A stretch of DNA of 64,000 nt from a virus. Position numbers and translations under genes: made by a program. Shown piece after piece: positions 1 through 64,000 of this stretch. The stretch is taken from positions 1 through 64,000 of IMG/VR virus record IMGVR_UViG_3300031669_000007. The stretch is one strand, 5' to 3'. The notes below the pieces were generated by a model. It was not told where the DNA came from and did no database searches. It saw nothing but the letters and a program-made list of their open reading frames with translations. The first letter of the stretch is position 1, and every line of letters begins with the position of its first letter.

Positions 1-125
1 ATCGACCCCACTAGAAAAAACGAGTATCCTGCAATGGCGAGATCCACACGGTGAGCCGAGAATGCCACAAGCAATGCACCGACGATATTTCCCGTTACTG
101 CCAAAAAATCACATAGTTTCTTCAT
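1..125 (-). CDS. Small membrane protein, cut by left edge
   Basis: The gene runs off the left edge; 41 codons are visible from an ATG at 125. After a short basic start (MKKLCDFLAV) there is a Gly/Ala-rich hydrophobic helix (GNIVGALLVAFS), a charged turn (HRVD) and the beginning of a second helix (IAGYSFFLVG). At least two membrane segments are expected. The ATG overlaps the stop of the gene at 122-310 (ATGA), so the two are probably translated together. I do not recognise the family. Confidence 0.6.
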   Translation of the reverse strand, partial: MKKLCDFLAVTGNIVGALLVAFSAHRVDLAIAGYSFFLVGS

Positions 126-310
126 ACTGCGTGTTTGCCGAATTCAATTGCCAGCCCGATCAGTTCTATCATAAGAATAGAACCAGCAATGAAGCTTATT
201 GCACCGTAGATTGCTGTTCTCATTCCTGCTTCTTTGCGGATTATTCGACCGAAGTCATCGCCAGCAAACATGAACAGAACTGCGGCAAGAATCATAATAG
301 TGATTGTCAT
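122..310 (-). CDS. Small two-helix membrane protein
   Basis: A 62-residue protein with an N-terminal hydrophobic helix (MTITIMILAAVLFMFAG), a short charged stretch (DDFGRIIRKEAG) and a second hydrophobic helix (AISFIAGSILMIELIGLAIEF). It is a likely inner-membrane protein of the early accessory region. It overlaps the next cistron at its stop (ATGA). No family recognised. Confidence 0.6.
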   Translation of the reverse strand: MTITIMILAAVLFMFAGDDFGRIIRKEAGMRTAIYGAISFIAGSILMIELIGLAIEFGKHAV

Positions 311-349
311 TTGACACTTTCTAAGATTTGTTATGCGATTCTACTGATT

Positions 350-517
350 TTATTTCTTGCTTTTCTTCGGTGCGCGAGCAACTGTATTGATGGCCTTTAC
401 TGCTGCTTCCTGCGACGTGTTAGGCACCTCGCTCATCACAAAACGTGCGGCGCGAGTTGTGTTATATTGCAATCCGTAAACGGCTTTGATTGCTGCATTC
501 TCGATATTTTGGTTCAT
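350..517 (-). CDS. Small basic hypothetical protein
   Basis: A 55-residue protein starting MNQNIENAAIKAVYGL and ending in a lysine-rich tail (RAPKKSKK). The start is fixed by a GGAG ribosome-binding site 8 bases upstream of the ATG at 517. The tail suggests nucleic-acid or membrane contact, but no family is recognised. Confidence 0.55.
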   Translation of the reverse strand: MNQNIENAAIKAVYGLQYNTTRAARFVMSEVPNTSQEAAVKAINTVARAPKKSKK

Positions 518-550
518 TTGTGTTGCTCCTTCTTTGCTGGTTAAAAAAAC

Positions 551-724
551 TTATACTATTGTTTTGGATTTTACCTTTCCACAAATCTCGCATTGTAGAA
601 TATATTTTTTGCCTGTTGCCAATTGCCCTTTTTCTCGAGTCGGGGTATCATATAACGTTGCCTGATTGATAACTTTCCATTTGTGATTGTGGCCGATAAA
701 AAGTCTGTGTAGAAACTCAATCAT
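551..724 (-). CDS. Small protein with CxxC knuckle
   Basis: A 57-residue protein (start MIEFLHRLFIGHNHKW) with a C-terminal CEICGK knuckle that could be half a zinc site. The ATG at 724 overlaps the stop of the 721-813 gene (ATGA), supporting translational coupling. No function can be inferred. Confidence 0.5.
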   Translation of the reverse strand: MIEFLHRLFIGHNHKWKVINQATLYDTPTREKGQLATGKKYILQCEICGKVKSKTIV

Positions 725-813
725 TTCTTGTCCTTCATAATTTTTGCCGCATCTGTAATCGCGCTCCCAATAATAACAGATCCAACAACAATTGCAATAG
801 AGAGCAATATCAT
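721..813 (-). CDS. Single-helix membrane peptide
   Basis: A 30-residue peptide, almost all one hydrophobic helix (LLSIAIVVGSVIIGSAI) followed by a basic tail (KIMKDKK). The ATGA overlap with the next gene and its place between two overlapping cistrons make it likely to be real. Confidence 0.45.
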   Translation of the reverse strand: MILLSIAIVVGSVIIGSAITDAAKIMKDKK

Positions 814-814
814 A

Positions 815-1195
815 TTATTTTACTTTCGGGAAGTCTACGGGATTATCCGTATTTGTTTCGTGAAATTTACCTTCTGCTGCTTCGAGGGCATCCCTTGCTG
901 ATTGGATTGCGAAATCAAAATCTTGCTGGACAAGTGCGCCCTGAATCTGATGGCGTCCTCGTCTCATTGCGCTATATGCTTCGTGAAGTGCGGCGACCAG
1001 TTTCTTACGCAACTGCACCTCAGGGTCATGTTCGTCCCAGTCACACATCTCACAATACATGCCAATCTCTTTTCCGAGAACAACTGGGCAATCCTCGTCT
1101 CCGTATTTGCATCCATGATCTGGGCAACAGTGCGAGTCATGCACTGATTTGAACTCTCGTGTTTTCATTGCTATTTTTCGTTCTTGTGGTGTCAT
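815..1195 (-). CDS. Cys/His-rich early-type protein
   Basis: A 126-residue protein. Residues about 20-55 contain HCCPDHGCKYGDEDC followed by YCEMCDWDEHD, enough Cys and His for two zinc ions. The C-terminal half is helical and charged. The start at 1195 overlaps the stop of the upstream membrane gene (ATGA); an internal ATG at 1168 is an alternative but has no better ribosome-binding site. Putative zinc-binding adaptor; family not recognised. Confidence 0.55.
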   Translation of the reverse strand: MTPQERKIAMKTREFKSVHDSHCCPDHGCKYGDEDCPVVLGKEIGMYCEMCDWDEHDPEVQLRKKLVAALHEAYSAMRRGRHQIQGALVQQDFDFAIQSARDALEAAEGKFHETNTDNPVDFPKVK

Positions 1196-1344
1196 GATAA
1201 TGCCACAATGTAGGCCGTAATTAATGCGGCTGCCTGAAAGTATGATCGCTCAAAAGCTATTAGCCATTCACGTGTTGTGAGAAGCACCCATATGAAATTG
1301 CCGATTGTCAATCCCAGCCAAAGCATAAAGAGTTTTTCTTTCAT
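1192..1344 (-). CDS. Small two-helix membrane protein
   Basis: A 50-residue protein (MKEKLFMLWLGLTIGN) with two hydrophobic segments split by TTREWLIAFERS. GGAG lies 6 bases before the ATG at 1344; an in-frame ATG two codons upstream (1350) overlaps that site and is less likely. Its stop overlaps the next start (ATGA). Confidence 0.5.
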   Translation of the reverse strand: MKEKLFMLWLGLTIGNFIWVLLTTREWLIAFERSYFQAAALITAYIVALS

Positions 1345-1365
1345 TTCCATCTCCGTGCCGGTCGA

Positions 1366-1548
1366 TTAGAAATATCCCATGATCGCGCCAAGTGGCGCAA
1401 CGACGATTCCGAAGCAACGAAGAATAAACATTGCTGTGATCGGATCACTTACTGTGTGGACAATGTCAACGACGTTTGAGATCCAACCATATATTGCTGC
1501 TACCCAAATGCCAAGTATTATTAATCCACCAATTCCTGCTGTTTTCAT
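1366..1548 (-). CDS. Small membrane protein
   Basis: A 60-residue protein with a first hydrophobic helix (IGGLIILGIWVAAIYGW) and a second (FILRCFGIVVAPLGAIMG). GGAG precedes the start. One of a run of tiny membrane proteins at 0-3 kb, typical of host-takeover regions of large phages. No family recognised. Confidence 0.55.
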   Translation of the reverse strand: MKTAGIGGLIILGIWVAAIYGWISNVVDIVHTVSDPITAMFILRCFGIVVAPLGAIMGYF

Positions 1549-1719
1549 TTACTGCTCTCCTTTTGTTGATGTTAATGCACGAATAAAATTTTGTTTCGTG
1601 CGGGCTCGCGACGCGAACTTTCCGTCTTTCGCTTGATGAACTCCTGCACCACTGTTCCCATGTTCTTTGGCGAACTTAGCTGCGTGATTGCGAAATTTTA
1701 TTACCTTTGTATTCTTCAT
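1549..1719 (-). CDS. Small basic protein
   Basis: A 56-residue protein rich in Lys, Arg and His (start MKNTKVIKFRNHAAKF) that reads as a possible nucleic-acid binder. The stop TAA lies directly before the ATG of the 1366-1548 gene. An AAAGAA tract precedes the ATG at 1719. Confidence 0.5.
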   Translation of the reverse strand: MKNTKVIKFRNHAAKFAKEHGNSGAGVHQAKDGKFASRARTKQNFIRALTSTKGEQ

Positions 1720-1747
1720 TTCTTTCTCTTGTTAAGATGTTGAGCAC

Positions 1748-1906
1748 TTAGATATCACACTTGAGGTCAAGGTATATAAGAACTCCAAAAAGCGACAACA
1801 GCAACCCAAATATAGGTTCTTTGTCGCCTATCATCACACCTATCCCCAATATTAGTCCGCCGGCAAAACCTTGATCTGCTGATTTGTTCAGCTTAAATTT
1901 TTTCAT
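1748..1906 (-). CDS. Small membrane protein
   Basis: The start is set at the ATG at 1906 because AAGGA lies 6 bases upstream; the longer in-frame extension to 1933 has no such site. The 52-residue product has a basic N-terminus (MKKFKLNK) and two hydrophobic stretches (GGLILGIGVMIG and IFGLLLSLFGVLIYLDL). Confidence 0.5.
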   Translation of the reverse strand: MKKFKLNKSADQGFAGGLILGIGVMIGDKEPIFGLLLSLFGVLIYLDLKCDI

Positions 1907-1907
1907 T

Positions 1908-1985
1908 CTATTCCTTAATGCAAAACTGTTCAAGAACTGTTTCAGAAAAGTCGAGCATATCTGTTTCGCTCATTTGTATTGTCAT
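1908..1985 (-). CDS. Possible micro-ORF, 25 residues
   Basis: An acidic 25-residue reading frame (MTIQMSETDMLDFSE) whose ATG overlaps the stop of the 1982-2077 frame (ATGA) and whose end carries the ribosome-binding site of the 1748-1906 gene. Position and overlaps fit the local pattern, but the length gives little coding evidence. Confidence 0.3.
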   Translation of the reverse strand: MTIQMSETDMLDFSETVLEQFCIKE

Positions 1986-2077
1986 TCTTTTGCATCTTCG
2001 TCAAATCGCATCGCAAAGCCGTGTGCTCTACACCAGTTGCGAAATTTCTCCATTGACATAAATCCCGGACGATTCAT
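1982..2077 (-). CDS. Possible micro-ORF, 31 residues
   Basis: A 31-residue frame (MNRPGFMSMEKFRNWC, then RAHGFAMRFDEDAKE) filling the gap after the 2080-2370 gene. The W-C and F-DED-A spacing faintly resembles the small tail-family proteins elsewhere in the window, without the terminal L-R-W. Its stop overlaps the next ATG. Confidence 0.3.
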   Translation of the reverse strand: MNRPGFMSMEKFRNWCRAHGFAMRFDEDAKE

Positions 2078-2079
2078 TT

Positions 2080-2370
2080 CTACATCGACCAATATGTTTC
2101 ACTTGCGGGCGAGCAGCAATTTGGCGTATCTTCTGCTTCCATATACTTTTGTCCGCTCAACAAGTTTGTCTTCTCTACCATTTTGACTGGATACAGCACA
2201 CGATATTGATCTGCAGGAATTACTTTCCACTGTCCCACGTTTCCGTATTCTTTGTTCAGCCGTGTGCAAGCTCCTTTGGCACCGCGCTCTGTTTCGTAAT
2301 ATGCCGAGCAAAAATGACCTGGCTTCTTGTAAAGCTGTTCTGTTCCAACATTCACAATAACGTAACTCAT
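2080..2370 (-). CDS. Hypothetical protein (MSYVIVN type)
   Basis: The start is the ATG at 2370 (MSYVIVNVGTEQLYKK), six bases after GGAG; an in-frame ATG at 2382 lies upstream of that site. The 96-residue product has a beta-rich start, a helix with R-G-A-K-G-A-C-T-R-L spacing, and a C-terminus with NCCSPASETYW. I recall similar proteins from early regions of unrelated large phages, without a known role. It is the first cistron after the promoter at 2402-2429. Confidence 0.6.
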   Translation of the reverse strand: MSYVIVNVGTEQLYKKPGHFCSAYYETERGAKGACTRLNKEYGNVGQWKVIPADQYRVLYPVKMVEKTNLLSGQKYMEAEDTPNCCSPASETYWSM

Positions 2371-2401
2371 TTCACACTCCATTTATTAACTGTATAGAGC
2401 T

Positions 2402-2429
2402 ATTATACACTGTTTTACCGGATTGTCAA
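2402..2429 (-). promoter_or_regulatory. Sigma70-like early promoter
   Basis: On the minus strand TTGACA, a 16-base spacer and TATAAT, upstream of the 2080-2370 gene. It belongs to a set of near-identical promoters in this window with AT-rich spacers containing CGGT. Confidence 0.8.
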
Positions 2430-2462
2430 GCACTCTTTTGCTGAAGTAAGTGCTTGATTCTA

Positions 2463-2744
2463 TTAGGCAAATATTGCTTGAACGACCCACCCAAACAATA
2501 ATACCACAAGACCGACGCTAAAGGATTGAATCAGCGCATTTGATATTTCTCTTTTCTGCTGATTGTGTGCTGTGAACATCACTGTTGTGAGCATCAGTCC
2601 GTATAAAACATAGAGTTTTGGGACGGCCAAATGAAATGCCGGCAACAAATACCAGCCCCACATTTTTGAAAAGACCCAAGTGTCGAAAAGGGCCATAGCT
2701 GCTCCGACCAGCATAAAAAATAAAAACTTCAAAAACTTTTCCAT
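2463..2744 (-). CDS. Three-helix membrane protein
   Basis: A 93-residue protein starting MEKFLKFLFFMLVG. The start at 2744 is preceded by AAGGA; the in-frame extension to 2786 has no ribosome-binding site. Hydrophobic segments lie near residues 5-25, 35-57 and 70-92, with the basic loop HNQQKREI between the last two. Probable inner-membrane protein of unknown role. Confidence 0.6.
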   Translation of the reverse strand: MEKFLKFLFFMLVGAAMALFDTWVFSKMWGWYLLPAFHLAVPKLYVLYGLMLTTVMFTAHNQQKREISNALIQSFSVGLVVLLFGWVVQAIFA

Positions 2745-2757
2745 TTCATTCTTCCTT

Positions 2758-2955
2758 TTATTTGTAGTATTCAGAATCAGCGACAATCTGATCGACTAAC
2801 TCATTGAAGTCCGGCAACGTCAATAGTGTGTCAACATCTTTACGCTGAACTGCATCAAGACAGATTGGACCTTTGAAAATCTCGCTGGCAGTCTTTACTG
2901 CTTTAGCAATTGAATGAGTCTTTTTTGTTTTTTCAGAAAACGTGTAGGTGATCAT
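2758..2955 (-). CDS. Hypothetical protein, 65 residues
   Basis: A soluble, charged protein (start MITYTFSEKTKKTHS; end VDQIVADSEYYK) predicted to be mostly helical. It lies in the same cistron run as its neighbours. No family recognised. Confidence 0.55.
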   Translation of the reverse strand: MITYTFSEKTKKTHSIAKAVKTASEIFKGPICLDAVQRKDVDTLLTLPDFNELVDQIVADSEYYK

Positions 2956-2963
2956 TTCTTTTC

Positions 2964-3116
2964 CTAATGTAGGTCTATCTGACGAGGTTTAGTTGTTTGA
3001 CGCATGTTAGCGACATGGTCTAAAAACATTGCTCGGCGACTTTGCTTGTGCCATCTCTTTGACCATCTTGACCACTTGCGTTCACGCATCATCTTTGTTT
3101 CAAAATTTCTATACAT
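2964..3116 (-). CDS. Small Arg/Lys/Trp-rich protein
   Basis: A 50-residue, very basic protein (MYRNFETKMMRERKW, then SRWSKRWHKQSRR). The start at 3116 is preferred over the in-frame extension to 3173 because the extension overlaps the upstream gene and adds nothing conserved-looking. Composition suggests RNA or DNA binding; inference only. Confidence 0.45.
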   Translation of the reverse strand: MYRNFETKMMRERKWSRWSKRWHKQSRRAMFLDHVANMRQTTKPRQIDLH

Positions 3117-3145
3117 TTTTTCTTTAGCTCCCGTTGCTTTTCTGC

Positions 3146-3556
3146 TTATGCCAGAATGTAAGGCTTGTTCCACTTACCAGCTTGGATGCTAATGTAGTAA
3201 GCAGTATGGAAGTAATCAGTCATTATATCGCTCTTGTCGAACCAGGTGTCGCCCTTCATTGCTTCAAGCAACTCGGCCAAACATTTTTGTGCTTTGCCTG
3301 TGAATTGAGTGTGCATCCAATACACGTTGAAGTCGATGTGCTCGCCTTTTTCGCGGCGAAGCGGCTCGCTTGTGGTTTCGCGCTCTGCTGCATAATCGTT
3401 GTAATTTTTTGCGAAGTCGATCTTGCCTGACTTGATTGTGAGAACCAACGTTGAGTGATTATCAACGGACAATGAACCTTTGAGTTTGTATTTTCCCAAA
3501 ACTTTTTTCACATTGGGGGCGATCTTTGCTTTCAACTCTTGGGAAATATATGCCAT
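3146..3556 (-). CDS. Phage conserved hypothetical (MAYISQE type)
   Basis: A 136-residue protein beginning MAYISQELKAKIAP, with a central block NHSTLVLTIKSGKIDF and a C-terminus with TDYFHTAYYISI. I recognise this start and the N-H-S-T-x-V-x-x-I block as a family common in large phages of several hosts. I know of no assigned function. First gene after the promoter at 3589-3616. Confidence 0.7.
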   Translation of the reverse strand: MAYISQELKAKIAPNVKKVLGKYKLKGSLSVDNHSTLVLTIKSGKIDFAKNYNDYAAERETTSEPLRREKGEHIDFNVYWMHTQFTGKAQKCLAELLEAMKGDTWFDKSDIMTDYFHTAYYISIQAGKWNKPYILA

Positions 3557-3588
3557 TTGTTGTGCCTCTTTATTAACTGTATGATGCT

Positions 3589-3616
3589 ATTATACAGCAT
3601 TTAACCGAAAAGTCAA
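3589..3616 (-). promoter_or_regulatory. Sigma70-like early promoter
   Basis: TTGACT, 16-base spacer (containing TTTCGGTTAAA) and TATAAT on the minus strand, followed by AGCATCATACAGTTAATAAA. The same 50-base block recurs almost unchanged at 24219-24246 and closely at 5087-5114. Confidence 0.8.
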
Positions 3617-3648
3617 GCGATTTCTCTATTATTTTGGATTCTGTGGAA

Positions 3649-3960
3649 TCAACGACTTAGCTTGTCCCACATTTCTTGCTGCTCGAGTTTTAAAAATGCT
3701 TCTGAGTGCAAGCGTCGATATTCGTCCACTGTGACTAATGTTCCTCTGTCAGAATCTACAAGTTTGATGCGGACTTTTTCGCTTTTGCCCAACCAACCAG
3801 CGATTTTTCTTGCAAAGTAGGAAATTTTCTTGGGTCCAGTTGGGTCAAGAAGCATAAAATGCTGCACTTCTTCCCATCGACGACCCCAGAGCAACTCTCT
3901 TTTTGATGTGCGCCTGTCGAGCCAGTATGCAACTGTTGAGTATTTTGGTGGGATATTCAT
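3649..3960 (-). CDS. Hypothetical protein, paralogue of 5137-5433
   Basis: Start at 3960 (MNIPPKYSTVAYWLD) directly after the stop of the 3963-4199 gene. The 103-residue product is a paralogue of the protein at 5137-5433: both share PP-K-S-x-V-A-Y-W near the start, E-x-A/V-Q-H-x-x-L-L-D-P, V-R-I-x-L and a terminal M-W. No family recognised outside this pair. Confidence 0.6.
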   Translation of the reverse strand: MNIPPKYSTVAYWLDRRTSKRELLWGRRWEEVQHFMLLDPTGPKKISYFARKIAGWLGKSEKVRIKLVDSDRGTLVTVDEYRRLHSEAFLKLEQQEMWDKLSR

Positions 3961-3962
3961 TG

Positions 3963-4199
3963 TTATTGTTTCTTGAGCAACTCCATTGTCTTTTCTGGAG
4001 TATTGTTTATCCAAGTTTCAATACGAATAGTAAGCTTTCTCAACTTACAATCTGCCCAGAGTCCTATCCTATCGTTTAGTTCTGGAAAATATGTAGCTGT
4101 TATTTTCTCAATAATCCAGCAAGGAAAATATAATACAACAACAGTGATCCATACAGCACAACTAGCGATTTTTTCTCGATTCTCAGAAGTCAATCTCAT
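3963..4199 (-). CDS. Small membrane protein
   Basis: A 78-residue protein with one hydrophobic segment (SCAVWITVVVLYFPCWII) after a polar N-terminus and a long polar C-terminal half (LNDRIGLWADCKLRK). Starts on the stop of the 4196-4414 gene (ATGA). Confidence 0.55.
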   Translation of the reverse strand: MRLTSENREKIASCAVWITVVVLYFPCWIIEKITATYFPELNDRIGLWADCKLRKLTIRIETWINNTPEKTMELLKKQ

Positions 4200-4414
4200 A
4201 GTGTCAGACTCTTGACATATTCAACTGCCTCTTCTTTCGTCGGAAACTCAACTACGGGTGCGCCCATCGTGTATGGATTGACAACCAGCCAGCATGAGCC
4301 GTCTTCTTCAGGAACCACTGAACGATACAGCGAACGGCCGTTATCAAAAGTGAGCGTGACATTAACGCCAGGAACGCCTTTGTTTCGGGTTTCGACTTCA
4401 ACTTTGACAGTCAT
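4196..4414 (-). CDS. Hypothetical beta-rich protein
   Basis: A 72-residue protein (MTVKVEVETRNKGVPG) with alternating hydrophobic residues and a final helix F-P-T-K-E-E-A-V-E-Y-V. The final acidic E-E-A-V-x-Y-V helix faintly echoes the C-terminal tails of the small array genes, without their L-R-W end. Overlaps the next gene (ATGA). Confidence 0.5.
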   Translation of the reverse strand: MTVKVEVETRNKGVPGVNVTLTFDNGRSLYRSVVPEEDGSCWLVVNPYTMGAPVVEFPTKEEAVEYVKSLTL

Positions 4415-4445
4415 TGTGTTGACCTTTCTGCGTACTGCAAAGAAT

Positions 4446-4721
4446 TTATTTGCTGGTGTCAGATGTTGCCATTAAGTATTCTGTGGCAAGACGGTACATC
4501 AACACTGGATAGGACTCTCTTACTTCATATGTCCCTGGAAAAATAAGACGCTTGTATGTGGTTGTTTTGTAAGGCAAATCACCGTGGTCGAGATAACCCT
4601 CGCTTTGAAGAAGTGCCTCGAGATATCCAGCAAAGCGCATTTCTTGATATATCGGATGACTTTGTTGATCCCATCCAGTAAGAACATTGGCGATTCTGCG
4701 TCTATTTGTTAGTGTGGTCAT
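4446..4721 (-). CDS. Hypothetical protein, 91 residues
   Basis: Start MTTLTNRRRIANVLTG at 4721. Contains many Tyr/Arg and a helical C-terminus (LMYRLATEYLMATSD). Lies in the operon served by the promoter at 5087-5114. No family recognised. Confidence 0.55.
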   Translation of the reverse strand: MTTLTNRRRIANVLTGWDQQSHPIYQEMRFAGYLEALLQSEGYLDHGDLPYKTTTYKRLIFPGTYEVRESYPVLMYRLATEYLMATSDTSK

Positions 4722-4730
4722 TTTTGCTCC

Positions 4731-5054
4731 TTAGTCTGCGCGGCTGCAAGCGTAAGCACGGAAGCCGTATTTTTGAAACACTTTGGCAAATGCCGATGCG
4801 CCAGCTTCTTTGACGTCCATGCTTTGCGTTGCCGAACCACCTGTGTTCCAAACGCTCAGACATTTTGGTTTGTAATCTTTGCGGAAGCCAGCTGCAATCA
4901 ATTCTTTAGCTGGTTTGCTGTTTGTGCGGTCAACATAAACTTCGACCCAGGCAAATCCGCAATATGCCATTTCGCCATGCTTGGCACGAAACTCTGCTTC
5001 TGCTGCTTTGGCGGCAGTGACTGCTTCTTGGTAAATAGCTTGAACTGCTGACAT
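4731..5054 (-). CDS. Conserved hypothetical phage protein
   Basis: A 107-residue protein. The N-terminal Ala/Glu-rich helix (AVTAAKAAEAEFRAKHGE) is followed by the block CGFAWVEVYVDRTN, then a Gly-rich loop with WNTGGSATQSMD, and an end F-Q-K-Y-G-F-R-A-Y. I recall this pattern in early regions of other large phages, with no known role. First cistron after the promoter at 5087-5114; GGAG precedes the start. Confidence 0.65.
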   Translation of the reverse strand: MSAVQAIYQEAVTAAKAAEAEFRAKHGEMAYCGFAWVEVYVDRTNSKPAKELIAAGFRKDYKPKCLSVWNTGGSATQSMDVKEAGASAFAKVFQKYGFRAYACSRAD

Positions 5055-5086
5055 TTGTTTCTCCTGTTGTTTAACTGTATGATGCT

Positions 5087-5114
5087 ATTATACAGTCTTT
5101 AACCGAAATGTCAA
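5087..5114 (-). promoter_or_regulatory. Sigma70-like early promoter
   Basis: TTGACA, 16-base spacer with TTTCGGTTAAA, TATAAT on the minus strand, then AGCATCATACAGTTAAAC, nearly the same as the block at 3589-3616. Confidence 0.8.
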
Positions 5115-5136
5115 GAAAAGAATTAACCCTTTAGAA

Positions 5137-5433
5137 TCATGTTTTTAGAATACGCCACATTTTAGTTTTCTCAATTACCAGAGCAATATCCTTATACAAT
5201 TCGTTGTATTCTTGCTCTGTAACGAGTCTTGAGTATCCAAATACTTCAAGTTGAATACGGACCGGCTCTGTTCCTCCACTACGAAAAAGTTTAATTGCAT
5301 CGTAGATTAATGATCCGGGAGCGACCGGATCTAATAAAATGTAATGCTGAGCTCTCTCCCACGGAACATAATCAGAAAAACTATCTATGTCTATCCAATA
5401 CGCAACTACGGAATTTTTTGGTGGTGCCTCCAT
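5137..5433 (-). CDS. Hypothetical protein, paralogue of 3649-3960
   Basis: A 98-residue protein starting MEAPPKNSVVAYWID. Shares P-P-K-x-S-x-V-A-Y-W, A-Q-H-Y-I-L-L-D-P and the V-R-I-x-L strand with the 3649-3960 product and ends in a similar K-M-W helix. The pair points to a local duplication followed by insertion of other small genes between the copies. Confidence 0.6.
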   Translation of the reverse strand: MEAPPKNSVVAYWIDIDSFSDYVPWERAQHYILLDPVAPGSLIYDAIKLFRSGGTEPVRIQLEVFGYSRLVTEQEYNELYKDIALVIEKTKMWRILKT

Positions 5434-5435
5434 AG

Positions 5436-6071
5436 TTAAATCAGTGCGTGAATTTGTTTTGCCTTCTCTAAAACAATCTTAGAGTATTCTCCTGAACTTG
5501 CTGTGCCGTTGTAACAAGCTAACGCTCGAGACATATTGTGATGCTTTTGTCGTAAACATTCTCTTAAAATACTTGCTGCAAGAGTTGAATTGGTGTATGG
5601 ATCATATATGTTTTTAGTTGAGATTTCATCTTCTCTCAACAATAGAAAAACTCTACCTACATGTGGCTTTGTCATAATTTGAAAGAACCCAAGTTCTCCC
5701 TGCGAGCCCAATGCATATTGTTCAAAGTTAGATTCGTGTTTAGCAACTGCCAACTCAATCTCAATTGGTATTCCATACTTCCATGAATTTTCCATAATTG
5801 CATCAGCTAATCTATTTGCAACACTGTCGCTGATATTTGGTCTAACACTTTTGATATAATGAACAATCCGTTGTTGTCTTTTGGCCATTGGCGAAAAAGA
5901 TAACGATCTTGATGGTTGGATCTGCGATGCTTCTGCTGGTGGTATTGCTGCTTTGAGCAATACATTTATTGATACTCCAAATATCAATAAAAATGAAACT
6001 ATTACTACCTTAATCATTGGCACGAAACCTATCTTTGGAACGTAAACCAGTCGTCTTGGTATTTTAGTCAT
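5436..6071 (-). CDS. Membrane-anchored lytic transglycosylase (SLT fold)
   Basis: A 211-residue enzyme predicted to cleave peptidoglycan glycan strands. A basic N-terminus is followed by one hydrophobic helix (residues about 20-40), so the catalytic domain is probably periplasmic. The C-terminal half shows SLT-family motifs: A-V-A-K-H-E-S-N-F with the catalytic Glu, then G-E-L-G-F-F-Q-I and A-L-A-C-Y-N-G. It is preceded by an early-type promoter and a GATAAATA element, so it may be made early and late. It differs from the signal-peptide transglycosylase at 25954-26490. Confidence 0.8.
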   Translation of the reverse strand: MTKIPRRLVYVPKIGFVPMIKVVIVSFLLIFGVSINVLLKAAIPPAEASQIQPSRSLSFSPMAKRQQRIVHYIKSVRPNISDSVANRLADAIMENSWKYGIPIEIELAVAKHESNFEQYALGSQGELGFFQIMTKPHVGRVFLLLREDEISTKNIYDPYTNSTLAASILRECLRQKHHNMSRALACYNGTASSGEYSKIVLEKAKQIHALI

Positions 6072-6100
6072 AACACTTCTCCTTTTTAAGATGCGAGTAG

Positions 6101-6108
6101 TATTTATC
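6101..6108 (-). promoter_or_regulatory. Possible late promoter (GATAAATA)
   Basis: Minus-strand GATAAATA 29 bases upstream of the transglycosylase start; resembles the T4 late consensus TATAAATA with one change. Confidence 0.45.
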
Positions 6109-6138
6109 GGTTAATCCGACAGACACAACATCTTTTTC

Positions 6139-6166
6139 ATTATAACACAACGGTAGAGAAAGTCAA
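6139..6166 (-). promoter_or_regulatory. Sigma70-like early promoter
   Basis: TTGACT, 16-base spacer, TATAAT on the minus strand, upstream of the transglycosylase gene at 5436-6071. Confidence 0.75.
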
Positions 6167-6190
6167 GGACTATTTTGTTCGAAGATACTG

Positions 6191-6424
6191 TTAATTATCA
6201 ACAGTTGTAGAGGTTCCTACCCACTTTAATGCGAATAAAGTAGCATCTTCTTCATTGCTGAAAGTATATTGTTGGTGCCCAAAAACTTCAGACATCTGCC
6301 ATACTCCGCACTCAAAGTTGCCTACTTCGTTTTTAGTCCAGGCAGGTCCATATTGTTGTTCGCACCAATTCCATATTTCAAGCTGCTTGGGATAATACCC
6401 TCTATTTAAGGTAACTTTTATCAT
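6191..6424 (-). CDS. Tail-family small protein (LFALKW)
   Basis: A 77-residue member of the window's largest paralogous family. Layout: N-terminal strand M-I-K-V-T-L, a helix with I-W-N-W-C-E, a middle Trp (GPAWTK), then the tail F-S-N-E-E-D-A-T-L-F-A-L-K-W-V-G. The family's common parts are the W-C-E helix and the final E-x-D-A-x-L-F-x-L-K/R-W. Last cistron of the 6.2-9.7 kb array. Function unknown. Confidence 0.75.
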   Translation of the reverse strand: MIKVTLNRGYYPKQLEIWNWCEQQYGPAWTKNEVGNFECGVWQMSEVFGHQQYTFSNEEDATLFALKWVGTSTTVDN

Positions 6425-6425
6425 G

Positions 6426-6686
6426 TTATTGTTCCGGGCAAATTAATAAAAGCATCGTATAGACCTCATCGGGAATTTCAACTGTCCTAATAAGTGTATC
6501 GTTTTCAATTCGTGTAATAATTATCCCATACTTTTCTCTTACTTCATCATAGAACTCTTTAGTAAAGTCGCTATAATTGTATTTGGTTTTCAGAGAAGTA
6601 AGTAGTCTGGCCATACGTTCTGCTCGAACTTGCGCCTCAAGTCTTTCTTGATGATTTCTATATTCTTCATTAAAATAAAATATCAT
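6426..6686 (-). CDS. Tail-family protein, DEVYTMLLL type
   Basis: Start set at 6686 (MIFYFNEEYRNHQE) with GGAAG upstream and an ATGA overlap with the 6683-6892 gene. Long charged helix, then F-Y-D-E-V-R-E-K-Y-G-I and the tail I-P-D-E-V-Y-T-M-L-L-L. It matches the protein at 57677-57940 (L-P-D-E-V-F-T-M-L-L-L-K-Y) far better than its neighbours, so this subfamily spans both arrays. Its end (ICPEQ) lacks the usual K/R-W/Y. Confidence 0.65.
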   Translation of the reverse strand: MIFYFNEEYRNHQERLEAQVRAERMARLLTSLKTKYNYSDFTKEFYDEVREKYGIIITRIENDTLIRTVEIPDEVYTMLLLICPEQ

Positions 6687-6892
6687 ATTTCTCTTCCTGA
6701 CCAAAGCAAAGAAAACATAACTGCATCTTTCTCGTGTCTAAATAAAAAGATTGACATCTTTAATGGTTTCTCCACGTAGGTTGGATTTACTTCCCAGTCG
6801 ATCCCCTCTTCGCCTATATTTTCTTCACACCAGTCACATCGAGGACTGGTCTCGGGGTATATTAACCTGGGAACAATGACTTTATATTTCAT
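6683..6892 (-). CDS. Tail-family small protein (MFSLLW)
   Basis: Start at 6892 (MKYKVIVPRLIYPET); the in-frame extension upstream reads through the preceding gene's end. Contains C-D-W-C-E-E-N-I-G and the tail F-R-H-E-K-D-A-V-M-F-S-L-L-W-S. Arg/Lys of the L-R-W motif is replaced by Leu. Confidence 0.7.
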   Translation of the reverse strand: MKYKVIVPRLIYPETSPRCDWCEENIGEEGIDWEVNPTYVEKPLKMSIFLFRHEKDAVMFSLLWSGREI

Positions 6893-7133
6893 GACCACTT
6901 TAACAAACAGAGAGTTATGTTTTTTTCGGCGCACCCTTTACAATTTGTATTGCGGGATAATCAATATCACCAGCAAAGTCTGCTCGGTAAAAGCCATCTA
7001 AGTTTACATACTTTTCAATATCACATTCTTTTGCCCACTTAAAGAATTCCTCTTTCTCTTTCTCAGTAGTAAAATCCTTGAGTTCAAGTCCAGTTTGTCC
7101 TTCACTTAAAGTAAGCGTGTTAATAATTTTCAT
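6889..7133 (-). pseudogene. Tail-family gene with tail out of frame (A7 run)
   Basis: From ATG at 7133 the frame stops at 6915 with I-V-K-G-A-P-K-K-T, lacking the family tail. Shifting by one base in the run of seven A gives K-N-I-T-L-C-L-L-K-W-S and a TGA at 6889-6891 that overlaps the next ATG, exactly the usual arrangement. The body has F-F-K-W-A-K-E-C-D where relatives have the W-C-E helix. It may be a -1 frameshift on the A7 run, a decayed gene, or a one-base homopolymer error. Confidence 0.65.
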
Positions 7134-7354
7134 GACCACCTCAACATAAAGAGCATAAGATCTTGTTCACTTGTAAAATCAATATATTCAGTTTTCTCAA
7201 TATTAATTGCTCGCCATTCTAATAATAGCTTAGAGATGATATCATTATCTACCATCTTATGCCCGAGACCCTCGTAGTAATCAACAAAGTTGTCCCACCA
7301 ACCATTGAACTCAAGACTTGCTCCACCATCCTCATATACAGAAATTCGTATCAT
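7130..7354 (-). CDS. Tail-family small protein (LFMLRWS)
   Basis: Start ATG at 7354 (MIRISVYEDGG), overlapping the upstream stop. Shares W-W-x-N-F-V-D-Y-Y near residue 22 and the tail F-T-S-E-Q-D-L-M-L-F-M-L-R-W-S with the next two genes; the three are recent tandem copies. The codons for L-R-W-S and stop (TTGAGGTGGTCATGA) also give the ribosome-binding site and start of the downstream gene. Confidence 0.75.
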   Translation of the reverse strand: MIRISVYEDGGASLEFNGWWDNFVDYYEGLGHKMVDNDIISKLLLEWRAINIEKTEYIDFTSEQDLMLFMLRWS

Positions 7355-7572
7355 GCCCACCTCAATAAAAACAGCGTGACCTCTTCTTCAGTGTTGAAAC
7401 CAATATAGGGACTGTTTTCGACGTTGATTATTCCATATTTCCCCAACGTCTCGGTCATGCCCTCATTTGTTACCATGTCAAACCCTTTTCCTCTATGGTA
7501 GTCAACGAAGTTAGTCCACCATCTATTAAACTGCCTAACACCAGTATTGTCACATACAGTCATCTTAATCAT
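7351..7572 (-). CDS. Tail-family small protein (LFLLRWA)
   Basis: Start ATG at 7572 (MIKMTVCDNTGV). Close relative of the flanking genes: R-W-W-T-N-F-V-D-Y-H and tail F-N-T-E-E-E-V-T-L-F-L-L-R-W-A. Ends TTGAGGTGGGCATGA, again joining the tail codons, a Shine-Dalgarno and the next ATG. Confidence 0.75.
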   Translation of the reverse strand: MIKMTVCDNTGVRQFNRWWTNFVDYHRGKGFDMVTNEGMTETLGKYGIINVENSPYIGFNTEEEVTLFLLRWA

Positions 7573-7790
7573 GACCACCTCAACACGAACAGTAAGTAAT
7601 CTTGCTCGGTTTTAAAACTAATGAATTCAGTTTCTTCAATGTTTGTTGCGTTCCAATCCTCTAATGCTTTGTCAAGTCGATCACCATCTAATAGAAAACT
7701 GCTTAGTTCTTCGTAGTGGGCAATAAAATTTAACCACCATCGATGATTGCTACCTATAGAATCGTAAGCAAATACAGATACCTTAATCAT
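7569..7790 (-). CDS. Tail-family small protein (LFVLRWS)
   Basis: A 73-residue protein, third of the W-W-x-N-F triplet (H-R-W-W-L-N-F-I-A-H-Y). Tail F-K-T-E-Q-D-Y-L-L-F-V-L-R-W-S. ATGA overlaps at its 3' end. Confidence 0.75.
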   Translation of the reverse strand: MIKVSVFAYDSIGSNHRWWLNFIAHYEELSSFLLDGDRLDKALEDWNATNIEETEFISFKTEQDYLLFVLRWS

Positions 7791-8050
7791 TTATTCCACC
7801 TCAACAAAAACAGCATAGCATCTTTTTCTTCTTTAAACATCCAAGTCAACGGAGTCACTGTAGACATTGTATTTAGGGATGTGGTTGTTGGATGCTTGTG
7901 GAATTCATAGACCACGTTTCTCTTATACCATACATCTCTCTCATAGCCAAATATTTCTTCGCACCATTCTTCGCAGGGTCGCCACTGTAGATTTATATCG
8001 GGCACGTTGTGATAAATCTCATACCACCCATTAACAAGTTCATGTTTCAT
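7787..8050 (-). CDS. Tail-family small protein (LFLLRWNK)
   Basis: An 87-residue protein with C-E-E-W-C-E-E-I-F-G, a central W-Y-K-R, and tail F-K-E-E-K-D-A-M-L-F-L-L-R-W-N-K. Its start overlaps the preceding gene by 11 bases. Its end reads TTGAGGTGGAATAAATGA. Confidence 0.75.
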   Translation of the reverse strand: MKHELVNGWYEIYHNVPDINLQWRPCEEWCEEIFGYERDVWYKRNVVYEFHKHPTTTSLNTMSTVTPLTWMFKEEKDAMLFLLRWNK

Positions 8051-8273
8051 TGTTATTGGGATTCACGTTTGTCCAGCGTAGTGAAAATATTACTGCATCT
8101 TCTTCTCTCCTAAACAGGTAGATGGAATTTCCCGGAGAAGAATATGTATCTATATCCCAATCATACTGTCGCCGACCAATACTTTTGGCGCACCAATCAA
8201 CTCTTACATTTACATCTATATTATCACGTAGATTTGATCGACGAAGTGTGGGCAATGTTATCTTATGTATCAT
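8040..8273 (-). CDS. Tail-family small protein (IFSLRW)
   Basis: A 77-residue protein: basic start (MIHKITLPTLRRSN), D-W-C-A-K-S-I-G, a Trp near the middle (YDWDI), tail F-R-R-E-E-D-A-V-I-F-S-L-R-W followed by TNVNPNNNET. Confidence 0.75.
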   Translation of the reverse strand: MIHKITLPTLRRSNLRDNIDVNVRVDWCAKSIGRRQYDWDIDTYSSPGNSIYLFRREEDAVIFSLRWTNVNPNNNET

Positions 8274-8485
8274 GAGAACTGTATAATAAACATCAAATAA
8301 TCTGCTTCGGTCGTAAACTCAAAATCAAGAACTAAATCTTTATAAGGTTTTTGAATAACTCTTACGATATAATCTCCTGGGTAGGTCGTATAGACAAAAG
8401 AACAGATTTCGTCTTCTTCGCTATGAGTGATAATAAAGTTGCCATATATTTCTGTTACTGCCTTCTGTATCTTATCTATTTGCAC
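8270..8485 (-). CDS. Tail-family protein, YPGDYIV type
   Basis: A GTG start at 8485 is supported by AGGA upstream. The 71-residue product has Y-P-G-D-Y-I-V-R-V and ends F-T-T-E-A-D-Y-L-M-F-I-I-Q-F-S. The same Y-P-G-D/N-Y-V/I-V block occurs at 59034-59255 and 60408-60611, so this subfamily is shared by two arrays 50 kb apart. Confidence 0.65.
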   Translation of the reverse strand: MQIDKIQKAVTEIYGNFIITHSEEDEICSFVYTTYPGDYIVRVIQKPYKDLVLDFEFTTEADYLMFIIQFS

Positions 8486-8486
8486 C

Positions 8487-8729
8487 TTAAAAATCCTCTA
8501 TCAAAGTATCCGGCCACTTCATCAACATGATTACTATTAACTTTTCATCAACCCACAGACTATCGCCGCGGTTCTTTGGTTCTATCCAAAGATCCCTGTC
8601 TTGAGTCGTAATCCAATCATACACTTCATTAGAGGCACTGATTAGTTGGAACATATATTCTGTTCCTACACGTTGCTTTGGATTCGTGTTGTTTTCTCTA
8701 ACCCAATGTTTTATTATGGCTATGACCAT
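8487..8729 (-). CDS. Tail-family divergent member (MLMKWPD)
   Basis: An 80-residue protein with V-Y-D-W-I-T-T-Q-D-R-D-L-W and tail D-E-K-L-I-V-I-M-L-M-K-W-P-D followed by TLIEDF. The extension past the Trp resembles the Y-P-E-S-I extension at 25517-25777. Confidence 0.6.
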   Translation of the reverse strand: MVIAIIKHWVRENNTNPKQRVGTEYMFQLISASNEVYDWITTQDRDLWIEPKNRGDSLWVDEKLIVIMLMKWPDTLIEDF

Positions 8730-8941
8730 TTCAATAGATACATCATATAATCAGATTCTGATGAAAGCCATACTTCTGGTCGACCACCCCAGTCATGTTT
8801 AATCTGCCAACCACCGTTGCATGATGCTCTAACCCAAGACATCGATTCTACATGATGATGAGTATTACAATCACATTTATATTTCGGATCAAATACGGAT
8901 ATGTTCGTTGTAGTCGCTGATTGTGTAAAGAAAGAAGTCAT
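8720..8941 (-). CDS. Tail-family small protein (MYLLKWS)
   Basis: A 73-residue protein with a His/Cys-rich N-terminal half (KCDCNTHHHVESMSW), a Gly/Trp-rich middle and tail L-S-S-E-S-D-Y-M-M-Y-L-L-K-W-S. AAGGTGG, encoding R-W of the preceding gene, lies seven bases before its ATG. Confidence 0.65.
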   Translation of the reverse strand: MTSFFTQSATTTNISVFDPKYKCDCNTHHHVESMSWVRASCNGGWQIKHDWGGRPEVWLSSESDYMMYLLKWS

Positions 8942-8942
8942 A

Positions 8943-9167
8943 CTATAACCACCTTAACGAAAACAACATTGCATCTTTCTTGCAGTTAAATGAATATAAT
9001 CTTCCAGGTAAGTCCTCGGACCACAGTAAATGACAATCCCCAAATGTTTTATCGCACCAATCAACTATTTCAATAGAGTTTTCTTTGCGTTCGCGAAATC
9101 TAATTTCGAAGCGAAGACTGCCACGACGTGTTTCCGCCCTCATCCTAGCTTTCTCTAGTGTTGACAT
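8943..9167 (-). CDS. Tail-family small protein (LFSLRWL)
   Basis: Start at 9167 (MSTLEKARMRAETRRG), overlapping the upstream TAA (TAATG). Very basic N-terminus, I-V-D-W-C-D-K-T-F-G, then L-L-W-S-E-D and tail F-N-C-K-K-D-A-M-L-F-S-L-R-W-L. Confidence 0.7.
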   Translation of the reverse strand: MSTLEKARMRAETRRGSLRFEIRFRERKENSIEIVDWCDKTFGDCHLLWSEDLPGRLYSFNCKKDAMLFSLRWL

Positions 9168-9427
9168 TAATGTGATCCCCACTTCAATAAGAACATTGAA
9201 GCATCTTCTTCGTTAAAAAATACAAAATATTCCTTCTTGTTTTCTCTTACGATAATGATACCCTGCGTAAATAGCCAATCCTCAAATTTCTTCATACTGC
9301 CATGATGGCGACTGCTCCCGCCTTGGAAGTAGAATCTTTTCTTCTCTTCTATTTCTAATCCCAGAATCACTTGATTGTGATATTTAAGAAGTTTCTGAAA
9401 ATATGGAAATGCGTGAATTTTTATCAT
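9167..9427 (-). CDS. Tail-family small protein (MFLLKWG)
   Basis: Start at 9427 (MIKIHAFPYFQK) with ATGA overlap. Lys/Gln-rich centre, a W near residue 58 (FEDWLFTQGI) and tail F-F-N-E-E-D-A-S-M-F-L-L-K-W-G-S-H. Confidence 0.7.
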   Translation of the reverse strand: MIKIHAFPYFQKLLKYHNQVILGLEIEEKKRFYFQGGSSRHHGSMKKFEDWLFTQGIIIVRENKKEYFVFFNEEDASMFLLKWGSH

Positions 9428-9732
9428 TGACACTTCCACTTCAAAAGAAAGTAAGAGATAAGAGACTCGTGTTTTTTACTAAGTTTTATCTCAAGAATCG
9501 AAAGATTCTTTTTGTTTAACCTATAATCCCAATCAATGCCACGAATACCGGCTATTTCCATTAGGTCATCGCGATACTGAATATATGACATCAAGTCATC
9601 ATCCGAATATAAAACACAAATAGTCTTTGTTCTGGTCGTTAGCCACCATATACGTTGTTTAAGAGAACCATAGTCAACTAAGTATTTCTTAGTTTCGTTG
9701 TAAAAAATTGATATAGTTGATAACTTAGGCAT
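9424..9732 (-). CDS. Tail-family long member (YFLLKW)
   Basis: A 102-residue protein, first gene of the array. It keeps a G-I-D-W-D-Y Trp and the tail K-H-E-S-L-I-S-Y-F-L-L-K-W-K-C-Q. It directly follows the RNase H gene and the promoter at 10440-10467, so the array is likely expressed early as one message. Confidence 0.6.
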   Translation of the reverse strand: MPKLSTISIFYNETKKYLVDYGSLKQRIWWLTTRTKTICVLYSDDDLMSYIQYRDDLMEIAGIRGIDWDYRLNKKNLSILEIKLSKKHESLISYFLLKWKCQ

Positions 9733-9735
9733 TAA

Positions 9736-10410
9736 CTATTCTGCCATTTCCCAAGCATTAGATGTTTTGCACCATTTAAAAGATACTGTCTTTTCTTTTT
9801 CCAACTCACTCTTTTTCTTATCCGTTATGGATTTTACGAATGGCGGAAACCACTGTGCTTCGCAGTTGTTAACACTATCCCAAGTGCCGAATCCATTGTT
9901 TATCCATAAATGGAACTTCATTATTTTTTTCTCTTTTACTGCTGCTCGAGCCAAATAGTCTGCTCGGCAATTATCTATTATTTGTTTGTGTCCTTTTATC
10001 CAGTGCATCTGTGATAACGCGAGCCAACGCATCAATTTTATCACTGCATGTTTGTCGTTTGGACAGAAGAATTTTTGAAATAACGTGAGACGTTTGTATA
10101 TGTTTGCTCGATGATTACTCTTGTTTGCTCGTTCCAAATGAAATCCTGAATACGCAACCCACGAGCAGTCTGTGTAAAAACTTGTTTGCTCTGGATCAGC
10201 ATTATGTTTTTCTGCGTGAAGAACTGCATGATAAAATGCAAGAAGTTCGTAAAATCCGCCAGCCTGTCGTTTTTCCATGCTGTAATCTACGAACCCGTTT
10301 ATCTCTACTGACTTTCCGGTTAGGTGTCGCGCAACAACTCCCCAACCCTGACGGATAGTGTTTCCTATTTTAGATTCGCTTCCATCAATGTAAAAAGTAA
10401 GTTTTGACAT
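9736..10410 (-). CDS. RNase HI-like ribonuclease
   Basis: A 224-residue protein with the four acidic positions of RNase HI: D in Y-I-D-G-S (residue about 9), E in G-F-Y-E-L-L-A (about 55), D in F-Y-T-D-C-S-W (about 80) and a final D in D-N-C-R-A-D-Y-L-A after W-I-K-G-H. It should hydrolyse RNA in RNA-DNA hybrids, for example replication primers. The C-terminal 60 residues, lysine and tryptophan rich, are extra to the fold. Own early-type promoter at 10440-10467. Confidence 0.75.
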   Translation of the reverse strand: MSKLTFYIDGSESKIGNTIRQGWGVVARHLTGKSVEINGFVDYSMEKRQAGGFYELLAFYHAVLHAEKHNADPEQTSFYTDCSWVAYSGFHLERANKSNHRANIYKRLTLFQKFFCPNDKHAVIKLMRWLALSQMHWIKGHKQIIDNCRADYLARAAVKEKKIMKFHLWINNGFGTWDSVNNCEAQWFPPFVKSITDKKKSELEKEKTVSFKWCKTSNAWEMAE

Positions 10411-10439
10411 GATTGAATATCCCTTGACTTAATAACGCT

Positions 10440-10467
10440 ATTATACACTCTTTTGCTGAAATGTCAA
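10440..10467 (-). promoter_or_regulatory. Sigma70-like early promoter
   Basis: TTGACA, 16-base spacer, TATAAT on the minus strand; drives RNase H and, by layout, the 6.2-9.7 kb array. It lies directly behind a terminator. Confidence 0.8.
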
Positions 10468-10476
10468 GCAAAGAAA

Positions 10477-10507
10477 ACCCCAGAATAATCAACTACTTAT
10501 CTGGGGT
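10477..10507 (-). terminator. Intrinsic terminator after 10530-10793
   Basis: An 8-bp stem (ACCCCAGA paired with TCTGGGGT) with a 15-base loop; on the minus strand it is followed by TTTTCTTT. It separates the AAA ATPase operon from the early promoter at 10440. Confidence 0.7.
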
Positions 10508-10529
10508 AAACCTACATCTTAGGAGATGT

Positions 10530-10793
10530 TTAGTGAGATCCTGACCTGTTATCGCGTATAAAGTCTTGCATTCTTTCGAGTTCTTCGACAGTTTCCCAAT
10601 CTAACTTTTTCATATCATTTGAATCAAGAAGTCTAACTGACAAGTCCTCGTTAAACTCTAGCAGTGAACCACATTTGTAGCAAATGGATAAATCGCCTTC
10701 ACGAGGAATTGCTTCTCCGTCTGTCCCAGTTGCTGCGTTTAATGTCGCGCCGCATCCAGGACATTCGTGATCGTCAGTGAGCGTAGTAACCAT
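10530..10793 (-). CDS. Zinc-ribbon protein
   Basis: Start at 10793 (MVTTLTDDHE) just after the stop of the ATPase gene; the in-frame extension to 10904 lies inside that gene. Residues 11-50 carry C-P-G-C-G and C-Y-K-C-G, a standard zinc ribbon. The C-terminal half is acidic and helical (DWETVEELERMQDFIRD). Position suggests a partner of the AAA ATPase upstream. Confidence 0.65.
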   Translation of the reverse strand: MVTTLTDDHECPGCGATLNAATGTDGEAIPREGDLSICYKCGSLLEFNEDLSVRLLDSNDMKKLDWETVEELERMQDFIRDNRSGSH

Positions 10794-10806
10794 CTTATCT
10801 TTTATA

Positions 10807-11925
10807 TTAGAAGGCATAAGCGTTGTATGTCTGTACGATCTTGGTGAAAGTAACTGTTGCGCCATCATCGTTAGCGTAGACGAATGTTCCTGCGGCCGCA
10901 TCAACTTTCTTCAAGTTAAGATAAGTGAAGTGGTATTCATTGTCTTGATCTTCGCGTCCAACCATACTTGCTGCACCATTTTCTGGTGTTTCGTCCCAGC
11001 ATTCATCGATGTTTTCAGCAGTGTCTGTATCAACTTTAGCGATGCTGAATTTTTCAGAAGTGATTGGGTTACCTCTCCATTCAGCAGGAGCAACTTCGTT
11101 GTCGGGCACCTGAACGCCCTTAACTTTCAGCGACACTTTGTAGCGGCCGCCGTCGCCAGCTTGTGGCTTCGCGTTAAGAAGTTTGATTGCTTCTTGCGCT
11201 GTTTCTTTGTAGCGATTCATTTCTTCGCAAAGTGCCTTGAGCAAGTCGAAGTTGAACTGCGAGAACATTGTGCTAATGCGGCAAACATTGTCGATCTGTC
11301 CTTGGTCATCCAGGTTTTCTTTGCAATACTCAATGATGAAATCAACATCAAGCCCAAGAAAGTCAAGCATGTAAAAAATACGACCAGGACGATTACGCAT
11401 ATTTTCGTCAATGCGCCACTTGTCGTTGCAAGTAAGCACGAACAGTTTCTTGGACGGAAATACGCCGTCGAGCAACGTAAGAATTGCTGTTTGCTCGTTG
11501 CTGTCATACACTTTCTCAAATTCATCAAACAAAATCATGCAGGGCTGCTCGATGGATTGGATAAGCGAATTAAAACCGTCGCCGGAGAAGGGAGTGTTGA
11601 TGATGATTGTTGGCATATTTTGCTCTGCTGCTTTAACAGACAGCATTTTGGCAAGAAGAGTTTTGCCAGAACCTTTTTCTCCAGCAAGCATCACGCCAGT
11701 AGAGTTTGGGCGAGTATTGAAAGTGTTGATCATGCGATCAGCATTTTTCAGAGTGTCGCCATAAATCTTTTGTGACATATCAAACGTGTCAACTATTTCA
11801 AAGAAAAAGTTACCAAACGGATCTTGTTTGATAATGTAATTACCGACCGGCAAGACTTTGTGCAAATCAAGCATTTCTTCATTTGCTGCGCGGAAGGTGT
11901 TGCCGTTCTTCATAAACATTGTCAT
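10807..11925 (-). CDS. AAA+ ATPase
   Basis: A 372-residue protein. Walker A is G-E-K-G-S-G-K-T-L-L-A-K (residues about 83-94), Walker B is C-M-I-L-F-D-E-F-E-K (about 130-140), and sensor 1 and arginine-finger candidates follow (L-T-C-N-D, then R-N-R-P-G-R). The C-terminal 110 residues are a separate charged domain. Classic AAA type, possibly a remodeller of protein complexes; a role in late-gene control or replication is speculation. Promoter at 11965-11993. Confidence 0.75.
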   Translation of the reverse strand: MTMFMKNGNTFRAANEEMLDLHKVLPVGNYIIKQDPFGNFFFEIVDTFDMSQKIYGDTLKNADRMINTFNTRPNSTGVMLAGEKGSGKTLLAKMLSVKAAEQNMPTIIINTPFSGDGFNSLIQSIEQPCMILFDEFEKVYDSNEQTAILTLLDGVFPSKKLFVLTCNDKWRIDENMRNRPGRIFYMLDFLGLDVDFIIEYCKENLDDQGQIDNVCRISTMFSQFNFDLLKALCEEMNRYKETAQEAIKLLNAKPQAGDGGRYKVSLKVKGVQVPDNEVAPAEWRGNPITSEKFSIAKVDTDTAENIDECWDETPENGAASMVGREDQDNEYHFTYLNLKKVDAAAGTFVYANDDGATVTFTKIVQTYNAYAF

Positions 11926-11964
11926 CGTGTTGTCTTTCTATTGAGTTAATTAAATTGTGTAACT

Positions 11965-11993
11965 ACTATACTATGGTTCTTGCTATTTTGCAA
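11965..11993 (-). promoter_or_regulatory. Probable promoter of AAA ATPase
   Basis: TTGCAA, 17-base spacer, TATAGT on the minus strand, 40 bases upstream of the ATPase start. Weaker match than the other early promoters. Confidence 0.5.
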
Positions 11994-12005
11994 CTATTTC
12001 GGTTG

Positions 12006-12182
12006 CTATGATGTGCCTTGCCAGCGTAACGTAAAGAGCAAGGCGTCGGCATCTATCTCAAAATTCATGTAATATGCTTTTCTATACCACCGACCCGCAC
12101 AGTGAAAATCACACCATACCTTATATTCATATAGACGTGTCGTCCAATCTCCGGCACCCCAATCTCCTATATCAACTATCAT
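12006..12182 (-). CDS. Isolated tail-family protein, 58 residues
   Basis: A 58-residue frame from ATG at 12182 (MIVDIGDWGAGDW) with V-W-C-D-F-H and tail F-E-I-D-A-D-A-L-L-F-T-L-R-W-Q followed by GTS. The tail leaves no doubt that it is a family member, stranded between the AAA ATPase and a homing-endonuclease scar. Confidence 0.7.
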   Translation of the reverse strand: MIVDIGDWGAGDWTTRLYEYKVWCDFHCAGRWYRKAYYMNFEIDADALLFTLRWQGTS

Positions 12183-12194
12183 ATTATCGCCGTC

Positions 12195-12347
12195 GGATCA
12201 AAGTATGGACTAAACAATTTCAAAAATGCTGCTCTTACAAGAGTTAAAGAAGGAACTCACCCATCTCAAATTTTAGTATCCTGTATTGTTTGTCACAAAG
12301 CAATTAAGGGAGTAGCTAACCTTACGAAATACCATCAGCACAATTAG
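12195..12347 (+). pseudogene. Remnant of GIY-YIG homing endonuclease 3' end
   Basis: In the frame ending TAG at 12345-12347 the plus strand encodes G-S-K-Y-G-L-N-N-F-K-N, then T-R-V-K-E-G-T-H, and ends C-I-V-C-H-K-A-I-K-G-x-x-N-L-T-K-Y-H. This matches the layout of the end of the endonuclease at 29546-30193 (C-P-Y-C-H-K-L-I-x-x-G-N-Y-S-R-W-H). There is no start and no catalytic domain, so it is a scar. It overlaps the last codons of the 12322-12648 gene on the other strand. Confidence 0.6.
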
Positions 12348-12648
12348 TTATTCGTTCTTTTAAATTAGAATAAAAACTGTCCAGTTCACCACCAAACTTC
12401 CCGATCAGATGTGGCATACCAAAAAGAACCGTTGCGTAATCTTCTTTATCCCATGCTTCGATTACTGCTTGATGTAAATCAGTGAGTCTTTTCATGTCGG
12501 CCATTTCTTCAGGCGGAACCGATGCTGGATCTACGATGCAGTAGGCAGTTTGGTTGTTTCCTGCAATCTCAAATGTCTCGAGTTGAAGAACGACATATTT
12601 TTCTTTTATCTCATCAAAATTTTTGCAGTTGCCAAATATTATATGCAT
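12322..12648 (-). CDS. Hypothetical protein, 108 residues
   Basis: Starts MHIIFGNCKNFDEIKE. Central acidic stretch (PASVPPEEMADMKR) and a helical C-terminus. Its last 9 codons overlap the homing-endonuclease remnant on the opposite strand, so its C-terminus may have been altered by that insertion. No family recognised. Confidence 0.55.
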   Translation of the reverse strand: MHIIFGNCKNFDEIKEKYVVLQLETFEIAGNNQTAYCIVDPASVPPEEMADMKRLTDLHQAVIEAWDKEDYATVLFGMPHLIGKFGGELDSFYSNLKERITNCADGIS

Positions 12649-12690
12649 TTATTATCCTTTAGTTAAATATATTTAGTCTACATTGCGTGG

Positions 12691-12698
12691 TATAAATA
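12691..12698 (+). promoter_or_regulatory. Late promoter TATAAATA, 4 bases before ATG
   Basis: Exact TATAAATA on the plus strand; the endonuclease ATG follows after only 4 bases, so a transcript started at the usual distance would begin at or inside the start codon. Confidence 0.6.
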
Positions 12699-12702
12699 CT
12701 TT

Positions 12703-13455
12703 ATGAAAAAACTTACATTAGATGAATTTCTATATCGATCAGAAAAGCAACATAAAAACAAATATGACTACTCTTTAGTAAATTATCAAAATGTAGATGC
12801 CGAAGTTCAAATTAAATGCATCAAACATAATTTTATTTTTTCTCAAACTCCATATTATCATATGCGTGGTTTTTGTAGATGCCCATCGTGTAAGATTGAA
12901 AAACAAAAAGAAACATTCTTAAAAAATTTCGGTGTTGATAACCCAATGAAAGACACCAACAAACAAAAGCAAGCAATCAAAACTAAAAAACAAAAATATA
13001 ATGATGACTGGAATAACACCAAAAAATTAAGATCTACTTTATTGGAACGATATGGAGTAGACTGGAATTCTAAAATACCTGAGGTGTTTGAAAAACAACA
13101 AAGTAGGCAGCGAACTAATAAATCTTATTCTTTCCCATCTGGCAATACATATAATGTTCAAGGATATGAGTCAATGGCAATCGACCTCTTACTAAAAGAG
13201 GGTTATGCAGAAGAAGATATTCTCTTAAAAAATCGACCATCAATAACTTATCAAACATATGATTCTAAATTAAGTCTATACCACCCAGATATTATCTTAT
13301 CAAAAGAAAAAAGAATAATAGAAGTTAAATCTACATATACGGTTACTATTGATAAAAACTTGCAACAAAAACAAAATGCCTGCAAAAATCAAGGTTGGTT
13401 ATTTGAAGTCTGGGTATTTGATAAGAAAGCAAATTTAGTTAGAAAATTTTCATAA
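12703..13455 (+). CDS. Homing endonuclease, PD-(D/E)XK (Vsr-like) type
   Basis: A 250-residue free-standing endonuclease on the plus strand among minus-strand genes. The N-terminal 65 residues form a zinc-bearing recognition module (H-K-N-K-Y-D-Y-S-L-V-N-Y; I-K-C-I-K-H; C-R-C-P-S-C). The middle holds two F-G/Y-G-V-D repeats. The C-terminus has Y-H-P-D-I-I-L and I-I-E-V-K-S, the catalytic core of PD-(D/E)XK enzymes. It is AT-rich compared with its neighbours and overlaps the 3' end of the HD hydrolase gene by 67 bases. Confidence 0.75.
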   Translation: MKKLTLDEFLYRSEKQHKNKYDYSLVNYQNVDAEVQIKCIKHNFIFSQTPYYHMRGFCRCPSCKIEKQKETFLKNFGVDNPMKDTNKQKQAIKTKKQKYNDDWNNTKKLRSTLLERYGVDWNSKIPEVFEKQQSRQRTNKSYSFPSGNTYNVQGYESMAIDLLLKEGYAEEDILLKNRPSITYQTYDSKLSLYHPDIILSKEKRIIEVKSTYTVTIDKNLQQKQNACKNQGWLFEVWVFDKKANLVRKFS

Positions 13456-13982
13456 GCCTCTGTTGAAGTAAGAATTTCTGGATAATCTTGCAAGTCTCTA
13501 AGAGAGACGGGATAATTTTCTTTTTCCGGCCAGTGTTGACCACGACTATGCATAAAGTGATATGCTTCAATAAACTGCGCTTTCTTATCATAATAATGAC
13601 AAATTTTTTGTTCTTCTTCTGTTGGTTGTCTACCTAAAAATTTCTCATTGACAATAAATAATAGTCGATCTTCAACCTCCTTAACTGCTTTTCTAATAGA
13701 TACAATGTGTTTAACCGGTGACGGTATATCGCCAATATATGTTTCTGCCGCATCATGCAATAAACCTATCATTGCCAATCCATTGTTTTTATATTCGTGA
13801 AACATTAAATCAGCAACAAAAATACAATGTTGAGCAACTGTTGGCGGAACTGCTGTTACCGTCTGTCCGCAGAAGCGCGACATTCGCGATAATCCCCACG
13901 CAATATCTTCAATATTTATAGTGTTTGGGTCAGGGTTTGATAAATCAACGAGTTGCCCAGTAACTGTTTCTAATTTACGCAT
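13389..13982 (-). CDS. HD-domain hydrolase (YfbR-like nucleotidase)
   Basis: A 197-residue protein with the HD-domain metal ligands: Q-H-C-I-F-V-A-D (His, residue about 46), L-L-H-D-A-A-E (His-Asp, about 72) and a later D-K-K-A-Q. Family members dephosphorylate deoxynucleoside monophosphates, which fits a phage with its own ribonucleotide reductase. The last 22 codons lie over the converging endonuclease gene, so the extreme C-terminus may be acquired. Confidence 0.75.
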   Translation of the reverse strand: MRKLETVTGQLVDLSNPDPNTINIEDIAWGLSRMSRFCGQTVTAVPPTVAQHCIFVADLMFHEYKNNGLAMIGLLHDAAETYIGDIPSPVKHIVSIRKAVKEVEDRLLFIVNEKFLGRQPTEEEQKICHYYDKKAQFIEAYHFMHSRGQHWPEKENYPVSLRDLQDYPEILTSTEAYENFLTKFAFLSNTQTSNNQP

Positions 13983-14256
13983 TGTCTTCTTCTTTGTGTA
14001 GTGAGACTACGTTTGATTCGCTAATTTCTTTATATCGGATAGACTTAACATAATCAATCTTAATCTCTAACCACCCATCACTTGTTTGAAAGTTAATAAA
14101 GTGATCGGTAGTCAGAATATTCCAAACCTTGAGCTCCAATACTTCGTTATCAATTAATATAATCTCTACGTCGCCGTATTCTTTTGGTTCATCATCAACT
14201 TCTGTTAGTTCATCGACAACTTCTGTCTGTTTTACTTTATTACTAAATGGCCACAT
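13975..14256 (-). CDS. Hypothetical protein, 93 residues
   Basis: Start at 14256 (MWPFSNKVKQTEVVDE) with AGGAAG upstream. Acidic N-terminal third, then a beta-rich domain (VEIILIDNEVLELKVW; DGWLEIKIDYVKSIRY). Overlaps the HD gene start by 8 bases. Function unknown. Confidence 0.6.
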   Translation of the reverse strand: MWPFSNKVKQTEVVDELTEVDDEPKEYGDVEIILIDNEVLELKVWNILTTDHFINFQTSDGWLEIKIDYVKSIRYKEISESNVVSLHKEEDNA

Positions 14257-14257
14257 G

Positions 14258-14518
14258 TTATTCTTCCTCTTCTTCGTCGTTATTAGTTTCTTTCCTGACA
14301 GGAGCAAATGCTGCCCATAGTATGTATCCAAGAGTTATAACAAGAGCAGAACCAATCAATACAGCAAGAATTATTGGATGTAGAAAAATAAGAATTAAAA
14401 CAGAAATAAGCAACAGGGTGCCGATAATACTTTTCACGCTATTTCTTAGATCTTTTCTTGCCAGTGCTCTATCCTTTTCTGTCGGTAGAATGCCATTGAT
14501 ATACTTCTTAACTTTCAT
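14258..14518 (-). CDS. Two-helix membrane protein
   Basis: Start at 14518 (MKVKKYINGILPTEKD) with AAAGGA upstream and an ATGA overlap with the preceding gene. Two adjacent hydrophobic segments (IIGTLLLISVLILIF and LAVLIGSALVITLGYILW) and a poly-Glu end. Probable inner-membrane protein. Confidence 0.6.
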   Translation of the reverse strand: MKVKKYINGILPTEKDRALARKDLRNSVKSIIGTLLLISVLILIFLHPIILAVLIGSALVITLGYILWAAFAPVRKETNNDEEEEE

Positions 14519-14838
14519 ACTTGTTCCTTTGGTAAATAAGTTAGCACTTCCCATACTCGTTCTTTATCTCTCTCGAGTTCTCGCTCTGTCATTTCTCTTC
14601 GATAAGTATTTTCTGTCCAACACTCACATAAAGAATGCTTGTCTTCCATAAATGTAATATCAGGGAAAAATTCAGGACAGAGACAACCATACCCAATTAT
14701 CTCTGTAACTTTTCCTTTTACAAAAGGATCTTTATTCCACGGATGAGCGTTAATTGGTTGTTGAAACTGACAATTGCAACAACAACTACCGTGAGCTGAG
14801 AATCCATTTATATCATTCTTGTCACACGGGTTATTCAT
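14515..14838 (-). CDS. Cys-rich hypothetical protein
   Basis: A 107-residue protein with an N-terminal Cys cluster (GSCCCNCQF), then G-C-L-C-P-E-F-F and L-C-E-C-W-T: four pairs able to bind two metals. The C-terminal third is a charged helix. No family recognised. Confidence 0.55.
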   Translation of the reverse strand: MNNPCDKNDINGFSAHGSCCCNCQFQQPINAHPWNKDPFVKGKVTEIIGYGCLCPEFFPDITFMEDKHSLCECWTENTYRREMTERELERDKERVWEVLTYLPKEQV

Positions 14839-15602
14839 TATAAAAGTCTATTTGAAGAATATATCTTTTTCATCATTCCTTTGGTCCATCCTTGAGAAAT
14901 ATATTCATCTAACTTTTCTATTTCAATTCGACGAGAAATTTGTGCCCAAGGTAAAGTTGCCCAACAGGTCCCAAACTGTGAATTCTTTTTTCCTTGTGCA
15001 TGACCAATTTTTTTGAATGTATTTTTCTGTTTTTCTCTAGCTTTTGGTGTTTTTGAATTTATTCGTGCCGTGCAGTTTGGATCAAAGAAGGCAGTTTTAT
15101 TTTGTCTTTGAAGATTTGTGGCAGCTTTCCCTCCAAGTTTCCCCCATTTACTCTGTGTCTCTGAACTAAATCTACCCAATTTTCTTTCTCTTAGCATTGT
15201 TACAAATGTCATGTCTCCAGGTTTGTTTGTGACACTGCCGCCGTTTAATCCATTATTGTTGATATAATCAAATCCGCCATCTAATCCATTTTCAGGTTTT
15301 TCATTTGCCCACACCTTTTTGCCGGTTATTGTATCTTTTGCTTTGACAATATCCCATTGTTCTGAACACATTAAAGCAAACTTAGTGAGTTCTTCTTTCT
15401 CTGTATATAAGCAATACCAAATAGTTTCAACTTGATCTTCTCCGTGGATTCGTAGGTGGTTCCCCCAATAATTTCCAGATCCGTTATATTCATATAGTAG
15501 ATAATTTTCTGATCCAGATGTCTTACCCAAATACAATAAGCCGGTAACCGCATGTCGCTTAATATAAAGGTATGTAGGATTAAATATTTTTTCTATTAAC
15601 AC
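14838..15602 (-). CDS. GIY-YIG-type homing endonuclease
   Basis: A 254-residue protein from a GTG at 15602 that overlaps the exonuclease 3' end by 23 bases. The N-terminus has a degenerate GIY-YIG signature (T-Y-L-Y-I-K-R-H-x-V-T-G-L-L-Y-L-G-K-T), then G-S-G-N-Y-W-G-N-H, E-T-I-W-Y-C-L and the asparagine block E-K-P-E-N-G-L-D-G-G. The C-terminal half is a basic DNA-binding region with S-K-W-G-K-L-G-G-K-A repeats. Shares its first 110 residues with the proteins at 29546-30193 and 37518-38108. Confidence 0.75.
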   Translation of the reverse strand: MLIEKIFNPTYLYIKRHAVTGLLYLGKTSGSENYLLYEYNGSGNYWGNHLRIHGEDQVETIWYCLYTEKEELTKFALMCSEQWDIVKAKDTITGKKVWANEKPENGLDGGFDYINNNGLNGGSVTNKPGDMTFVTMLRERKLGRFSSETQSKWGKLGGKAATNLQRQNKTAFFDPNCTARINSKTPKAREKQKNTFKKIGHAQGKKNSQFGTCWATLPWAQISRRIEIEKLDEYISQGWTKGMMKKIYSSNRLL

Positions 15603-16137
15603 CCAACATCCCTAATTCTTTGAAGACTTGCTGAACTCCTCTTGCTTGATGATAGGCATCTGCTAATGCATTATGAGCATCTAAATTATTTTTGGGTCTT
15701 GGGTCTCCTATTAAAGAAAACAATGTTCTGCTGTCTCGGATTTGCCAATAATTCCAAGGGATTGGCTTACCTAACATGCGATATAAGTTTTCTAAAATTA
15801 CAATATCAAATGTCGTCCCGTGAGCATAAATGTCATTGACGCCAACAATATACTTGTTGAGTTGAGTTGTAAAATCTTCAAGCGATATGCGATTCTCTAC
15901 TGAGAATGCTTCTTCTTGCGATTCTTTAGATTGCTTTCCCCACCACTCAACTGTGTCGTGATTTATTGTCCTACCAAGTGCTGTTTGTTCGTCCATATCA
16001 AGTCTCAGATAAATTGCAGACGAATCGTCTGGATCCTTTTCTGAAAACTTATCAAACTTTACTGCACCAAAAGTTAATACTACTGATGTTGGGCTCGTAT
16101 CCAACGTTTCTAAGTCGAGCATTAGGTCTTGAGCCAT
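15580..16137 (-). CDS. dexA: DEDD 3'-5' exonuclease (DexA-like)
   Basis: A 185-residue DnaQ-fold nuclease. ExoI is D-L-M-L-D-L-E-T-L-D (residues 4-13), ExoII is H-G-T-T-F-D-I-V-I-L (about 107-116) and ExoIII is D-A-H-N-A-L-A-D-A (about 155-163), all four acids and the His present. The H-D-T-V-E-W-W block is typical of phage members. It matches T4 exonuclease A in size and motifs. The start overlaps the ClpS stop. Confidence 0.75.
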   Translation of the reverse strand: MAQDLMLDLETLDTSPTSVVLTFGAVKFDKFSEKDPDDSSAIYLRLDMDEQTALGRTINHDTVEWWGKQSKESQEEAFSVENRISLEDFTTQLNKYIVGVNDIYAHGTTFDIVILENLYRMLGKPIPWNYWQIRDSRTLFSLIGDPRPKNNLDAHNALADAYHQARGVQQVFKELGMLGVNRKNI

Positions 16138-16448
16138 TAAATTGCCTGCTCCAAACGAACCAGCAACGGAAATCCGTTGTTTCGTGCAAGAACACTCACG
16201 TCCATGCCTTTTTGTTCTGCGAGCTCGTAAGGTAAAACAGCAACCACCGCTGATCCATCTTCATGAACCTTAGCGCATAGTTCTGCTGCTGATTCTTCTG
16301 AGTGATCAAAAATTTCAACTAAACTCGTGATAACGAATTCCATTGTTGTTATCTCATCATTCATATAAATTACATTATAGAGCGAAGGTGGAGCCAAGTC
16401 AGTTTTAGGCTTAATCTTCTCTCTTGTTGATGTGTCTGTCATTGCCAT
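16137..16448 (-). CDS. clpS: ClpS-like adaptor
   Basis: A 103-residue protein matching ClpS, the adaptor that hands N-degron substrates to ClpAP. The core reads Y-N-V-I-Y-M-N-D-E-I-T-T-M-E-F-V, with N-D and T-T/M positions of the substrate pocket, then A-x-L-C-A-K-V-H-E-D-G and A-V-L-P-Y-E-L-A-E-Q-K. The phage copy may redirect host proteolysis; that role is inferred. Directly downstream of Hsp20 and the hairpin at 16466-16483. Confidence 0.85.
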   Translation of the reverse strand: MAMTDTSTREKIKPKTDLAPPSLYNVIYMNDEITTMEFVITSLVEIFDHSEESAAELCAKVHEDGSAVVAVLPYELAEQKGMDVSVLARNNGFPLLVRLEQAI

Positions 16449-16465
16449 GCTATTTCCTTTAGTGT

Positions 16466-16483
16466 GGGCGGGTTTCCCCGCCC
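16466..16483 (-). other. GNRA-capped hairpin between hsp20 and clpS
   Basis: On the minus strand GGGCGGG-GAAA-CCCGCCC, a perfect 7-bp GC stem with a GAAA tetraloop in the 40-base gap between the two genes. No U-run follows (ACACTAAAGG), so it is not a classic terminator; mRNA stabilisation or processing is possible. Confidence 0.65.
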
Positions 16484-16489
16484 GTTAGT

Positions 16490-16960
16490 TTACTCTGCTT
16501 TTTTCAACTGTTTCAGTTTTCTAATTTCAATCTTTCGAGGTTTATGTTCCTCTGGGACTTCAACTTCAAGGTCGATGATAAGCATTCCGTCTTCGCATTT
16601 TGCTCCTCTTACGACTACATGTTCTGCAAGATTAAATGTGCGCTCAAATGAACGAGCACTTATTCCCTGAAATACATAGTCTTGTTTTTCGCGCTCTTGT
16701 TGTTTGCCTTTAACCGTTAGAACATTTCTTTCTAATGTAATGTCGAGTTCGGAATCTTTAAATCCCGCAACTGCTATATGAATAGCATAGCACATATCGT
16801 TCAATTTTACAATATCATACGGTGGATAATTAACCGAAACCGATGCAGCGGATGCACGGTCTAAGTCGGCGAACATTCGGTCGAATCCGATTGAAGAGCG
16901 ATGTAAGTTTGCAACAAGTGAGGGTAGATCGAGGGTTGTGAGACGTGTAGATTGATTCAT
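16490..16960 (-). CDS. Hsp20 / small heat-shock protein
   Basis: A 156-residue protein of the IbpA type. N-terminal helical region (IGFDRMFADLDRA), alpha-crystallin domain with Y-D-I-V-K-L-N-D, I-A-V-A-G-F-K-D-S-E-L-D-I-T, L-T-V-K-G-K-Q and the A-R-S-F-E-R-T-F-N-L block, and a C-terminal P-R-K-I-E-I. Holds unfolded proteins; in phages it may aid capsid assembly. Late promoter at 17028-17035. Confidence 0.9.
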   Translation of the reverse strand: MNQSTRLTTLDLPSLVANLHRSSIGFDRMFADLDRASAASVSVNYPPYDIVKLNDMCYAIHIAVAGFKDSELDITLERNVLTVKGKQQEREKQDYVFQGISARSFERTFNLAEHVVVRGAKCEDGMLIIDLEVEVPEEHKPRKIEIRKLKQLKKAE

Positions 16961-17027
16961 TGTTTTTCTCCTTTATTAAGCAAGATCAATATATGTAAGA
17001 CCCGGCTAATCCAGCATCTTACATTAT

Positions 17028-17035
17028 TATTTATA
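17028..17035 (-). promoter_or_regulatory. Late promoter TATAAATA (hsp20-clpS)
   Basis: Exact minus-strand TATAAATA 67 bases upstream of the Hsp20 start. Suggests late transcription of hsp20 and clpS. Confidence 0.7.
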
Positions 17036-17084
17036 CGCGGTTATGGGAGAAAAGTAAAGATAACCGGTTAGAAATTTAACCGAT

Positions 17085-17339
17085 TTAATACATCTTCTTT
17101 GGCATTGATTCAGCGGCCAATTTTTTATTCCAACGATTTTTCCCTGCTGCCATCTTTTCCTTACGGCGTGTGGTTGGTTTAACGTATGCTTCTCTACTGC
17201 GTAGGTCAAGCAAAAGACCAGAGTCTCTTACTTTGTTTTTCCATTTTCTGAGTGCTTGGTCGAATTTTCCGTCACGAACATGAACGGTGTTTCCTTCACA
17301 AATTACTGCATCGGTTGTGTTATTTCGGTAGTTTGCCAT
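17085..17339 (-). CDS. rpsU: Ribosomal protein bS21 homologue
   Basis: An 84-residue basic protein with the bS21 pattern: N-T-V-H-V-R-D-G-K-F-D-Q-A-L-R-K-W-K-N-K-V-x-x-S-G, then R-x-R-E-A-Y-V-K-P-T-T-R-R-K-E-K and N-R-W-N-K-K. bS21 sits on the 30S subunit near the Shine-Dalgarno duplex; phage copies may bias initiation toward phage messages. An extra 13-residue N-terminus precedes the core. Late promoter at 17364-17371. Confidence 0.85.
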   Translation of the reverse strand: MANYRNNTTDAVICEGNTVHVRDGKFDQALRKWKNKVRDSGLLLDLRSREAYVKPTTRRKEKMAAGKNRWNKKLAAESMPKKMY

Positions 17340-17363
17340 TGGTTCCTTATTAAGTGTTAGTAT

Positions 17364-17371
17364 TATTTATA
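17364..17371 (-). promoter_or_regulatory. Late promoter TATAAATA (rpsU)
   Basis: Exact minus-strand TATAAATA 24 bases upstream of the bS21 start, with a short leader GGAACCA before the ATG. Confidence 0.7.
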
Positions 17372-17393
17372 TATCTAAAATGCAGTGAAAATA

Positions 17394-19226
17394 TTATTTT
17401 GGTTGATCAAGATACCTTGCAACTTGCTCCTGTTCAGTGTGGTTTAAATCATCGATGTCGTATTCGCCTGTGCTAATCTTTTCAACAAGCAAGCGAATAT
17501 ATTCTTTGTCATATGCGTAAGCTGAAGTGACATCTTTATCAATCTCGATCCACCTTGTGCCTACCCACTTGAACAGCTTGCTTGGCATATAATCAACTCT
17601 TAGAAATAAATCTCCGTTACCTGGATTGGGCGGGAAAATTACACCAAAGCTTGCGTTTCCTCCTTTTGGCATATCTGCTGTTACTACAAATACATTTTCT
17701 TCTGCCTTATCGACATCGCTATTGCTCTCCATTTGAGTATGTTCTTTAACTTTATCAATTGAATTAGATTCTTCGATTTGCTCAAGCAACGAACTTTTTT
17801 CGTGTAGTTCTGTTTGAAGTGCCGAATATAAGTCTTTTATTGTTACTTCTTTATTATATATTTCCTGAGTCAACGATAATTCTTTATCAGTTAGATTTTT
17901 CTTAGCAATGACGATCTCATTATTTTTTTCTTCTATTATTTTTTGTAAGTCTGTTAGGTCTAACAGAGCAGAATTAATTTGAGTATCCTTGCTATCTATT
18001 TCAGCTTGCAATGCTGTTAGCATCTCTTCATACAAAGAACTTTGTTCTTCGCTTGCCTTCTTTGCCTTTTCTTCTAACTCAGATTTCTCATCAAGTAACG
18101 AGTCGTAGCTATCTATTAGCGTTTTAAGCTGTCCCCTTAATGTGCTATCAGCAGTTACTAAATCAGAACACTCTTCCTCAAGTGAGAATATAACAGGAAC
18201 CAAGTTGTTAAAATCGTCTGTTACTTTTTTCAATGACGCAGTAAGCTCTGTTATTTCCTCCTCAATCTGCGAAGTTTCTGCTTGTCGCTGCTGTAACTCA
18301 TCGTTTCTCTTTCTTTCCTCATCAAGCAATGCTGCTAGTCTATCGCTCTCTGATGTATCAACAACAATTTTCTCTGCGACTATTTCTTTAGGAGGTAAGT
18401 CAACTATTTGTTTTGATGCTATTCTTTTTCGTTCTTCTTTAATCCAATCCATCGAAGTTGTTGCCGCAAGCAATAGCATAATTGCAAGCGGATCAAACAC
18501 AACAACGATAATAATAATTACAAGTCTGACTGCTGCTTCAAGAGTATTTTGGTCGGGGTTTGCTCCATAAATAACTGCTGCAATATACTGTATTGGCCCA
18601 ACATCTGCAATCGCAGTTCTTAATTTGCTCGCAATTGGTGCTTTCTCTGATTGCAATTTAACGATATCATTTTGCGCCCTATCTATGTCGTCGGATAACC
18701 TTGCTCTATCTTTTGATTGACTGCGACGAATGTATAAAGCTCTCTCTGCTGCGCTCTGAGTATATGTTCGCCCATCTCTAAGTTTTATATCTCTGCTTGT
18801 GCCCTGAGATATTTCGTTATTTACTACATCATCTAATTGTTTTATAAGATTTCTATCGCTTGCAATGTTATCTCTGTCGTTCTGAATTTTCTCATCAAAC
18901 ACAGAAACCTGAGCTGCAATATCGCCTGACGGAACAGCCTGGTCTAAGTGAGCCTTGCTCAAGAAACCAAACGACCCCATACTGGTAATTCCCATCAATA
19001 TGATAACGGCCGGAACCAAGTAAAGTTTTAGTCTTAGCGGTGACTTATCCCAGTTATAATGCAACCATGCCGTCGTAACAATCTTCGAGAATTCTAACGT
19101 GGCTCCCATTATTATGATAGGAAGTGGCATAGCTGCAAAGATTGCGACCAGTCCCAATACGCTATAATAAGCACTTACAGCAGACAAAGATAGTGCGGCA
19201 AACAAAGTAATCAGTGATACAAACAT
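17394..19226 (-). CDS. Large membrane coiled-coil protein
   Basis: A 610-residue protein. Three hydrophobic segments occur in the first 90 residues, a fourth pair near 225-260 (RLVIIIIVVVFDPLAIMLLLA), a coiled coil between TM groups (about 100-200), and a long coiled coil from about 290 to 500 rich in E, K, L and S. The C-terminal 100 residues form a small domain (G-D-L-F-L-R-V-D-Y; K-W-V-G-T-R-W-I-E-I) that looks like a virion or adhesin cap. I recall similar proteins in marine T4-like phages without a known role. Confidence 0.65.
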   Translation of the reverse strand: MFVSLITLFAALSLSAVSAYYSVLGLVAIFAAMPLPIIIMGATLEFSKIVTTAWLHYNWDKSPLRLKLYLVPAVIILMGITSMGSFGFLSKAHLDQAVPSGDIAAQVSVFDEKIQNDRDNIASDRNLIKQLDDVVNNEISQGTSRDIKLRDGRTYTQSAAERALYIRRSQSKDRARLSDDIDRAQNDIVKLQSEKAPIASKLRTAIADVGPIQYIAAVIYGANPDQNTLEAAVRLVIIIIVVVFDPLAIMLLLAATTSMDWIKEERKRIASKQIVDLPPKEIVAEKIVVDTSESDRLAALLDEERKRNDELQQRQAETSQIEEEITELTASLKKVTDDFNNLVPVIFSLEEECSDLVTADSTLRGQLKTLIDSYDSLLDEKSELEEKAKKASEEQSSLYEEMLTALQAEIDSKDTQINSALLDLTDLQKIIEEKNNEIVIAKKNLTDKELSLTQEIYNKEVTIKDLYSALQTELHEKSSLLEQIEESNSIDKVKEHTQMESNSDVDKAEENVFVVTADMPKGGNASFGVIFPPNPGNGDLFLRVDYMPSKLFKWVGTRWIEIDKDVTSAYAYDKEYIRLLVEKISTGEYDIDDLNHTEQEQVARYLDQPK

Positions 19227-19288
19227 TAATTTTCCTTTTGTGGTAGAGATATCAAGTGTATCTAATATTTACCAAATATTAAAAATAG

Positions 19289-19316
19289 TATATACGACTT
19301 TAATACAGGAAATCAA
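19289..19316 (-). promoter_or_regulatory. Probable early promoter
   Basis: TTGATT, 16-base spacer, TATATA on the minus strand, about 60 bases upstream of the 17394-19226 gene. Same 16-base spacing as the other early promoters but a poorer match. Confidence 0.5.
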
Positions 19317-19329
19317 GAAAACCGAACGA

Positions 19330-19572
19330 TTAAAGAACTGTTGCGTCCTTACCGATACCGCTAACATAGTTAGGGTCTTTTGTGAATGGGTGCGGTTCTG
19401 TTGGAGAAACCGTTCCGGGTGACGTGTATTGGTTGTATGGACGATAACTGTTTGTTCCAACACTCTGTCTATCTGGTGCTGCTTCGACACCCAACTTACG
19501 GTCTCGGCGTTGCGCCTTAGTTAGAGGGTTAAATAACAGGTTATTTCCGAAATTTTGGTATGAGTTGGACAT
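19330..19572 (-). CDS. Probable small virion protein
   Basis: An 80-residue Asn/Pro/Tyr-rich protein (MSNSYQNFGNNLLFNP; YRPYNQYTSPGTVSP) with little predicted secondary structure. A perfect late promoter lies 5 bases before its ATG, so it is late and probably leaderless. Composition suggests a structural or neck peptide; inference. Confidence 0.55.
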   Translation of the reverse strand: MSNSYQNFGNNLLFNPLTKAQRRDRKLGVEAAPDRQSVGTNSYRPYNQYTSPGTVSPTEPHPFTKDPNYVSGIGKDATVL

Positions 19573-19577
19573 ACAAG

Positions 19578-19585
19578 TATTTATA
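19578..19585 (-). promoter_or_regulatory. Late promoter TATAAATA, 5 bases before ATG
   Basis: Exact TATAAATA on the minus strand followed by CTTGT and the ATG of the 19330-19572 gene. It overlaps the 3' end of the 19581-19799 gene. Confidence 0.65.
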
Positions 19586-19799
19586 CAGAATTTCGATTTC
19601 CTTTCAGAATACGCATTATTGCCTCTTCTTCGGTAAGTGAGTCTGATTCTCTAACAATCATCGTGGTTGGGAGTTTAACTCTTTCACTTATTATTTGTAG
19701 AGTTATATATCTGGGTTCTACTGCTATTATTTGGCAGACGTTGTCAGCCCAATAAATCCAAGACCCTATACTCAATTGTGTTTCTTTATCAATTATCAC
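19581..19799 (-). CDS. TEEEA-family protein 6 (SH3/KOW-like)
   Basis: A 72-residue protein from a GTG at 19799. Begins with a small beta-barrel-like region (I-G-S-W-I-Y-W-A-D-N-V-C-Q-I-I) and ends L-T-E-E-E-A-I-M-R-I-L-K-G. Last of six tandem copies sharing 'G-D-x-V/I-x-x-x-N-x-V/C-x-V-I' near the start and 'T/S-E-E-E-A/T-x-M/F-x-L-L-K' at the end. Confidence 0.65.
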   Translation of the reverse strand: MIIDKETQLSIGSWIYWADNVCQIIAVEPRYITLQIISERVKLPTTMIVRESDSLTEEEAIMRILKGNRNSV

Positions 19800-19995
19800 T
19801 CTTTGTATGACCTTTGAGAATGAGCATAGCTGCTTCTTCTTCTGTAATTACTGTCATTTCTGATGATCGATAGGTGCTTAGTCTGAAGTCGTAATTAAAT
19901 CCTGCTCCACGTATTATAAGAATATCCTCAACGTTGATAACCTTACAAACATAGTTGGACCACATAACCCAGTCTCCGACCCTAATAGAAGTCAT
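19789..19995 (-). CDS. TEEEA-family protein 5
   Basis: A 68-residue copy: V-G-D-W-V-M-W-S-N-Y-V-C-K-V-I-N near the start, end I-T-E-E-E-A-A-M-L-I-L-K-G. Closest to the 19581-19799 protein; the genes overlap by 11 bases. Confidence 0.65.
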   Translation of the reverse strand: MTSIRVGDWVMWSNYVCKVINVEDILIIRGAGFNYDFRLSTYRSSEMTVITEEEAAMLILKGHTKSDN

Positions 19996-20216
19996 CTATT
20001 TGCACAGCTCTTTAAGAGAAAAATAGTAACTTCTTCCTCAGTTAGCACTTCTACATCTTTAATTCTACTTTGCGGTATTCTAACAACAACTGATTCATAA
20101 GGACGAAGAAGCATCTCAAGTCTGGTTTTATCTACGGCAACAACTGTTCCAAGATAATTATCATATCCAAGAATATTGCCGATCTTAATTTTTTTTCCGT
20201 TTTTATCAGTTGGCAT
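19992..20216 (-). CDS. TEEEA-family protein 4
   Basis: A 74-residue copy starting MPTDKNGKKIKIGNIL; D-N-Y-L-G-T-V-V-A-V-D resembles a KOW-type turn. End L-T-E-E-E-V-T-I-F-L-L-K. This F-L-L-K end comes close to the F-L-L-K/R-W tail of the larger family. Confidence 0.65.
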   Translation of the reverse strand: MPTDKNGKKIKIGNILGYDNYLGTVVAVDKTRLEMLLRPYESVVVRIPQSRIKDVEVLTEEEVTIFLLKSCANR

Positions 20217-20451
20217 TTTTTAATAAATACATTGTTGTTTCTTCTTCAGAAAGCATTATTAGTTCTTTCTCTGGGTGGTGTGACCACTGTAATCCGACAG
20301 GGAACAAATATTCTTCTTTAAAAGGACGAGTCAGAACGATTGTGGTTCCTTCATACTCATCTAATCCCTGAACAACAAAACATCGTCCCGCAGTGTTTAA
20401 TACTAAACGACCAATAAGTATTTGATTACCATTTATATCGTACGCTATCAT
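20206..20451 (-). CDS. TEEEA-family protein 3
   Basis: An 81-residue copy starting MIAYDINGNQILIGRL. Beta-rich core (RCFVVQGLDEYEGTTIVL) and end L-S-E-E-E-T-T-M-Y-L-L-K-N. Its end overlaps the next start. Confidence 0.65.
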   Translation of the reverse strand: MIAYDINGNQILIGRLVLNTAGRCFVVQGLDEYEGTTIVLTRPFKEEYLFPVGLQWSHHPEKELIMLSEEETTMYLLKNAN

Positions 20452-20698
20452 TTTTTAACAGTTCAAAGACTGCCTCTTCTTCGGTCATTGCAATGATATC
20501 AACTGCATTTTGCCAACATTGCAGGGTTCCACCTTTTAATTTAAGTAGCACAGCATCTGTTCTTATTTTGTATACAGAAGTCTTCAGTGATCTAATTTCA
20601 ACAACATCAAAGACACCATAATCATACATTATGCCACCGCCGAGAACTGAGAAGGCGCAATCGCCAACTTCTATGTTGCGGCCGTTTTTATCCTTCAT
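20426..20698 (-). CDS. TEEEA-family protein 2
   Basis: A 90-residue copy starting MKDKNGRNIEVGDCAF, with F-D-V-V-E-I-R-S-L-K and end M-T-E-E-E-A-V-F-E-L-L-K-N. Overlaps the next gene by 26 bases, the largest overlap of the set. Confidence 0.65.
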   Translation of the reverse strand: MKDKNGRNIEVGDCAFSVLGGGIMYDYGVFDVVEIRSLKTSVYKIRTDAVLLKLKGGTLQCWQNAVDIIAMTEEEAVFELLKNDSVRYKW

Positions 20699-20936
20699 TT
20701 GCTTGCCTCTTCAAGATCCACATGATCATGTCTTCTTCTGGCAAGAGAACAAGAGAGTTGCAAGGTTGATTTTTCTTTTTAGTAGTAGGCGACGGTTCTC
20801 TTAGAAAGATAATTGCATCTCTTCCTTTGAATCTGAATCCCATAATCTTATAAATGTTGTTGAATGAAACAACATGGTCGCCGACTTTAAGAGGGCGACC
20901 AATTATATCTAAATACTCTTTTGGTGATTTATCCAT
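20688..20936 (-). CDS. TEEEA-family protein 1
   Basis: An 82-residue copy, first of the tandem: V-G-D-H-V-V-S-F-N-N-I-Y-K-I-M-G-F near residue 18 and end L-P-E-E-D-M-I-M-W-I-L-K-R. The 'E-E-D-M-I-M-W-I-L-K' end bridges this family and the E-E-D-A-M-L-F-x-L-R-W family. Confidence 0.65.
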   Translation of the reverse strand: MDKSPKEYLDIIGRPLKVGDHVVSFNNIYKIMGFRFKGRDAIIFLREPSPTTKKKNQPCNSLVLLPEEDMIMWILKRQANEG

Positions 20937-21127
20937 TAGTTGAGGCGTTGTTCGGGTGCCTCGATGTAGAAACTGCGACCAACCGCTGCGTTGATTGCGT
21001 CGTCGAAATCAGTCGGCGTGAAAATGTATTGCAGGTCTTTCAAGAGCAATAACAACTCATCTTCAGAAACATTTTGATCGAGCAAATCTGCAAGTATTTC
21101 GCTGTGTTTTTCATTTTGGTCTTCCAT
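20936..21127 (-). CDS. Small acidic helical protein
   Basis: A 63-residue acidic protein (MEDQNEKHSEILADLL; V-S-E-D-E-L-L-L-L-L-K-D-L). First cistron after the promoter at 21170-21197, so it heads the TEEEA operon. No family recognised. Confidence 0.55.
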   Translation of the reverse strand: MEDQNEKHSEILADLLDQNVSEDELLLLLKDLQYIFTPTDFDDAINAAVGRSFYIEAPEQRLN

Positions 21128-21169
21128 GTTAGTCTCCTAAGTTGATCGATTTCTTTATTTACAAGTTAT

Positions 21170-21197
21170 ATTATACACTCTTTTACCGAAAAGTCAA
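21170..21197 (-). promoter_or_regulatory. Sigma70-like early promoter
   Basis: TTGACT, 16-base spacer with TTTCGGTAAAA, TATAAT on the minus strand; heads the operon 21127 to 19581. Confidence 0.8.
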
Positions 21198-21200
21198 GGA

Positions 21201-21506
21201 TTATTTTTGTTTAAGTTTGACCCATGCTTCTGGCTCTGGCTCATAGATTGTTACTTTTGTGTTTTCTTTTTTTCTTTGTTTTTCTCTTTCAATCCGAGCC
21301 AGTGTATCATACATACCAATGGTTGCTTCATCGAGAGTGTTATAAGAACAGTAGTTTAGTTGAGAATCTCGGTCCGCCCATTGATTCGTATCTCTTTGAG
21401 AAAGCCCATACCACGTTAGTTTTTTACGAATTTGAGGAATATATTTTCCTCGAACTTTGATGATACGCTTCTTTTTAAAGAAAGACTTGATTGCTACTAA
21501 AACCAT
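21201..21506 (-). CDS. Hypothetical basic protein
   Basis: Start at 21506 (MVLVAIKSFFKKKRII) with AAAGGAG upstream; a longer reading frame upstream overlaps the 21526-22077 gene in another frame and is a shadow. 101 residues with a basic start, a Trp/Gln-rich middle (YGLSQRDTNQWADRD) and a Lys/Glu-rich end. Confidence 0.55.
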   Translation of the reverse strand: MVLVAIKSFFKKKRIIKVRGKYIPQIRKKLTWYGLSQRDTNQWADRDSQLNYCSYNTLDEATIGMYDTLARIEREKQRKKENTKVTIYEPEPEAWVKLKQK

Positions 21507-21525
21507 AATTAGCTCCTTTCGTAAA

Positions 21526-22077
21526 TTATCGTGCCAATGAGCAAGATTTAAGCAAAGCGATGAGTTCATGCTCTGCTGTTCCTGGTAAATAACGTGCAGT
21601 AATGACGTTATCGTTAATAAAGAAGAAACATTCGCGCGCCTCATATGTCGATTGCGGCATAAATGCTCTTGCATCAAGCAAGTCGGATGCTTTACGAAAA
21701 TCAACTGCTTCGTAGATTTCTTGAGGCAACACGCAACCGCAGGCAGTAATAATTCCGCCAAGAGACTTGCTATCTTCGTTGAATTTTGCAAATGGCAGCG
21801 GAAATGAAAGTGACCGAGACAGTTCCTCGAGTTTGTAATATGTGTCTTCGATGTCTGCATTTGCTCCGCCGTTCAGCACGATTAGCGTTTTGTGATTTGT
21901 TGACCAGTCGCGTAGACGCTTAGATGCAGCAAGTTTCTGATCATCTCGAAGAGAAATGTTTAGTGCTATTGCGTGATACTTGTTAAACATTTCGTGCAAC
22001 ACGTGAAACGACTGAACGCCCTGCTGGATGCTCGACAGGTAAAAATTGACGAATGTATAAAATCGTAAATCGCTCAT
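21526..22077 (-). CDS. Putative peptidyl-tRNA hydrolase 2-like protein
   Basis: A 183-residue protein. I-Q-Q-G-V-Q-S-F-H-V-L-H-E (residues about 17-29) resembles the Q-x-x-H helix of Pth2 enzymes; W-S-T-N-H-K-T-L-I-V-L-N-G-G is a following strand; F-P-L-P-F-A-K-F-N-E-D-S-K-S-L-G-G-I-I-T-A-C-G matches the later strand-loop. Similar proteins are common in large phages. The fold call is tentative, and hydrolase activity is not shown. Confidence 0.55.
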   Translation of the reverse strand: MSDLRFYTFVNFYLSSIQQGVQSFHVLHEMFNKYHAIALNISLRDDQKLAASKRLRDWSTNHKTLIVLNGGANADIEDTYYKLEELSRSLSFPLPFAKFNEDSKSLGGIITACGCVLPQEIYEAVDFRKASDLLDARAFMPQSTYEARECFFFINDNVITARYLPGTAEHELIALLKSCSLAR

Positions 22078-22217
22078 TGTTTTCCCCTCGGTAGCATTGA
22101 AACTAACAATACCAGCATCGACGCGTTAATTGCTAAATTAACCCAGCTGTGTGTCAAAAATGATATAACCGCCGCAAGTGCATTTACGCTTATGGCAACG
22201 ATAAAAAGTTTCCTCAT
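22074..22217 (-). CDS. Small two-helix membrane protein
   Basis: A 47-residue protein (MRKLFIVAISVNALAA) with two hydrophobic helices joined by THSWVN and a basic end (LPRGKQ). Stop and start overlap with the next gene (ATGA). Confidence 0.5.
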   Translation of the reverse strand: MRKLFIVAISVNALAAVISFLTHSWVNLAINASMLVLLVSMLPRGKQ

Positions 22218-22218
22218 G

Positions 22219-22485
22219 TTATTCTTCATCCTTTATTTGTTTAAGCAGTTCTCGGTTATTGCGCTTACGATCAATGCGACGATCAATTACTTTTTCTTTT
22301 GCGATGCCGTGCCTGTTGTTGCCGTGTCGCATAGGACCACGATAGAATTCATCAGACGCGCGATTGAAATCTGCATAGTGGCTATCAGAGCACATCCCCA
22401 CATAAGAGAGTGGGCCGAGCTTCTCTTGCTCTGCTCGCATAAGGCGCTTTAGACTACACTGTTTCTTGCTCACTGAATTTGACAT
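22219..22485 (-). CDS. Small basic hypothetical protein
   Basis: An 88-residue protein (MSNSVSKKQCSLKRLM) with a very basic C-terminal half (VIDRRIDRKRNNRELLKQ). Possible nucleic-acid binder; family unknown. Confidence 0.55.
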   Translation of the reverse strand: MSNSVSKKQCSLKRLMRAEQEKLGPLSYVGMCSDSHYADFNRASDEFYRGPMRHGNNRHGIAKEKVIDRRIDRKRNNRELLKQIKDEE

Positions 22486-22486
22486 A

Positions 22487-22807
22487 TTACTTCACCTTGT
22501 TAGAAAGAACGGCCATCATCAAGTGCTTCTCGACGTCGTCCTTAAAGTTAGGAAAGATTGTAAAAAGTTGAAATGCATCAACTTCGTTGTATTCTTTTTC
22601 GCCGCGAACTGTTGAGTTCTGTTTCTTTCTCTGAACTGCTGCAAGAGTGTGTTGCGAATCATGTTTCTTAAAGGAAAGCTTTTTATCGCGCCTTCCCCAG
22701 CCAGCATAATAAGCATTCCCCATTTTGAATGCAGTCCAAATTTTATCGTGTTTGGTGCCGTTCTCCATGAGAGTGCTCCAACCAATATAAAGAAATTCTG
22801 GTTCCAT
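22487..22807 (-). CDS. WGR-like domain protein
   Basis: A 106-residue protein. F-L-Y-I-G-W-S-T-L at the start, then I-W-T-A-F-K-M-G-N-A-Y-Y-A-G-W-G-R-R-D-K-K-L-S-F-K, which matches the Trp-Gly-Arg signature of WGR domains, nucleic-acid-binding modules also seen with PARPs. A stand-alone copy in phage early regions is familiar to me; its role is unknown. Confidence 0.55.
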   Translation of the reverse strand: MEPEFLYIGWSTLMENGTKHDKIWTAFKMGNAYYAGWGRRDKKLSFKKHDSQHTLAAVQRKKQNSTVRGEKEYNEVDAFQLFTIFPNFKDDVEKHLMMAVLSNKVK

Positions 22808-22819
22808 CTTATCTTCTCC

Positions 22820-22987
22820 TTAAATCAACCACTGCAACGTAACGAAGATCGTTATCCCTGCAGACATTAAATAGTTGTTTGCCTCTGAAATATCCTGCCT
22901 ATATGTTACTTTGGCTATATTAATAAATCCAAAAGCAATGGCTATAAACAAACTAATCATCTTCCCTACTAAAATTAAATCGTGCAT
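22820..22987 (-). CDS. Small membrane protein
   Basis: A 55-residue protein (MHDLILVGKMISLFIA) with two hydrophobic segments around TYRQDISEANN. AGGAG precedes the ATG at 22987. Confidence 0.5.
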   Translation of the reverse strand: MHDLILVGKMISLFIAIAFGFINIAKVTYRQDISEANNYLMSAGITIFVTLQWLI

Positions 22988-22999
22988 CTGATTCTCCTG

Positions 23000-23278
23000 T
23001 TATTGCCAGCGTAAACTGAACATCAGCATATCTTGCTCGTTCTCAAAGTAGTAAATTATGTCGCCCAACTCTGCACCATCAAATGTGCGGTCAACAATAA
23101 CTTTGTCTGTTTTCCAGTCATATCTGGTAGCAGGGGAATATTCTTCTGACGAGTGCTTCCCCGAACAGCATTCGTATTGCCATACCCTACGCGGGTCACG
23201 GTTAACGTGATCAGGGTGACGAGCAAGACAGATAAACCAGTCATATCGTAGAGTAGGACCAACGCGTCTTGCGATCAT
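23000..23278 (-). CDS. Tail-family small protein (MFSLRWQ)
   Basis: A 92-residue member away from the big arrays: basic start (MIARRVGPTLRYDW), a His/Cys/Arg-rich middle and tail F-E-N-E-Q-D-M-L-M-F-S-L-R-W-Q. Overlaps the upstream stop (ATGA). Confidence 0.7.
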   Translation of the reverse strand: MIARRVGPTLRYDWFICLARHPDHVNRDPRRVWQYECCSGKHSSEEYSPATRYDWKTDKVIVDRTFDGAELGDIIYYFENEQDMLMFSLRWQ

Positions 23279-23454
23279 TTCAGCAACTCATACAAGTATG
23301 CAGTTAATTCTTCATCAGCACCTTCGCGCTCACACCAATCTGCATACCACACAGGATCAAGTTCATCTGCCAACTCGCATTGTTCATACATTGGCATGAT
23401 AGAAAGGCGCTTTTTTACGTTGTAACAAAGCCGCTTAAACATTTCGTGTTCCAT
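23275..23454 (-). CDS. Small acidic protein, W-C-E type
   Basis: A 59-residue frame from ATG at 23454 (MEHEMFKRLCYNVKK). It has W-Y-A-D-W-C-E-R-E-G followed by D-E-E-L-T-A-Y-L-Y-E-L-L-K at the end. This resembles the W-C-E helix and tail of the neighbouring family, with L-L-K in place of L-R-W. ATGA overlap downstream. Confidence 0.55.
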   Translation of the reverse strand: MEHEMFKRLCYNVKKRLSIMPMYEQCELADELDPVWYADWCEREGADEELTAYLYELLK

Positions 23455-23490
23455 CTTACTGTTCCTTTGTGCCGGTCATTAGGGTTCTTT

Positions 23491-23868
23491 TCACTTCAAT
23501 CCCAACAGCTCGCGTTCTTCTGGGTCAAGTTTTGCAAGAGCAGCCTGACGCTTTTCATAACGACGCTGTGCTTCCAATCGATCATCGATTTTGCGGTTCA
23601 CTGCTCGCTCAAGCTCTTCGAGAGACCAATCACTTTGACCAGCAAGGCCGAATTCATCGTAGACATAATATTCTGTTTCTGCGTCGCGGTCGTAAAACGT
23701 GTATTTTCCATAGTCGACGTCGACTTTAGTCAACTCAAAACCTTCGTTCACTGCGGCTGCGACTGTTTCACGGAAACGCCGAGGGTATGTTTCCCGACGA
23801 GCCTGCATCAATGCTGCACGTTCTGCTTCTTCACGTGCGCGACGGTCTGCTGCTTTTTCTCGTGCCAT
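23491..23868 (-). CDS. Charged helical hypothetical protein
   Basis: Start at 23868 (MAREKAADRRAREEAE) following the stop of the 23870-24187 gene. The 125-residue product is Arg/Glu rich with a central V-D-V-D-Y-G-K-Y-T-F-Y-D-R-D-A strand region and a C-terminal helix (LEAQRRYEKRQAALAK). Confidence 0.55.
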   Translation of the reverse strand: MAREKAADRRAREEAERAALMQARRETYPRRFRETVAAAVNEGFELTKVDVDYGKYTFYDRDAETEYYVYDEFGLAGQSDWSLEELERAVNRKIDDRLEAQRRYEKRQAALAKLDPEERELLGLK

Positions 23869-23869
23869 T

Positions 23870-24187
23870 TTATACTCCTGCTTTCTTAGATTCAGCGGCG
23901 ATTGCCAGTTGTTTCCAGTAGATGCCAATTTTCATATTGCCATCTTTCATCTTTTTGCGCCAGTATGCAACTTGCTTTGCCGTCAAAAATCCACGATTCA
24001 AATAAAATGTTGCCATCGATGTCCCTACTCGGGCGTGGCACGGGCGAAATCCTTCGCCATTACGATATTTCGTATCTTCTGTTCTTTGTTCGTCTGCTGT
24101 TTGATTTTTGTAGAGCACCACAAGAGCGTGAGCAACTGCTTTGTCATTTATTTCAAGCAATTTTACAATGGCTTCTTTGGATAACAT
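23870..24187 (-). CDS. Conserved phage hypothetical (MLSKEAIVKLL)
   Basis: A 105-residue protein: helical N-terminus, then Y-K-N-Q-T-A-D-E-Q, F-R-P-C-H-A-R-V-G-T-S-M-A, and a conserved-looking end F-L-T-A-K-Q-V-A-Y-W-R-K. I recall this pattern from other phage early regions. No known role. First cistron after the promoter at 24219-24246. Confidence 0.6.
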   Translation of the reverse strand: MLSKEAIVKLLEINDKAVAHALVVLYKNQTADEQRTEDTKYRNGEGFRPCHARVGTSMATFYLNRGFLTAKQVAYWRKKMKDGNMKIGIYWKQLAIAAESKKAGV

Positions 24188-24218
24188 TTTGCGCTCTCTT
24201 TATTAACTGTATGATGCT

Positions 24219-24246
24219 ATTATACAGCATTTAACCGAAAAGTCAA
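24219..24246 (-). promoter_or_regulatory. Sigma70-like early promoter
   Basis: TTGACT, 16-base spacer, TATAAT on the minus strand. The block from -35 through the leader is almost identical to 3589-3616, 20 kb away, a dispersed repeat. Confidence 0.8.
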
Positions 24247-24280
24247 GCGATTTTTACCATCTATGGAATCAACAGTTTAG

Positions 24281-24589
24281 CTATTCGTCTTCGTTGTTTT
24301 TAGCCAGTTCTCGCAACATTTTTAGTTTATCTGATACCGAAATCTTATAAACTATTGGATGCAGGCGAAATTCTATTTTGTCGGTGAATTTAATCCAAAA
24401 ATCTACTGCACGGTGACATATCAAACAATTCTTTTTTGTGAGCATCTCTTTTAAAAAATCAAAGATACCAAATGGTACAAGAGGAAGAGCACTAAGAATT
24501 AAGAATATGAGATATATAAGAACGATCAAATAACCCAACAGCATTCTCGCTGTTGTCTCTGCGTCAATGTTAAATGGATTCACATCCAT
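24281..24589 (-). CDS. Membrane protein, 102 residues
   Basis: One strong hydrophobic segment (LLGYLIVLIYLIFLILSALP) after a polar start, then a Lys/Cys region (KKNCLICHRAVDFW) and a charged end. Probable inner-membrane protein with a cytoplasmic C-terminal half. Confidence 0.55.
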   Translation of the reverse strand: MDVNPFNIDAETTARMLLGYLIVLIYLIFLILSALPLVPFGIFDFLKEMLTKKNCLICHRAVDFWIKFTDKIEFRLHPIVYKISVSDKLKMLRELAKNNEDE

Positions 24590-24789
24590 TTTAATTTAAA
24601 CACCACTGCTTCTTCGTCAGAATAAAACCTAAATTTAACACGGTCAGGTTGTTGTCCGTCTGCCCACCCAACCATCCACGATACGCCATTGTATTCCATT
24701 TTGCCAAATACATTTTCGCACCATTCATAGATTTTAATCATATGCTCGTATTCTTCGTTTGTCCCACGCTCAACAATAAATTCTGTCAT
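24580..24789 (-). CDS. Tail-family small protein (VFKLKWM)
   Basis: Start at 24789 (MTEFIVERGTNEEYEH), in an ATGA overlap, with GGGGAGG upstream encoded by the preceding W-G-G-I codons. I-Y-E-W-C-E-N-V-F-G, then V-S-W-M-V-G-W and tail F-Y-S-D-E-E-A-V-V-F-K-L-K-W-M. Confidence 0.75.
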   Translation of the reverse strand: MTEFIVERGTNEEYEHMIKIYEWCENVFGKMEYNGVSWMVGWADGQQPDRVKFRFYSDEEAVVFKLKWM

Positions 24790-25043
24790 AATTTTATACC
24801 TCCCCAACGCAATGCAAATAATGTTGCATCGTGTCCATTGACAAAGCAGTAATACAAAATATTATTCTCATCTTCGTCTTCGTCTATTTTCCACTCATCA
24901 TATGACGTGGCTTCTGTTGTCCATAACTCATGTCTCTCGCCAATGTTTTCTTCGCACCATATAATTCGGACATGGGTGCGATCGGCAAAACGAACGCTTG
25001 GCACACCTACCCTAAAGATCATTTCTTTTTCCGATTTTGCCAT
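24786..25043 (-). CDS. Tail-family small protein (LFALRWGG)
   Basis: Start at 25043 (MAKSEKEMIFRVGVPS) in a TAATG overlap. I-I-W-C-E-E-N-I-G, W-T-T-E-A, an acidic middle (DEDEDENN) and tail V-N-G-H-D-A-T-L-F-A-L-R-W-G-G. Closest to the next gene. Confidence 0.75.
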   Translation of the reverse strand: MAKSEKEMIFRVGVPSVRFADRTHVRIIWCEENIGERHELWTTEATSYDEWKIDEDEDENNILYYCFVNGHDATLFALRWGGIKL

Positions 25044-25279
25044 TATACAGTTACGTTGGCCCACCGCAATGCAAATAACATTGCATCTTGTTCATTGAGA
25101 AACATGAAAAGAGTTTTCCGATCGTTTCCTTCTCCAAGAGGTAACTTAATTGTCCACGATTTATATATTTCGCCGACGTGTTCTTCGCACCATTCAACTC
25201 TTATCATCGAGTTATTTGAAAAAATAAATTTTGGCACACTTACCGCAAACTTTAGATCTTGCATGTCTTGTCGGTCCAT
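25043..25279 (-). CDS. Tail-family small protein (LFALRWAN)
   Basis: A 78-residue protein with AAAGG before the ATG at 25279. R-V-E-W-C-E-E-H-V-G, S-W-T-I-K-L and tail F-L-N-E-Q-D-A-M-L-F-A-L-R-W-A-N. With 24786-25043 it forms a tandem pair of close copies. Confidence 0.75.
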   Translation of the reverse strand: MDRQDMQDLKFAVSVPKFIFSNNSMIRVEWCEEHVGEIYKSWTIKLPLGEGNDRKTLFMFLNEQDAMLFALRWANVTV

Positions 25280-25515
25280 ATAATGCCTTTTCCCTCAACT
25301 AACAACTCAAACACGTCGTTGACCTGAACAAGCTGTGGCCTGCCAGGCGAGGAGTAGCATTCTGGTGTTTCTTTTGGCTGCTTCACCCAATAGGCGTCGA
25401 TATATTCGTTTGCTTCGGCAATGCTGCGATGATACGAAAACCCGTCAGGCCGTTGACCCCAGCCACGTTCGTATTCAGTCCATTCAACTTCTGTTACTGC
25501 TGATATTTTTGCCAT
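25252..25515 (-). CDS. Hypothetical protein, 87 residues
   Basis: MAKISAVTEVEWTEYE start; Trp, Tyr and Pro rich (R-G-W-G-Q-R-P-D-G-F). It overlaps the following tail-family gene by 28 bases. No family recognised. Confidence 0.55.
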   Translation of the reverse strand: MAKISAVTEVEWTEYERGWGQRPDGFSYHRSIAEANEYIDAYWVKQPKETPECYSSPGRPQLVQVNDVFELLVEGKGIIWTDKTCKI

Positions 25516-25516
25516 A

Positions 25517-25777
25517 TTATTCCTTTGCCCACTCTCTTGGGTTAGTATAAATTTTCTTAATTGACTCTGGGTATTTTAGTAGCAACATTGACTCAATGCC
25601 GTCTATGCGAACAAAATATACGCCGTCGTGCTGCGCGTAGTAGTCATCCTCGCCGAGAAGACTCAATATCCAGTCACATATTTCTGTGCGATTTTTCATC
25701 TCATATTGACTCTTAATTCTTAGGCCAATGAAGCCGCAACTAAGAAGTTTCTTGGGAGTATTTCTAATTTTTAACAC
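25517..25777 (-). CDS. Tail-family divergent member (LLLKYPES)
   Basis: An 86-residue protein from a GTG at 25777. I-C-D-W-I-L-S-L-L-G takes the place of the W-C-E helix; the end is D-G-I-E-S-M-L-L-L-K-Y-P-E-S followed by a 13-residue extension. The L-L-L-K-Y form matches the 56-58 kb subfamily, and the P-E-S extension echoes 8487-8729. Confidence 0.6.
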   Translation of the reverse strand: MLKIRNTPKKLLSCGFIGLRIKSQYEMKNRTEICDWILSLLGEDDYYAQHDGVYFVRIDGIESMLLLKYPESIKKIYTNPREWAKE

Positions 25778-25944
25778 TATTCGCCTTTTTTGATTTGTTC
25801 AAGACGAGCCAAAACTTCTTCAAGTATGTCAACCTTTGCTTCACATTTTGCATACCACTCCTGCTCCTGATATGAACCAGGATGAGCATAATCATCAATA
25901 CGAGATTTTACATACTCAATTGCTTTATCTATTTTTTTTGCCAC
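25777..25944 (-). CDS. Small helical protein, 55 residues
   Basis: A GTG at 25944 opens a 55-residue charged helical protein (KKIDKAIEYVKSRIDD; KCEAKVDILEEVLARLEQ). Its stop and the next GTG overlap. Likely coiled coil. Confidence 0.5.
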   Translation of the reverse strand: MAKKIDKAIEYVKSRIDDYAHPGSYQEQEWYAKCEAKVDILEEVLARLEQIKKGE

Positions 25945-25953
25945 AATGACCTC

Positions 25954-26490
25954 TTACTTTGCTAAACGTTTTTGCAACCAGTACGGAACACCGTTGTTTC
26001 GACCACAGCCAAGTTTCTTGCCGAGTTTTACCAACTTGCCTTTTGGCCAATGTGCATAAACTCGTTTTTGAAGCAAGAATTTGTCGTAGTATGCTTCGCC
26101 GCTATAACGCAACTTATGATTAAGGTAATTTCGAGGGCCGATATTGTATGATTCAACTGCGCCGCGAACTGAGTGTGTCAGTTTGTAATATTCGCGAAGT
26201 TTTGCAATTCCCTGAGCAATGTTTGTGTGAATGTTGAAGGATCCGTTTTGGACTTGCATTAGTCCATTGGACGATTCTCTTGCAGTATGGTTCCTAGCGA
26301 GTGGGTTCATTGAAGACTCGTTACGCATAATTGCGAAAACATCTGATGCTCTTGGGAAATCACTGTAAGCAAGGCGCGTCACAGTTTTTGTTATCTCTCT
26401 GTTTGGAGTGATCTCGCCGCAGGCATATACTGATGCTGTCATTGCTGTCATCGTGAGGGCAAGTGCTAAGAATATCTGACTTCGGTTCAT
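25954..26490 (-). CDS. Secreted lytic transglycosylase (SLT fold)
   Basis: A 178-residue enzyme. Residues 1-24 are a signal peptide (basic MNRSQ, hydrophobic core, V-Y-A-C near the end). Catalytic motif F-A-I-M-R-N-E-S-S-M-N-P carries the Glu; S-S-N-G-L-M-Q-V and A-V-E-S-Y-N-I-G-P are the matching SLT motifs. Acts on peptidoglycan in the periplasm. Preceded by AGGAG and the early promoter at 26519-26546, which is unusual for a lysis enzyme. Confidence 0.8.
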   Translation of the reverse strand: MNRSQIFLALALTMTAMTASVYACGEITPNREITKTVTRLAYSDFPRASDVFAIMRNESSMNPLARNHTARESSNGLMQVQNGSFNIHTNIAQGIAKLREYYKLTHSVRGAVESYNIGPRNYLNHKLRYSGEAYYDKFLLQKRVYAHWPKGKLVKLGKKLGCGRNNGVPYWLQKRLAK

Positions 26491-26518
26491 TATTTCTCCT
26501 TAATTAGGCAACAGTTCT

Positions 26519-26546
26519 ATTATACGCTTTCGGTAAGAAAAGTCAA
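26519..26546 (-). promoter_or_regulatory. Sigma70-like early promoter
   Basis: TTGACT, 16-base spacer, TATAAT on the minus strand, 28 bases upstream of the transglycosylase ATG. Confidence 0.75.
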
Positions 26547-26607
26547 GGTTTTTGTGATTTTAATCACTTTTAGAATCAATGATTTAAAATTTAATCCTGT
26601 GTTTTCA

Positions 26608-26615
26608 ACTAAATA
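26608..26615 (+). promoter_or_regulatory. Late-type element ACTAAATA, 4 bases before ATG
   Basis: Plus-strand ACTAAATA followed by CTGA and the ATG at 26620. Differs from TATAAATA at two positions but has the same close spacing to the start as several others. Confidence 0.4.
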
Positions 26616-26619
26616 CTGA

Positions 26620-27075
26620 ATGCAACTATCAGAAATTAAACCCCAATTCGTAATTGTGATGGGCGGTGCAGGAAGCGGTAAGAACCACTTTATTGCTAAC
26701 AATCCACCCTACTCTGGATACGAACTTATTGACGTCGACGCTATTAAAGGCGAAGTAGGTCTGGATGCAGCTATTTCTCAAATTAAGCCCTTAATAATAT
26801 CATCGTTTGAAGTACAAGAAAACGTAGTTCATCCGACAACAGGTACTAATCTCAAGGCTCAACAAAATAAGATTGCCTTAGCGCATGACTATGGATACGT
26901 TGTTACGCTTATTTTAGTCGATGTTCCCATTGAGCAAGCAATTGATCAAGTCAGACAGCGTGTAAGAGCAGGTGGTCACGATGTATCTCTTGAGAAGATT
27001 GTATCGTCAAATAAGATAGCAAAAGAAAACTTTAATTCTCTTTCCCAGCTTGTAGATAAAGCTCAGGTTGTTTAG
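26620..27075 (+). CDS. P-loop kinase-like protein (zeta/PNK type)
   Basis: A 151-residue plus-strand protein. Walker A is G-G-A-G-S-G-K-N-H-F (residues about 14-23), followed by L-I-D-V-D-A-I-K as a likely Walker-B-like or substrate Asp, and R-Q-R-V-R-A-G-G-H as a lid with Arg. Layout fits small phosphotransferases such as zeta toxins or polynucleotide kinases. The N-terminus MQLSEIKP is a weak match to the capsid-targeting-like leader seen at 34-50 kb. Confidence 0.6.
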   Translation: MQLSEIKPQFVIVMGGAGSGKNHFIANNPPYSGYELIDVDAIKGEVGLDAAISQIKPLIISSFEVQENVVHPTTGTNLKAQQNKIALAHDYGYVVTLILVDVPIEQAIDQVRQRVRAGGHDVSLEKIVSSNKIAKENFNSLSQLVDKAQVV

Positions 27076-27305
27076 TGTACGACGTGCCCTAGTCGAGCAT
27101 GTACTTCTTCTATATCAGTTACTCCGTATAGCTTAAAAATCTCAATTAGCTTTTCTGGAATCTCATCATATACTTCGGGCATTAGAATGGATTTAAGATT
27201 TCCGTCAGCATCAAGTATTATTGCATAATCATCTAACCCAATTTCTTCTAGATCAACTTCGTCTTCTGTATCAACCTCATTCAACTTCTTGTAATCTTCT
27301 TTCAT
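27072..27305 (-). CDS. Acidic hypothetical protein
   Basis: A 77-residue acidic protein (MKEDYKKLNEVDTEDE, then VDLEEIGLDDYAIILD). Converges with the kinase-like gene, overlapping its end by 4 bases. No family recognised. Confidence 0.5.
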   Translation of the reverse strand: MKEDYKKLNEVDTEDEVDLEEIGLDDYAIILDADGNLKSILMPEVYDEIPEKLIEIFKLYGVTDIEEVHARLGHVVH

Positions 27306-27942
27306 GACTGCCCTCTGCTAGTGCTTCATAATACTTAACAACATATAATAATAGTTGATTTACTACCTTATGTTCTCTTCCAAAAGCTGCCTCATAACAT
27401 TTAAACATTGCAGTCTTAGATATGTGTTTAATTGTTATCTTTTTTGGATACTCTTTAATTAGAATATCTACTGCGATTGAATAACCGAAAGCTTCTACTT
27501 CATCTGAGTTGCCCAAGTATTCCTGTTCTAATCTTTTGCTTTCTTCTGTCGATAAGCTTACAAAAATAGTGTGGCCAATATCAAAACCACGCAATCTATA
27601 TTGTGTCTGATGTACAATTTCATGCCCGGAACATTCTATTAGATCAAGACATAACTTTGGCCAATCTATATCCTTCATTAGAATTTTTTTCTGAGTATTG
27701 CTGTATGTGACATATATCACAATAGGCGGGATATTTGATTCGTCATCTTCTGGATCATATGTGCCACTAATCACAATGTGGTTTTTTAATATAGATTTAT
27801 CTCTTGCTGTTCTAACACGAATGTCAGTAGTTGCAATAAGACTGCGTATTAATCTTGTAAATTCTGGTACTGTAAATTTTTTAGTTGAGATGGATTCTCC
27901 GTACTTAATCATCTCTTGATAATGATCTCTAATCTCTGACAT
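27277..27942 (-). CDS. Putative zinc metallopeptidase (HExxH)
   Basis: A 221-residue protein with C-S-G-H-E-I-V-H-Q-T-Q, the HExxH zincin motif (residues about 109-119), and an acidic E in N-S-D-E-V-E-A-F-G-Y about 35 residues later that could be the third ligand. No signal peptide, so a cytoplasmic or virion enzyme. Lies next to the PAAR and virion-like genes. Peptidase activity is inferred from the motif only. Confidence 0.55.
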   Translation of the reverse strand: MSEIRDHYQEMIKYGESISTKKFTVPEFTRLIRSLIATTDIRVRTARDKSILKNHIVISGTYDPEDDESNIPPIVIYVTYSNTQKKILMKDIDWPKLCLDLIECSGHEIVHQTQYRLRGFDIGHTIFVSLSTEESKRLEQEYLGNSDEVEAFGYSIAVDILIKEYPKKITIKHISKTAMFKCYEAAFGREHKVVNQLLLYVVKYYEALAEGSHERRLQEVE

Positions 27943-27946
27943 GGTG

Positions 27947-28237
27947 TCAGCCCACGAAAACGTTCGGTGATCCTGCTGCTGCTATATCACCACATGATAT
28001 AGCATCCCCTATGCGATGTATGAATTTTCCTTCTGCTTGAACTGTAGATGAAGCTCCGACTGCTTTAGCTTCTTGCACGTCTTGTCCGTCATTGCATACA
28101 TGTGTTGTGTAGTGATCTCCTACTCTAAGAACTGAGATACCATTAATAATAACAGTGGATGATCCTTCTATAGGAGTTAGTGGACCGTGACAGTGTCCTG
28201 CGCTTAGATCTACACCTTTTCTAACTGGAGCGGGCAT
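27947..28237 (-). CDS. PAAR-domain spike-tip protein
   Basis: A 96-residue protein with the PAAR-fold pattern: D-L-S-A-G-H-C-H-G-P, V-I-I-N-G-I-S-V-L-R-V-G-D, H-V-C-N-D-G, and I-H-R-I-G-D-A-I-S-C-G. His and Cys in these positions bind the metal at the needle tip. In T4 the equivalent (gp5.4) caps the central spike. Overlaps the 28237-28752 start. Confidence 0.8.
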   Translation of the reverse strand: MPAPVRKGVDLSAGHCHGPLTPIEGSSTVIINGISVLRVGDHYTTHVCNDGQDVQEAKAVGASSTVQAEGKFIHRIGDAISCGDIAAAGSPNVFVG

Positions 28238-28752
28238 TAAAATTTCCCCTTTTTAACACTTGCAACTAATGATGCATTTGCTGATACATAATCCGTTAAT
28301 ACAGTTATATCAAATTTCTGTGTTGAATTGTCCGAAAATAACACATCGACCTGTACTGTTTTGCTTGAAACACTTGGTGCTATGTATTTATACAAAGAGT
28401 TAAAAGTTTCTGGTAATTTGCCGAAAGAGGTGGTCTCTTTATATGCATTGTTAACGTCAAGATAATCAAGTATTCGACTAAACACGTCTTGGAATTGCCC
28501 AGAAATGACAAAGGAATTAGATGGTATATGAATATCAGATAAATGAGTTGCGATAGTTATGCCAGAGTCTACCAATACAGCACTAACAATCTCGGGCTGC
28601 GTGGGAGTAATTCCGATTCCTATACCACCAGAACCTAATCCAGATTCTTCAATCGTATATGTCACAGTTAGCGAAAACGGCGTAAACTCGGTGTAGATAG
28701 GAGTTATTTTGGGCGTTATTACTAACTTTGATGTAGACGATACTGCTGACAT
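28237..28752 (-). CDS. Probable baseplate or tail protein
   Basis: A 171-residue Ser/Thr/Ile-rich, beta-strand-rich protein (S-L-T-V-T-Y-T-I-E-E-S-G-L-G-S-G) with no charged helices, directly upstream of the PAAR gene (TAATG overlap). Virion role inferred from composition and neighbour. Confidence 0.5.
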   Translation of the reverse strand: MSAVSSTSKLVITPKITPIYTEFTPFSLTVTYTIEESGLGSGGIGIGITPTQPEIVSAVLVDSGITIATHLSDIHIPSNSFVISGQFQDVFSRILDYLDVNNAYKETTSFGKLPETFNSLYKYIAPSVSSKTVQVDVLFSDNSTQKFDITVLTDYVSANASLVASVKKGKF

Positions 28753-29051
28753 TATGCTTTCGCTAATGTAATGCCTGTAGTCTTTTGAATATAGTGATCA
28801 GACATTTCACGCATAGTTAAACCGTGCAGCATAATATGCTGGAAATGTATTGGCATTGCCAACTCTGATTCACTTGTAAAGATTGTAGGCACTAATACGA
28901 TACCCTGTTGAGTAGGCATCACTGTCATTGGTTTCTTAATCATAAATCCAGTTTCTGTTTCTTCGTCGAACTTAGCAACAACCTCATCTCCGTTTGAAAT
29001 TTTCATTGAGATGATGTCTCCTGATTTGTATTTCTTTTTATTTAATAACAT
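28752..29051 (-). CDS. LSm-like small protein
   Basis: A 99-residue protein. Y-K-S-G-D-I-I-S-M-K-I-S-N-G-D-E-V-V-A-K-F looks like the first strands of an Sm/Hfq barrel, followed by K-K-P-M-T-V-M-P-T-Q-Q-G and Y-I-Q-K-T-T-G-I. Proteins of this form are common in T4-like marine phages. RNA binding is inferred from the fold resemblance. Confidence 0.6.
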   Translation of the reverse strand: MLLNKKKYKSGDIISMKISNGDEVVAKFDEETETGFMIKKPMTVMPTQQGIVLVPTIFTSESELAMPIHFQHIMLHGLTMREMSDHYIQKTTGITLAKA

Positions 29052-29344
29052 GTTTTTTCCTTTTTAATTGGTTGCCATGTTTGGCAGTATAGATTACTAT
29101 ATTTCTGACGACCCCTAAATTTTCGTCTAATGATCCTAAAATGAAACGAACATCTTTCTGAACGAGTATCAAATGTCATCGGATCGACGTAATTTTTAAC
29201 ATTCTTCTTTATAAAAGGAAGTATGACAGTAAGATGCCAGCCGTTGTGATAGTCTTTTCCTTCAATCTGTTTCCCGAAGCAAATTATGACATCAGCTGGT
29301 GTTCTGCATCCTTCATGGCGATCTTCATATTTAAAGAGTTTCAT
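29042..29344 (-). CDS. Hypothetical basic protein
   Basis: A 100-residue protein (MKLFKYEDRHEGCRT) ending in a basic, Tyr-rich stretch (RRKFRGRQKYSNLYCQTW). Overlaps both neighbours. No family recognised. Confidence 0.5.
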   Translation of the reverse strand: MKLFKYEDRHEGCRTPADVIICFGKQIEGKDYHNGWHLTVILPFIKKNVKNYVDPMTFDTRSERCSFHFRIIRRKFRGRQKYSNLYCQTWQPIKKEKTCY

Positions 29345-29535
29345 TCTGTTCCTGACGAAGTAGGTTTAAACCACCCGTTACCTTTAAGAATAAAGTTTGT
29401 TCCTGATTGATCAAATGTTTTACGCATTGTGCTGCCGCAGTCTGTGCAACTTGCAGGCAAATCACTTTCAGTAACTTTTCTAATCTTTGTTTCTATGTTT
29501 TCACATTTAGTGCATTTGTATGTATATAACGGCAT
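29341..29535 (-). CDS. FmdB-type zinc-ribbon protein
   Basis: A 64-residue protein with the FmdB family start M-P-L-Y-T-Y-K-C-T-K-C and a second pair S-C-T-D-C-G-S. Four Cys bind zinc. The C-terminus is unstructured and Gly/Ser rich. Role unknown; sometimes linked to transcription. Confidence 0.75.
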   Translation of the reverse strand: MPLYTYKCTKCENIETKIRKVTESDLPASCTDCGSTMRKTFDQSGTNFILKGNGWFKPTSSGTE

Positions 29536-29545
29536 TATATTCCCT

Positions 29546-30193
29546 TTAGTTTTTTAATTTACAGTTTTCGCCGTGCCATCGAGAATAATTTCCCTGAGCA
29601 ATTAATTTGTGGCAATAAGGACACTCTATTTTTAATCTAGCTATCCTAAATCTTGGATTCTTTTCGCCTATTTTGCCGAACATTGGATTCTTATCTCCAA
29701 GATGCGATATTGATTTTTTAATTTTTGTTTCTTCGGAATCTTTAATAATTCCGGTTACTCCTTTATTCCATGCTACTACTCCTGGCTTACCTTTATTGTG
29801 TGCTGGTTGACCTTGTCTTGCTTCAGATATTTTAGCTCGGGTTATGTCTGAGTGTCTGCTTCCTGGTGTTGCTCCATCTAACCCGTTTTCTGGTTTTTCA
29901 TTTGCCCATATCTTTTTGCCAGTTAAACTATCTTTGGCATTTACTATATCCCATTGATCTGAACACATTAACGCAAATTTAACTAATTCGTCTTTCTCGG
30001 TGAATAAACAGTACCAAATAGTTTCAACTTTGCTGCCGTGTTTCTTTAAGTGCCTTTTCCAATATCGGCCAGATCCTCTATATGAAATCACTCTGCCATG
30101 ACTACCCGTTGTTTTACAAAAATATTTTAAGCCTGTTACAGAATGCTGTTTAATACACAAATAAGTTGTTCTGAATTCCGCCTCATTATTCAT
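29546..30193 (-). CDS. GIY-YIG-type homing endonuclease
   Basis: A 215-residue paralogue of the 14838-15602 endonuclease: T-Y-L-C-I-K-Q-H-S-V-T-G-L-K-Y-F, R-G-S-G-R-Y-W, E-T-I-W-Y-C-L-F and E-K-P-E-N-G-L-D-G. The usual 'Y-I-G' Gly is changed here (K-Y-F-C-K-T). The C-terminus holds H-S-D-I-T-R-A-K-I-S-E-A-R-Q-G (NUMOD-like) and a zinc knuckle (C-P-Y-C-H) not present in its paralogues. Inserted next to nrdB, a frequent target of such genes. Confidence 0.7.
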   Translation of the reverse strand: MNNEAEFRTTYLCIKQHSVTGLKYFCKTTGSHGRVISYRGSGRYWKRHLKKHGSKVETIWYCLFTEKDELVKFALMCSDQWDIVNAKDSLTGKKIWANEKPENGLDGATPGSRHSDITRAKISEARQGQPAHNKGKPGVVAWNKGVTGIIKDSEETKIKKSISHLGDKNPMFGKIGEKNPRFRIARLKIECPYCHKLIAQGNYSRWHGENCKLKN

Positions 30194-30215
30194 ACTATTC
30201 CTTGAACTATAATAG

Positions 30216-30223
30216 TATTTATT
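30216..30223 (-). promoter_or_regulatory. Late-type promoter AATAAATA
   Basis: Minus-strand AATAAATA 22 bases before the endonuclease ATG, with AAGGA between them. Gives the inserted gene its own late promoter and ribosome-binding site. Confidence 0.5.
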
Positions 30224-30243
30224 CTATTGTTAGAGACGATAAA

Positions 30244-31341
30244 TTAAAAGTCGGTGTCAAACATAATATCGTCGTCATCCTTAGTTACTACTCCGACCTT
30301 GTACTGGTTATTATCCTGTTCTTGTGGTGCTGCCTGTGTCTTACTAATATTAATCCAGTCTTCCATGTGAGGCATTGGATTATGACGAGGAAACTTGTAC
30401 TCGCTTTCCAGATCTAAAAATTTATGAACTGGTGCTGCGTTATACATTACCCACGACTTAACTGTGGCTGCATTTGCTCCAACTAATTCTCTGCCTTCAC
30501 TAAACAAATAGTCAGTCCACACCATCTCTGATTCAACTATGTCATTAAATAGTTTTTCAATACGCGGCTTTAATCTTAAATATGCTTCTTTACCTCGCTC
30601 AGTTTGCAGTTCTACTCTCAATACTTCCTTATCGAGCTCAACGTGTACTTCAAGCTCGTCCTGTGCAATCTTTTGAACTGCTTTTCCAATACTTTGGAAC
30701 CAGCCCGTGCTGCAAATAGTAAATGTGATTGCAAAGCTTGCCATAAATTGCACTCTCTCTAATAAGAACAATGCAATGATTGCCATAAAGAGTGAATCAT
30801 ACGATTGTTCTGCTGTCATCTCTCCTAATGCATAACGATGTGAAACTTTGAATACATCATCAAATACTTCTTTGATAGTAGTTAAGCGAACTAAGCTTTC
30901 TCTTACTGCAAGGATATCTGTTAATACTAACTCTGGATTATCAAAGCTCATACGAACAATTTCACTGTAGGTTGCTGAGTGAATAACCTCGTTATCTGAA
31001 ATTCTTTGCCATGCTGCCCACAATGAACTATCAGTAATGAATGGAGCTAGTACAGGAGCAATGTTTCTTGATGCAACACTGTCTGCTTCCCATTGCCACG
31101 CGAGTGTTCGTATCATCATATCATACACTGACTTAGGACAGTTCTTAAAATCTAAGTTGCACTGACTATAGTCAAACTCATCCTCTGACCAGTCTAAGCT
31201 TTTCATTGTTTTATAGATTGCCCAAATTTTAGGATAGTGTTTATTTACTGTGTCAAACACACCAGGATCTTCACCAAAAAATAGCGGTGACTTATCGTGA
31301 TATTGTTTTACTGTTTTATTTACGTTAAATACTTTTGTCAT
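30244..31341 (-). CDS. nrdB: Ribonucleotide reductase small subunit, class I
   Basis: A 365-residue protein that holds the diiron-tyrosyl radical cofactor. Ligands are visible as W-E-A-D-S (Asp 86), E-V-I-H-S-A-T-Y (Glu 117, His 120 and radical Tyr 124) and the later E-x-x-H of E-L-E-V-H-V-E-L. The acidic end D-D-D-D-I-M-F-D-T-D-F binds the large subunit. With NrdA it makes dNDPs for phage DNA synthesis. Confidence 0.95.
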   Translation of the reverse strand: MTKVFNVNKTVKQYHDKSPLFFGEDPGVFDTVNKHYPKIWAIYKTMKSLDWSEDEFDYSQCNLDFKNCPKSVYDMMIRTLAWQWEADSVASRNIAPVLAPFITDSSLWAAWQRISDNEVIHSATYSEIVRMSFDNPELVLTDILAVRESLVRLTTIKEVFDDVFKVSHRYALGEMTAEQSYDSLFMAIIALFLLERVQFMASFAITFTICSTGWFQSIGKAVQKIAQDELEVHVELDKEVLRVELQTERGKEAYLRLKPRIEKLFNDIVESEMVWTDYLFSEGRELVGANAATVKSWVMYNAAPVHKFLDLESEYKFPRHNPMPHMEDWINISKTQAAPQEQDNNQYKVGVVTKDDDDIMFDTDF

Positions 31342-31365
31342 TTGTCTTCTTTCTTCGTTGTGTTG

Positions 31366-33672
31366 TTATAAACTGCACGACTCACAGTAGTCGTCGCCAT
31401 TATTTGAATCAGATACTGTGTCGCTTGTAATAGCGTTACTACTTTCAATTGCATTTTCATTTGATCCAAGCTCAACGCCCTTGCTTGTTAAACTATTTAC
31501 ATAATAGCGTGATTTCATTCCATACTTTATCATATCTATGTAGTCTTGTATCATTTCCGTACTAGATACTTTCTGGTCACCTTGTATTTTTACAAAGAAG
31601 TCAGCACTAATTCCTTGATCGCACCATTTTTGCATAATAGCATAAACTTTAATCATGTCGCTAGTTTTTATATCCCATGCGAATTGATATTTGTTCTTTA
31701 ACTTTGTTGCGTCAGGAGCACACCAATGGTTGATTAGTGTATCGTTTGTTTTCATTAAATAGAACTCACGGATTGGGTACGGCCCGTTTGTGGTGCCAGA
31801 TGAAATAGTTGAGGATTCTCCTGGCATGTGTGCAACTAACACTGAATTACGAATACCACCGTTCTTAATAATGTCTTTACGCAATAAGTCCCAGTCACGC
31901 TTGTTCTCTACTGTAACTAACTCATCGACACGTTTTTCGTATGTATCAAGCGGTAACCATCCCTGTGGCCATTTTGTTTTGTGCATCCAAGGAGCATTCC
32001 CTAGCTCTTTGCCTAATCTTAGGCTTGCGTTGATTAAGTGCCACATATGAGTCTCTGATAACTCATGAATAAAATCCCTACCGCCTTGCTCTGAGTATAA
32101 GAAACCTTTCTTCGCCATTAGATGTGCAAGACCTAATATACCAACACCTGCGCTCAGTCTTGCTTTTGCTGTGTGTTCCAAGTTAGGGAACACATAGTCG
32201 CTTTTGAAGATACATTTGTCAATCATCTTCAGTGCATAGTAGGCTGCATCGGCGTATTGATCATCTGACTCAATATTACTGACGATAATGCCCGCAATAC
32301 TGCAAAGACCAATTTCTCCGTCGCCTTCTTCGTATTCTTCTTTATACAATTCTGCTACGCTCTCGTATCCTTTAGTTACAAGGTCAATCTCTTGGCACAA
32401 ATTGCTTGAATAGATTTTTTCTAAGAAAGGAGTATGCTGGTTCATCATATCAGTAATATGTAGATATTGAACACCAGTTTCGTAGCTCTGTGTTAAGGCA
32501 CCAAGCAACAACTCACGAGCATTTACTTTGATGGTTGCTTTTCCCGATTCGACATATTCGTTATATAGTCTCTCAAACTCGGATGTATCACTACTGTACT
32601 GTGCTTCGTATAAGTCGGGAGCATCGGCAATAGAGAAGAGGTAAATGTCTTCTTTCTTTGCTACTTTGCGGGCAAAAAACTTGTTTGAACCAAAGCTGTA
32701 ATGACATCCACCAATCTTTTTATTTGCTGGTGTCATTGGGTGACGTAATTTCTGAATTACTTCTACTTCTGGATCATAAGCCGTGTAATGAACAGTGCTT
32801 GCTCCGCCACGCCCATTTTGTAGATTAGCTTGAATAGCACCAACCATTGATCTATAATATGGAAGCTTTCCTTGATGCTGGATCATTCCGCTTCTAATTG
32901 AATCACCCAACGAACGTGTCTTAATATGTGTTCCGATACCTGCACTCATACATGTCATCATATATGAAATGTGATCACCTGCTGCTAAACTTGGAGCAGA
33001 ATCTTTCGTAGTGTAAAGACAGCAAGATGCGTAGCCGTTTAATTTTGTTCCAAGGTTTACGAAGTTTGGTGTTGGGCAGTTAATGCGATTATAACTAAAG
33101 TGATCATACCATGCCTTCACATGAACTAAACGTTCCGCTGGATTTTCGTCTTCGGCAAGAGCCATTGCCATACGCATATAAACAAACTGCGGAGATTCAT
33201 ATTCTTTACCTGTCAGCTTGTTGCGTAAAGAATATTTGTATCTGATTTGATTTAGTTGATAATGTGGATATTTAAGATCTCGCTTATGGTCAATTATCTT
33301 CTCCACTGCACTGTATTCCTCGTCTGAGTAATCTAATGTTACCATTAAACCATCAGTGGCCAATGATCTATGTAGATCATTTACGGTAGGGCGACCGTCA
33401 GGGTAAGTTATGCGCTCAATCAATGACGCATATAGTCTACCGGCCATTCTATTGTATTCCCAAGTTTTCTTACTCAGACACACTTTAATTAATGTTTCTT
33501 GTAGCTGTTGACTTGTGCATTCCTCTGGACATTGGTTAACTGTATCAATTACTATGGTTGACCAATCTACATGTGGTCCGAGAGTTTTTGCTGCCCACAC
33601 TCCCCACCCATTTAATTTACTAGGAATGAATTCTTCCGTAGTACCGTTACGTTTCAAAATAGTTTTTATCAT
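31366..33672 (-). CDS. nrdA: Ribonucleotide reductase large subunit, class I
   Basis: A 768-residue protein with a shortened ATP-cone region, then the catalytic barrel: Y-A-S-C-C-L-Y-T and G-L-C-S-I-A-G supply the redox cysteines, N-L-C-Q-E-I the thiyl-radical Cys with its Asn/Glu neighbours, and S-G-T-T-N-G-P-Y-P-I-R the radical-transfer end. The C-terminal pair C-E-S-C reduces the active site. Adjacent nrdB is downstream. AAAAAAGG lies before the ATG. Length matches T4 NrdA. Confidence 0.95.
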   Translation of the reverse strand: MIKTILKRNGTTEEFIPSKLNGWGVWAAKTLGPHVDWSTIVIDTVNQCPEECTSQQLQETLIKVCLSKKTWEYNRMAGRLYASLIERITYPDGRPTVNDLHRSLATDGLMVTLDYSDEEYSAVEKIIDHKRDLKYPHYQLNQIRYKYSLRNKLTGKEYESPQFVYMRMAMALAEDENPAERLVHVKAWYDHFSYNRINCPTPNFVNLGTKLNGYASCCLYTTKDSAPSLAAGDHISYMMTCMSAGIGTHIKTRSLGDSIRSGMIQHQGKLPYYRSMVGAIQANLQNGRGGASTVHYTAYDPEVEVIQKLRHPMTPANKKIGGCHYSFGSNKFFARKVAKKEDIYLFSIADAPDLYEAQYSSDTSEFERLYNEYVESGKATIKVNARELLLGALTQSYETGVQYLHITDMMNQHTPFLEKIYSSNLCQEIDLVTKGYESVAELYKEEYEEGDGEIGLCSIAGIIVSNIESDDQYADAAYYALKMIDKCIFKSDYVFPNLEHTAKARLSAGVGILGLAHLMAKKGFLYSEQGGRDFIHELSETHMWHLINASLRLGKELGNAPWMHKTKWPQGWLPLDTYEKRVDELVTVENKRDWDLLRKDIIKNGGIRNSVLVAHMPGESSTISSGTTNGPYPIREFYLMKTNDTLINHWCAPDATKLKNKYQFAWDIKTSDMIKVYAIMQKWCDQGISADFFVKIQGDQKVSSTEMIQDYIDMIKYGMKSRYYVNSLTSKGVELGSNENAIESSNAITSDTVSDSNNGDDYCESCSL

Positions 33673-33756
33673 ATTGCCTTTTTTATTGTATTGTATTTAC
33701 GAGTGACGCTGAGTAACCAAACTATTTACTGTTCGATTTGTGTTTTCTTGTTTATC

Positions 33757-34287
33757 TTATATAAATGATATGCTGTTGTAGGTAAGTATTGCAGGATTTC
33801 CTGAAGATGATGTGTATGTCATGCTCAGTGAGTTTGCCGTAATAGTTGTGTTTGGTATCAACGTAATACCCAGATTATTTGTTTCAACGTAATCATCTTC
33901 GTATGCTACTGCAGAACCATCGGACAACATTGCTATTTTCATTGATCCTGTTCTCTCATCTAAATCACGAGTAATTGAGTAACTCATTATAACTGAACTG
34001 AAATTACTGTCAATTACTGTGGATAGAGTCGGTACAGAAACATTTGCAGATAACGGTGTATATAACATGGCTGCCCCGTTTCCGGAAATGCCTGCTAAAT
34101 CTAAGTCAGTTAGTATTCTAGTACTCTGTCCAGGAAGAGGAGAACCTTCAGATAACGTTCCATTGCCAATATATAATTCTCTAGTATCAACTGCCCAACC
34201 AAGTTCTGCGCTTGTTAGTGTGCTTGAAGATAAATCTGATCGTAATCCTCTTCGAAGTTGTATGCGACTGATTTGTAAAATTGCCAT
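33757..34287 (-). CDS. Tail-fibre-like structural protein
   Basis: A 176-residue protein. The start I-Q-L-R-R-G-L-R-S-D and A-E-L-G-W-A-V-D-T-R-E-L-Y-I-G-N-G form the repeat-like unit common at the N-terminus of phage fibre and structural proteins ('LRRG ... GELxxxxDTxxLxIGxG'). The rest is beta-rich and Ser/Thr rich. Virion surface role inferred. Confidence 0.65.
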   Translation of the reverse strand: MAILQISRIQLRRGLRSDLSSSTLTSAELGWAVDTRELYIGNGTLSEGSPLPGQSTRILTDLDLAGISGNGAAMLYTPLSANVSVPTLSTVIDSNFSSVIMSYSITRDLDERTGSMKIAMLSDGSAVAYEDDYVETNNLGITLIPNTTITANSLSMTYTSSSGNPAILTYNSISFI

Positions 34288-34302
34288 TGTTTTATGTCCT
34301 AA

Positions 34303-34872
34303 TTACTCAATAATTGCTGTATAATCTTCTTTAATGTATGATGAACCTGTCTTAAACATTGGCCAGTCAGAAAAATCGCCAGTATTTTCTATCATAATAC
34401 GCCAATCCGTAGATCCACCACTACTGTAAAAATTATTTAATGTATCAATATCAAATGGTTCATTCTGCCCAGCTTTGATATTATGCCATTGTTTCTTAAA
34501 TCTTGATAATCCCTTAACTACTTCTTGCATATCAGGAGAATGTATCTTACCCAAAAATAATGGGTTTTTCGCCAATCTTGATTTATAAAACCAGAGCATT
34601 TTAGAAAATATCTTTTGTCCTCTATATTCTTCTTTAACCCAAATATCATCGACTATGTTCTTATCATTCAATGAAGTATATGCTATTAGTTGATTCCTGT
34701 ACCATAAAGAATAATAGTCATTATATTGTCTAACTTGATATTGTTCAATATCTGCGATATATTTCCCGTGTGTTAGCCACAACTCAGAGTGTTCTTCCCC
34801 AAACTTTTTTGCAAGGTTAGAATAATCTGGACCTCGCCAAGGCATTTCGCTTATAAATTCTATGGATCTCAT
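34303..34872 (-). CDS. GNAT-like acetyltransferase with capsid-targeting-like leader
   Basis: A 189-residue protein. The N-terminus M-R-S-I-E-F-I-S-E-M resembles the T4 internal-protein leader, with a cleavage-type I-S-E. The body has W-V-K-E-E-Y-R-G-Q-K-I-F-S-K-M-L, matching GNAT motif A (acetyl-CoA binding). Start 34872 is chosen because CATAAATA ends 4 bases upstream; an adjacent in-frame ATG at 34875 is possible. Likely packaged and delivered enzyme; inference. Confidence 0.55.
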   Translation of the reverse strand: MRSIEFISEMPWRGPDYSNLAKKFGEEHSELWLTHGKYIADIEQYQVRQYNDYYSLWYRNQLIAYTSLNDKNIVDDIWVKEEYRGQKIFSKMLWFYKSRLAKNPLFLGKIHSPDMQEVVKGLSRFKKQWHNIKAGQNEPFDIDTLNNFYSSGGSTDWRIMIENTGDFSDWPMFKTGSSYIKEDYTAIIE

Positions 34873-34876
34873 CATG

Positions 34877-34884
34877 TATTTATG
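34877..34884 (-). promoter_or_regulatory. Late-type promoter CATAAATA abutting start
   Basis: Minus-strand CATAAATA followed by CATG-ATG. A transcript started at the usual distance would begin in the start codons. Confidence 0.5.
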
Positions 34885-35595
34885 CTAAGAGAGGCGATAG
34901 AACTTCTCAACCCTCGCCAACCATTTTTCTACATAAATATCCCACTCATCGCCTTCGACCACCCACTGTTGATACTCACATGCTCGACTACACATTAAGA
35001 TAACGCCAGTGCGTATATTTGTTTTATGTACTTCGTTGTGTGCCATTGCATAGGCAACAAGCTGAGTCTTATAATCCTCAACCCACTCGTCCTTTTTAGG
35101 CTTATTGGTCTGTTTATAGTCGAGAATTGACTCTTTTCCGTTCCAAATACCAGCCAAATCTGTTGACCCTGCATAGAGTCCTGGATAGTAAACGGGGACT
35201 TCCGTTCCCCATATCTCGTCCATATGAACTAGGCCCTTTTCTATAATTTGTTGTGCCATTGGATGAGCAATCTGTTGAACAGTGTTTGTTCCTGGGGCTT
35301 TGGATTCACCCAAGCAATATTGTTCGAGCATCTTATGCATCGTCGTTCCAACTCCGGCTGCTTCTGTTGTGATAGTTTGGGCTGCTTGATGTCCTACTCT
35401 TTTACGCCAATTTTGTAGGGCTGCTTTAGATTCCTCAGACTTGGTCTTATCTAAGATAGTTGTGACCGAGGGGAGTTTGCTACCGTCAGGAGTATCATAT
35501 AATCGTTTGCCATCTACTATGGCTCTGGACATTGCTTGATACGTGAATTTTTCTACAATCGGTATTTGTTTTTGTGGGTTAGTTATAAGTGTCAT
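34885..35595 (-). CDS. PD-(D/E)XK nuclease (RecB/Cas4-like)
   Basis: A 236-residue nuclease. G-T-T-M-H-K-M-L-E gives the N-terminal His; Y-A-G-S-T-D-L-A-G-I-W gives the first Asp; S-I-L-D-Y-K-Q-T gives the D-x-K pair; Y-K-T-Q-L-V-A-Y-A gives the Q-x-x-x-Y motif. Likely acts on phage DNA during recombination or packaging. The Cys cluster of Cas4 is absent. A TTGCTT-16-TATACA promoter lies upstream. Confidence 0.75.
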   Translation of the reverse strand: MTLITNPQKQIPIVEKFTYQAMSRAIVDGKRLYDTPDGSKLPSVTTILDKTKSEESKAALQNWRKRVGHQAAQTITTEAAGVGTTMHKMLEQYCLGESKAPGTNTVQQIAHPMAQQIIEKGLVHMDEIWGTEVPVYYPGLYAGSTDLAGIWNGKESILDYKQTNKPKKDEWVEDYKTQLVAYAMAHNEVHKTNIRTGVILMCSRACEYQQWVVEGDEWDIYVEKWLARVEKFYRLS

Positions 35596-35603
35596 GCATT
35601 AAT

Positions 35604-35631
35604 TGTATAACAACATACCATCAAAAAGCAA
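35604..35631 (-). promoter_or_regulatory. Possible promoter of the nuclease gene
   Basis: TTGCTT, 16-base spacer, TATACA on the minus strand just before the nuclease ATG. Weaker than the other early promoters. Confidence 0.4.
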
Positions 35632-35633
35632 GT

Positions 35634-36056
35634 TTATTGGCGATTTTTTGCTGCGCTTTTTGCCATATTCGAAACTGTTTCTTCCGAATCTTGTTCCGGC
35701 GACGTGTGTTCTTCACCGCTATCTTCGCCGTCGCCAGTATGCTCTTCATCGGAATCTTCATCCGAATCAGATGCAAGCTCGATTGTATCTTTATTGAAGG
35801 TTTTGATTAGGTCTTTTACTGCGTCATTGTTTTCGAATGCGTCAACAAGTGCATTATAATCGAATGTAGTATCGCCAGCGTTCTGAACCAATTGAATCAA
35901 GCTATCGGTGCGTAGTTTTGCAGATAGTTCTTTATCTTCAGAACGCTTCTTTAAGAACATAAGAACAGGCATAAGATTTGAAGATAGTGTATCTTCGCCG
36001 CCACCTAATTGATCTTCTGCTGATGCATCTTCAAATACTATTTCTCTTATTTTCAT
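35634..36056 (-). CDS. Acidic protein with capsid-targeting-like leader
   Basis: A 140-residue protein starting M-K-I-R-E-I-V-F-E-D-A, which fits the T4 internal-protein leader with an F-E or V-F-E cleavage position. The C-terminal 45 residues are extremely acidic (repeats of D-S-D-E-D-S-D-E-E). Acidic tail and leader fit a head-core or packaged protein. Starts at the stop of the 36056-36787 gene. Confidence 0.55.
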   Translation of the reverse strand: MKIREIVFEDASAEDQLGGGEDTLSSNLMPVLMFLKKRSEDKELSAKLRTDSLIQLVQNAGDTTFDYNALVDAFENNDAVKDLIKTFNKDTIELASDSDEDSDEEHTGDGEDSGEEHTSPEQDSEETVSNMAKSAAKNRQ

Positions 36057-36787
36057 TAACGACGCTCTCTACCAAGTGATTCCGGACCACCTGCGGCTGC
36101 ATCATCTGCGCCAAATTCATCTGGAGGAGCTTCACCGCCAAACTCATCTGCGCCGCCCATTTCGTCTGGAAGTCCTGCACCAGGCATACCTTCTGCTCCT
36201 GCTACGCCCGACATATCCATTGGTTCTTCTTGAGCTTCGCCGGTTAATGCGCGAGCTGCGCCGTCTACGCCATCGCGTGATTGGTTAAGTTGTTGTGATA
36301 ATGTTCCTAATACTTGTCCTACTGAGTTTTTGAATTGATCTGCTTGTGCTGCGCCAATCTGATCACGGATAGTGTCAATAAGTGCAGGAAGCTGTTCGTT
36401 CTGTAGTTTGCCTACTTTTTCGATCATGTCTTGAACTGTGTCAACCATGTCTTTTGCTGCAAGAATAGCTTCTGACTTTCCTAGCTCGCCTTCTTTTAAT
36501 TTACGCTTTGTTCTTTCTTTTGATTCTACTAATTTAGTTGCATCAATGAAGCGGGATAATCCTTCAAAGACAATAAGCATTTCTAAATACTGCGGGTCTT
36601 GTTCAGCTGTATGGATTAGGCTGCTTTTACGGATAGCATTGACTGCCTCCATAATCTTATCACGCATTGCTTCTGCTTTTGCTAGTGTTAGAGCTTCATA
36701 ATTGATTTTGAATCCAAAACGTGACTCGGTCACTTTGTTTAGTTTCTTCATTGATGGCTTGTTTTTTGTCATATCTGTCAGTTTCAT
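36056..36787 (-). CDS. Putative prohead core/structural protein
   Basis: A 243-residue protein: basic start (MKLTDMTKNKPSMKKLN), a helical body with long amphipathic helices (about 30-170) and a Gly/Asp/Glu/Pro-rich C-terminal 60 residues (M-P-G-A-G-L-P-D-E-M-G-G). Candidate V-T-E-S and L-K-E-G sites could be prohead-protease sites. Behind an exact late promoter at 36819-36826. Head role is inferred. Confidence 0.5.
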   Translation of the reverse strand: MKLTDMTKNKPSMKKLNKVTESRFGFKINYEALTLAKAEAMRDKIMEAVNAIRKSSLIHTAEQDPQYLEMLIVFEGLSRFIDATKLVESKERTKRKLKEGELGKSEAILAAKDMVDTVQDMIEKVGKLQNEQLPALIDTIRDQIGAAQADQFKNSVGQVLGTLSQQLNQSRDGVDGAARALTGEAQEEPMDMSGVAGAEGMPGAGLPDEMGGADEFGGEAPPDEFGADDAAAGGPESLGRERR

Positions 36788-36818
36788 GTTTGTGGTTTCC
36801 TATTAAAAACGCTTAATG

Positions 36819-36826
36819 TATTTATA
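36819..36826 (-). promoter_or_regulatory. Late promoter TATAAATA
   Basis: Exact minus-strand TATAAATA 31 bases upstream of the 36056-36787 gene, with AGGAAA near the ATG. Confidence 0.7.
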
Positions 36827-36840
36827 CTCAATTAAATAAT

Positions 36841-37347
36841 TTAAGAAAGTTTTCTAATTAATCGCTTCACCGCTGCAACATTGTTCTCTAAATCTTGTTT
36901 AATTAATCTAAGTTTACCTTTTGTTTCTTCATAGCGGCTTGAGTATAAGTCTATCTTAAATTGATCCTTGGCCGCATGAGCAGCATCTAATCTAACCCTG
37001 AATATAGACTTATCCAAGTCAAGTTTCCCTACATATAAATCTATTCTATATAATTCTTTTGCGGCATCTACTCTGCCCAAGTGCATTAAAGAACAATAGA
37101 AAATAGCACTTCTCTTATCAGTGAACTCTAACTCTTCTACACGCCAACATATATCTGACACCTTCTCTACTTTATATGTTGCAACGAGATAGTCTCCATT
37201 CTGAAGTAGCATACAGATGGGTAACTTGCTCTTTTTTTGAAGTTCTAGCAGTTCGTTTCTTGTCCACTCAGTTACGCGATGTAAGCCGTATGCCTCAATG
37301 ACGTCTAATTTTTTATCGGATTTTTTTAAGATAGATTGTTTTGCCAT
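36841..37347 (-). CDS. Conserved T4-like phage hypothetical
   Basis: Start at 37347 (MAKQSILKKSDKKLDV). The 168-residue product contains I-E-A-Y-G-L-H-R-V-T-E-W-T-R-N-E-L-L-E and R-S-A-I-F-Y-C-S-L-M-H-L-G, a pattern I associate with a protein family widespread in marine T4-like phages. The C-terminal half is helical with Tyr/Lys repeats. Function unknown. Confidence 0.65.
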   Translation of the reverse strand: MAKQSILKKSDKKLDVIEAYGLHRVTEWTRNELLELQKKSKLPICMLLQNGDYLVATYKVEKVSDICWRVEELEFTDKRSAIFYCSLMHLGRVDAAKELYRIDLYVGKLDLDKSIFRVRLDAAHAAKDQFKIDLYSSRYEETKGKLRLIKQDLENNVAAVKRLIRKLS

Positions 37348-37522
37348 CGTTTTTAGTTCTCTTAAGGACATCTTTCTTAACTAGGCTACTGGCAATTAGC
37401 TGTTCTCTTGGATTTAGACTCTTCTTAAATACTCCGCCTGTCTCATTAAATTTCGACAATACTTCCCATTCCTCATTATTAAGTGGTATAGAAATATTGT
37501 TTAATAACTCGACGATTTTAAT
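37313..37522 (-). CDS. Hypothetical protein, start codon lost or ATT
   Basis: The frame ending TAA at 37313 encodes I-K-I-V-E-L-L-N-N-I-S, E-E-W-E-V-L-S-K-F, R-E-Q-L-I-A-S-S-L-V-K-K-D-V-L and D-G-K-T-I-Y-L-K, an ordered helix-turn-helix-like sequence. It has no ATG, GTG or TTG at the expected place. An ATT at 37522 lies 7 bases after GGGAG and overlaps the stop of the homing endonuclease upstream. That insertion probably replaced the original start. 69 residues; may still be translated from ATT. Confidence 0.55.
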   Translation of the reverse strand: MKIVELLNNISIPLNNEEWEVLSKFNETGGVFKKSLNPREQLIASSLVKKDVLKRTKNDGKTIYLKKIR

Positions 37523-38108
37523 TTTGTATCTCCCTGTTCTTTTTACGTTTAAGCCCTGTCCTAATTTTAACCCAGGCTTCTTTGCGTTCAGCCGACCATT
37601 TCTTGTCTGTCATTGCCTTAGCTATTTTCTTGCTTGTTTCTTTTAATTTAGGGCTCGTTTCTTTAGTAAGTCCGGTATTCCAGGACGTTGATACACCAAG
37701 CTCTTTTTTAAGTTTATTGTTCTTCTTTCTTGATTCATTCAGATTACGGGTATGTTCAGCAGTGCGTGGTTTATGATAAGCATGTTTACTGCATATTCTA
37801 CCCTTCTCGCCACCACCGTTTAATCCATTTTCAGGTCTTAAATTAGCCCAATTTTTTGATTCAACTATCTTTTCTTGTTCTGAAAAAATCTCAGCAAATT
37901 TTTTGCATTCTTCTTTATCATAAAATAAACAGAACCAAACTGTTTCAACATATTCTTTACCGTGTTTCATATTATGATTTTGCCAATATTTTCCAGATCC
38001 AAAATATGTAAGCATTTCTTCATAATTAGCAACCGTTTTGCCAAAATACAACTTGCCGGTTATGCGGTGTCTCTTTATATAAAGATATGTTGGTTTAAAC
38101 TCTCTCAT
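37518..38108 (-). CDS. GIY-YIG-type homing endonuclease
   Basis: A 196-residue paralogue of the genes at 14838 and 29546. Start at 38108 (MREFKPTYLYIKRH) overlaps the upstream stop (ATGA). Keeps T-Y-L-Y-I-K-R-H-R-I-T-G-K-L-Y-F-G-K-T, E-T-V-W-F-C-L-F and R-P-E-N-G-L-N-G-G. C-terminus is a basic NUMOD-like region (T-R-N-L-N-E-S-R-K-K-N). It has fitted itself into an operon using overlaps at both ends. Confidence 0.75.
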   Translation of the reverse strand: MREFKPTYLYIKRHRITGKLYFGKTVANYEEMLTYFGSGKYWQNHNMKHGKEYVETVWFCLFYDKEECKKFAEIFSEQEKIVESKNWANLRPENGLNGGGEKGRICSKHAYHKPRTAEHTRNLNESRKKNNKLKKELGVSTSWNTGLTKETSPKLKETSKKIAKAMTDKKWSAERKEAWVKIRTGLKRKKNREIQN

Positions 38109-38539
38109 GACTGTAGCCAAGGCTCGATAAAAATATTCTTAATGGCACCGTATGGGTGAAAGATGGGTAATATAAAACGTGCCGTCTCATCTAATCCAGT
38201 GATGACTGGCACTTGCTCAAAATCGGCATTTAGTGCAGACATTGGCTTGCCAGGCAAGTCATATACGCCCTCTGCTTCAATGGCCCAAGACCACTGCCAT
38301 ATAGTCTGGACTCCCGAGTAGAATTCTCCGAAATTATAAAAATCTACGTTGTCTTCGAATTTCTGCGGTAATTTGATATTCAAGGGTTGTGTTTTTAATC
38401 CAATACATTGTAGCACTGTTTCCCAGTTGCGCTGCTGGTTTCTTGCGATATCTTCTGTGTCAGAGCTTCGTGTTACTCCGGTAGCAGTTATATCTACTAA
38501 GGAATAGCCTATAAAGAATTGTGGATTCGCCGCGCTCAT
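38105..38539 (-). CDS. Probable virion protein, 144 residues
   Basis: Starts MSAANPQFFIGYSLVD. The block R-N-Q-Q-R-N-W-E-T-V-L-Q-C-I-G-L-K-T-Q-P is one I associate with a structural protein of marine T4-like phages. Trp/Phe rich centre (QTIWQWSWAIE). A GCTAAATA late-type element ends 4 bases before the ATG. Baseplate or tail role inferred. Confidence 0.6.
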   Translation of the reverse strand: MSAANPQFFIGYSLVDITATGVTRSSDTEDIARNQQRNWETVLQCIGLKTQPLNIKLPQKFEDNVDFYNFGEFYSGVQTIWQWSWAIEAEGVYDLPGKPMSALNADFEQVPVITGLDETARFILPIFHPYGAIKNIFIEPWLQS

Positions 38540-38543
38540 ACAG

Positions 38544-38551
38544 TATTTAGC
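38544..38551 (-). promoter_or_regulatory. Late-type promoter GCTAAATA, 4 bases before ATG
   Basis: Minus-strand GCTAAATA followed by CTGT and ATG of the 38105-38539 gene. Directly behind a terminator, so a promoter is expected here. Confidence 0.5.
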
Positions 38552-38571
38552 TTATGAAGTTATAGTCACAA

Positions 38572-38601
38572 AAAAGCCAGGTCTGACCTGGCCTGGCTTT
38601 T
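38572..38601 (-). terminator. Intrinsic terminator, works both ways
   Basis: AAAAGCCAGG pairs with CCTGGCTTTT over 10 bp around a 10-base loop. A-run on one side and T-run on the other make it usable on both strands. Ends the unit containing 38625-39047. Confidence 0.8.
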
Positions 38602-38624
38602 AATGTGTGGATTCTAATTAACTA

Positions 38625-39047
38625 TTAAGCTAACTTGAAACCTTCTGTGCTTGAAACTGTGAAACCTACTGGCACAATGTTAGCAACGTTTGCAGTTGTA
38701 GATAACACCGGCGAATTCAATGCTGTTGCAAGAGTTGTGTCAGTGAAGCCTGTTGCTTCAACTAACAAGCTGATTACTGAACCGTCAACTTGATACATAG
38801 TTGTTGTTGATTCAACACCAACTCTGCGTAGTGTTGATTCAACAACTCCGCCCACTCCCATTTCAACTGTCAAATCTACGTTTGAAGTAAGTTTGAAAGC
38901 TGTTGGGCTTTTTGTAAGACCAGGTGCAATGATAATTCCAACTGAATTATCACCTGTCATACCGATATCGAAGTTAACAACACCGTCTGCATCTCCGTGT
39001 ACTCTTGTTGCGCCTAATGGTTGATTATTGTTGATTGGTAATGCCAT
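38625..39047 (-). CDS. Probable structural (capsid or tail) protein
   Basis: A 140-residue protein, Val/Thr/Gly rich and Cys-free, starting MALPINNNQPLGATRV. It stands alone between an exact late promoter and a strong terminator and has AGGAG before the ATG, the layout of a highly expressed structural protein. Head decoration or tail-associated role possible; not recognised. Confidence 0.6.
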   Translation of the reverse strand: MALPINNNQPLGATRVHGDADGVVNFDIGMTGDNSVGIIIAPGLTKSPTAFKLTSNVDLTVEMGVGGVVESTLRRVGVESTTTMYQVDGSVISLLVEATGFTDTTLATALNSPVLSTTANVANIVPVGFTVSSTEGFKLA

Positions 39048-39093
39048 AATATTTCTCCTAAAGTAAGTGGGATCTATACGATCCGCATATACT

Positions 39094-39101
39094 TATTTAT
39101 A
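39094..39101 (-). promoter_or_regulatory. Late promoter TATAAATA
   Basis: Exact minus-strand TATAAATA 46 bases upstream of the 38625-39047 gene. Confidence 0.75.
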
Positions 39102-39152
39102 CGAGTGGAGAAAAATCGTCGAATTTCGATCTGAAGATTTATCCAACTGCAT

Positions 39153-40412
39153 CTACTTTTTAATGACCTTACCGTCCTGTACGTATAGGAATCGTCTGAT
39201 CCATTCTGCGGTTGATTCTAGTATTTCTCTCTCATCCCTAGTGTAGAAGTGATCTGATGACATCATATGTACAATGACGTCGTCTATATCTTTAATCATT
39301 GGCACATCTTCCTCATCGTTCATATATATTATGGCTGCTTCTTTAAGCTTATCTACACCTGGGTTAATTGCATCTAATATCAGTTCATACTCTCTTTTTG
39401 CGTCGTCGTTATAATATAAATAACCAGGTGCATTTTCATAATCTACGTCACCGTTTTCGTCGACGAACCCTTCTTCCTGAAGCCAAGTATAATAATACTC
39501 GTCGTTCACTTCCCAGTCCGTCAGTCTATCGTCTGCTGACTCTGATGCATATTCACTGATCTGGTCAATGATCCTATTTAATACATTATCATATGCAAAT
39601 ATAATCATCTTAGAAAAATTAGGGTCAAACTGACGTAAGTTATTAATTAAATTACCAAAGCGTTTAGTTAATATATCAATTGGATCAACTGGCTCATCCT
39701 CTTCGTTCATAAACTGACCTGATGCAGCATGAACCTGATATTTTTCACCGTCGTATGCTGGCTGCTTAGGCAGAAGAATAAACATTGGTCCCTGGCGATT
39801 ATATCTGTCAAACATGTTATTATTCGTCGCTGCCGTGCACCAGGTTGTGCCCTGACCATAGTAGCAGGCTGCATCAGTATCTTCTGGCTGTACAATTCTG
39901 ACCGCTGCGTTACTATATATCTCTTTTGATTTGCCCTTAGGTATTGCTGTCTGAGCAGCGGTCTTTAGCTTATCTACTAATTCTGGTGTATGGGTAATCG
40001 TATATAGATCCTTAAAATTAATTCTATTTATGTCTCTGAGTTCGACCGGCAATATCTTTCTAAGTTTCATTTGTGCGAAGGTTTTGAGCCAGTCTGCGCC
40101 CTTTGATAATATGTCCTCTAGTGCCACGCCGCCGTTAGCATAAATTTTAGCCAGCCATGGTGTGTATTCTTTGTGTGTGGTAGGGTCTGCATTCTTCAAG
40201 AATTCAAGTATAAGATTTGAAATATGAGAAATAGTCTGCTGGTCGAGTTCTATTCCCTTCATGTCTGGTGATAGTAATAAAGATATCTGCCTATCTAAGG
40301 CAGGAGCAGGCATATTCCTTTCGTCTTTAAGCATGGCATTGACCAGTTTGCGCCCAAAGACCTGTATTGTCTTAGCTTGATTATATTCTACTAGAAATTC
40401 ATTGGCTCTCAT
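39153..40412 (-). CDS. Large packaged-type protein (WCTA motif)
   Basis: Start at 40412 (M-R-A-N-E-F-L-V-E-Y-N-Q); the leader has L-V-E before Y, like a prohead-protease site. The 419-residue product has a central block C-Y-Y-G-Q-G-T-T-W-C-T-A-A and R-Q-G-P-M-F-I-L-L-P-K (residues about 190-215), and a very acidic C-terminal third. I recognise the G-T-x-W-C-T-A block as recurrent in proteins of marine T4-like phages, with no known activity. Confidence 0.6.
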   Translation of the reverse strand: MRANEFLVEYNQAKTIQVFGRKLVNAMLKDERNMPAPALDRQISLLLSPDMKGIELDQQTISHISNLILEFLKNADPTTHKEYTPWLAKIYANGGVALEDILSKGADWLKTFAQMKLRKILPVELRDINRINFKDLYTITHTPELVDKLKTAAQTAIPKGKSKEIYSNAAVRIVQPEDTDAACYYGQGTTWCTAATNNNMFDRYNRQGPMFILLPKQPAYDGEKYQVHAASGQFMNEEDEPVDPIDILTKRFGNLINNLRQFDPNFSKMIIFAYDNVLNRIIDQISEYASESADDRLTDWEVNDEYYYTWLQEEGFVDENGDVDYENAPGYLYYNDDAKREYELILDAINPGVDKLKEAAIIYMNDEEDVPMIKDIDDVIVHMMSSDHFYTRDEREILESTAEWIRRFLYVQDGKVIKK

Positions 40413-40413
40413 C

Positions 40414-41064
40414 TTATGCAACCCATGGGTCGACGATCACCGGGAAGTCTGATCCTCTAGACATTACGTTGTCGTTATGTAAATCCCAATACCAGTTCTT
40501 CTTGTCGGATATATTGAATAAATCAAGTATAGTAGACAATAATAAAGCGGTCTTCTCACGTCCAAGATTCTTGGTTAATTGATTAAACCATTTTTCTCCA
40601 TCGTGCTCTGCCTCTGTGCCCAGTTCGTGAAACACATTTGATGCATTTAGTCTATGAGCTGACCAAGAAATATTTACGCCTGCTCTTGCGACTGCTAACC
40701 CAATGACATCATTTTCATTGAGTTTCTCCTGACGAATCTGTAGATATGGGTTACCATTGAACATAAAGCTCTCAAACCCATAGAACTTAGGTAGAAAAGG
40801 ATTGTTTTGTCTATCCATGCAATACTTGGCCCAGAAGAAGAACATTTTTTGCCCTTTAGTAAATTGCGGTTTTCCCGACGTCGTTAGACCTTTCCCAAAC
40901 TGAGTTCCAAATATCTTTAAGACTTGACCCGTGCTTGGTTCTAAGAATGCCATCTGATCGACTCCCTGACCCAACTTCTTATATCCTTTTGCCCTAAGAA
41001 TCTTAGTAATGTCTACGTGATTATCGCTATATTCATCTATTTGTTCTATTTCGATTATTTTCAT
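40414..41064 (-). CDS. Protein-kinase-fold protein with leader
   Basis: A 216-residue protein. Leader M-K-I-I-E-I-E-Q-I-D-E. Kinase-like features: L-G-Q-G-V-D-Q-M-A-F (glycine loop), V-L-K-I-F (Lys), W-D-L-H-N-D-N-V-M (catalytic loop with D-x-H-x-x-N) and V-I-V-D-P-W at the metal-binding Asp. It is shorter than typical kinases and ends just after the last motif. Likely a phosphotransferase delivered with the DNA; substrate unknown. Confidence 0.6.
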   Translation of the reverse strand: MKIIEIEQIDEYSDNHVDITKILRAKGYKKLGQGVDQMAFLEPSTGQVLKIFGTQFGKGLTTSGKPQFTKGQKMFFFWAKYCMDRQNNPFLPKFYGFESFMFNGNPYLQIRQEKLNENDVIGLAVARAGVNISWSAHRLNASNVFHELGTEAEHDGEKWFNQLTKNLGREKTALLLSTILDLFNISDKKNWYWDLHNDNVMSRGSDFPVIVDPWVA

Positions 41065-41660
41065 CTTATTCTCTTTGTAGCAACTAGTTCCATATTTTTA
41101 GCATCTAATAGTTCGGGACTGTATTCTCCACCGTAATCCCAGGTATCTGTGTCTTTTGAATGAGTATATTCTGGATCGCGCATATCTACATTGACTGGCT
41201 TCCCGTTTAACCATCCGTGTATCTCAACATTTTTATGATACTTCTGTAGTTGTTTCCACACTGCGTGGCCACCAGGCGATTGGCTTGATGCAACTAATGT
41301 CTTCCCTAATTTAGTAATTAAAAAGGCATAGAAATTATGAGCCTTGAGTGTATTATTTTTATTAATAGCGTATAGACTTATATTCGTTAATATATTATTA
41401 TCTTCGTTTGCCCCAACTACTAAATCAACTTTTCCGTCTGGCGACACAGCATAATATCCATGCCAATCCCCGCCCTGAGGATCTTTCTCAAAATATACTT
41501 TGTGACCGTCTGGCATCTTAGCAATCTGAACACCGCCAATCTTTAGAAGTTGCTTTTCGTTAGATGGATCTTCCGGGTGCCATTTCCCCTTACGTTTAGT
41601 AATATAATCAAGCTCTTCAACCTCGTCAATTGTAGTCTGAATTACTTCATTGATTTTCAT
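41061..41660 (-). CDS. Packaged-type protein with leader MKINEV
   Basis: Start at 41660, overlapping the preceding stop (ATGA); leader M-K-I-N-E-V-I-Q-T-T-I-D-E. The 199-residue body is beta-rich (H-K-V-Y-F-E-K-D-P-Q-G-G-D-W) and ends in a segment L-G-K-T-L-V-A-S-S-Q-S-P-G-G-H-A-V-W-K-Q-L, a block I recall from hypothetical proteins of marine phages. Activity unknown. Confidence 0.55.
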   Translation of the reverse strand: MKINEVIQTTIDEVEELDYITKRKGKWHPEDPSNEKQLLKIGGVQIAKMPDGHKVYFEKDPQGGDWHGYYAVSPDGKVDLVVGANEDNNILTNISLYAINKNNTLKAHNFYAFLITKLGKTLVASSQSPGGHAVWKQLQKYHKNVEIHGWLNGKPVNVDMRDPEYTHSKDTDTWDYGGEYSPELLDAKNMELVATKRIR

Positions 41661-43153
41661 AAATCTAATTCCCAATAGTTTCCGCTGTCATTATGATCAA
41701 CGGACTTAAATCCTGCTTTCTTAAACATATCTTTTGAACCCACATTAGTCCATTCCGTGTATGCCTTAACCGTGTAATAACCATGTGCTTTTGATTGCTC
41801 AACTATGTATTTAAGCAATTCTGAGCCAAACCCTTGTCCCGTAGGTGTTGCGTCTATGCGATTAATATATGCAATTCCAGAACTATTATCTAAATCTAAC
41901 GTGGCTGATCCGCGTTTTGCTTGTGTTTCGCCTATTCTATCAATCCAGTTCTTAGCTGAGTTTGTTATGTGTGCATTTAAGAATACTCTCAGATTCCAGT
42001 CGCCTTTCTCTTCTATGTCTAATCGTTCTGTTTCTGACGATTCTTTTATTGATATCGACTTAATTTTACGAACTATTTCCCAGGTGTTTAACCCCTCCGA
42101 TATTGTTAATTTAGATTTAAATTCAAATTCAGGAAAATACTTACTGATAGATTTGGCAAATCTATCATATAATTTATTTCGACTTGGTAAATCTATCTTA
42201 CTTGAAAAGTAAATAGCTCCTATAGATTTATTTTCTCTGTCAAAATCAACGAGAATCAATGATAATATTTCTTTAATAGTTGCAAAAATTCTAAATGCAT
42301 CCCCTGTATTTTCTATATCCTGACTCAAATCCGACTTTTCTTCTCCTTTAATCAATGAAAATAAAACATTGATTACATTCTCATTCCCTCTAAATTCTTT
42401 TGCATATTTGACGGTAACAAGATAAGCTAATCCCGAATCAGTCTTAAATTTATAAGATTTTTTCGGCATTAAAGAATCTGAGTTATTGCTGTATTCGGGG
42501 GAATACTTAAACGGATACGGAGCATCGGCTAACTCGGTTAGCATTTTATTATCTTCTAATACAGTAGATGACTCTGTAATCTTAAATTCTGATTTATACC
42601 ACAAGTAGATGTCTGCAGAAGAACAACGCTTGTCGAACTCTCTGCGTAAGATATAATAAATTTGCTGTTTATCTGCTCTCGATAAATCATCCCAGTTACC
42701 AATGTCGCGACGCAATTGCCTTAATAAGGAATTAGACGATAGCTTTAGATAATCTTCTAATCTCCAAAAGAATGTAACATCGTCGTTGTGAGATGATTTT
42801 GACTTAGTCTTAGATGCCAATACACCCAAGTATCTATTAATTTGGAATAACGGAATGCTCACGCCGATATGAGTTTTAATATCCTTCTTAAATGTGTCTT
42901 GGTTATTTAATACAGCAAGCAAATTGCCCAGGTCAGAGCCTGAATAATGCAGTTGATCATAGGTATTATATTTTAGTGTATCTCTTGCGTAATCTGCTGT
43001 ATAATTTGGTTTGTAATGTCTTATTACTTCTAACATCATAAACATCAAAAAGACTATCTGTGCTATTTCGTCAGCAGACATGCCTTTAATGTCCTTTACT
43101 CCATAAAACATGCGAGCTTCGACGAGAGAATCAATGAAAGGTAGTAGTGACAT
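41657..43153 (-). CDS. Large protein with C-terminal GNAT domain
   Basis: A 498-residue protein. N-terminus L-L-P-F-I-D-S-L-V-E-A-R fits a leader with cleavage after L-V-E. A 350-residue helical region of unknown type is followed, from about residue 390, by a GNAT domain: R-I-D-A-T-P-T-G-Q-G-F-G-S-E-L-L-K-Y (acetyl-CoA loop) and M-F-K-K-A-G-F-K. Likely acetylates a host protein after delivery; inference. Confidence 0.6.
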   Translation of the reverse strand: MSLLPFIDSLVEARMFYGVKDIKGMSADEIAQIVFLMFMMLEVIRHYKPNYTADYARDTLKYNTYDQLHYSGSDLGNLLAVLNNQDTFKKDIKTHIGVSIPLFQINRYLGVLASKTKSKSSHNDDVTFFWRLEDYLKLSSNSLLRQLRRDIGNWDDLSRADKQQIYYILRREFDKRCSSADIYLWYKSEFKITESSTVLEDNKMLTELADAPYPFKYSPEYSNNSDSLMPKKSYKFKTDSGLAYLVTVKYAKEFRGNENVINVLFSLIKGEEKSDLSQDIENTGDAFRIFATIKEILSLILVDFDRENKSIGAIYFSSKIDLPSRNKLYDRFAKSISKYFPEFEFKSKLTISEGLNTWEIVRKIKSISIKESSETERLDIEEKGDWNLRVFLNAHITNSAKNWIDRIGETQAKRGSATLDLDNSSGIAYINRIDATPTGQGFGSELLKYIVEQSKAHGYYTVKAYTEWTNVGSKDMFKKAGFKSVDHNDSGNYWELDL

Positions 43154-43161
43154 CTATATCC

Positions 43162-43716
43162 TTATGGCATGTTGGGCCAAGTTAAGTTATTCTTGGTAAT
43201 ATTTTGTTTTGCTTCTAGTATCTGCAAATTCGCGAGACAGTGTAATCCTTGTACGAGCGGCGAGTTAAGTGGCACAATGTGATCTACGTGATAAGACACA
43301 CCTGTTAATTCAGTCAATGCTTTTGCTTGAGAATATAATGCCAAAATCTGATCTTTCTCGGCGATCGCCCATTGAGGTGTCGCCTGTAGCTTAGTTGCTC
43401 TTCTATTTGCGTTTTTTGCGTTGATCTTATCTGGATTGTTCTTTCTCCATTTTCTATTTGATTCTCTATGAAATTCTGGATTATTGCGCCTGAACTTATT
43501 CACTGATTCTTTGCTTCCTTCCGGATCTGCTATATATCTTTTATGAGCCGACTTCGTTTTATACAATGCAACCTTGTCTAAGTTGGCAGATTTCCATGCA
43601 TCGTTTTCAGTATTAATACAGATTTTGCATCTTGTCGTTAAGCCGCACTTATAGCCTTTATTTTTATAGAAAGAATCAAGCGATTTACTTTCGTTACATT
43701 TTGTGCATGTTTTCAT
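43162..43716 (-). CDS. HNH homing endonuclease
   Basis: A 184-residue protein. Zinc site at the start (C-T-K-C-N-E-S-K and C-K-I-C), a basic middle with N-P-D-K-I-N-A-K-N-A-N-R-R-A, and an HNH core Y-H-V-D-H-I-V-P-L-N-S-P-L-V-Q-G-L-H-C-L-A-N-L-Q. Paralogue of the endonuclease at 55294-55758. It sits within the packaged-protein block behind GATAAATA. Confidence 0.85.
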   Translation of the reverse strand: MKTCTKCNESKSLDSFYKNKGYKCGLTTRCKICINTENDAWKSANLDKVALYKTKSAHKRYIADPEGSKESVNKFRRNNPEFHRESNRKWRKNNPDKINAKNANRRATKLQATPQWAIAEKDQILALYSQAKALTELTGVSYHVDHIVPLNSPLVQGLHCLANLQILEAKQNITKNNLTWPNMP

Positions 43717-43722
43717 AATAAG

Positions 43723-43730
43723 TATTTATC
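43723..43730 (-). promoter_or_regulatory. Late-type promoter GATAAATA, 6 bases before ATG
   Basis: Minus-strand GATAAATA then CTTATT and the ATG of the HNH endonuclease. Confidence 0.45.
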
Positions 43731-43772
43731 TTAGTGATGGCTCCAGTCTGGAGCAACATACGGTGTCTCTGG

Positions 43773-44549
43773 TCATGTAATAGGAGTGCCGCCAACGCGA
43801 AGTGTTTCTAATAGATCAGATCTAACTATAATACACGGTCCGCCTATCCACAATTCTTTATCTCGCATTCCACCGCCAGCAAATTCTTCTAAGTCATATA
43901 ATTGAAACCCGGTATTTTGTGGAGCCATTGCTTCTTCAATTTCTGGTAAAAAATCCTTAGGCTCAATTGGTTTAATTTTATTATCTTTAATTAAGTAGTT
44001 CAGTTCTCTCGCGAAGAAATCAGATTGAACTTCTTTAACCATTGAATTATAGTCCTGAGATAATCTCAGGTCTTCAAGAAATTCATTTAGGTCTGGAAAA
44101 TCAAGACCACTATAGACAAACGGTAGATCAATTCGTGTTTCCCATATATCAATGGCAGGACACACGGCAACCTTAACTCCTCTTGCTGGAAATACGGCAT
44201 AGGTTGCAGCCGACCACGGTGCTCCATGAGCATAATCAGATGCTCTGTCAAATTCAGTTGAACAAATTATGCTTCTACTTCTTTTTGGCCATCCATTGAA
44301 ATAAGGAGAATTATCCATTAATTCTGTGTAATAGTTAGATGTATTTTGTGATTGTCTAACGCCTGTGCTTGGATAAATCTTTAATATCTCCTGATTATGA
44401 TTGTTAAATCCGCGCCAGATAGGTTCTCTAATTAGTTCATCTACTACGGGGCAGAATTGCCTTAGTAATGTCTCTACCTTGTCGGTGTTGATTACTTCTT
44501 TTTCGTAAGGTTTAACCTCTGCTTCAGATATTATCTCATTGATTTTCAA
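43773..44549 (-). CDS. ADP-ribosyltransferase-like protein with leader
   Basis: A 258-residue protein from a TTG at 44549 that overlaps the preceding TGA (TTGA). Leader M-K-I-N-E-I-I-S-E-A, an exact I-S-E/A prohead-protease-type site. The body has I-W-R-G-F (Arg), S-R-S-I-I-C-S-T (Ser-Thr block) and D-K-E-L-W-I-G-G (Glu), the R-S-E order of ADP-ribosyltransferases. T4 Alt is a packaged ADP-ribosyltransferase with the same kind of leader. Activity is inferred. Confidence 0.6.
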   Translation of the reverse strand: MKINEIISEAEVKPYEKEVINTDKVETLLRQFCPVVDELIREPIWRGFNNHNQEILKIYPSTGVRQSQNTSNYYTELMDNSPYFNGWPKRSRSIICSTEFDRASDYAHGAPWSAATYAVFPARGVKVAVCPAIDIWETRIDLPFVYSGLDFPDLNEFLEDLRLSQDYNSMVKEVQSDFFARELNYLIKDNKIKPIEPKDFLPEIEEAMAPQNTGFQLYDLEEFAGGGMRDKELWIGGPCIIVRSDLLETLRVGGTPIT

Positions 44550-45307
44550 AATGGGTCATCCTCTATTGAATCATTGTCATCGTCGGCAGTGTCGTTTGTA
44601 TATCCTACCGTGCTACCCGAGAAAGGATTATATCCGGCTGCAATAGAACTGCCATTGTCTTGAAGAGGATCAGTTAATACTAATTGTATGCCAGTTGGTC
44701 CAAGCCGAATCATTATATTCCCTGCGTGTACATCAGTGCTAAACGCTGAATTAGAGTTATATACTTCTTGAATTAACTGTATAGCTTGAATTAATTTTTC
44801 ATCACTGAAAATCTCGTACATATTAATGCTTGACTCAATTCCTTTTTCAATGTCACTTGAAATATTCCACAGTAATAATTCTCCTAGACGATGGTAGGCC
44901 AGAGCTTTCTCAGTGTAAATCTTTTCGGCTATTATCTCAACTAAGTTTTCTATCTCAGAGTTTGCTTCACTAATTGTCATTAGTTTTTCCATATTATAAG
45001 CTGGTTTAACTAATCCATCGCTATATCTTTTAAAGACAACTTCATAGACTCTTGGGAAATATGGGTTGCTTTTCATAAAAGGAGAACATGCTTTGATATA
45101 TTGATAATATGCATCGTTCTTTAGATTAGATGGCATTCTTATTTTCTTACGATACATGTGAGTATCAAGAGGATCTGGTGTCCCACGAGCATACGCCCCA
45201 CCATTTGTAGTGTCGATTTTTTGTCTTTGCCCCATCTTTTCAATGTTGTATGGTTTGCTTATCGGACGCTCGACATGTATTGGTTCTATTATCTCATTGA
45301 TTTTCAT
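44546..45307 (-). CDS. Second kinase-fold protein with leader
   Basis: A 253-residue protein with leader M-K-I-N-E-I-I-E-P. Kinase-like elements: P-R-V-Y-E-V-V-F-K-R (strand and Lys), L-G-E-L-L-L-W-N helix, S-T-D-V-H-A-G-N-I-M-I-R (D-x-H-x-x-N catalytic loop) and L-V-L-T-D-P-L (metal Asp). The glycine loop is not clear. Acidic end (TADDDNDSIEDD). A paralogue in fold, not in sequence, of 40414-41064. Confidence 0.55.
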   Translation of the reverse strand: MKINEIIEPIHVERPISKPYNIEKMGQRQKIDTTNGGAYARGTPDPLDTHMYRKKIRMPSNLKNDAYYQYIKACSPFMKSNPYFPRVYEVVFKRYSDGLVKPAYNMEKLMTISEANSEIENLVEIIAEKIYTEKALAYHRLGELLLWNISSDIEKGIESSINMYEIFSDEKLIQAIQLIQEVYNSNSAFSTDVHAGNIMIRLGPTGIQLVLTDPLQDNGSSIAAGYNPFSGSTVGYTNDTADDDNDSIEDDPF

Positions 45308-46432
45308 TTATGTATTCCTTGCGAAATTAGCCTGGCTAAATTGGGTGCGATTAACCAATTTAATTGGTCCTCCCTCGTCGCTAGATACATAGCCCTCACC
45401 GCCACGTGCGCCTGCAATGTGTGCGATAACTGTTCCTTCATGTGAATCTAATTGATGAAGTATATCTAATTTTAGTCCGGTAATTAAATCGAATATATTA
45501 AATACTGCCTGTAATCCTGCTGCGTTTTGTTCTGAATAGGCAATTACCTTACCGACCATTGCCTTAGATATCTTTGGGTTAGATTGAACCCAAGAACCGA
45601 ACTTAGCATATAGATTGGTTAAATCTCTTGTCTTAACCTGTGCATTGACGTATGTGTATAATAGATCAGGCAATGCTGCCATCTTTTGTTCACGCAATAC
45701 ATCTTCGTCAAGGAACGCATCTACCACTTTGGCATTCTTCTTAACGTATTGTGTGATCTGTTTGGCTTTTACTTTGTCTGCTTGAAGAGTAGCTTCGTTC
45801 TTAATCTCCGGGCCTAAGATGCATAATGGGCCATTGAGGTTTAGTCCTGCTGTATTCTTTAATGGAACACCGTCTGCACCCACGTCTGAATAAAAGGTGT
45901 GAACAGCCATCCCAGCTTTTGATTGAGCTATGTGATGTCCGAGTTCAGAGTTCTTATCTACTTCATACGTTACCGTATTAGGCGTAAAGATGAATCGCTT
46001 AGTTGTTTCTTTTAGTTCGCCAGGGAACCACATAATATCGCCAAACACAAAACCACGATAATTAGAAGGCACCGAAGCCTGAACGATAGGCCAGATTGCG
46101 ACGATTTTAGCGAGATAATCTTCATCTCCACCTTTGCTGCGCTTTTGCTTAACAAATTCTTTAGCTGATTTATATAGTCCATTGTATCCTTTCGCGCCAA
46201 ATCCCGCTTTGTCAGTGAAGATGAATTCTCCATCTTCATTACGACCGAATACACAACTTGGTTTTCCATCCCATTTGATTGACAAAATATCTTTACTCTT
46301 GCTTAGACTTAATAAGTTATTAACTGCTCTGAGAGCACCAGCAGATTTTTCCCAAAAAACTAAGTCCTCGGCGTGCTGAATGCGAGCACCCTCATTGAGA
46401 ACTGATTCTACTATTATTTCATTGATTTTCAT
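45308..46432 (-). CDS. Ligase-like nucleotidyltransferase with leader
   Basis: A 374-residue protein with leader M-K-I-N-E-I-I-V-E-S. L-S-I-K-W-D-G-K-P-S (residues about 50-59) matches motif I (K-x-D-G) of the covalent nucleotidyltransferases; G-F-V-F-G-D-I-M-W is like motif III, E-G-T-V-I-A like motif IV and P-I-K-L-V like motif V. Similar proteins occur in many marine T4-like phages. DNA or RNA ligation is not shown; capping-type or decayed activity is possible. Confidence 0.6.
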   Translation of the reverse strand: MKINEIIVESVLNEGARIQHAEDLVFWEKSAGALRAVNNLLSLSKSKDILSIKWDGKPSCVFGRNEDGEFIFTDKAGFGAKGYNGLYKSAKEFVKQKRSKGGDEDYLAKIVAIWPIVQASVPSNYRGFVFGDIMWFPGELKETTKRFIFTPNTVTYEVDKNSELGHHIAQSKAGMAVHTFYSDVGADGVPLKNTAGLNLNGPLCILGPEIKNEATLQADKVKAKQITQYVKKNAKVVDAFLDEDVLREQKMAALPDLLYTYVNAQVKTRDLTNLYAKFGSWVQSNPKISKAMVGKVIAYSEQNAAGLQAVFNIFDLITGLKLDILHQLDSHEGTVIAHIAGARGGEGYVSSDEGGPIKLVNRTQFSQANFARNT

Positions 46433-47174
46433 TTTTTAATCGTTCCTTTAGTAATGGCAACAATGTTTTTCTAAATTCATTCTCATTCATATGCCCTTTA
46501 ACAGTATTCACTATTCTAAGACAAAAGACTAAATTTTCTGCGGCGGCGGTTTTCTCAGTAGGCCAGTTATAAAAGAATGCTTCATTGACCGAAATCTTAT
46601 GATCGATTGTCCTCTTCAGCGGGTCATTTGGGTTGACTTTTTCTAATAAATTGTCATTGAATGCAATGTCGGTATAATAGCATGTGTTAGGTATTAGGTT
46701 AATTTTCTTAATTTTGTCAACCTGTTTTTTAGTCATTGACTCTACTTCTTTTCTATAATTATTAAATTCCTCATTGATTTTTAATTTTTTATAAGGTATT
46801 AAGTTTTGTTTCTTGAACCCTTCTCCGGGTCGTTGGCCATTATTAATAACGCCATATCGATTAAGCATTGATGCCTGCATTTTACTTTGTCTCTTATCAT
46901 TGGTGTTTTTACCGCTAATCCCTTCATAAACACCGCCCTTCTTCAAAATTTCTGTGATCAAATTTCGCAATTTCCCACCAAAAACTTTAGTGCTTTCTTT
47001 CTCAATAACATATTTACAACATTCAGAAACCGAATATGTCTCTAAGTAATACTTAGCTATATAATCATTGAGAACATCCTTTAATCGTAATACTTCCTTC
47101 TGATAATCAGAACAATTTCTAAAATGAGCCGTATTTCCCTTAGGTATCTCTAATCCACAAACACATTCACACAT
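46419..47174 (-). CDS. HNH-type homing endonuclease
   Basis: A 251-residue protein. N-terminal C-E-C-V-C-G zinc motif with a later H-F-R-N-C, a basic middle with R-Y-G-V-I-N-N-G, and an HNH-like core R-T-I-D-H-K-I-S-V...A-A-E-N-L-V-F-C-L-R-I-V-N-T-V-K-G. Family differs from the other two HNH genes. Overlaps the start of the leader-bearing gene downstream by 14 bases. Confidence 0.65.
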   Translation of the reverse strand: MCECVCGLEIPKGNTAHFRNCSDYQKEVLRLKDVLNDYIAKYYLETYSVSECCKYVIEKESTKVFGGKLRNLITEILKKGGVYEGISGKNTNDKRQSKMQASMLNRYGVINNGQRPGEGFKKQNLIPYKKLKINEEFNNYRKEVESMTKKQVDKIKKINLIPNTCYYTDIAFNDNLLEKVNPNDPLKRTIDHKISVNEAFFYNWPTEKTAAAENLVFCLRIVNTVKGHMNENEFRKTLLPLLKERLKNENQ

Positions 47175-47442
47175 AATAGTTCTCCTTACTATTATTTATG
47201 CTGGATAGCGTCTTATCTAATAGAAGTTCGTTAATCTTCATAACTTCCATCCTTTCTGAGATAGGTACAGTTAATAATATTTGTTCAACTTTCTCATAAT
47301 ACTGATATGCGTCCATAATTCTTGGAATGGCAATACCAACACCGAGAGATATAATACCGGCAGCGGCCAATTTAGCAACTTTTGCTTTAATACTTTCTTC
47401 AAGTATTTGTGATTCTGTTAATATAAATTCGCTTGATTTCAT
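47167..47442 (-). CDS. Small leader-bearing membrane-type protein
   Basis: Start at 47442 (M-K-S-S-E-F-I-L-T-E-S-Q), an ATGA overlap; L-T-E/S is a good prohead-protease-type site. The 91-residue product has one hydrophobic helix (KLAAAGIISLGVGIAIP), so it could insert into the membrane after delivery. Its 3' end overlaps the HNH gene start. Confidence 0.5.
   Translation of the reverse strand: MKSSEFILTESQILEESIKAKVAKLAAAGIISLGVGIAIPRIMDAYQYYEKVEQILLTVPISERMEVMKINELLLDKTLSSINNSKENYYV
47193..47200 (-). promoter_or_regulatory. Late-type promoter CATAAATA
   Basis: Minus-strand CATAAATA 18 bases before the HNH gene at 46419-47174, with AAGGAG in between. Confidence 0.5.
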
Positions 47443-48197
47443 AATGTCCATCCCTCATTCTGATAATAGTGTTTAGCCAAAACAAGCCAATTTGAATTAA
47501 CCACTATTGCTTTGTCTGCTATTAGCATTATTTCGTGTGATGATCTAATGCCACCTATTAAATCTTTATTAAACTGATAATCACCGTCGATCATAAAATC
47601 ATTGACATAATTATAATTATCGAATACTTGTTTCATCTTTTCTTTTAAAGAAAAAGAACTAGCGTGTTCATCTCCGTCGCCAGCTGCATCAGTGAAGTGT
47701 TCCATACTTTCATACATATCGACATAATTTCTGGACCAGCAGAAGCTAAAATTACCCATTGGTATTACCACGACGGTATCACCGTATCCAGATGCCTTAG
47801 CTTCCTTACCAAAACAAAATAACGATTGGCGTCTAATTCTGATGTTTGTTCTTTCTTCAAACCAATCATCTATTGCTGCGCTAACATTCTTGGGTGTGTC
47901 TTTTGGGTTACGGTCTTTTCTGATGTTCACAGTGTTAAACGGATGCTCTTCTGGTATATCCATTGCCTGATGGTCAGGAATACCCACACCTCTGAATAAC
48001 GGGTAATTAAACAAAGCATTCTCGATGCCGCCGACCTGAGTCAGGTATGGTTGTGATGTTCTCGTCAGAAGAGCCGCTAACTCTGACAGCGACGATTTTA
48101 TTTTATTTACTTCATTTGCATCTGACCATTCGATATCATTCTCTATTTTTGCTGTGTCAGAATCAAGGTCTTCTAAGATTATGTCTTTAATTTTCAT
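47439..48197 (-). CDS. ADP-ribosyltransferase-like protein with leader
   Basis: A 252-residue protein with leader M-K-I-K-D-I-I-L-E-D. Core motifs: Y-P-L-F-R-G-V (Arg), R-R-Q-S-L-F-C-F-G (Ser block), V-V-V-I-P-M-G and S-S-H-E-I-M-L (Glu). Clear paralogue of the next gene (48194-48862): D-D-W-F-E-E-R and D-Y-Q-F-N-K-D are shared. ADP-ribosyl transfer is inferred from the R-S-E order. Confidence 0.55.
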   Translation of the reverse strand: MKIKDIILEDLDSDTAKIENDIEWSDANEVNKIKSSLSELAALLTRTSQPYLTQVGGIENALFNYPLFRGVGIPDHQAMDIPEEHPFNTVNIRKDRNPKDTPKNVSAAIDDWFEERTNIRIRRQSLFCFGKEAKASGYGDTVVVIPMGNFSFCWSRNYVDMYESMEHFTDAAGDGDEHASSFSLKEKMKQVFDNYNYVNDFMIDGDYQFNKDLIGGIRSSHEIMLIADKAIVVNSNWLVLAKHYYQNEGWTL

Positions 48198-48862
48198 TCT
48201 GGCTCCACCAATTTCTTTAAGAATTTCTGTCGTATTACTAATGCCTTTTTACAGGAGAGCATTATTTCTGTCCCGGAAAATATCGCACCTCGAATATTGG
48301 TATCAAATCGATAATCTCCTGAATCCATAAATTCGTTTATTCTAGCTTTGTAAAACTGTTCTGCCTCATGCACAGACATGCCAGCACCTCCGTTGGGCGG
48401 CTTGTAGTTAAATTTGCCTAATGCAACAAATAAGTCTCTATACTGGGCAGAATATGCATAGTGGTATTCTCCCATTGGTATTACAATTAATGCACCGGTT
48501 GCCATTCCTGAATAAGAAATAGCGATATCAAATCGACCAGTGCAATGCAACGATGTCTGTCTAAATCTGACACCTACACGCTCTTGAAACCAGTCGTCAA
48601 TGAGAATCTGAACTCCTTCAGGGGTATCTGTCGGAATCCGATTTTGATTTACTATAACAGTTTTGGCGTGAGAACCAGGCGGAAATTCTATTTTCTCTAT
48701 TCCTCGATACATTGGATAGTCGATTATTGCAGCGTCGAATCCACCTATCTCTTGAAGATATGGTTGACATTGTTCTTCTGCGAACATTCTTATGCCAGCA
48801 AACTCTTTAAGAAGCTCTTTTTTAGTGTCACTGTCTTCAGTAATTATCTCTTGTATTTTCAC
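48194..48862 (-). CDS. ADP-ribosyltransferase-like protein with leader
   Basis: A 222-residue paralogue of 47439-48197: leader M-K-I-Q-E-I-I-T-E-D; Y-P-M-Y-R-G-I, R-Q-T-S-L-H-C-T-G, L-I-V-I-P-M-G and G-T-E-I-M-L. The I-T-E/D site matches the T4 cleavage pattern. ATGA overlap on both sides. Possible target: host RNA polymerase or ribosome, by analogy with T4 Alt; speculative. Confidence 0.55.
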   Translation of the reverse strand: MKIQEIITEDSDTKKELLKEFAGIRMFAEEQCQPYLQEIGGFDAAIIDYPMYRGIEKIEFPPGSHAKTVIVNQNRIPTDTPEGVQILIDDWFQERVGVRFRQTSLHCTGRFDIAISYSGMATGALIVIPMGEYHYAYSAQYRDLFVALGKFNYKPPNGGAGMSVHEAEQFYKARINEFMDSGDYRFDTNIRGAIFSGTEIMLSCKKALVIRQKFLKKLVEPE

Positions 48863-49620
48863 TTTGGGTTCACCATCTGAGATAACGATCTATACCAGGA
48901 TGGAGAACCTACTTGAATAGATTCTGGCAAGTTAATTAATCCCTTTTTGGCATCTTCTCTTGCCTGTGCTAGTTTTGCATCTCTAGCTGGGTCAGATGCC
49001 AATGCTTTCATTATTGTTTTAATGCTGGCCAGGTCTGCTGCTGTTGCCTTAGGATTAAGCAGTATCTTAGCCACAGAATCTTTGTCGTCTGCTACCACCA
49101 CGCCTGTCTCTCTGTTAACTAGCTTGCCCTCAAATGGGCTGAACTTTAAGCCTAATGATTTGGCAATGCTTGAATATAATATGAATAGCTGACCGCCCTT
49201 AAAGTCTGGATCATCGTATTGTCCTGACGGACCATGCTGATGGAACGGTGCGACTTTAGCTGCATTCGGAATGACCATAATATCTAGCTGAACAAACGTG
49301 CCATCTGGCACTGGCATACGAACGTGGACATTACGTCCCGACAATGCGACCTGAAACCCCTCTTTCTCAATGTATTGCTTTAATGCTAATTTAGTATATT
49401 TCTCGTCTGGTGTATTAAATAACTGTGCTAATTTACCGGCATCAACAAATACATCCATGTCACCTGACTCAACCTTATATCCAGCCGATCCGATATCTGG
49501 AATAATATTAATTCCAAATGGCATTATCTTCTGAATATCTTTAATTATTCCTGGGACATATTCTCTTTTAATTGGAGATACGTCAGGAAATACATTTCCG
49601 CCTTCATTTAATTGATGCAT
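48859..49620 (-). CDS. Pol-beta-type nucleotidyltransferase-like protein
   Basis: Start at 49620 (M-H-Q-L-N-E-G-G) with AAAAGGA upstream; L-N-E/G is a prohead-protease-type site. The 253-residue body has I-G-S-A-G-Y-K-V-E-S-G-D-M-D-V-F-V (residues about 45-62), the G-S-x(n)-D-x-D pattern of pol-beta nucleotidyltransferases, and V-Q-L-D-I-M-V-I as the third Asp strand. Nucleotide transfer onto RNA or protein is possible. Confidence 0.6.
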   Translation of the reverse strand: MHQLNEGGNVFPDVSPIKREYVPGIIKDIQKIMPFGINIIPDIGSAGYKVESGDMDVFVDAGKLAQLFNTPDEKYTKLALKQYIEKEGFQVALSGRNVHVRMPVPDGTFVQLDIMVIPNAAKVAPFHQHGPSGQYDDPDFKGGQLFILYSSIAKSLGLKFSPFEGKLVNRETGVVVADDKDSVAKILLNPKATAADLASIKTIMKALASDPARDAKLAQAREDAKKGLINLPESIQVGSPSWYRSLSQMVNPK

Positions 49621-49621
49621 A

Positions 49622-50605
49622 TTAATTCCTTTTAGCTTTACCGCCATATGTTGGAGCTAACACCTGGTTCAACGTTGGCTTGTCCTTAGGCAGTGGATCA
49701 TTGACTGTTTTGTGCCATTCTTTGCCGGTTCTCGGCGTATCTAAGCTATTTTTCTTCTTTTTATTTTTTGCTTCTTCTAACTTCTCTTTCTTTAAGCGTC
49801 TGACAGCCATCTCCTTAACTGTGTATTCATTGATCAGCTTTTTAGCTTTGTTAATTGATTCGGTCATTTCTAGTTCCTCGTTATTTGTGCTGCGATTACC
49901 GACTATGCGGTTATACAGATCTGGCCGTACTCCGACTTTATCAGTGTGCTGTTTTGTTGCCTTAGCATAATAGTTGCCGGCCAAGTTCTTAGATATTTCA
50001 TTGACTTGTGATTCTTCGGTTGGCTGCGGTTCTTGCTTAGGCCGTCTATTAGCTCTAGCTTGCATTCTTCTTTGATAGCTAGGAGCCATTTTGTAAGGAG
50101 TTTGTGGAGATGGTGGAGCAGGAATAAACGTTCCTGTCTGATTGTCGGCCATTTTCTCTAATGCCTGAACTTGTGTAGGATCGACAATTTTTTGATTTAA
50201 TTCATTGACCCAACCTGCATTAGTTTTATAATATTTTCCCTTACTTCTAGGGTCAATGATCATAAACTTTTCCCCTGGCCTTAGAGCAGGCTCCTTCTGA
50301 GGCGTCTGAGACGTCTGACCTTGAGTAGGCATATTTGATGCTCTATTTGGGTTTGGTTTTACTTGCATCTGAGCTTGGCTTCTGGCTTGCGTAACTTCTT
50401 GGCGTTTTTGTTGAAAGTTTTTTTCTGCTTGATGACTTAAACTATGCTCTAAGTCGTGGGCGCCTAACCCCCTTGCCAGACCAGAATAGGCATTAGCGTT
50501 TCTATCAATGTGGCTACTAGCTGCGGCAGCGGCGTTAGCTGCACCCTTCTTAATAGCGTCCCATATTCCTTCGTCTAACTCACTGCTAAATTCATTGATC
50601 TTCAT
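49622..50605 (-). CDS. Basic, disordered internal head protein candidate
   Basis: A 327-residue protein. Leader M-K-I-N-E-F-S-S-E-L-D-E-G. Long Gln/Pro/Asn/Arg-rich, low-complexity body; further L/I/V-x-E sites (V-N-E-I, M-T-E-S, I-N-E-Y) could be cut during maturation. Lysine-rich end (KKEKLEEAKNKKKKN). This resembles the composition of T4 internal proteins that bind packaged DNA. Confidence 0.55.
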   Translation of the reverse strand: MKINEFSSELDEGIWDAIKKGAANAAAAASSHIDRNANAYSGLARGLGAHDLEHSLSHQAEKNFQQKRQEVTQARSQAQMQVKPNPNRASNMPTQGQTSQTPQKEPALRPGEKFMIIDPRSKGKYYKTNAGWVNELNQKIVDPTQVQALEKMADNQTGTFIPAPPSPQTPYKMAPSYQRRMQARANRRPKQEPQPTEESQVNEISKNLAGNYYAKATKQHTDKVGVRPDLYNRIVGNRSTNNEELEMTESINKAKKLINEYTVKEMAVRRLKKEKLEEAKNKKKKNSLDTPRTGKEWHKTVNDPLPKDKPTLNQVLAPTYGGKAKRN

Positions 50606-50846
50606 TCTTGTTCACTCTCCTGACTCCCCGGGCGAACTTTGATGTGTCTTGTGCTCTGATGCTATTAAGTAATCTACGCTCTAAGTCAGCGGCTGTTTCG
50701 GGGTCATAGTTCTCCCGTATCAAATTGATTAAATTAATTGCACCCTGAATAATGTGCGTGGCGCGGCTTTCTAGTAGTTTTTCTCTATCTCGATGGACTA
50801 ATAGACTATCGAGCTCATCTAAGATGCTTTTTGTTTGTTTTTTCAC
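50592..50846 (-). CDS. Small helical protein, GTG start
   Basis: An 84-residue protein from GTG at 50846, preceded by GGGGAGAGG. Helical: K-S-I-L-D-E-L-D-S-L, H-I-I-Q-G-A-I-N-L-I-N-L, T-A-A-D-L-E-R-R-L-L-N-S-I. I recall similar proteins of marine T4-like phages in the same place before structural or internal proteins. First cistron of the leader block after AATAAATA at 50875-50882. Confidence 0.55.
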   Translation of the reverse strand: MKKQTKSILDELDSLLVHRDREKLLESRATHIIQGAINLINLIRENYDPETAADLERRLLNSIRAQDTSKFARGVRRVNKNEDQ

Positions 50847-50874
50847 AAGAAATGCCTCTCCCCTGGGGTTATTG

Positions 50875-50882
50875 TATTTATT
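50875..50882 (-). promoter_or_regulatory. Late-type promoter AATAAATA for packaged block
   Basis: Minus-strand AATAAATA 28 bases upstream of the GTG at 50846. By layout it may start the message for the 47-50.8 kb leader-bearing genes. Confidence 0.5.
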
Positions 50883-50897
50883 CGGAATTGTGAATGG

Positions 50898-51134
50898 TTA
50901 CTTTTTAATCGACGAAGCAATGACCTTAAGGTCATTGAATTCTTCTTCAGAATACTCTTTTCCGTATAGATACCAACGCTGCCAGATCGGAAAGCATAAT
51001 TCTTTGGCATATATAACTGCAGGACCATCTTCCCTATGAAAGATATTATTAAGCATATAGAATTTACTACCATTTGAATCAATGATAATCTTAGTCTTTA
51101 AGACATTGATAAGTTGATCGTCTGTCAGTTCCAT
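50898..51134 (-). CDS. MORN-like small protein
   Basis: A 78-residue protein with F-H-R-E-D-G-P-A-V-I and R-W-Y-L-Y-G-K-E-Y-S-E-E-E-F, one unit of the 'HREDGPAx...WYLxGK' repeat common in phage and bacterial MORN-like proteins. Sits between the helicase and the late block. Role unknown. Confidence 0.6.
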   Translation of the reverse strand: MELTDDQLINVLKTKIIIDSNGSKFYMLNNIFHREDGPAVIYAKELCFPIWQRWYLYGKEYSEEEFNDLKVIASSIKK

Positions 51135-51135
51135 A

Positions 51136-52569
51136 TTATTTCTTAGCTCCTAATCCTGATATCATTGATTTAAGTCTGGCGGCATTAATTTCTCCTGCTC
51201 CCTTACCTGTAATCTCTGCCTCAGTCTGACTTACTGCGGTTGTGGTTGTTGATTTTGGCTTAATCTTACTCAGGATACTATTTGCTACTGATGGTGGTAT
51301 TCCCGAATCTTCCTCGCCAGTTCCGGCATCTACAATACGCAAGCTGTCTACATTAAAGTCTAATTCCACCTTGGTGCCGATACCAGAGCTTGAACGAGTT
51401 TTCAACAGTTGAAGTTGATACTTGCCGCGCTCTCGCATTGCGCGGGACGTAAAGATACCAAACACGTTATCTGCTGTGTTGATCTTGCTAATACCGCCTG
51501 AAATGTGACTGTGGTCAAATTCAACTTCATCTACTGCTGATCTATTTAACTGTGATGCTGTAATGAATAAAATATTTAATTCCCTAGCCAAGTTACGCAA
51601 TTCTTCTGAAACATACTTATCCTTGACGAATAAGTCGTTCGGGCTAACCTTGGCTGATACTGGCATCAGCAGATCCAAATAATCCACCATTAAGAAATCT
51701 ACCTTCTTTCCAGTCTGAATCTGAAACTCTCTAATATAAGCACGAATATCGTTTACGTTAGATTGCGCTGGCATATATTTAATTTGAAATGCTCCAGACT
51801 TCTTAGCTGCCATTCGAACCTTAAGTTCTACGTCGTCTAGGTTCTTAAATAGCTCACGTGTGCTTACGTTTGCAATCATTGAATCGATACGCATTGAACA
51901 TAGGCCCTCGCTTAATTCTAATGTTAAATAGATACCATTTAATCCCGCCGTAATCCAGTTTACGGATATATTTTGCATGAATAATGATTTACCTGAGCCA
52001 GATCCTCCCGCAAAGATGTTTAGCTCGCCTCTATTCATACCGCCAAATAATGCTTTATCCAATGCTGGCCAACCTGTGCTAAATTGCCCGTTGCCTGACT
52101 TAATTGCCATAAGCCGCGCTCTTGGGTCTGCAAAGTAATCAGTTCCAATATCCTTAACAAGTCCAATTTGAACTGCATCTTTAATTAACTTCTCAATTGG
52201 TGCGCGATTGCCTTTCTCTAAGTAGTCTGCTGCCTTTAATATGGCGCGTTCTAATGCTTTACTCTGACTAAATCCCTCAAACTCTTCTAAGAACCAATCA
52301 GTGTGTTCTTCTGTCAGATCCTTTGTCGGTTTAAGCGTTGTGCCAACCGACGCGTTAATTTGCTCGATTGTTGGCATTGCTTTATATTTCTCTGTGTGCT
52401 CTTTAATGAATGTTGCCGCTGGCTGCAATGAACGAGCAAAGTTCTTTGAATCAAATATATTCTGCACCCTGACATATGATTCGGGGTGGTCTAACATTAT
52501 TTCTAAGAATAGTTTCTGTAGGTCGTCGGTATATTCTTTTGCTTGTGTTTTTTCTTCTTTATTATACAT
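51136..52569 (-). CDS. DnaB-type replicative helicase (T4 gp41-like)
   Basis: A 477-residue protein. N-terminal helical domain, then RecA-like core: Walker A F-A-G-G-S-G-S-G-K-S-L-F-M, Walker B F-L-M-V-D-Y-L-D-L-L, and downstream S-Q-L-N-R-S-A and G-K-Y-Q-L-Q-L-L-K-T-R-S (motifs H3/H4 region). It unwinds the fork 5'-3' and is coupled to the primase whose gene overlaps its start by 8 bases. C-terminal 50 residues are polar and variable. Confidence 0.9.
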   Translation of the reverse strand: MYNKEEKTQAKEYTDDLQKLFLEIMLDHPESYVRVQNIFDSKNFARSLQPAATFIKEHTEKYKAMPTIEQINASVGTTLKPTKDLTEEHTDWFLEEFEGFSQSKALERAILKAADYLEKGNRAPIEKLIKDAVQIGLVKDIGTDYFADPRARLMAIKSGNGQFSTGWPALDKALFGGMNRGELNIFAGGSGSGKSLFMQNISVNWITAGLNGIYLTLELSEGLCSMRIDSMIANVSTRELFKNLDDVELKVRMAAKKSGAFQIKYMPAQSNVNDIRAYIREFQIQTGKKVDFLMVDYLDLLMPVSAKVSPNDLFVKDKYVSEELRNLARELNILFITASQLNRSAVDEVEFDHSHISGGISKINTADNVFGIFTSRAMRERGKYQLQLLKTRSSSGIGTKVELDFNVDSLRIVDAGTGEEDSGIPPSVANSILSKIKPKSTTTTAVSQTEAEITGKGAGEINAARLKSMISGLGAKK

Positions 52570-53641
52570 ACTTCTTCCTCAATAATTTTATCTTTAGTGG
52601 ATTAGATTCTATAGAATCTAATATAGTTTTAAGCACGAATAATTTTCCATATTTTTGAACTGCTTGGTTAATATCTACGCACGTCTCTGCCCATATTGGG
52701 AAACTAACTGACCAGGAATTGGCCAGTGCCACATCTATAAGATTTCCGCCAGTCTTGTTCCAATCCGGAACCACAATAATTTCTCTATCTAATCCTTCTA
52801 TAATATCAATTTGAGTTTTGGTTATGTCTGATTTAAGAACAGCGACCGCATCAATACTTATCGCATCAAATACACCCTCGCAAACAATTACAACCTTCCA
52901 GTCTTTTTTCTGTTTATCAATATTAAATACATAACCAGTGTCGATATGCTGAATATACTTAGGCGTAATGTCATCATTTAATGCTCTGGCGGTAAATCCT
53001 ATTATTTCATTTTTCCAAGTAAATGGTATAATCACCCGTTTATTCATTTTATTTTTCGTATCTGTTGACCAATAGAAATCATATTTTTGCATGTCTATCT
53101 TACGGTCATATACATATTCAACCGAATCTATTAATCCTCGAGGAAGTGGTTTAAAGTGTTCAGGCGTGGGTTGATGCTCGTCTATTCCTTCATTTGCTAA
53201 GATAAAGAAATCCATCATACCCATGAAAGATAGTGCCTCGTCTGGTAAAGGTTCTTTCTTAAAGTCTACCTTTACTTCTTCTTTCTTGTGTTCAATCTTT
53301 ACCAAGCCGAGAAGTTCTTGTCTTTGCTGTTCACGCTTTGCTTCAATGTTTAGCCGCTGTATCTCTGCTTCGTCTACGTTGAGCCATCTTAGCAACTTAC
53401 GGAATTTGTAGTATAGCGGATAGCCTGGAGTATAACTGGCTCTGAAGTTGCAGTTGAAGCAAGAATACGACACTGTTCCATCAGCATTTGCAATCATTCC
53501 TCCACGACCACGCGTATCTGCACTTTCGCCATTGTGCGGGCAGCAGACGGCATTACCTGAGATCCATCCCTTAGCATCGCGCCTTGTCTTCCTGCCGCTT
53601 GTCCATGCGCTTACTGCCGTCGATTGTATAGGGTTAGTCAT
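52562..53641 (-). CDS. DNA primase, zinc ribbon plus Toprim (T4 gp61-like)
   Basis: A 359-residue protein. N-terminal zinc ribbon with C-C-P-H-N-G-E and S-Y-S-C-F-N-C-N-F; core primase region with I-P-F-T-W-K-N-E-I-I-G-F-T-A-R-A-L; Toprim motifs V-I-V-C-E-G-V-F-D-A-I (Glu) and I-V-V-P-D-W-N-K-T-G (Asp). It makes primers for lagging-strand synthesis with the adjacent helicase. First gene of the minus-strand unit. Confidence 0.9.
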   Translation of the reverse strand: MTNPIQSTAVSAWTSGRKTRRDAKGWISGNAVCCPHNGESADTRGRGGMIANADGTVSYSCFNCNFRASYTPGYPLYYKFRKLLRWLNVDEAEIQRLNIEAKREQQRQELLGLVKIEHKKEEVKVDFKKEPLPDEALSFMGMMDFFILANEGIDEHQPTPEHFKPLPRGLIDSVEYVYDRKIDMQKYDFYWSTDTKNKMNKRVIIPFTWKNEIIGFTARALNDDITPKYIQHIDTGYVFNIDKQKKDWKVVIVCEGVFDAISIDAVAVLKSDITKTQIDIIEGLDREIIVVPDWNKTGGNLIDVALANSWSVSFPIWAETCVDINQAVQKYGKLFVLKTILDSIESNPLKIKLLRKKYV

Positions 53642-53706
53642 AATATATTATATAGAATCGTGCTTACAAGAAGCAAGTAATTCGAAGTATTCAGCACTAA
53701 AACCGG

Positions 53707-53735
53707 TTGACATTCTAACCGAAAGAGTGTATAAT
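53707..53735 (+). promoter_or_regulatory. Perfect sigma70 promoter
   Basis: TTGACA, 17-base spacer (with TAACCGAAAGAG), TATAAT on the plus strand. The ATG at 53742 lies 6 bases after the -10 box, which would make the message leaderless. The spacer element is the inverse-complement-like relative of the CGGTTAAA element in the minus-strand set. Confidence 0.85.
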
Positions 53736-53741
53736 AGTCTT

Positions 53742-54002
53742 ATGATACATGTCAAAACACTAGTCGAGGATTTCCCGCATCTCGTGCATAAAGCACGGAA
53801 AATCTGGTGCATCGAAACCTTTGGGAAACCATTTGGCGGTAAGCCTGCACCCGGAAAGAATTCTGAAACTAAGTGGGTAGACTGTCGCTGGTCACAGTAT
53901 AATACATATTTTCGGTTTAAGTATGAAGAAGATGCAATGATATTCATACTTAGGTGGGGCGGAGAAGTTAAGAATAAAGTTAAATGGAAAGTAAAAGAAT
54001 GA
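53742..54002 (+). CDS. Tail-family small protein on plus strand (IFILRWGG)
   Basis: An 86-residue protein (MIHVKTLVEDFPHLVH) with K-I-W-C-I-E-T-F-G, W-V-D-C-R-W, and tail F-K-Y-E-E-D-A-M-I-F-I-L-R-W-G-G followed by a basic extension. The only family member on the plus strand, under its own strong promoter. The reading frame is open further upstream but the promoter lies inside that extension, so 53742 is the start. Confidence 0.7.
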   Translation: MIHVKTLVEDFPHLVHKARKIWCIETFGKPFGGKPAPGKNSETKWVDCRWSQYNTYFRFKYEEDAMIFILRWGGEVKNKVKWKVKE

Positions 54003-54412
54003 AAAACACATGGGATAACTTGCCAAACGGAAAAGCCATTGATCGAGTCTTAGTCGATGTCTTTAAGAATCCACAAATTTGGGAAGAAATGTATAACGAA
54101 ATGTATAATATTCCTGTAGTGTCAGACCAAAGAAATAGTAATTGTTGGAATGCAGTGTGGATCAGATCCAGAGAAAAGTTAAAAACTATGGATCGTTATG
54201 ATCTGTGGTTAGACATTTCAGAAAGAATAGTCACACCGGAAAATGAAATGTCATGGGAAGGTGCAAAGATTTGTGCTAGAAGCACGATTTTAGGGTTGCT
54301 TAGTAACGACGAGTGCGGAAATCTTCTAGACAGTGATCCTGAACATATCAAGTTACTAACGATTCTTGGTGACGATTCAATAATGATGATATGCCCGGCT
54401 GTATGTCGTTAA
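53999..54412 (+). CDS. Hypothetical protein, 137 residues
   Basis: Start at 53999 (MKNTWDNLPNGKAIDR), overlapping the tail-family stop (ATGA); an in-frame ATG at 53984 is an alternative. Cys/Trp containing (R-N-S-N-C-W-N-A-V-W-I) with a helical middle. Pattern of small phage proteins built around W-N-A-V-W-I-R; no family recognised. Confidence 0.55.
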   Translation: MKNTWDNLPNGKAIDRVLVDVFKNPQIWEEMYNEMYNIPVVSDQRNSNCWNAVWIRSREKLKTMDRYDLWLDISERIVTPENEMSWEGAKICARSTILGLLSNDECGNLLDSDPEHIKLLTILGDDSIMMICPAVCR

Positions 54413-54424
54413 ATCCTAATCGAG

Positions 54425-55204
54425 TTAAACACGGTATAAAATCTGAGTCACATGTGACGGATTAACGTTTCCGCTTGTTGGCGCAACAACAAACCTAACC
54501 GCAGTATAAACACCATCAAAATTGCAATATGATGTGGCCGTTTGTGCTGTATAATTTAAGATAGATGTGTTTCCTGACAACGGCATGACATTTGCAGTTG
54601 ATGTCAATTCAACGACTCCCCAACTTACCTGTGGGCTCCCCGCTCCAACCAAAGCCAATGAATCAAGCGTTCCCTCTACAGTAATATTTCCGGTAAAGCC
54701 AACTGTATCAAAATTGATCTGCGCTGTGTGATGTGCCGACTGTTGTAGTGAATTAATATCTGCACTAATTGCAGCAGATGTAATCGTAGTATTGTTATTG
54801 CTTGGCAAATCTACAACTATGCTAGGCAATAGCGTTGGATATGGACCATCTCGTAGTAGTATTTCTCCACGAGATTCATAGTTTTCGTCGGTGTAGACCA
54901 CCTCTGTTATTCCTGTTACTGGGTCAGATACCGTTAATGCATAGTTATAGTAGGGTTGTGATAAGTCAATGAGATCAAAAGCAGTTAATCGAACAGAGAT
55001 AATTCCTTTGACTGCATCAACGATTGTAATTCCGCCGTTTGTGTTACTATTCTTAGTTACTACAACTGCACTCTCAGAATCTGATATCATATTAAATGTA
55101 ATGACCCAACCAGTGATATTAACTGCTTTCTGATCTGAGTTTTTCCATACAAACTGTATGATGTTGTCAACGCCTTTATAAATCTTTACTTGTCTTTGAT
55201 ACAT
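54425..55204 (-). CDS. Probable tail or baseplate protein (BppU-like N-terminus)
   Basis: The start is set at ATG 55204 (MYQRQVKIYKG) because GAGGTGG lies 6 bases upstream; an in-frame ATG at 55282 is possible. N-terminal domain V-K-I-Y-K-G-V-D-N-I-I-Q-F-V and I-T-G-W-V-I-T-F-N-M, G-G-I-T-I-V-D-A, I-I-S-V-R-L-T-A resembles the beta-sandwich at the start of BppU-type baseplate proteins. The rest is a Ser/Thr/Asn-rich beta region. Virion role inferred. Confidence 0.55.
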   Translation of the reverse strand: MYQRQVKIYKGVDNIIQFVWKNSDQKAVNITGWVITFNMISDSESAVVVTKNSNTNGGITIVDAVKGIISVRLTAFDLIDLSQPYYNYALTVSDPVTGITEVVYTDENYESRGEILLRDGPYPTLLPSIVVDLPSNNNTTITSAAISADINSLQQSAHHTAQINFDTVGFTGNITVEGTLDSLALVGAGSPQVSWGVVELTSTANVMPLSGNTSILNYTAQTATSYCNFDGVYTAVRFVVAPTSGNVNPSHVTQILYRV

Positions 55205-55293
55205 GGTTTTCCACCTCGCGGTAATAGTTGGGTCAAGGTTGCATTGAACCGTGACGGAGTTTGGATAAAAATAAGTGTTCATTCTTTGCAAAA

Positions 55294-55758
55294 TTACCTC
55301 TTTTCAGAATCTGGCATATCGAGCCAAGTTCTATTTCCTTTTGATATATTTATCTTACCCTCTAATATCTGTAAATTGGATAGACAATGGAAACCCTGAA
55401 CAATTTTTGAGTTAAGTGGAACGATATGATCTACATGATAATCTATATTGGTAATTATAGATTTTGTGTGTGCAACAATATATAATTCGGTTATACATAA
55501 TTTCTCTAACCAATTATCTGACCATGCAGGTGTGGCCTTTATTTTCTTGGCTCTTCGTTTAGCATTTATCTCTTTGACTTTTTCTGGGTTAGCAGTGCGC
55601 CATTTCTTATTGTATTCTGCATTCTTTTCTGGATTGGCATCTCTCCATTTTTTGATCTGTTCTGTTCCAGATTCTCTAAACTTTTTTTGATATTGCCTAA
55701 CTTTATCCGCATTTTCTTTACGCCATATCAGGCGGTGATTTTCTTTTTTAGTGTCCAT
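55294..55758 (-). CDS. HNH homing endonuclease
   Basis: Start at 55758 (MDTKKENHRLIWRKEN). A 154-residue protein with tandem basic repeats (W-R-D-A-N-P-E-K-N-A-E-Y-N-K-K-W-R-T-A-N-P-E-K) and HNH core Y-H-V-D-H-I-V-P-L-N-S-K-I-V-Q-G-F-H-C-L-S-N-L-Q. Close in layout to 43162-43716 but without the N-terminal zinc site. CATAAATA ends 3 bases before the ATG. Confidence 0.85.
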   Translation of the reverse strand: MDTKKENHRLIWRKENADKVRQYQKKFRESGTEQIKKWRDANPEKNAEYNKKWRTANPEKVKEINAKRRAKKIKATPAWSDNWLEKLCITELYIVAHTKSIITNIDYHVDHIVPLNSKIVQGFHCLSNLQILEGKINISKGNRTWLDMPDSEKR

Positions 55759-55761
55759 TAT

Positions 55762-55769
55762 GTATTTAT
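55762..55769 (-). promoter_or_regulatory. Late-type promoter CATAAATA, 3 bases before ATG
   Basis: Minus-strand CATAAATA followed by CAT and the ATG of the HNH gene at 55294-55758. Confidence 0.5.
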
Positions 55770-55801
55770 GCAAGTTTTTCTTCCGCACCTGATTCCGAAT
55801 T

Positions 55802-55809
55802 GCTAAATA
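55802..55809 (+). promoter_or_regulatory. Late-type element GCTAAATA, 5 bases before ATG
   Basis: Plus-strand GCTAAATA followed by TTCGT and the ATG at 55815. Confidence 0.45.
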
Positions 55810-55814
55810 TTCGT

Positions 55815-56192
55815 ATGGAAGAAAACGATATTAAACGTATTATGGCAGACAAGCCTTACCTGTCACTATTGACGTATGGCGGCAATGATTATTTGGGTAT
55901 TATTCAGAACATCGACGACACCATTACCACAATCTATGATTTTGGTTCTCTCAAAACAGAAGATCAGAAGATTGTATTCTTAGAGTTGGCTGAGATATGG
56001 TGGATGGAGAGTAATCGACTTGTCCCAATCAATGTATTCTTGCGCGTAGAATGGGCAATCTTCCGTCCTACACTAAAGACACTAAACTCTAAGGATGTTG
56101 ATGTTAAGCTAGGTCCTCATCTAAGTCTTAAAGAGATGGCTGCTAAGAAATCAAAACGTAGATCAATTACTCTTGTTCGTCGTATGCAGTAA
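55815..56192 (+). CDS. Conserved T4-like hypothetical protein
   Basis: A 125-residue plus-strand protein (MEENDIKRIMADKPYL). L-T-Y-G-G-N-D-Y-L-G-I-I-Q-N and E-I-W-W-M-E-S-N-R-L-V-P-I-N-V-F-L are blocks I recall from marine T4-like phages. Basic end (KKSKRRSITLVRRMQ). Late-type element immediately before the start. Role unknown. Confidence 0.6.
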   Translation: MEENDIKRIMADKPYLSLLTYGGNDYLGIIQNIDDTITTIYDFGSLKTEDQKIVFLELAEIWWMESNRLVPINVFLRVEWAIFRPTLKTLNSKDVDVKLGPHLSLKEMAAKKSKRRSITLVRRMQ

Positions 56193-56424
56193 ACGGCGAT
56201 CCATACTTAATAACTGCCAATGGATAGGTTTCATCAGTAAACTCTAATGAGTCGAGAGACTTATTAAACTTCCCTTTCCCCAAGTTTGCTTTACAATTCC
56301 ATTCGTTTTCTAACCAGCTTAGCCAGTCAGGTATATCACCGTCGTATTGAGCACGGTGTTGATCATTTATGATTTTCTTCCAATTATACGGATATGGATT
56401 AGGACCGCTAAACGATATTTTCAT
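56167..56424 (-). CDS. Tail-family protein, LAVIKYGSP type
   Basis: An 85-residue protein starting MKISFSGPNPYPYNW. W-L-S-W-L-E-N-E-W-N-C-K-A-N-L-G is the helix, and the end is F-T-D-E-T-Y-P-L-A-V-I-K-Y-G-S-P. Close tandem copy of the next gene. Confidence 0.7.
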   Translation of the reverse strand: MKISFSGPNPYPYNWKKIINDQHRAQYDGDIPDWLSWLENEWNCKANLGKGKFNKSLDSLEFTDETYPLAVIKYGSPFTAYDEQE

Positions 56425-56660
56425 AATGCAGGTGGTCCATACTTAAGAACTGCTAAGAGATAGTTATCATCCTCAAAGATTAGTGCAGCTATGCATTTAT
56501 CATCACCAAATTTCCCCATCTCTACTTTACATTTCCATTCGTTTTCTAACCAGTTTATCCACTCAACTAAATTACCGTAATACATTATGCTGTGTTGATC
56601 TGAGATAACCATAGCCCAGTTAGTTGTCTTTTCATAATTATCTTTAAACGATATTTTCAT
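56421..56660 (-). CDS. Tail-family protein, LAVLKYGPP type
   Basis: Start at 56660 (MKISFKDNYEKTTNW), overlapping the previous gene by 17 bases. W-I-N-W-L-E-N-E-W-K-C-K-V-E-M-G and end F-E-D-D-N-Y-L-L-A-V-L-K-Y-G-P-P. About half the residues match 56167-56424. Confidence 0.7.
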   Translation of the reverse strand: MKISFKDNYEKTTNWAMVISDQHSIMYYGNLVEWINWLENEWKCKVEMGKFGDDKCIAALIFEDDNYLLAVLKYGPPAL

Positions 56661-56916
56661 TGTTTGCATACCTCAATAATAAAAGTGTGTAATGTTCATC
56701 ATCTACTTCTATCCTCGTAATTTTTTCATCTCTGATAGTGATTACAATTCCTAGCGTATTATATGCCCACTCTATAAATATTCTCTCGCCTACAGATGAC
56801 TCAAGGTCTTCTTTTGGTAGAGAATTTCCAATGGATTCCATAAAGTCATCCCATACACCAGCTATAGGCGGCCTGTCAGGAACATTGTCTAATGTATCAA
56901 TAGAAAAGAGTATCAT
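56644..56916 (-). CDS. Tail-family protein, LLLLRYAN type
   Basis: A 90-residue protein: F-I-E-W-A-Y-N-T-L-G-I-V-I-T-I helix-strand and tail V-D-D-E-H-Y-T-L-L-L-L-R-Y-A-N. The final Trp of L-R-W is Tyr throughout this 56-58 kb subgroup. Confidence 0.7.
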   Translation of the reverse strand: MILFSIDTLDNVPDRPPIAGVWDDFMESIGNSLPKEDLESSVGERIFIEWAYNTLGIVITIRDEKITRIEVDDEHYTLLLLRYANNENIV

Positions 56917-57191
56917 GCGGCATACTGTAATAAAAACATTGTTAATTCTTCATCATCTACTGTTACGGCATAGATAGCGTTTTCTTCTTTATCTTTGCCA
57001 ATCTTTCTTCTTTTATAGATGACCTTGCTTGATGGTATTCTTTCAGTCAATGACTGAACATATTCTTCTGTTGTTACGTCTGTTCCATCGTCGAATACTT
57101 CTCTAAAATACCTGGCCGCTGCTCTCTTAAAGGACTCGGCGTTGTGGTCGAGATATTTTCCATCTACAGCTTCAAAACTAATTGTTATCAT
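56913..57191 (-). CDS. Tail-family protein, MFLLQYAA type
   Basis: A 92-residue protein (MITISFEAVDGKYLDH) with a helical middle and tail V-D-D-E-E-L-T-M-F-L-L-Q-Y-A-A. ATGA overlap on both sides. Confidence 0.65.
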   Translation of the reverse strand: MITISFEAVDGKYLDHNAESFKRAAARYFREVFDDGTDVTTEEYVQSLTERIPSSKVIYKRRKIGKDKEENAIYAVTVDDEELTMFLLQYAA

Positions 57192-57472
57192 GGCGGAAAC
57201 CTTATTAAGAGCATAGTATAGGCAGAGTCCTCTACATCTATTCCGGCAATATGCCCAGGAAAAAGTCCGCCCGGATCGTTAAGAACTGTTATCTGCCAGG
57301 TATCTTTAAGCCAGGCACGAAACTCTTCGTATTCATTGGCATGACCAATTCCCTTCCACGGGGATTCTTCTCTAAGTGCTCGAAGTATCTTAGCCCAATG
57401 AATAGGCGAAGTGCCTCTAATTGGAAAATATCCGGCATAATCAACGATGCGATCAGTGAAAGATACTATCAT
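57188..57472 (-). CDS. Tail-family protein, MLLIRFPP type
   Basis: Start at 57472 (MIVSFTDRIVDYAGYF) by ATGA overlap; the long upstream extension is a shadow of the 57469-57684 gene. F-R-A-W-L-K-D-T-W-Q-I helix, end V-E-D-S-A-Y-T-M-L-L-I-R-F-P-P. Confidence 0.65.
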   Translation of the reverse strand: MIVSFTDRIVDYAGYFPIRGTSPIHWAKILRALREESPWKGIGHANEYEEFRAWLKDTWQITVLNDPGGLFPGHIAGIDVEDSAYTMLLIRFPP

Positions 57473-57684
57473 TCTCCGAACCTCAACATAAAAAACATTG
57501 CGTCCTTCTCCTCTTTGAAAGCATAAATGTGATACTTTAAGAAAACTACCGTCCAATCTTCGTTTTTCTTCCCCATACAAGTATTAAGCCAAGCTAAACG
57601 ATTACAGTAGTCTTGATAGGTATGCTTCTTATTAGCTCTAATAATATAGGGAAACCTGGCGTTATAGGGTAATTTTTCAATCAT
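57469..57684 (-). CDS. Tail-family protein, MFFMLRFGE type
   Basis: A 71-residue protein: C-N-R-L-A-W-L-N-T-C-M-G-K-K-N-E-D-W and tail F-K-E-E-K-D-A-M-F-F-M-L-R-F-G-E. Its end TTGAGGTTCGGAGAATGA provides GGAG to the next gene. Confidence 0.7.
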   Translation of the reverse strand: MIEKLPYNARFPYIIRANKKHTYQDYCNRLAWLNTCMGKKNEDWTVVFLKYHIYAFKEEKDAMFFMLRFGE

Positions 57685-57940
57685 ATCCGTATTTTAAGAG
57701 TAGCATGGTAAAAACTTCGTCGGGCAAATCAATATATTCAAGGTGTCTAACCATTGTATATTTTTCGGAAAACATAGCATCTATGCCGTGTTCTCCTCTG
57801 ACATAATTGTAGAAATCATCATCAAAGAAGCCAAACCCGGCATCATTTCTTAAATTAATCAAGATCTCTGACATCTTCCGACGAAGAGCATACTCTTTTT
57901 CACCGGGTGCAGGAAGGTGGTTATTGTATATTATTCTCAT
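57677..57940 (-). CDS. Tail-family protein, DEVFTMLLLKY type
   Basis: An 87-residue protein: M-R-I-I-Y-N-N-H start, long charged helix, F-Y-N-Y-V-R-G-E-H-G-I and L-P-D-E-V-F-T-M-L-L-L-K-Y. Its nearest relative in the window is 6426-6686, 51 kb away. Confidence 0.65.
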   Translation of the reverse strand: MRIIYNNHLPAPGEKEYALRRKMSEILINLRNDAGFGFFDDDFYNYVRGEHGIDAMFSEKYTMVRHLEYIDLPDEVFTMLLLKYGYD

Positions 57941-58172
57941 TCAAATATTTAAGTAACAAAAATGTATATTCTTCATCATTGACCTCTAATCCTATAATGT
58001 TCGAATTGATATCATCATTTTTAAATGTTAAATTGATTGTCCATTTTTTGTTAAGCATTGATATAAAGCCCTCTTTATCAATTTGATCGCTTTTACTGGT
58101 CACTTTATACTCTTCCGCAAGTCCGCGCAATACAGCAAAACAGGGGTGACGGTTAGTTGGTTTTATTTTCAT
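57921..58172 (-). CDS. Tail-family protein, FLLLKYLN type
   Basis: An 83-residue protein: helical N-terminus, W-T-I-N-L-T-F strand and tail V-N-D-E-E-Y-T-F-L-L-L-K-Y-L-N. Starts inside the last codons of the DnaE-like gene (20-base overlap). Confidence 0.65.
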   Translation of the reverse strand: MKIKPTNRHPCFAVLRGLAEEYKVTSKSDQIDKEGFISMLNKKWTINLTFKNDDINSNIIGLEVNDEEYTFLLLKYLNENNIQ

Positions 58173-58785
58173 TCTTAAATTCCCACAACGAGTTTTTCTC
58201 TTGTTCTGCTATTAAATTCATATGGACCACAACAAGGTGAGCATATCCAACAGCATGTGCTTTCTTGAAGGTGTATCCATCGTCTGTTTTATCCCATATT
58301 GTTTTTGCAATCTCTGCCCAACTCTTTCCTTGCAAGTGTTTCTTTCCTGGACGGATCAATGCTAGGAACATAGCCATGCGTGGTATTGAATTGATTGGTT
58401 CCGGCAGCTTGCTTATCGTTTCGTGATAATTGCCAATGTGTATTAACTGCTCGCAAAAGTCTTTCTCAAGCAATCGTGTCCACGGCGGATCAGTAAGCAT
58501 CAGTTTCAACAAGTGTGCCTCTGATTGAACTTTTTCATATACTGATACATTGAGTAGGTCTACTTTAAAATACCCGCGTTCTTCCGCTGCCTTATAGTCA
58601 ATTGTTGCCAAGTTATTTACATCGTGCGGTATGTCTGTAAAATATACACCGGTCGCATGTTTACTAAGAGCTGCATCTGTTCTTATCATGCTCGCGTTGA
58701 TATGCTTGAGATGAGCCAAAGCAGCATCTCTGCTGCCAAAGTCTATGTCGATGTCACCTTTAAATTTTTTAATTTCTTCGCTCAT
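58153..58785 (-). CDS. Miniature DnaE-like (C-family polymerase) protein
   Basis: A 210-residue protein whose segments line up in order with bacterial Pol III alpha: G-D-I-D-I-D-F-x-x-R (the P-D-x-D-x-D-F metal Asp pair), H-A-T-G-V-Y-F, Y-K-A-A-E-E-R-G-Y-F-K-V-D-L-L-N (third Asp, K-x-D-F-L-G-L), A-M-F-L-A-L-I-R-P-G-K, and F-K-K-A-H-A-V-G-Y-A (F-N-K-S-H-A-A-A-Y). It keeps the palm acids but has lost most of the fingers, PHP, beta-binding and tau-binding parts; about one sixth of DnaE length. Whether it polymerises DNA is unknown. Confidence 0.7.
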   Translation of the reverse strand: MSEEIKKFKGDIDIDFGSRDAALAHLKHINASMIRTDAALSKHATGVYFTDIPHDVNNLATIDYKAAEERGYFKVDLLNVSVYEKVQSEAHLLKLMLTDPPWTRLLEKDFCEQLIHIGNYHETISKLPEPINSIPRMAMFLALIRPGKKHLQGKSWAEIAKTIWDKTDDGYTFKKAHAVGYAHLVVVHMNLIAEQEKNSLWEFKNENKTN

Positions 58786-59037
58786 GCTGTAATAAACTCC
58801 AACGGACGTGGTTCTATTCTTATTTCTACGGGAAACCTCGGTAAACTCTCGTCTAACTCTTCGTCACAGTATATACCGTCAGCTACAATGTTATCACCTA
58901 AGAAATAAACAAACTTCTCTATCGACGGCCGCGATGCTCCTGAGTCAAATATAATAAAGTATATACGGGTCAGGATTCTTCATCGCTGCTAAAATCTGCT
59001 TTGAAAATCTTGCCGTTACGTTGGTTACTCCATTCAT
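58782..59037 (-). pseudogene. Gene with +1 frame break at ATT-TGA-C
   Basis: From ATG at 59037 (ATGA overlap with the upstream gene) 30 codons run to TGA at 58945-58947. The next frame is open from before that stop to TGA at 58782-58784, which overlaps the DnaE-like ATG, but has no start codon. A +1 shift at ATT-TGA-C gives an 84-residue protein (...Y-I-L-Y-Y-I / D-S-G-A-S-R-P-S). The site resembles the CTT-TGA-C of the prfB frameshift, without the upstream Shine-Dalgarno. A decayed gene or a one-base error is equally possible. Confidence 0.55.
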
Positions 59038-59255
59038 TGCTGATACCTTAGAATAAACATTGTTTCGTCTTCTGGCTTATCAAATACTAACTTTGCTTTA
59101 AATGCCATTCTATGAAAATCGTAGTATTCTTGTACGACATAATTCCCAGGATAATTTTTTTGCATTTGTTCTGCCACATATAGTATTGTATCCTCTTTGC
59201 CAGGATTGAATGTTTTCTCTGAGTAGATCTTATCTAAATATCTGTTATAGTTCAT
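59034..59255 (-). CDS. Tail-family protein, YPGNYVV type (MFILRYQQ)
   Basis: A 73-residue protein (MNYNRYLDKIYSEKTF): Y-P-G-N-Y-V-V-Q-E-Y and end K-P-E-D-E-T-M-F-I-L-R-Y-Q-Q. Same subfamily as 8270-8485 and 60408-60611. Confidence 0.7.
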   Translation of the reverse strand: MNYNRYLDKIYSEKTFNPGKEDTILYVAEQMQKNYPGNYVVQEYYDFHRMAFKAKLVFDKPEDETMFILRYQQ

Positions 59256-59274
59256 GCTTTATTCTCAATGACGA

Positions 59275-59484
59275 TTATCTTCCCCACCGCAGTGAGAACA
59301 ACGTCGCATCTATATCGTTAAAAAATCTAATGCCTGATCTTCCTGTCCCATCGTTTGCTTCCCCTATAGTCCAACGCTGTTCATCTGGAAGCGGAGGATT
59401 AGGCATGTTTTCCTCTAACCACAAGCCTATATCTATCTCGGACTTACCCTTTGTTGCCGAGAAGTAAAATTCTAAATCAACCAT
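59275..59484 (-). CDS. Tail-family small protein (LFSLRWGR)
   Basis: Start at 59484 (MVDLEFYFSATKGKSE), TAATG overlap. G-L-W-L-E-E-N-M, R-W-T-I-G-E and tail F-N-D-I-D-A-T-L-F-S-L-R-W-G-R. Confidence 0.75.
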   Translation of the reverse strand: MVDLEFYFSATKGKSEIDIGLWLEENMPNPPLPDEQRWTIGEANDGTGRSGIRFFNDIDATLFSLRWGR

Positions 59485-59717
59485 TATGCCCACTTCAATG
59501 CGAACAATATCGCATCCTTCTCGTTGTCGAAGCACCACACTACTTCTCCTTCTTTGACACCTGCGTATGTAATCATACTGCTATCGTCATCATCAAGACA
59601 AGTATTTTCTTCGCACCACTTTGCCATCTCTTCCATTTTTGCATTTCGAGACTTTCCCCAAATTGAGTCTAATATAGTTGATACTCTGTGGTCACCAAAC
59701 AACGAATCTTTCTTCAT
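59484..59717 (-). CDS. Tail-family small protein (LFALKWA)
   Basis: A 77-residue protein: M-A-K-W-C-E-E-N-T-C, E-V-V-W and tail F-D-N-E-K-D-A-I-L-F-A-L-K-W-A. GGAG before its ATG is encoded by the W-S codons that end the preceding gene. Confidence 0.75.
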   Translation of the reverse strand: MKKDSLFGDHRVSTILDSIWGKSRNAKMEEMAKWCEENTCLDDDDSSMITYAGVKEGEVVWCFDNEKDAILFALKWA

Positions 59718-59718
59718 G

Positions 59719-59940
59719 CTAACTCCACTTCAATAAAAACAAGGTAAACTGTTCTTCATCCATATATGCAGTCCACAGGGTTGATCCTTTGTATATTTCT
59801 ACGGTTAGACCAAATTTTCTATCGAGTAATCTCTTAATTTCTTCTATGCTTATTAACGCAGTAGAAAACTTGTTTGCGTTCATCTCAGATCTAAAGCAAT
59901 CATAAAACTTTGGATAATCCTGGAAATCAAACTGTATCAT
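59719..59940 (-). CDS. Tail-family small protein (LFLLKWS)
   Basis: Start at 59940 (MIQFDFQDYPKFYD). L-D-R-K-F-G-L-T-V helix-strand, L-W-T-A-Y and tail M-D-E-E-Q-F-T-L-F-L-L-K-W-S. AAGGTGG upstream encodes L-R-W of the preceding gene. Confidence 0.75.
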   Translation of the reverse strand: MIQFDFQDYPKFYDCFRSEMNANKFSTALISIEEIKRLLDRKFGLTVEIYKGSTLWTAYMDEEQFTLFLLKWS

Positions 59941-60167
59941 TTCCACCTTAATAAGAAAAGCATCAAGTCTTGTTCATTAACAAAATAATATGTATCACCA
60001 TTTACTATATACCAATCTGACTCTTTAAGATTGTCTTTCAACCAATCATATCTATTTTCGAAAAGATCGCTGTTCGTTTTTCCATATCTATTTTCGAAAA
60101 GATCGCTGTTCGTTTTTCCATGCAGCCTTGTCTTAAAGGGCCAAATCTTTTTATTCAATTCTCTCAT
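59937..60167 (-). CDS. Tail-family small protein with internal 12-residue repeat
   Basis: Start at 60167 (MRELNKKIWPFKTRL). Contains the exact tandem G-K-T-N-S-D-L-F-E-N-R-Y twice, then Y-D-W-L-K-D-N-L-K-E-S-D-W and tail V-N-E-Q-D-L-M-L-F-L-L-R-W-K. The repeat is a recent 36-bp in-frame duplication. Confidence 0.75.
   Translation of the reverse strand: MRELNKKIWPFKTRLHGKTNSDLFENRYGKTNSDLFENRYDWLKDNLKESDWYIVNGDTYYFVNEQDLMLFLLRWK
60047..60118. repeat. Tandem 36-bp direct repeat, two exact copies
   Basis: Two identical 36-base units (60047-60082 and 60083-60118) inside a tail-family gene. The length is a multiple of three and keeps the frame. Confidence 0.9.
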
Positions 60168-60406
60168 AGCCAACGCAATGTAAACATTGTAGCATGAATT
60201 GGGTCACGAAAGTAGAAGATCATGCCGTCTCTATACCACATTTTTTCACCGAAAGTCTCCGTGCAATAGGGTTCATATTTGAATCCCTCTGACATAAATG
60301 CTCTTGTTGTCATCTCAACTCGAACCCAAAAGATTTCTTTCCACAATAGATGCAACGGCATACTTGTTATTGTTGTTAATTTATCGAACCAAGTCTCTTT
60401 TCTCAT
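60164..60406 (-). CDS. Tail-family small protein (MFTLRWL)
   Basis: An 80-residue protein: basic N-terminus (MRKETWFDKLTTITS), Y-C-T-E-T-F-G-E-K-M-W-Y and tail F-R-D-P-I-H-A-T-M-F-T-L-R-W-L. Confidence 0.7.
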   Translation of the reverse strand: MRKETWFDKLTTITSMPLHLLWKEIFWVRVEMTTRAFMSEGFKYEPYCTETFGEKMWYRDGMIFYFRDPIHATMFTLRWL

Positions 60407-60407
60407 G

Positions 60408-60611
60408 TCAGCTACACTGTAAGATAAACAATGTTAGATCTTCTTCTGTATTAAATATTATCGAAAATACCAAGTCTTCTGCGACTTCAACCACATAGTT
60501 TCCTGGATATTGAGATTTGATGTAACTTTCAACTTTTTCTTGTAGTCTTGTATCTATGGGTTCTCCTCGAAATCGAGTAGAAACGTCTTTATATAAATTA
60601 TCTAATATCAT
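60408..60611 (-). CDS. Tail-family protein, YPGNYVV type (LFILQCS)
   Basis: Start at 60611 (MILDNLYKDVSTRFRG) because it overlaps the TGA that ends the preceding gene once its frame is restored. Y-P-G-N-Y-V-V-E-V and end F-N-T-E-E-D-L-T-L-F-I-L-Q-C-S, with Cys in place of the final Trp. Confidence 0.7.
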   Translation of the reverse strand: MILDNLYKDVSTRFRGEPIDTRLQEKVESYIKSQYPGNYVVEVAEDLVFSIIFNTEEDLTLFILQCS

Positions 60612-60807
60612 TGCCATCTCAACCTAAAAGCAATGCGTCGGGTTCGTATTTGAACCAAAAAAGAACAGAGGTTTGGAACGTGATTGGGTTTGTGACTCCT
60701 GCAGTTTTAAACCAATTATCCTCGCCTACTCCGTGATTTAACCACTCAACTATTTTTTCTCTGTTTTCCGTAACGCAGTCGGATGACAGTTGAACCTTAT
60801 ATTCCAT
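60608..60807 (-). pseudogene. Tail-family gene with tail out of frame (T4 run)
   Basis: From ATG at 60807 (MEYKVQLSSDCVTENR) the frame has I-V-E-W-L-N-H-G-V-G, N-W-F-K and reaches Y-E-P-D-A-L-L-L-G then stops at 60619. A -1 shift in CTTTTA gives D-A-L-L-F-R-L-R-W-Q and a TGA at 60608-60610 that overlaps the next ATG. One missing T explains everything. Decay, a sequencing error or -1 slippage cannot be told apart here. Confidence 0.7.
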
Positions 60808-61018
60808 TGTTACCCATCCACCGTAACGCGAAAATAGTTGCGTCCTCTGACTGACTAAACCAGAACCGTGTTCGACCAACTGAGTATGATCCATCGCTCT
60901 CATATTCCTCGCACCATCTCTGCATTTTACCAAACTCTTCGGGCATCAAGTGTTCAGCTATAGTCACTCTATACCAAGATCCTATCTGTTCCATATTTAA
61001 TGCGCCAGAATAGTTCAT
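60797..61018 (-). CDS. Tail-family small protein (IFALRWMG)
   Basis: A 73-residue protein (MNYSGALNMEQIGSWY): M-Q-R-W-C-E-E-Y-E, R-F-W-F-S-Q and tail S-E-D-A-T-I-F-A-L-R-W-M-G. Overlaps neighbours at both ends. Confidence 0.75.
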   Translation of the reverse strand: MNYSGALNMEQIGSWYRVTIAEHLMPEEFGKMQRWCEEYESDGSYSVGRTRFWFSQSEDATIFALRWMGNNGI

Positions 61019-61245
61019 CTGCTGTGCCTTAATAAGAATAAAGTAGCATCTTCGTCATTTTGAAAATATACGCTAGAATAGCTAGATGTGTATTCAAGAT
61101 TGCCTTGATATTTTATATTGAACCAAGAAATCACAAATGAATATACCTCGGCGTTAGAAAAATCTTTACCCGCAACAATATCACATTCTCGACTGAATTC
61201 ATTTATAATTTTGTTAAGATCAAAGTTAGTAATTTTTGTCCCCAT
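61015..61245 (-). CDS. Tail-family small protein (LFLLRHSR)
   Basis: Start at 61245 (MGTKITNFDLNKIINE), just after the stop of the 61247-61414 gene; the longer upstream frame is a shadow of that gene. Tail F-Q-N-D-E-D-A-T-L-F-L-L-R-H-S-R, with His for the final Trp. Confidence 0.7.
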   Translation of the reverse strand: MGTKITNFDLNKIINEFSRECDIVAGKDFSNAEVYSFVISWFNIKYQGNLEYTSSYSSVYFQNDEDATLFLLRHSR

Positions 61246-61246
61246 C

Positions 61247-61414
61247 TTATGACCACCGTAATAAAAATAAAGTCGCGCCTTGTTCACTCTCAAAATACCA
61301 ATCTTTACCACAAGCAATAAATGTATCTCTCCCGAAGTTTTTTATTGCCCATTGATATGCTGTATGCCAGGATGTATTATCCCACAATGACAAACCAGAA
61401 ACAACGTGTATCAT
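61247..61414 (-). CDS. Shortest tail-family protein, 55 residues (LFLLRWS)
   Basis: A 55-residue protein from ATG at 61414 (MIHVVSGLSLWDNTSW): A-Y-Q-W-A-I-K-N-F-G-R-D, D-W-Y and tail F-E-S-E-Q-G-A-T-L-F-L-L-R-W-S. It begins M-I-H-V like the plus-strand copy at 53742. Confidence 0.7.
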   Translation of the reverse strand: MIHVVSGLSLWDNTSWHTAYQWAIKNFGRDTFIACGKDWYFESEQGATLFLLRWS

Positions 61415-61415
61415 A

Positions 61416-61658
61416 CTAACTCCATTTCAGTAAGAACATAACAAGATCTGAGTCAGTTGCAAATTCCAACGATACTGTTTCTATCCAGGATGTACCGATT
61501 CCTTCATGCAGCACTCTATTTACCTTTACACTGTTTTCTTTTTCCATATATTTAATGTGGTCGTCTGGCACAAGGTGATAATACTGATGTCCGCCCTCAT
61601 TTCTATAAGCGTTTCGAAACGGAGTAGATATCTTTTCGATGGGGATTACTATGCTCAT
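61416..61658 (-). CDS. Tail-family small protein (MFLLKWS)
   Basis: An 80-residue protein (MSIVIPIEKISTPFRN), first of the array: H-I-K-Y-M-E-K-E-N, S-W-I-E-T-V and tail F-A-T-D-S-D-L-V-M-F-L-L-K-W-S. Its ATG overlaps the zinc-finger gene stop. Confidence 0.7.
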   Translation of the reverse strand: MSIVIPIEKISTPFRNAYRNEGGHQYYHLVPDDHIKYMEKENSVKVNRVLHEGIGTSWIETVSLEFATDSDLVMFLLKWS

Positions 61659-62353
61659 ACTTTGGCCTCTATCAACACAGATTTAATAAACTCGGTGTCG
61701 GCAACATAGTCTTTGAATTTGCGATTCCAAAAGTCTGGGTCAATAAATCTGAAGATCAATGTGACTTGTTCTTCGTTTAGTCCAGATAAGAATGCTATGC
61801 CGCTATCGCAGTTATATAGAATCCACGGAGAGATACGACCATTGACTATCATATTGCATATCTTATTGGGTGCGCCTTCTCGGAAGATATTGTTAAACTG
61901 TTTGTCTGTATCGTCTGCCCAGTTCTGCATCTCAGTGAATGAACGCTCTAATGCATCATTGGGATGTTCTTTACGCAGATAGTCGTGTAAGTATTCGTCG
62001 TAGAACGATTCCTTCGTCCATTGATCTAACTTTTTGTTTTCTTTAATGATCCACGCAATAAACATAGGCACATTGATTGCGCGTATTTGCACCAAGTATT
62101 GACCAAACTTAACAAATGCAGAATAGTATGGCGAATCTACAAAGTCGGCATAGGTTTTGGTCTTTGCTGATCCCTGTGTCATCTCATAGAATTTGAGATA
62201 TGCTTGCATACCAAGTCTTACTCCTGATTCGTTCTCTTGCTGATATCTGCGTTTCTTTTCACACATATGAACAGACAGCGTAGAGAGTTTTCTAAAACTC
62301 TTCTCGCAGTATTTACAAGTATATTTTTCTACTGTTGCTTCAATATTTGCCAT
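61655..62353 (-). CDS. C2H2-type zinc-finger phage protein
   Basis: A 232-residue protein. Residues 12-33 carry C-K-Y-C-E-K-S-F-R-K...S-V-H-M-C, a C2H2/C2HC finger. The rest (G-M-Q-A-Y-L-K-F-Y-E-M-T-Q-G; A-F-V-K-F-G; R-I-S-P-W-I-L-Y-N-C) matches a family I recall as conserved in marine T4-like phages. Function unknown; DNA or RNA binding likely. Confidence 0.7.
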   Translation of the reverse strand: MANIEATVEKYTCKYCEKSFRKLSTLSVHMCEKKRRYQQENESGVRLGMQAYLKFYEMTQGSAKTKTYADFVDSPYYSAFVKFGQYLVQIRAINVPMFIAWIIKENKKLDQWTKESFYDEYLHDYLRKEHPNDALERSFTEMQNWADDTDKQFNNIFREGAPNKICNMIVNGRISPWILYNCDSGIAFLSGLNEEQVTLIFRFIDPDFWNRKFKDYVADTEFIKSVLIEAKV

Positions 62354-62583
62354 ACTTTATTCATTTCCATGTAGTCTACAACACAAACAAACCTATCTTC
62401 TGAAAGTTGTTTGACCGGCAACAGCCCATAAAAAATATATTCCCCGTTATCAACAATACTAGCTTTCTTCCCCAGACTTATTCCATTACTTCTTACTGTG
62501 AACGCAGAGAATATTGCTTGCTTGTCAACATAAGAACACACTGGCAAACTCTCTACATCAAGATCCACTTTAGTAGTTGTCAT
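62329..62583 (-). CDS. Hypothetical protein, 84 residues
   Basis: Start MTTTKVDLDVESLPVC. A beta-rich protein ending in a helix (DYMEMNKVWQILKQQ). Overlaps the zinc-finger gene by 25 bases. The end V-W-Q-I-L-K faintly echoes the array tails. Confidence 0.5.
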   Translation of the reverse strand: MTTTKVDLDVESLPVCSYVDKQAIFSAFTVRSNGISLGKKASIVDNGEYIFYGLLPVKQLSEDRFVCVVDYMEMNKVWQILKQQ

Positions 62584-62648
62584 TTGATACTAGTCTTTTC
62601 TAGTTGTTTCCACATAGCTGAGTATCTTCCGAAGAAGATCAACAAAAA

Positions 62649-62762
62649 ATGTTAGATGTTCGAGCAACTCGAAAAGGTGCTGCTGGAGATGCAGCAAGAA
62701 AAGAGTTAGAACAAAAAAGAATTCTTGAAGAAATTAGATCAAGAAATCGATCAAGAAATTGA
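62649..62762 (+). CDS. Possible plus-strand micro-ORF, 37 residues
   Basis: A 37-residue charged helical frame (MLDVRATRKGAAGDAA; ILEEIRSRNRSRN) in the only sizeable gap of this region. No convincing ribosome-binding site. May be a fragment of a longer lost gene. Confidence 0.3.
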   Translation: MLDVRATRKGAAGDAARKELEQKRILEEIRSRNRSRN

Positions 62763-63008
62763 TGATTCATCTTCTCTCATGAGAATCCAGATACCAAGAA
62801 TTGCACGAATTATAAATACAACTAATGCAGCAAGTGGACTAAAAATAATAGCAACTACTGCATAAAAAATACAGTTAAGTAAAAATTTAGTTGATGATTT
62901 TAAAGGGAAAATGCTTGGTTGTTCTTTAATGATTTCGAATACTTCTGCTATTATAAAGAAAAGAATTAAAGCAACAAAAACGGAAAGAACTGAATAAAGT
63001 GCTGACAT
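62751..63008 (-). CDS. Two-helix membrane protein
   Basis: An 85-residue protein: N-terminal hydrophobic helix (LYSVLSVFVALILFFIIAEVF) and a C-terminal pair (NCIFYAVVAIIFSPLAALVVFIIRAILGIW quoted in part only as F-Y-A-V-V-A-I-I-F and A-L-V-V-F-I-I). Exact late promoter upstream and AAGGAG before the ATG. Confidence 0.6.
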   Translation of the reverse strand: MSALYSVLSVFVALILFFIIAEVFEIIKEQPSIFPLKSSTKFLLNCIFYAVVAIIFSPLAALVVFIIRAILGIWILMREDESSIS

Positions 63009-63035
63009 TAGTGACTCCTTAAAATTATGTAATAG

Positions 63036-63043
63036 TATTTATA
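63036..63043 (-). promoter_or_regulatory. Late promoter TATAAATA
   Basis: Exact minus-strand TATAAATA 27 bases before the membrane-protein start at 63008. Confidence 0.65.
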
Positions 63044-63221
63044 CAAGTGTATCTGACCATTTTTTTAAATATTCAAGTTTCTCCGTTCTTCTCTGCTCTA
63101 TCTCCGGGTACTTAAGAATACAAAACTCTTTTATCTGTTTGAGCATATCTGCCAGTGCTTCGTCTGTCTCTGCCAATGCAACAATTTCTTCAACCTCTGA
63201 TGTTGTAAATATTTTCCCCAT
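63039..63221 (-). CDS. Small helical protein (LAETDEAL)
   Basis: A 60-residue protein: E-I-V-A-L-A-E-T-D-E-A-L-A-D-M-L and C-I-L-K-Y-P-E. Paralogue of the next gene (shared L-A-E-T-D-x-A, L-L/M-K, V/I-L-K). ATG follows the upstream stop directly. Confidence 0.6.
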   Translation of the reverse strand: MGKIFTTSEVEEIVALAETDEALADMLKQIKEFCILKYPEIEQRRTEKLEYLKKWSDTLV

Positions 63222-63419
63222 TTAACCTGGTCCTGGATAGTCTGTTCCTTTAATTGCTGGTTGTCGATATCTCGGTGAACCTTTGAGAACATAATATACC
63301 TCGGCCTTATCCAAGAGTTCTTTCATTGCGGGATCAGTTTCTGCAAGTTGCATGATTCCCTTCATGGTGTTTATTCTCTTTTGTTCTTTTTTTACCCAAC
63401 CATCAATCCATGTTGCCAT
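63222..63419 (-). CDS. Small helical protein, paralogue of 63039-63221
   Basis: A 65-residue protein: M-Q-L-A-E-T-D-P-A-M-K-E-L-L-D-K-A and Y-V-L-K-G-S-P-R-Y. Tandem duplicate of the gene downstream with a basic N-terminal extension. Overlaps the clamp-loader-like gene by one base. Confidence 0.6.
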   Translation of the reverse strand: MATWIDGWVKKEQKRINTMKGIMQLAETDPAMKELLDKAEVYYVLKGSPRYRQPAIKGTDYPGPG

Positions 63420-63892
63420 TATCCAAGTTCTTTCTTAATCTGTTCTTTAGTCATTCCTAAATCTACGGCCAACTTTTTAATATCTGCCGCTGTGTTTAGA
63501 TTTGCCATTAGAGTAATGTCCTCTGCCTTCATTGTTGGATACATCTTTACTAAAAACTTTTCTGCCTTGTTGTTTGCTGCTGCCTTCTTAGGCGCTGCTA
63601 ACCACTGATGATTTTGATTGCCCATACCAGGAGAAATCGTTGATGCTGCGAGCCAGTTCAGTTTATCGTGTGCTTTTTTGATATCAAAAAAGTTTTTGTT
63701 CAATCGCAAGTTAGTCGACTGTAGATAATATTGCTGTAGTTCAGGAATACCGCTCACGCTTGAACCATATCGTATCATCAAGAAAGTGCTGAACTTTTTC
63801 TTTTCCTCATCTGTGAGACTATCGTAGAACTCGCGGTCTTTTGAATCAAGAGCCCGCATCTCTGATGCTACGCTAAGTCTATCAATTGCCAT
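63419..63892 (-). CDS. Putative clamp-loader small subunit (gp62-like)
   Basis: A 157-residue protein: S-V-A-S-E-M-R-A-L-D-S-K-D-R-E-F-Y-D-S-L-T, F-S-T-F-L-M-I-R-Y-G, Y-Y-L-Q-S-T-N-x-R-L-N-K-N-F-F, T-I-S-P-G-M-G and a C-terminal helix-turn-helix-like end. I recall this sequence type as the clamp-loader accessory protein of marine T4-like phages; no resemblance to T4 gp62 is obvious by eye. If right, the large subunit and clamp genes should lie beyond the right edge. Confidence 0.5.
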   Translation of the reverse strand: MAIDRLSVASEMRALDSKDREFYDSLTDEEKKKFSTFLMIRYGSSVSGIPELQQYYLQSTNLRLNKNFFDIKKAHDKLNWLAASTISPGMGNQNHQWLAAPKKAAANNKAEKFLVKMYPTMKAEDITLMANLNTAADIKKLAVDLGMTKEQIKKELG

Positions 63893-63995
63893 CTTTTATC
63901 ACATCCAAAAGTGTTCCGTTTTTTCTAAATCTGTCGATGAATATGTGGTCTCTTGAGTAATATGTCTTCAGCCATATAGTTTCGTCTTCGCTCAT
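63882..63995 (-). CDS. Small or partial gene at right edge
   Basis: A frame with stop at 63882 encoding S-E-D-E-T-I-W-L-K-T-Y-Y-S-R-D-H and D-R-F-R-K-N-G-T-L-L. An ATG at 63995 gives 37 residues; the gene may start further right outside the window. Overlaps the clamp-loader-like ATG by 11 bases. Confidence 0.45.
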   Translation of the reverse strand: MSEDETIWLKTYYSRDHIFIDRFRKNGTLLDVIKDGN

Positions 63996-64000
63996 ATATG

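Follow-up and report, generated by a model that had tools for sequence, protein, structure and literature searches.

A genome-specific N-terminal leader marks a probable enzyme-rich, head-packaged cargo set in a phage of the T4 superfamily

The window, a 64,000-nucleotide stretch of IMG/VR record IMGVR_UViG_3300031669_000007, contains a gene locus at positions 34,303 to 50,605. All 14 open reading frames to which a first-pass annotation had ascribed a common leader are present where it had placed them, on the minus strand (Table 1; genes are named by their first coordinate). The shared leader stands for most of them: the consensus M-[KR]-x-x-[ED]-[IFV]-[IL]-x-E is strong in 11 of the 14, but weak or divergent in 40414, 41657, and 48859. 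Homologs of 40414 bear clear leaders (MKINEIIAED, MKANEFITEY, MRASEIIDEY), while the starts of 41657 and 48859 lack the consensus leader but contain a conserved L-x-E; homologs of 41657 start with LPFIxELxEAR.

Table 1. Genes of the leader locus and its flanks
Coordinates	Strand	N-terminus	Protein body
34303..34872	-	MRSIEFISE/M; start at second ATG (leave-one-out profile score 10.0 when read from this Met)	weak GNAT match (Pfam Acetyltransf_1, slightly below cut-off, E=0.0013)
35634..36056	-	MKIREIVFE/D	acidic protein, position conserved across clade; probably head-core protein
36056..36787	-	without consensus leader	flanking virion structural family phrog_14154
39153..40412	-	MRANEFLVE/Y	419 aa
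40414..41064	-	weak leader MKIIEIEQIDE/Y	gp0.7-like kinase family (VLKIFG, DLHNDN, DPW); phrog_15752 E=6e-7
41061..41660	-	MKINEVIQTTIDE/V	199 aa
41657..43153	-	divergent conserved N-terminus MSLLPFIDSLVE/A	GNAT domain at the C-terminus (Acetyltransf_1 match above cut-off, E=2e-5)
43773..44549	-	MKINEIISE/A; TTG start	ART-like family, phrog_12810
44546..45307	-	MKINEIIE, Pro next	kinase-like (DVHAGN, DP); phrog_15752 E=8e-7
45308..46432	-	MKINEIIVE/S	DUF6267, KxDG invariant; motif-level likeness to ligases
47167..47442	-	MKSSEFILTE/S	91 aa
47439..48197	-	MKIKDIILE/D	ART-like family, phrog_11975
48194..48862	-	MKIQEIITE/D; GTG start	ART-like paralog of 47439
48859..49620	-	short start MHQLNE/GG; likely start 49620	nucleotidyltransferase-like (GSAG..SGDxDV, alignment)
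49622..50605	-	MKINEFSSELDE/G	possible internal structural protein of low complexity; conserved in close relatives
50592..50846	-		flanking head protein, gp68-like; phrog_11854 (virion structural) E=9e-17; conserved in relatives; one hotspot border

In a genome-wide comparison of leaders, as the annotation had proposed, residues 2-10 of every ORF of the 92.6-kb contig were clustered de novo without use of T4; the listed genes formed the largest group, and there were 23 similar pairs versus 3.9 in shuffles (maximum 8). With a leave-one-out leader profile, 10 of the 14 genes score 11-23 and the top non-listed ORF 2.6. An [IL]-x-E motif, previously read as the cleavage site at the leader end, is complete by residue 14 in all listed genes and in 15 of 180 other ORFs, a descriptive comparison with a pre-selected set. 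The cleavage reading is less straightforward for two genes: in 44546, Pro follows the I-I-E, probably a poor site, and in 35634 the expected position (residue 9) is taken by V-F-E, the sole [IL]-x-E of this gene being the I-x-E at residue 5, a site also found in several other listed genes. The leader precedes unrelated protein bodies within the contig and varies in synonymous codons, except for the neighbours 43773, 44546, and 45308 with nearly the same codons (AAA ATC AAT GAR ATA ATA). A pattern scan of IMG/VR returned at least 120 stretches for MKINEII versus 64 for the permuted MKIENII, a contrast that is only indicative because the control set holds leader-like starts (MKIENIINE). T4 internal proteins (IPs) bear capsid-targeting sequences (CTS), those of IPI, IPII, and IPIII reportedly having been described by Mullaney and Black in 1996, and gp24 is also cut by the prohead protease. 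The annotated likeness to the T4 leader was borne out by a profile built solely from ten leaders of this locus, which ranks IPIII, IPII, IPI, and gp24 first to fourth among 259 T4 ORFs, a result equalled by none of 500 permuted profiles. CTS residues and the L/I-X-E cleavage rule have been published (PMC9026906).

The bodies had been described as differing completely, which does not hold, as 47439, 48194, and 43773 belong to one family and 40414 and 44546 to another. The set is indeed enzyme-rich, with kinase-like, GNAT, nucleotidyltransferase-like, and ligase-like members, but at motif or family level only. Five of the six members of the kinase-like family match phrog_15752 and the motifs VVK, DLHxGN, and DPW are kept in the alignment; family match and kinase motifs together place it among predicted gp0.7-like kinases, and one homolog has a weak match to Kinase-PolyVal. 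The 45308 protein is a member of DUF6267 (PF19782; E=9e-37, 127.7 bits versus a curated Pfam cut-off of 27), and its AF2 model (pLDDT 89) has a disordered leader and a folded body, similar to the model of 47439 (pLDDT 79; residues 1-24 disordered). In the alignment of the ART-like family, the R of YRG is conserved in 100%, its G in 94%, and the putative catalytic Ser in 86% and Glu in <75%. A profile of this family ranked ModB first and ModA third among 259 T4 proteins, with weak E-values (best E=0.008 in a reversed-sequence control). In the PDB, neither fold searches with models of the ART-like and DUF6267 proteins nor profile searches with these two families and the nucleotidyltransferase-like and kinase-like ones gave a significant match; a BFVD search returned phage proteins, including several of Atu_ph07, and no named function explaining the family searched.

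No relatives emerged when viral contigs were searched with 43773 and 47439; they were gathered with the helicase as anchor instead. Across the 61 relatives anchored in this way, the leader occurs at this locus only, on 40 of 326 genes downstream versus 0 of 456 upstream. Homologous bodies carry genome-specific leader dialects in Atu_ph07, LR756508, and SCTP-2 on about 12-30 genes each (MKINEIISE in our contig, MKWQQLTE in Atu_ph07, MKLKNLLSE in LR756508), with about 20-30 tagged proteins, many of which are ART-like paralogs, in LR756508 and SCTP-2. Leader similarity is 16.9 for unrelated bodies of one genome versus 8.0 for homologous ART-like bodies of other lineages. The ART-like, kinase, and GNAT content varies between close relatives, and the families of 35634, 48859, and 45308 are conserved across the clade, even where there are few other cargo genes. 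In cyanophage S-PM2, DUF6267 is present and no leader set was found; the system is therefore not universal in T4-like phages.

A gp21-type (S77) protease is encoded in all seven named relatives tested, and two contigs of the clade (G003 and G004) contain both S77 protease and gp23; in our contig, a 92-kb genome fragment, neither a gp21-type protease nor a scaffold was seen. Capsid precursors retain L-x-E ahead of GATxSGN. In PA5oct, three of the four top-scoring leader-profile proteins are MS-flagged virion proteins (p about 0.02, with small numbers and flags that include likely contaminants), and the best-scoring protein, EST35_0271, has no MS flag. MS-flagged proteins include EST35_0238 (MKIKDILVE) at the homolog position of 35634, EST35_0237, the homolog of the 36056 gene, and EST35_0231, the apparent 48859 counterpart by motif and position; EST35_0150, with a similar leader, is located between the portal and scaffold genes. 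In Atu_ph07, CDS 31-76, a virion-protein cluster by MS (PMC6102473), span the leader locus. The recovery of T4 IPs and gp24, genome-specific leaders, gp21-type proteases in relatives, and MS-flagged PA5oct homologs strongly support, by inference, both the packaging of the leader-bearing proteins and the earlier reading of the leader as CTS with cleavage site.

We consider it likely, with good confidence, that T4-style CTS packaging has been expanded here to a cargo set rich in enzymes (gp0.7-like kinases, GNATs, nucleotidyltransferase-like, and ART-like proteins). The first residues of the leader would bind the prohead core, by which the protein is built into the prohead, a gp21-type protease would cut after [IL]-x-E and free the mature protein inside the head, and the freed cargo would be ejected with the DNA and act in the new host; leader removal, injection, and host action of the set we infer by analogy with T4. 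The stretch bounded by the gp68-like gene (50592) and the phrog_14154 gene (36056) is probably a cargo hotspot that mixes conserved internal proteins (49622, 48859, 45308, 35634) with variable, probably host-modifying enzymes, i.e. the ART-like proteins, gp0.7-like kinases, and GNATs. Each lineage's own leader dialect is presumably co-adapted with its own core. The view of the whole set as effectors applies to its large enzyme-like share, but conservation throughout the clade, also in members with a small cargo set, means that 35634 and 49622, and perhaps 45308 and 48859, may instead have a core or internal structural role.

Alternatively, the leader might be a prohead-core tag of mainly morphogenetic or internal structural proteins that stay in or build the head and are not injected. 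We regard this as rather unlikely: the clade-wide 35634, 48859, and 45308 families would fit, as would the similar leaders of the structural proteins T4 gp24 and PA5oct EST35_0150 and the effect of T4 IPIII on head morphogenesis (PMC9026906), yet much of the set is enzyme-like with a content differing among close relatives, unlike structural proteins, and T4 Ip1-3, which have such leaders, are injected anti-restriction proteins (PMC12373910). The shared N-terminus could also have no targeting role and be due to selection on translation initiation or to 5' ends that were recently recombined or duplicated, as suggested by the near-identical leader codons in 43773, 44546, and 45308 and by initiation being favoured by A-rich first codons. 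However, other leaders use differing synonymous codons, the same body families have other amino-acid leaders in other phages with the Glu always kept, the leader is absent from other genes of the contig, and the leader profile recovers T4 head proteins; such a by-product, rejected on codon and dialect evidence, is very improbable. Hardly credible is a tag unrelated to the head, e.g. for docking on another phage structure or for proteolysis via an N-terminus-reading adaptor, although the phage encodes a homolog of such an adaptor, ClpS (16137-16448): the T4 proteins that the profile specifically picks out are head proteins cleaved by gp21, virion-protein genes lie on both sides of the locus, and the leader sites fit gp21 specificity.

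Packaging of an expanded cargo set resembles T4 IPI/IPII/IPIII in the short N-terminal leader that runs to [LI]-x-E on unrelated bodies. It differs in leader length (9 residues to the Glu versus 10 in T4), in the number of cargo genes (11-14 in one locus versus three IPs and Alt), in many enzyme-like bodies of 200-500 aa where those of T4 are small inhibitors, and in lineage-specific leader dialects. T4 Alt is head-packaged and injected, with a leader of another type (rank 8 with a larger leader profile); the resemblance of the ART-like family to ModB and ModA in profile ranks is weak and the Glu not universal. The kinase-like family shares its phrog_15752 match and kinase motifs with the T7 gp0.7 protein kinase, which is made early after infection, whereas the members here would be virion-borne. 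T-even ip hotspots, reportedly described by Repoila in 1994, likewise contain variable packaged-protein sets marked by a common leader, but our hotspot is another locus (beside a gp41-type helicase and the gp68-like gene) with much larger sets and far from Tequatrovirus. At least 10 ip genes have been reported in T-even phages (PMC12373910). Many head proteins of phiKZ and SPN3US (inner-body and ejection proteins) are also cut after Glu by a gp21-related protease and ejected, but these phages belong to another group, with longer propeptides and an S/A-x-E motif in phiKZ (PMC9026906).

The injected cargo of jumbo phages has mostly escaped recognition because its sequence gives no clue. With a leader identifiable de novo genome by genome, a testable list is obtained of hypothetical proteins expected in the virion and of the positions where they would be cut. 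Relatives bear comparable sets, each with its own form of the tag, which therefore predicts proteins that these viruses probably inject. Many candidate counter-defence or takeover enzymes are thereby indicated, including the expanded ART-like family, whose searches gave no relative of solved structure. Matched pairs of leader and core would also serve as a means of loading phage heads with protein. Whether jumbo phages of the T4 superfamily generally use a genome-specific sorting code, each with its own dialect, its own prohead core, and tens of host-modifying enzymes per head, we judge to be evenly balanced; if so, they would have an effector repertoire on a par with a bacterial secretion system's, readable in genomes from the N-termini alone.

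Polyvalent proteins, which fuse 2-15 domains per chain (Iyer et al. 2017, PMC5512222), include some of the same enzyme classes (ART, kinase, GNAT) and have likewise been predicted to enter with the DNA. In contrast, proteins in the window are mostly single-domain, each with its own tag, and fall short of the at least two domains per chain of that class. Two-domain fusions occur only in the Atu_ph07 relatives, where gp053 combines an ART-like domain with a zeta toxin and gp063 a weak GNAT with an ART-like domain.

All fourteen genes proposed in the first-pass annotation to share a T4-like capsid-targeting leader (named here by start coordinate) exist as minus-strand ORFs. When residues 2-10 of all 197 contig ORFs were clustered de novo, with T4 not used as a reference, the listed genes formed the largest cluster, with 23 similar pairs compared with a mean of 3.9 and a maximum of 8 in shuffles. 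Using a leave-one-out leader profile, ten of them scored 11-23 and 34303 scored 10.0 when read from its second methionine, while unlisted ORFs scored at most 2.6 whichever start was taken. The shared leader holds for most of the set but not for 40414, 41657 and 48859, which did not fit the consensus in this profile; the start of 40414 is off-consensus, yet its close homologs match. An [IL]-x-E motif lies inside the first 14 residues in 14/14 listed genes and 15/180 other ORFs, a contrast that is descriptive given that the set was pre-selected by a reader seeking the pattern.

The proposed likeness to the T4 internal-protein (IP) leader is well supported. A profile from ten window leaders only, applied to every T4 ORF with a one-residue skip because the T4 capsid-targeting sequence (CTS) is one residue longer (a rule set after noticing that length), ranked IPIII, IPII, IPI and gp24 first to fourth out of 259, and none of 500 permuted-column profiles equalled these ranks. 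The CTS was originally defined on T4 IPs, and gp24 is annotated as cleaved by the prohead protease gp21. In the T4 leader, residues 4 and 7 control targeting, 8 and 10 control processing, and gp21 cleaves after L/I-X-E (PMC9026906).

The helicase of the contig shares 51% identity with that of Agrobacterium Atu_ph07, 49% with Pseudomonas PA5oct and 47% with Sinorhizobium Phosso, and a helicase-anchored scan recovered 80 loci. Among these, the leader is found on many different bodies downstream of the helicase; in one locus, successive genes begin MKSTEFITED, MKSSEFITEV, MKSTEFITEA, MKANEFITEY and MKINEIIAED. Scores of at least 10 with the own-leader profile were reached by 40/326 genes downstream of the helicase vs 0/456 upstream (p=1e-16). 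Atu_ph07 has a syntenic locus with starts such as MRWEQLTE and MKWHQLTE on about eleven consecutive genes plus scattered members, and in the uncultured phage LR756508 (484 kb) some 20-30 proteins, mostly of 240-285 aa, start M[KR][LF]KxLLxE or close variants. Many leader proteins of both phages are homologous to 43773, 47439 and 48194. Salicola phage SCTP-2 (MF360958) has 27 linked leaders in one group, mostly of MK[IV][NK]xxLxE or MKVKHITQYLFE type; its protein runs at 26-42 kb and 208-214 kb, starting MK[IV]KHITQYLFE or MK[IV]ND[IL]LKEN, represent by their N-termini one more leader dialect, and this phage is in culture. Mean leader similarity was 16.9 between unrelated bodies of one genome vs 8.0 between homologous ART-like bodies of other lineages (leader lists assembled by hand). 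Homologous bodies carry the leader of their resident genome, as would be expected if the leader were a sorting tag with a receptor particular to each genome. In the head-gene cluster of LR756508 (152-163 kb), about eleven small proteins have in common a second, longer kind of N-terminus, MKxxExKLRxIIREEIxxxL, possibly a further targeting tag.

A gp21-type (S77) protease was found in 7/7 named relatives, and together with gp23 in two wider-clade contigs; a further two clade contigs, each of which may be a fragment, have neither. Our own contig (92,630 bases in IMG/VR, the window being bases 1-64000) is probably a fragment, since a search for the T4 portal family detected none and its ORFs showed no gp23-type head genes. 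In the major capsid precursors of PA5oct, Atu_ph07 and clade contigs G003 and G004, L-x-E is kept directly before a conserved GATxSGN, the T4 gp23 counterpart being FLTE/A (slash, cut position). The PA5oct record marks proteins detected by ESI-MS/MS: the top leader score belongs to EST35_0271 (unflagged), followed by 0150, 0238 and 0381 (all flagged), EST35_0150 lying between the portal and scaffold genes. At scores of at least 6, 5/9 were flagged vs ~74/388 annotated CDS (p about 0.02; flags counted by eye, 172-222 kb left out), and the flags include probable contaminants, e.g. thymidylate synthase. Atu_ph07 has three clusters of virion proteins, of which one comprises CDS 31-76 and yielded 29 detected proteins over the cluster as a whole (PMC6102473); the leader locus gp053-gp063 falls inside it.

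Packaging of the leader proteins is strongly supported. Most likely, each leader would dock its protein onto the prohead core and, as motif and protease suggest, a gp21-type protease would cut it off after [IL]-x-E; by analogy with T4, the enzymes would then be ejected along with the DNA and either modify proteins of the host or weaken its first-line defence. T4 Ip1-3 act against first-line defence after ejection (PMC12373910; PMC9391042). A shared 5' end without function is an unlikely rival explanation, against which the resident-genome dialects and the T4 ranking speak; a tag serving another purpose is a further unlikely one, against which stand the T4 head proteins recovered by the profile, the virion-protein genes on both sides of the locus and the fit of the sites to gp21 specificity. 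In the AF2 models of both 47439 and 45308, a disordered leader precedes a folded body.

Less probably, most leader proteins are purely structural. Low-complexity 49622 and acidic, positionally conserved 35634 resemble structural proteins of the core or interior. The description of the set as enzyme-rich is supported for its kinase-like, GNAT-like, nucleotidyltransferase-like and ligase-like candidates, at the level of motif or family. Kinase-like 40414 and 44546 match the T7 gp0.7 family with kinase motifs retained; GNAT-like 41657 is above the cut-off and 34303 weak. The GSAG..SGDxD motif of 48859 presumably places it in the Pol-beta-type nucleotidyltransferase class. 45308 is a DUF6267 protein with an invariant KxDG, whose structural neighbours include RNA and DNA ligases, none significant. 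43773, 47439 and 48194 form one family (~50 members across the genomes examined), whose profile ranked ModB first and ModA third among 259 T4 proteins, aligning at LYRG/LWRG and for ModA also at EVMI. We term it ART-like rather than ART because these scores are weak, the catalytic-type Glu is not universal and a PDB fold search was negative.

CTS leaders are already known and have been used for finding ip genes in T-even phages, and one review put the CTS forward as a way for T4-like phages in general to load proteins. Packaged ARTs (PMC9503650) and polyvalent effectors (PMC5512222) were predicted earlier on other grounds. We found no description of lineage-specific CTS dialects, or of enzyme sets this large, in jumbo phages in the open-access literature, a scope excluding most subscription papers and all preprints.

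Features of the contig (window coordinates unless marked)
Feature	Coordinates	Remarks
DnaB-like helicase	51136-52569	closest to jumbo T4-superfamily phage helicases
Head gene	50592-50846	phrog_11854; borders most of the 14 genes
Virion protein gene	36056-36787	phrog_14154; other border of most of the 14 genes
Small interrupting genes	37518, 43162, 46419	within leader locus; homing-endonuclease-type look, by eye
GIY-YIG-like proteins (3)	14838-15602, 29546-30193, 37518-38120	start PTYLYIKRHxxTG or similar
F..E.D..LF.LRW small proteins	6191-9732, 23000-24807, 56913-61658; also contig 83823	
ClpS homolog	16137-16448	E=4e-24
UvsW-like helicase	contig 66586-69386	beyond window
NAMPT-like enzyme; by eye NMNAT plus Nudix protein	contig 77557-78954 and 80001-81056	beyond window

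The three GIY-YIG-like genes look like homing endonucleases dispersed through the genome; 14838 gave a weak GIY-YIG match at Pfam level, and a Pfam search of 43162 and 46419 gave no match. Together, the NAMPT-like and NMNAT/Nudix proteins would serve NAD+ salvage as a pair, in a phage whose cargo includes ART-like proteins. ClpS is an adaptor that reads N-termini, and its gene is unusual in a phage predicted to generate many new N-termini through cleavage. The 24 small proteins (67-102 aa) mostly differ in sequence and share a C-terminal motif like F..E.D..LF.LRW; a Pfam search of one gave no match. An intein-like sequence (CLAPGTLIKTPTGEVPIETLQPGDKVFSF ... HNHKVANGLVVSN) apparently splits the UvsW-like gene, and there is an extra ORF in between.
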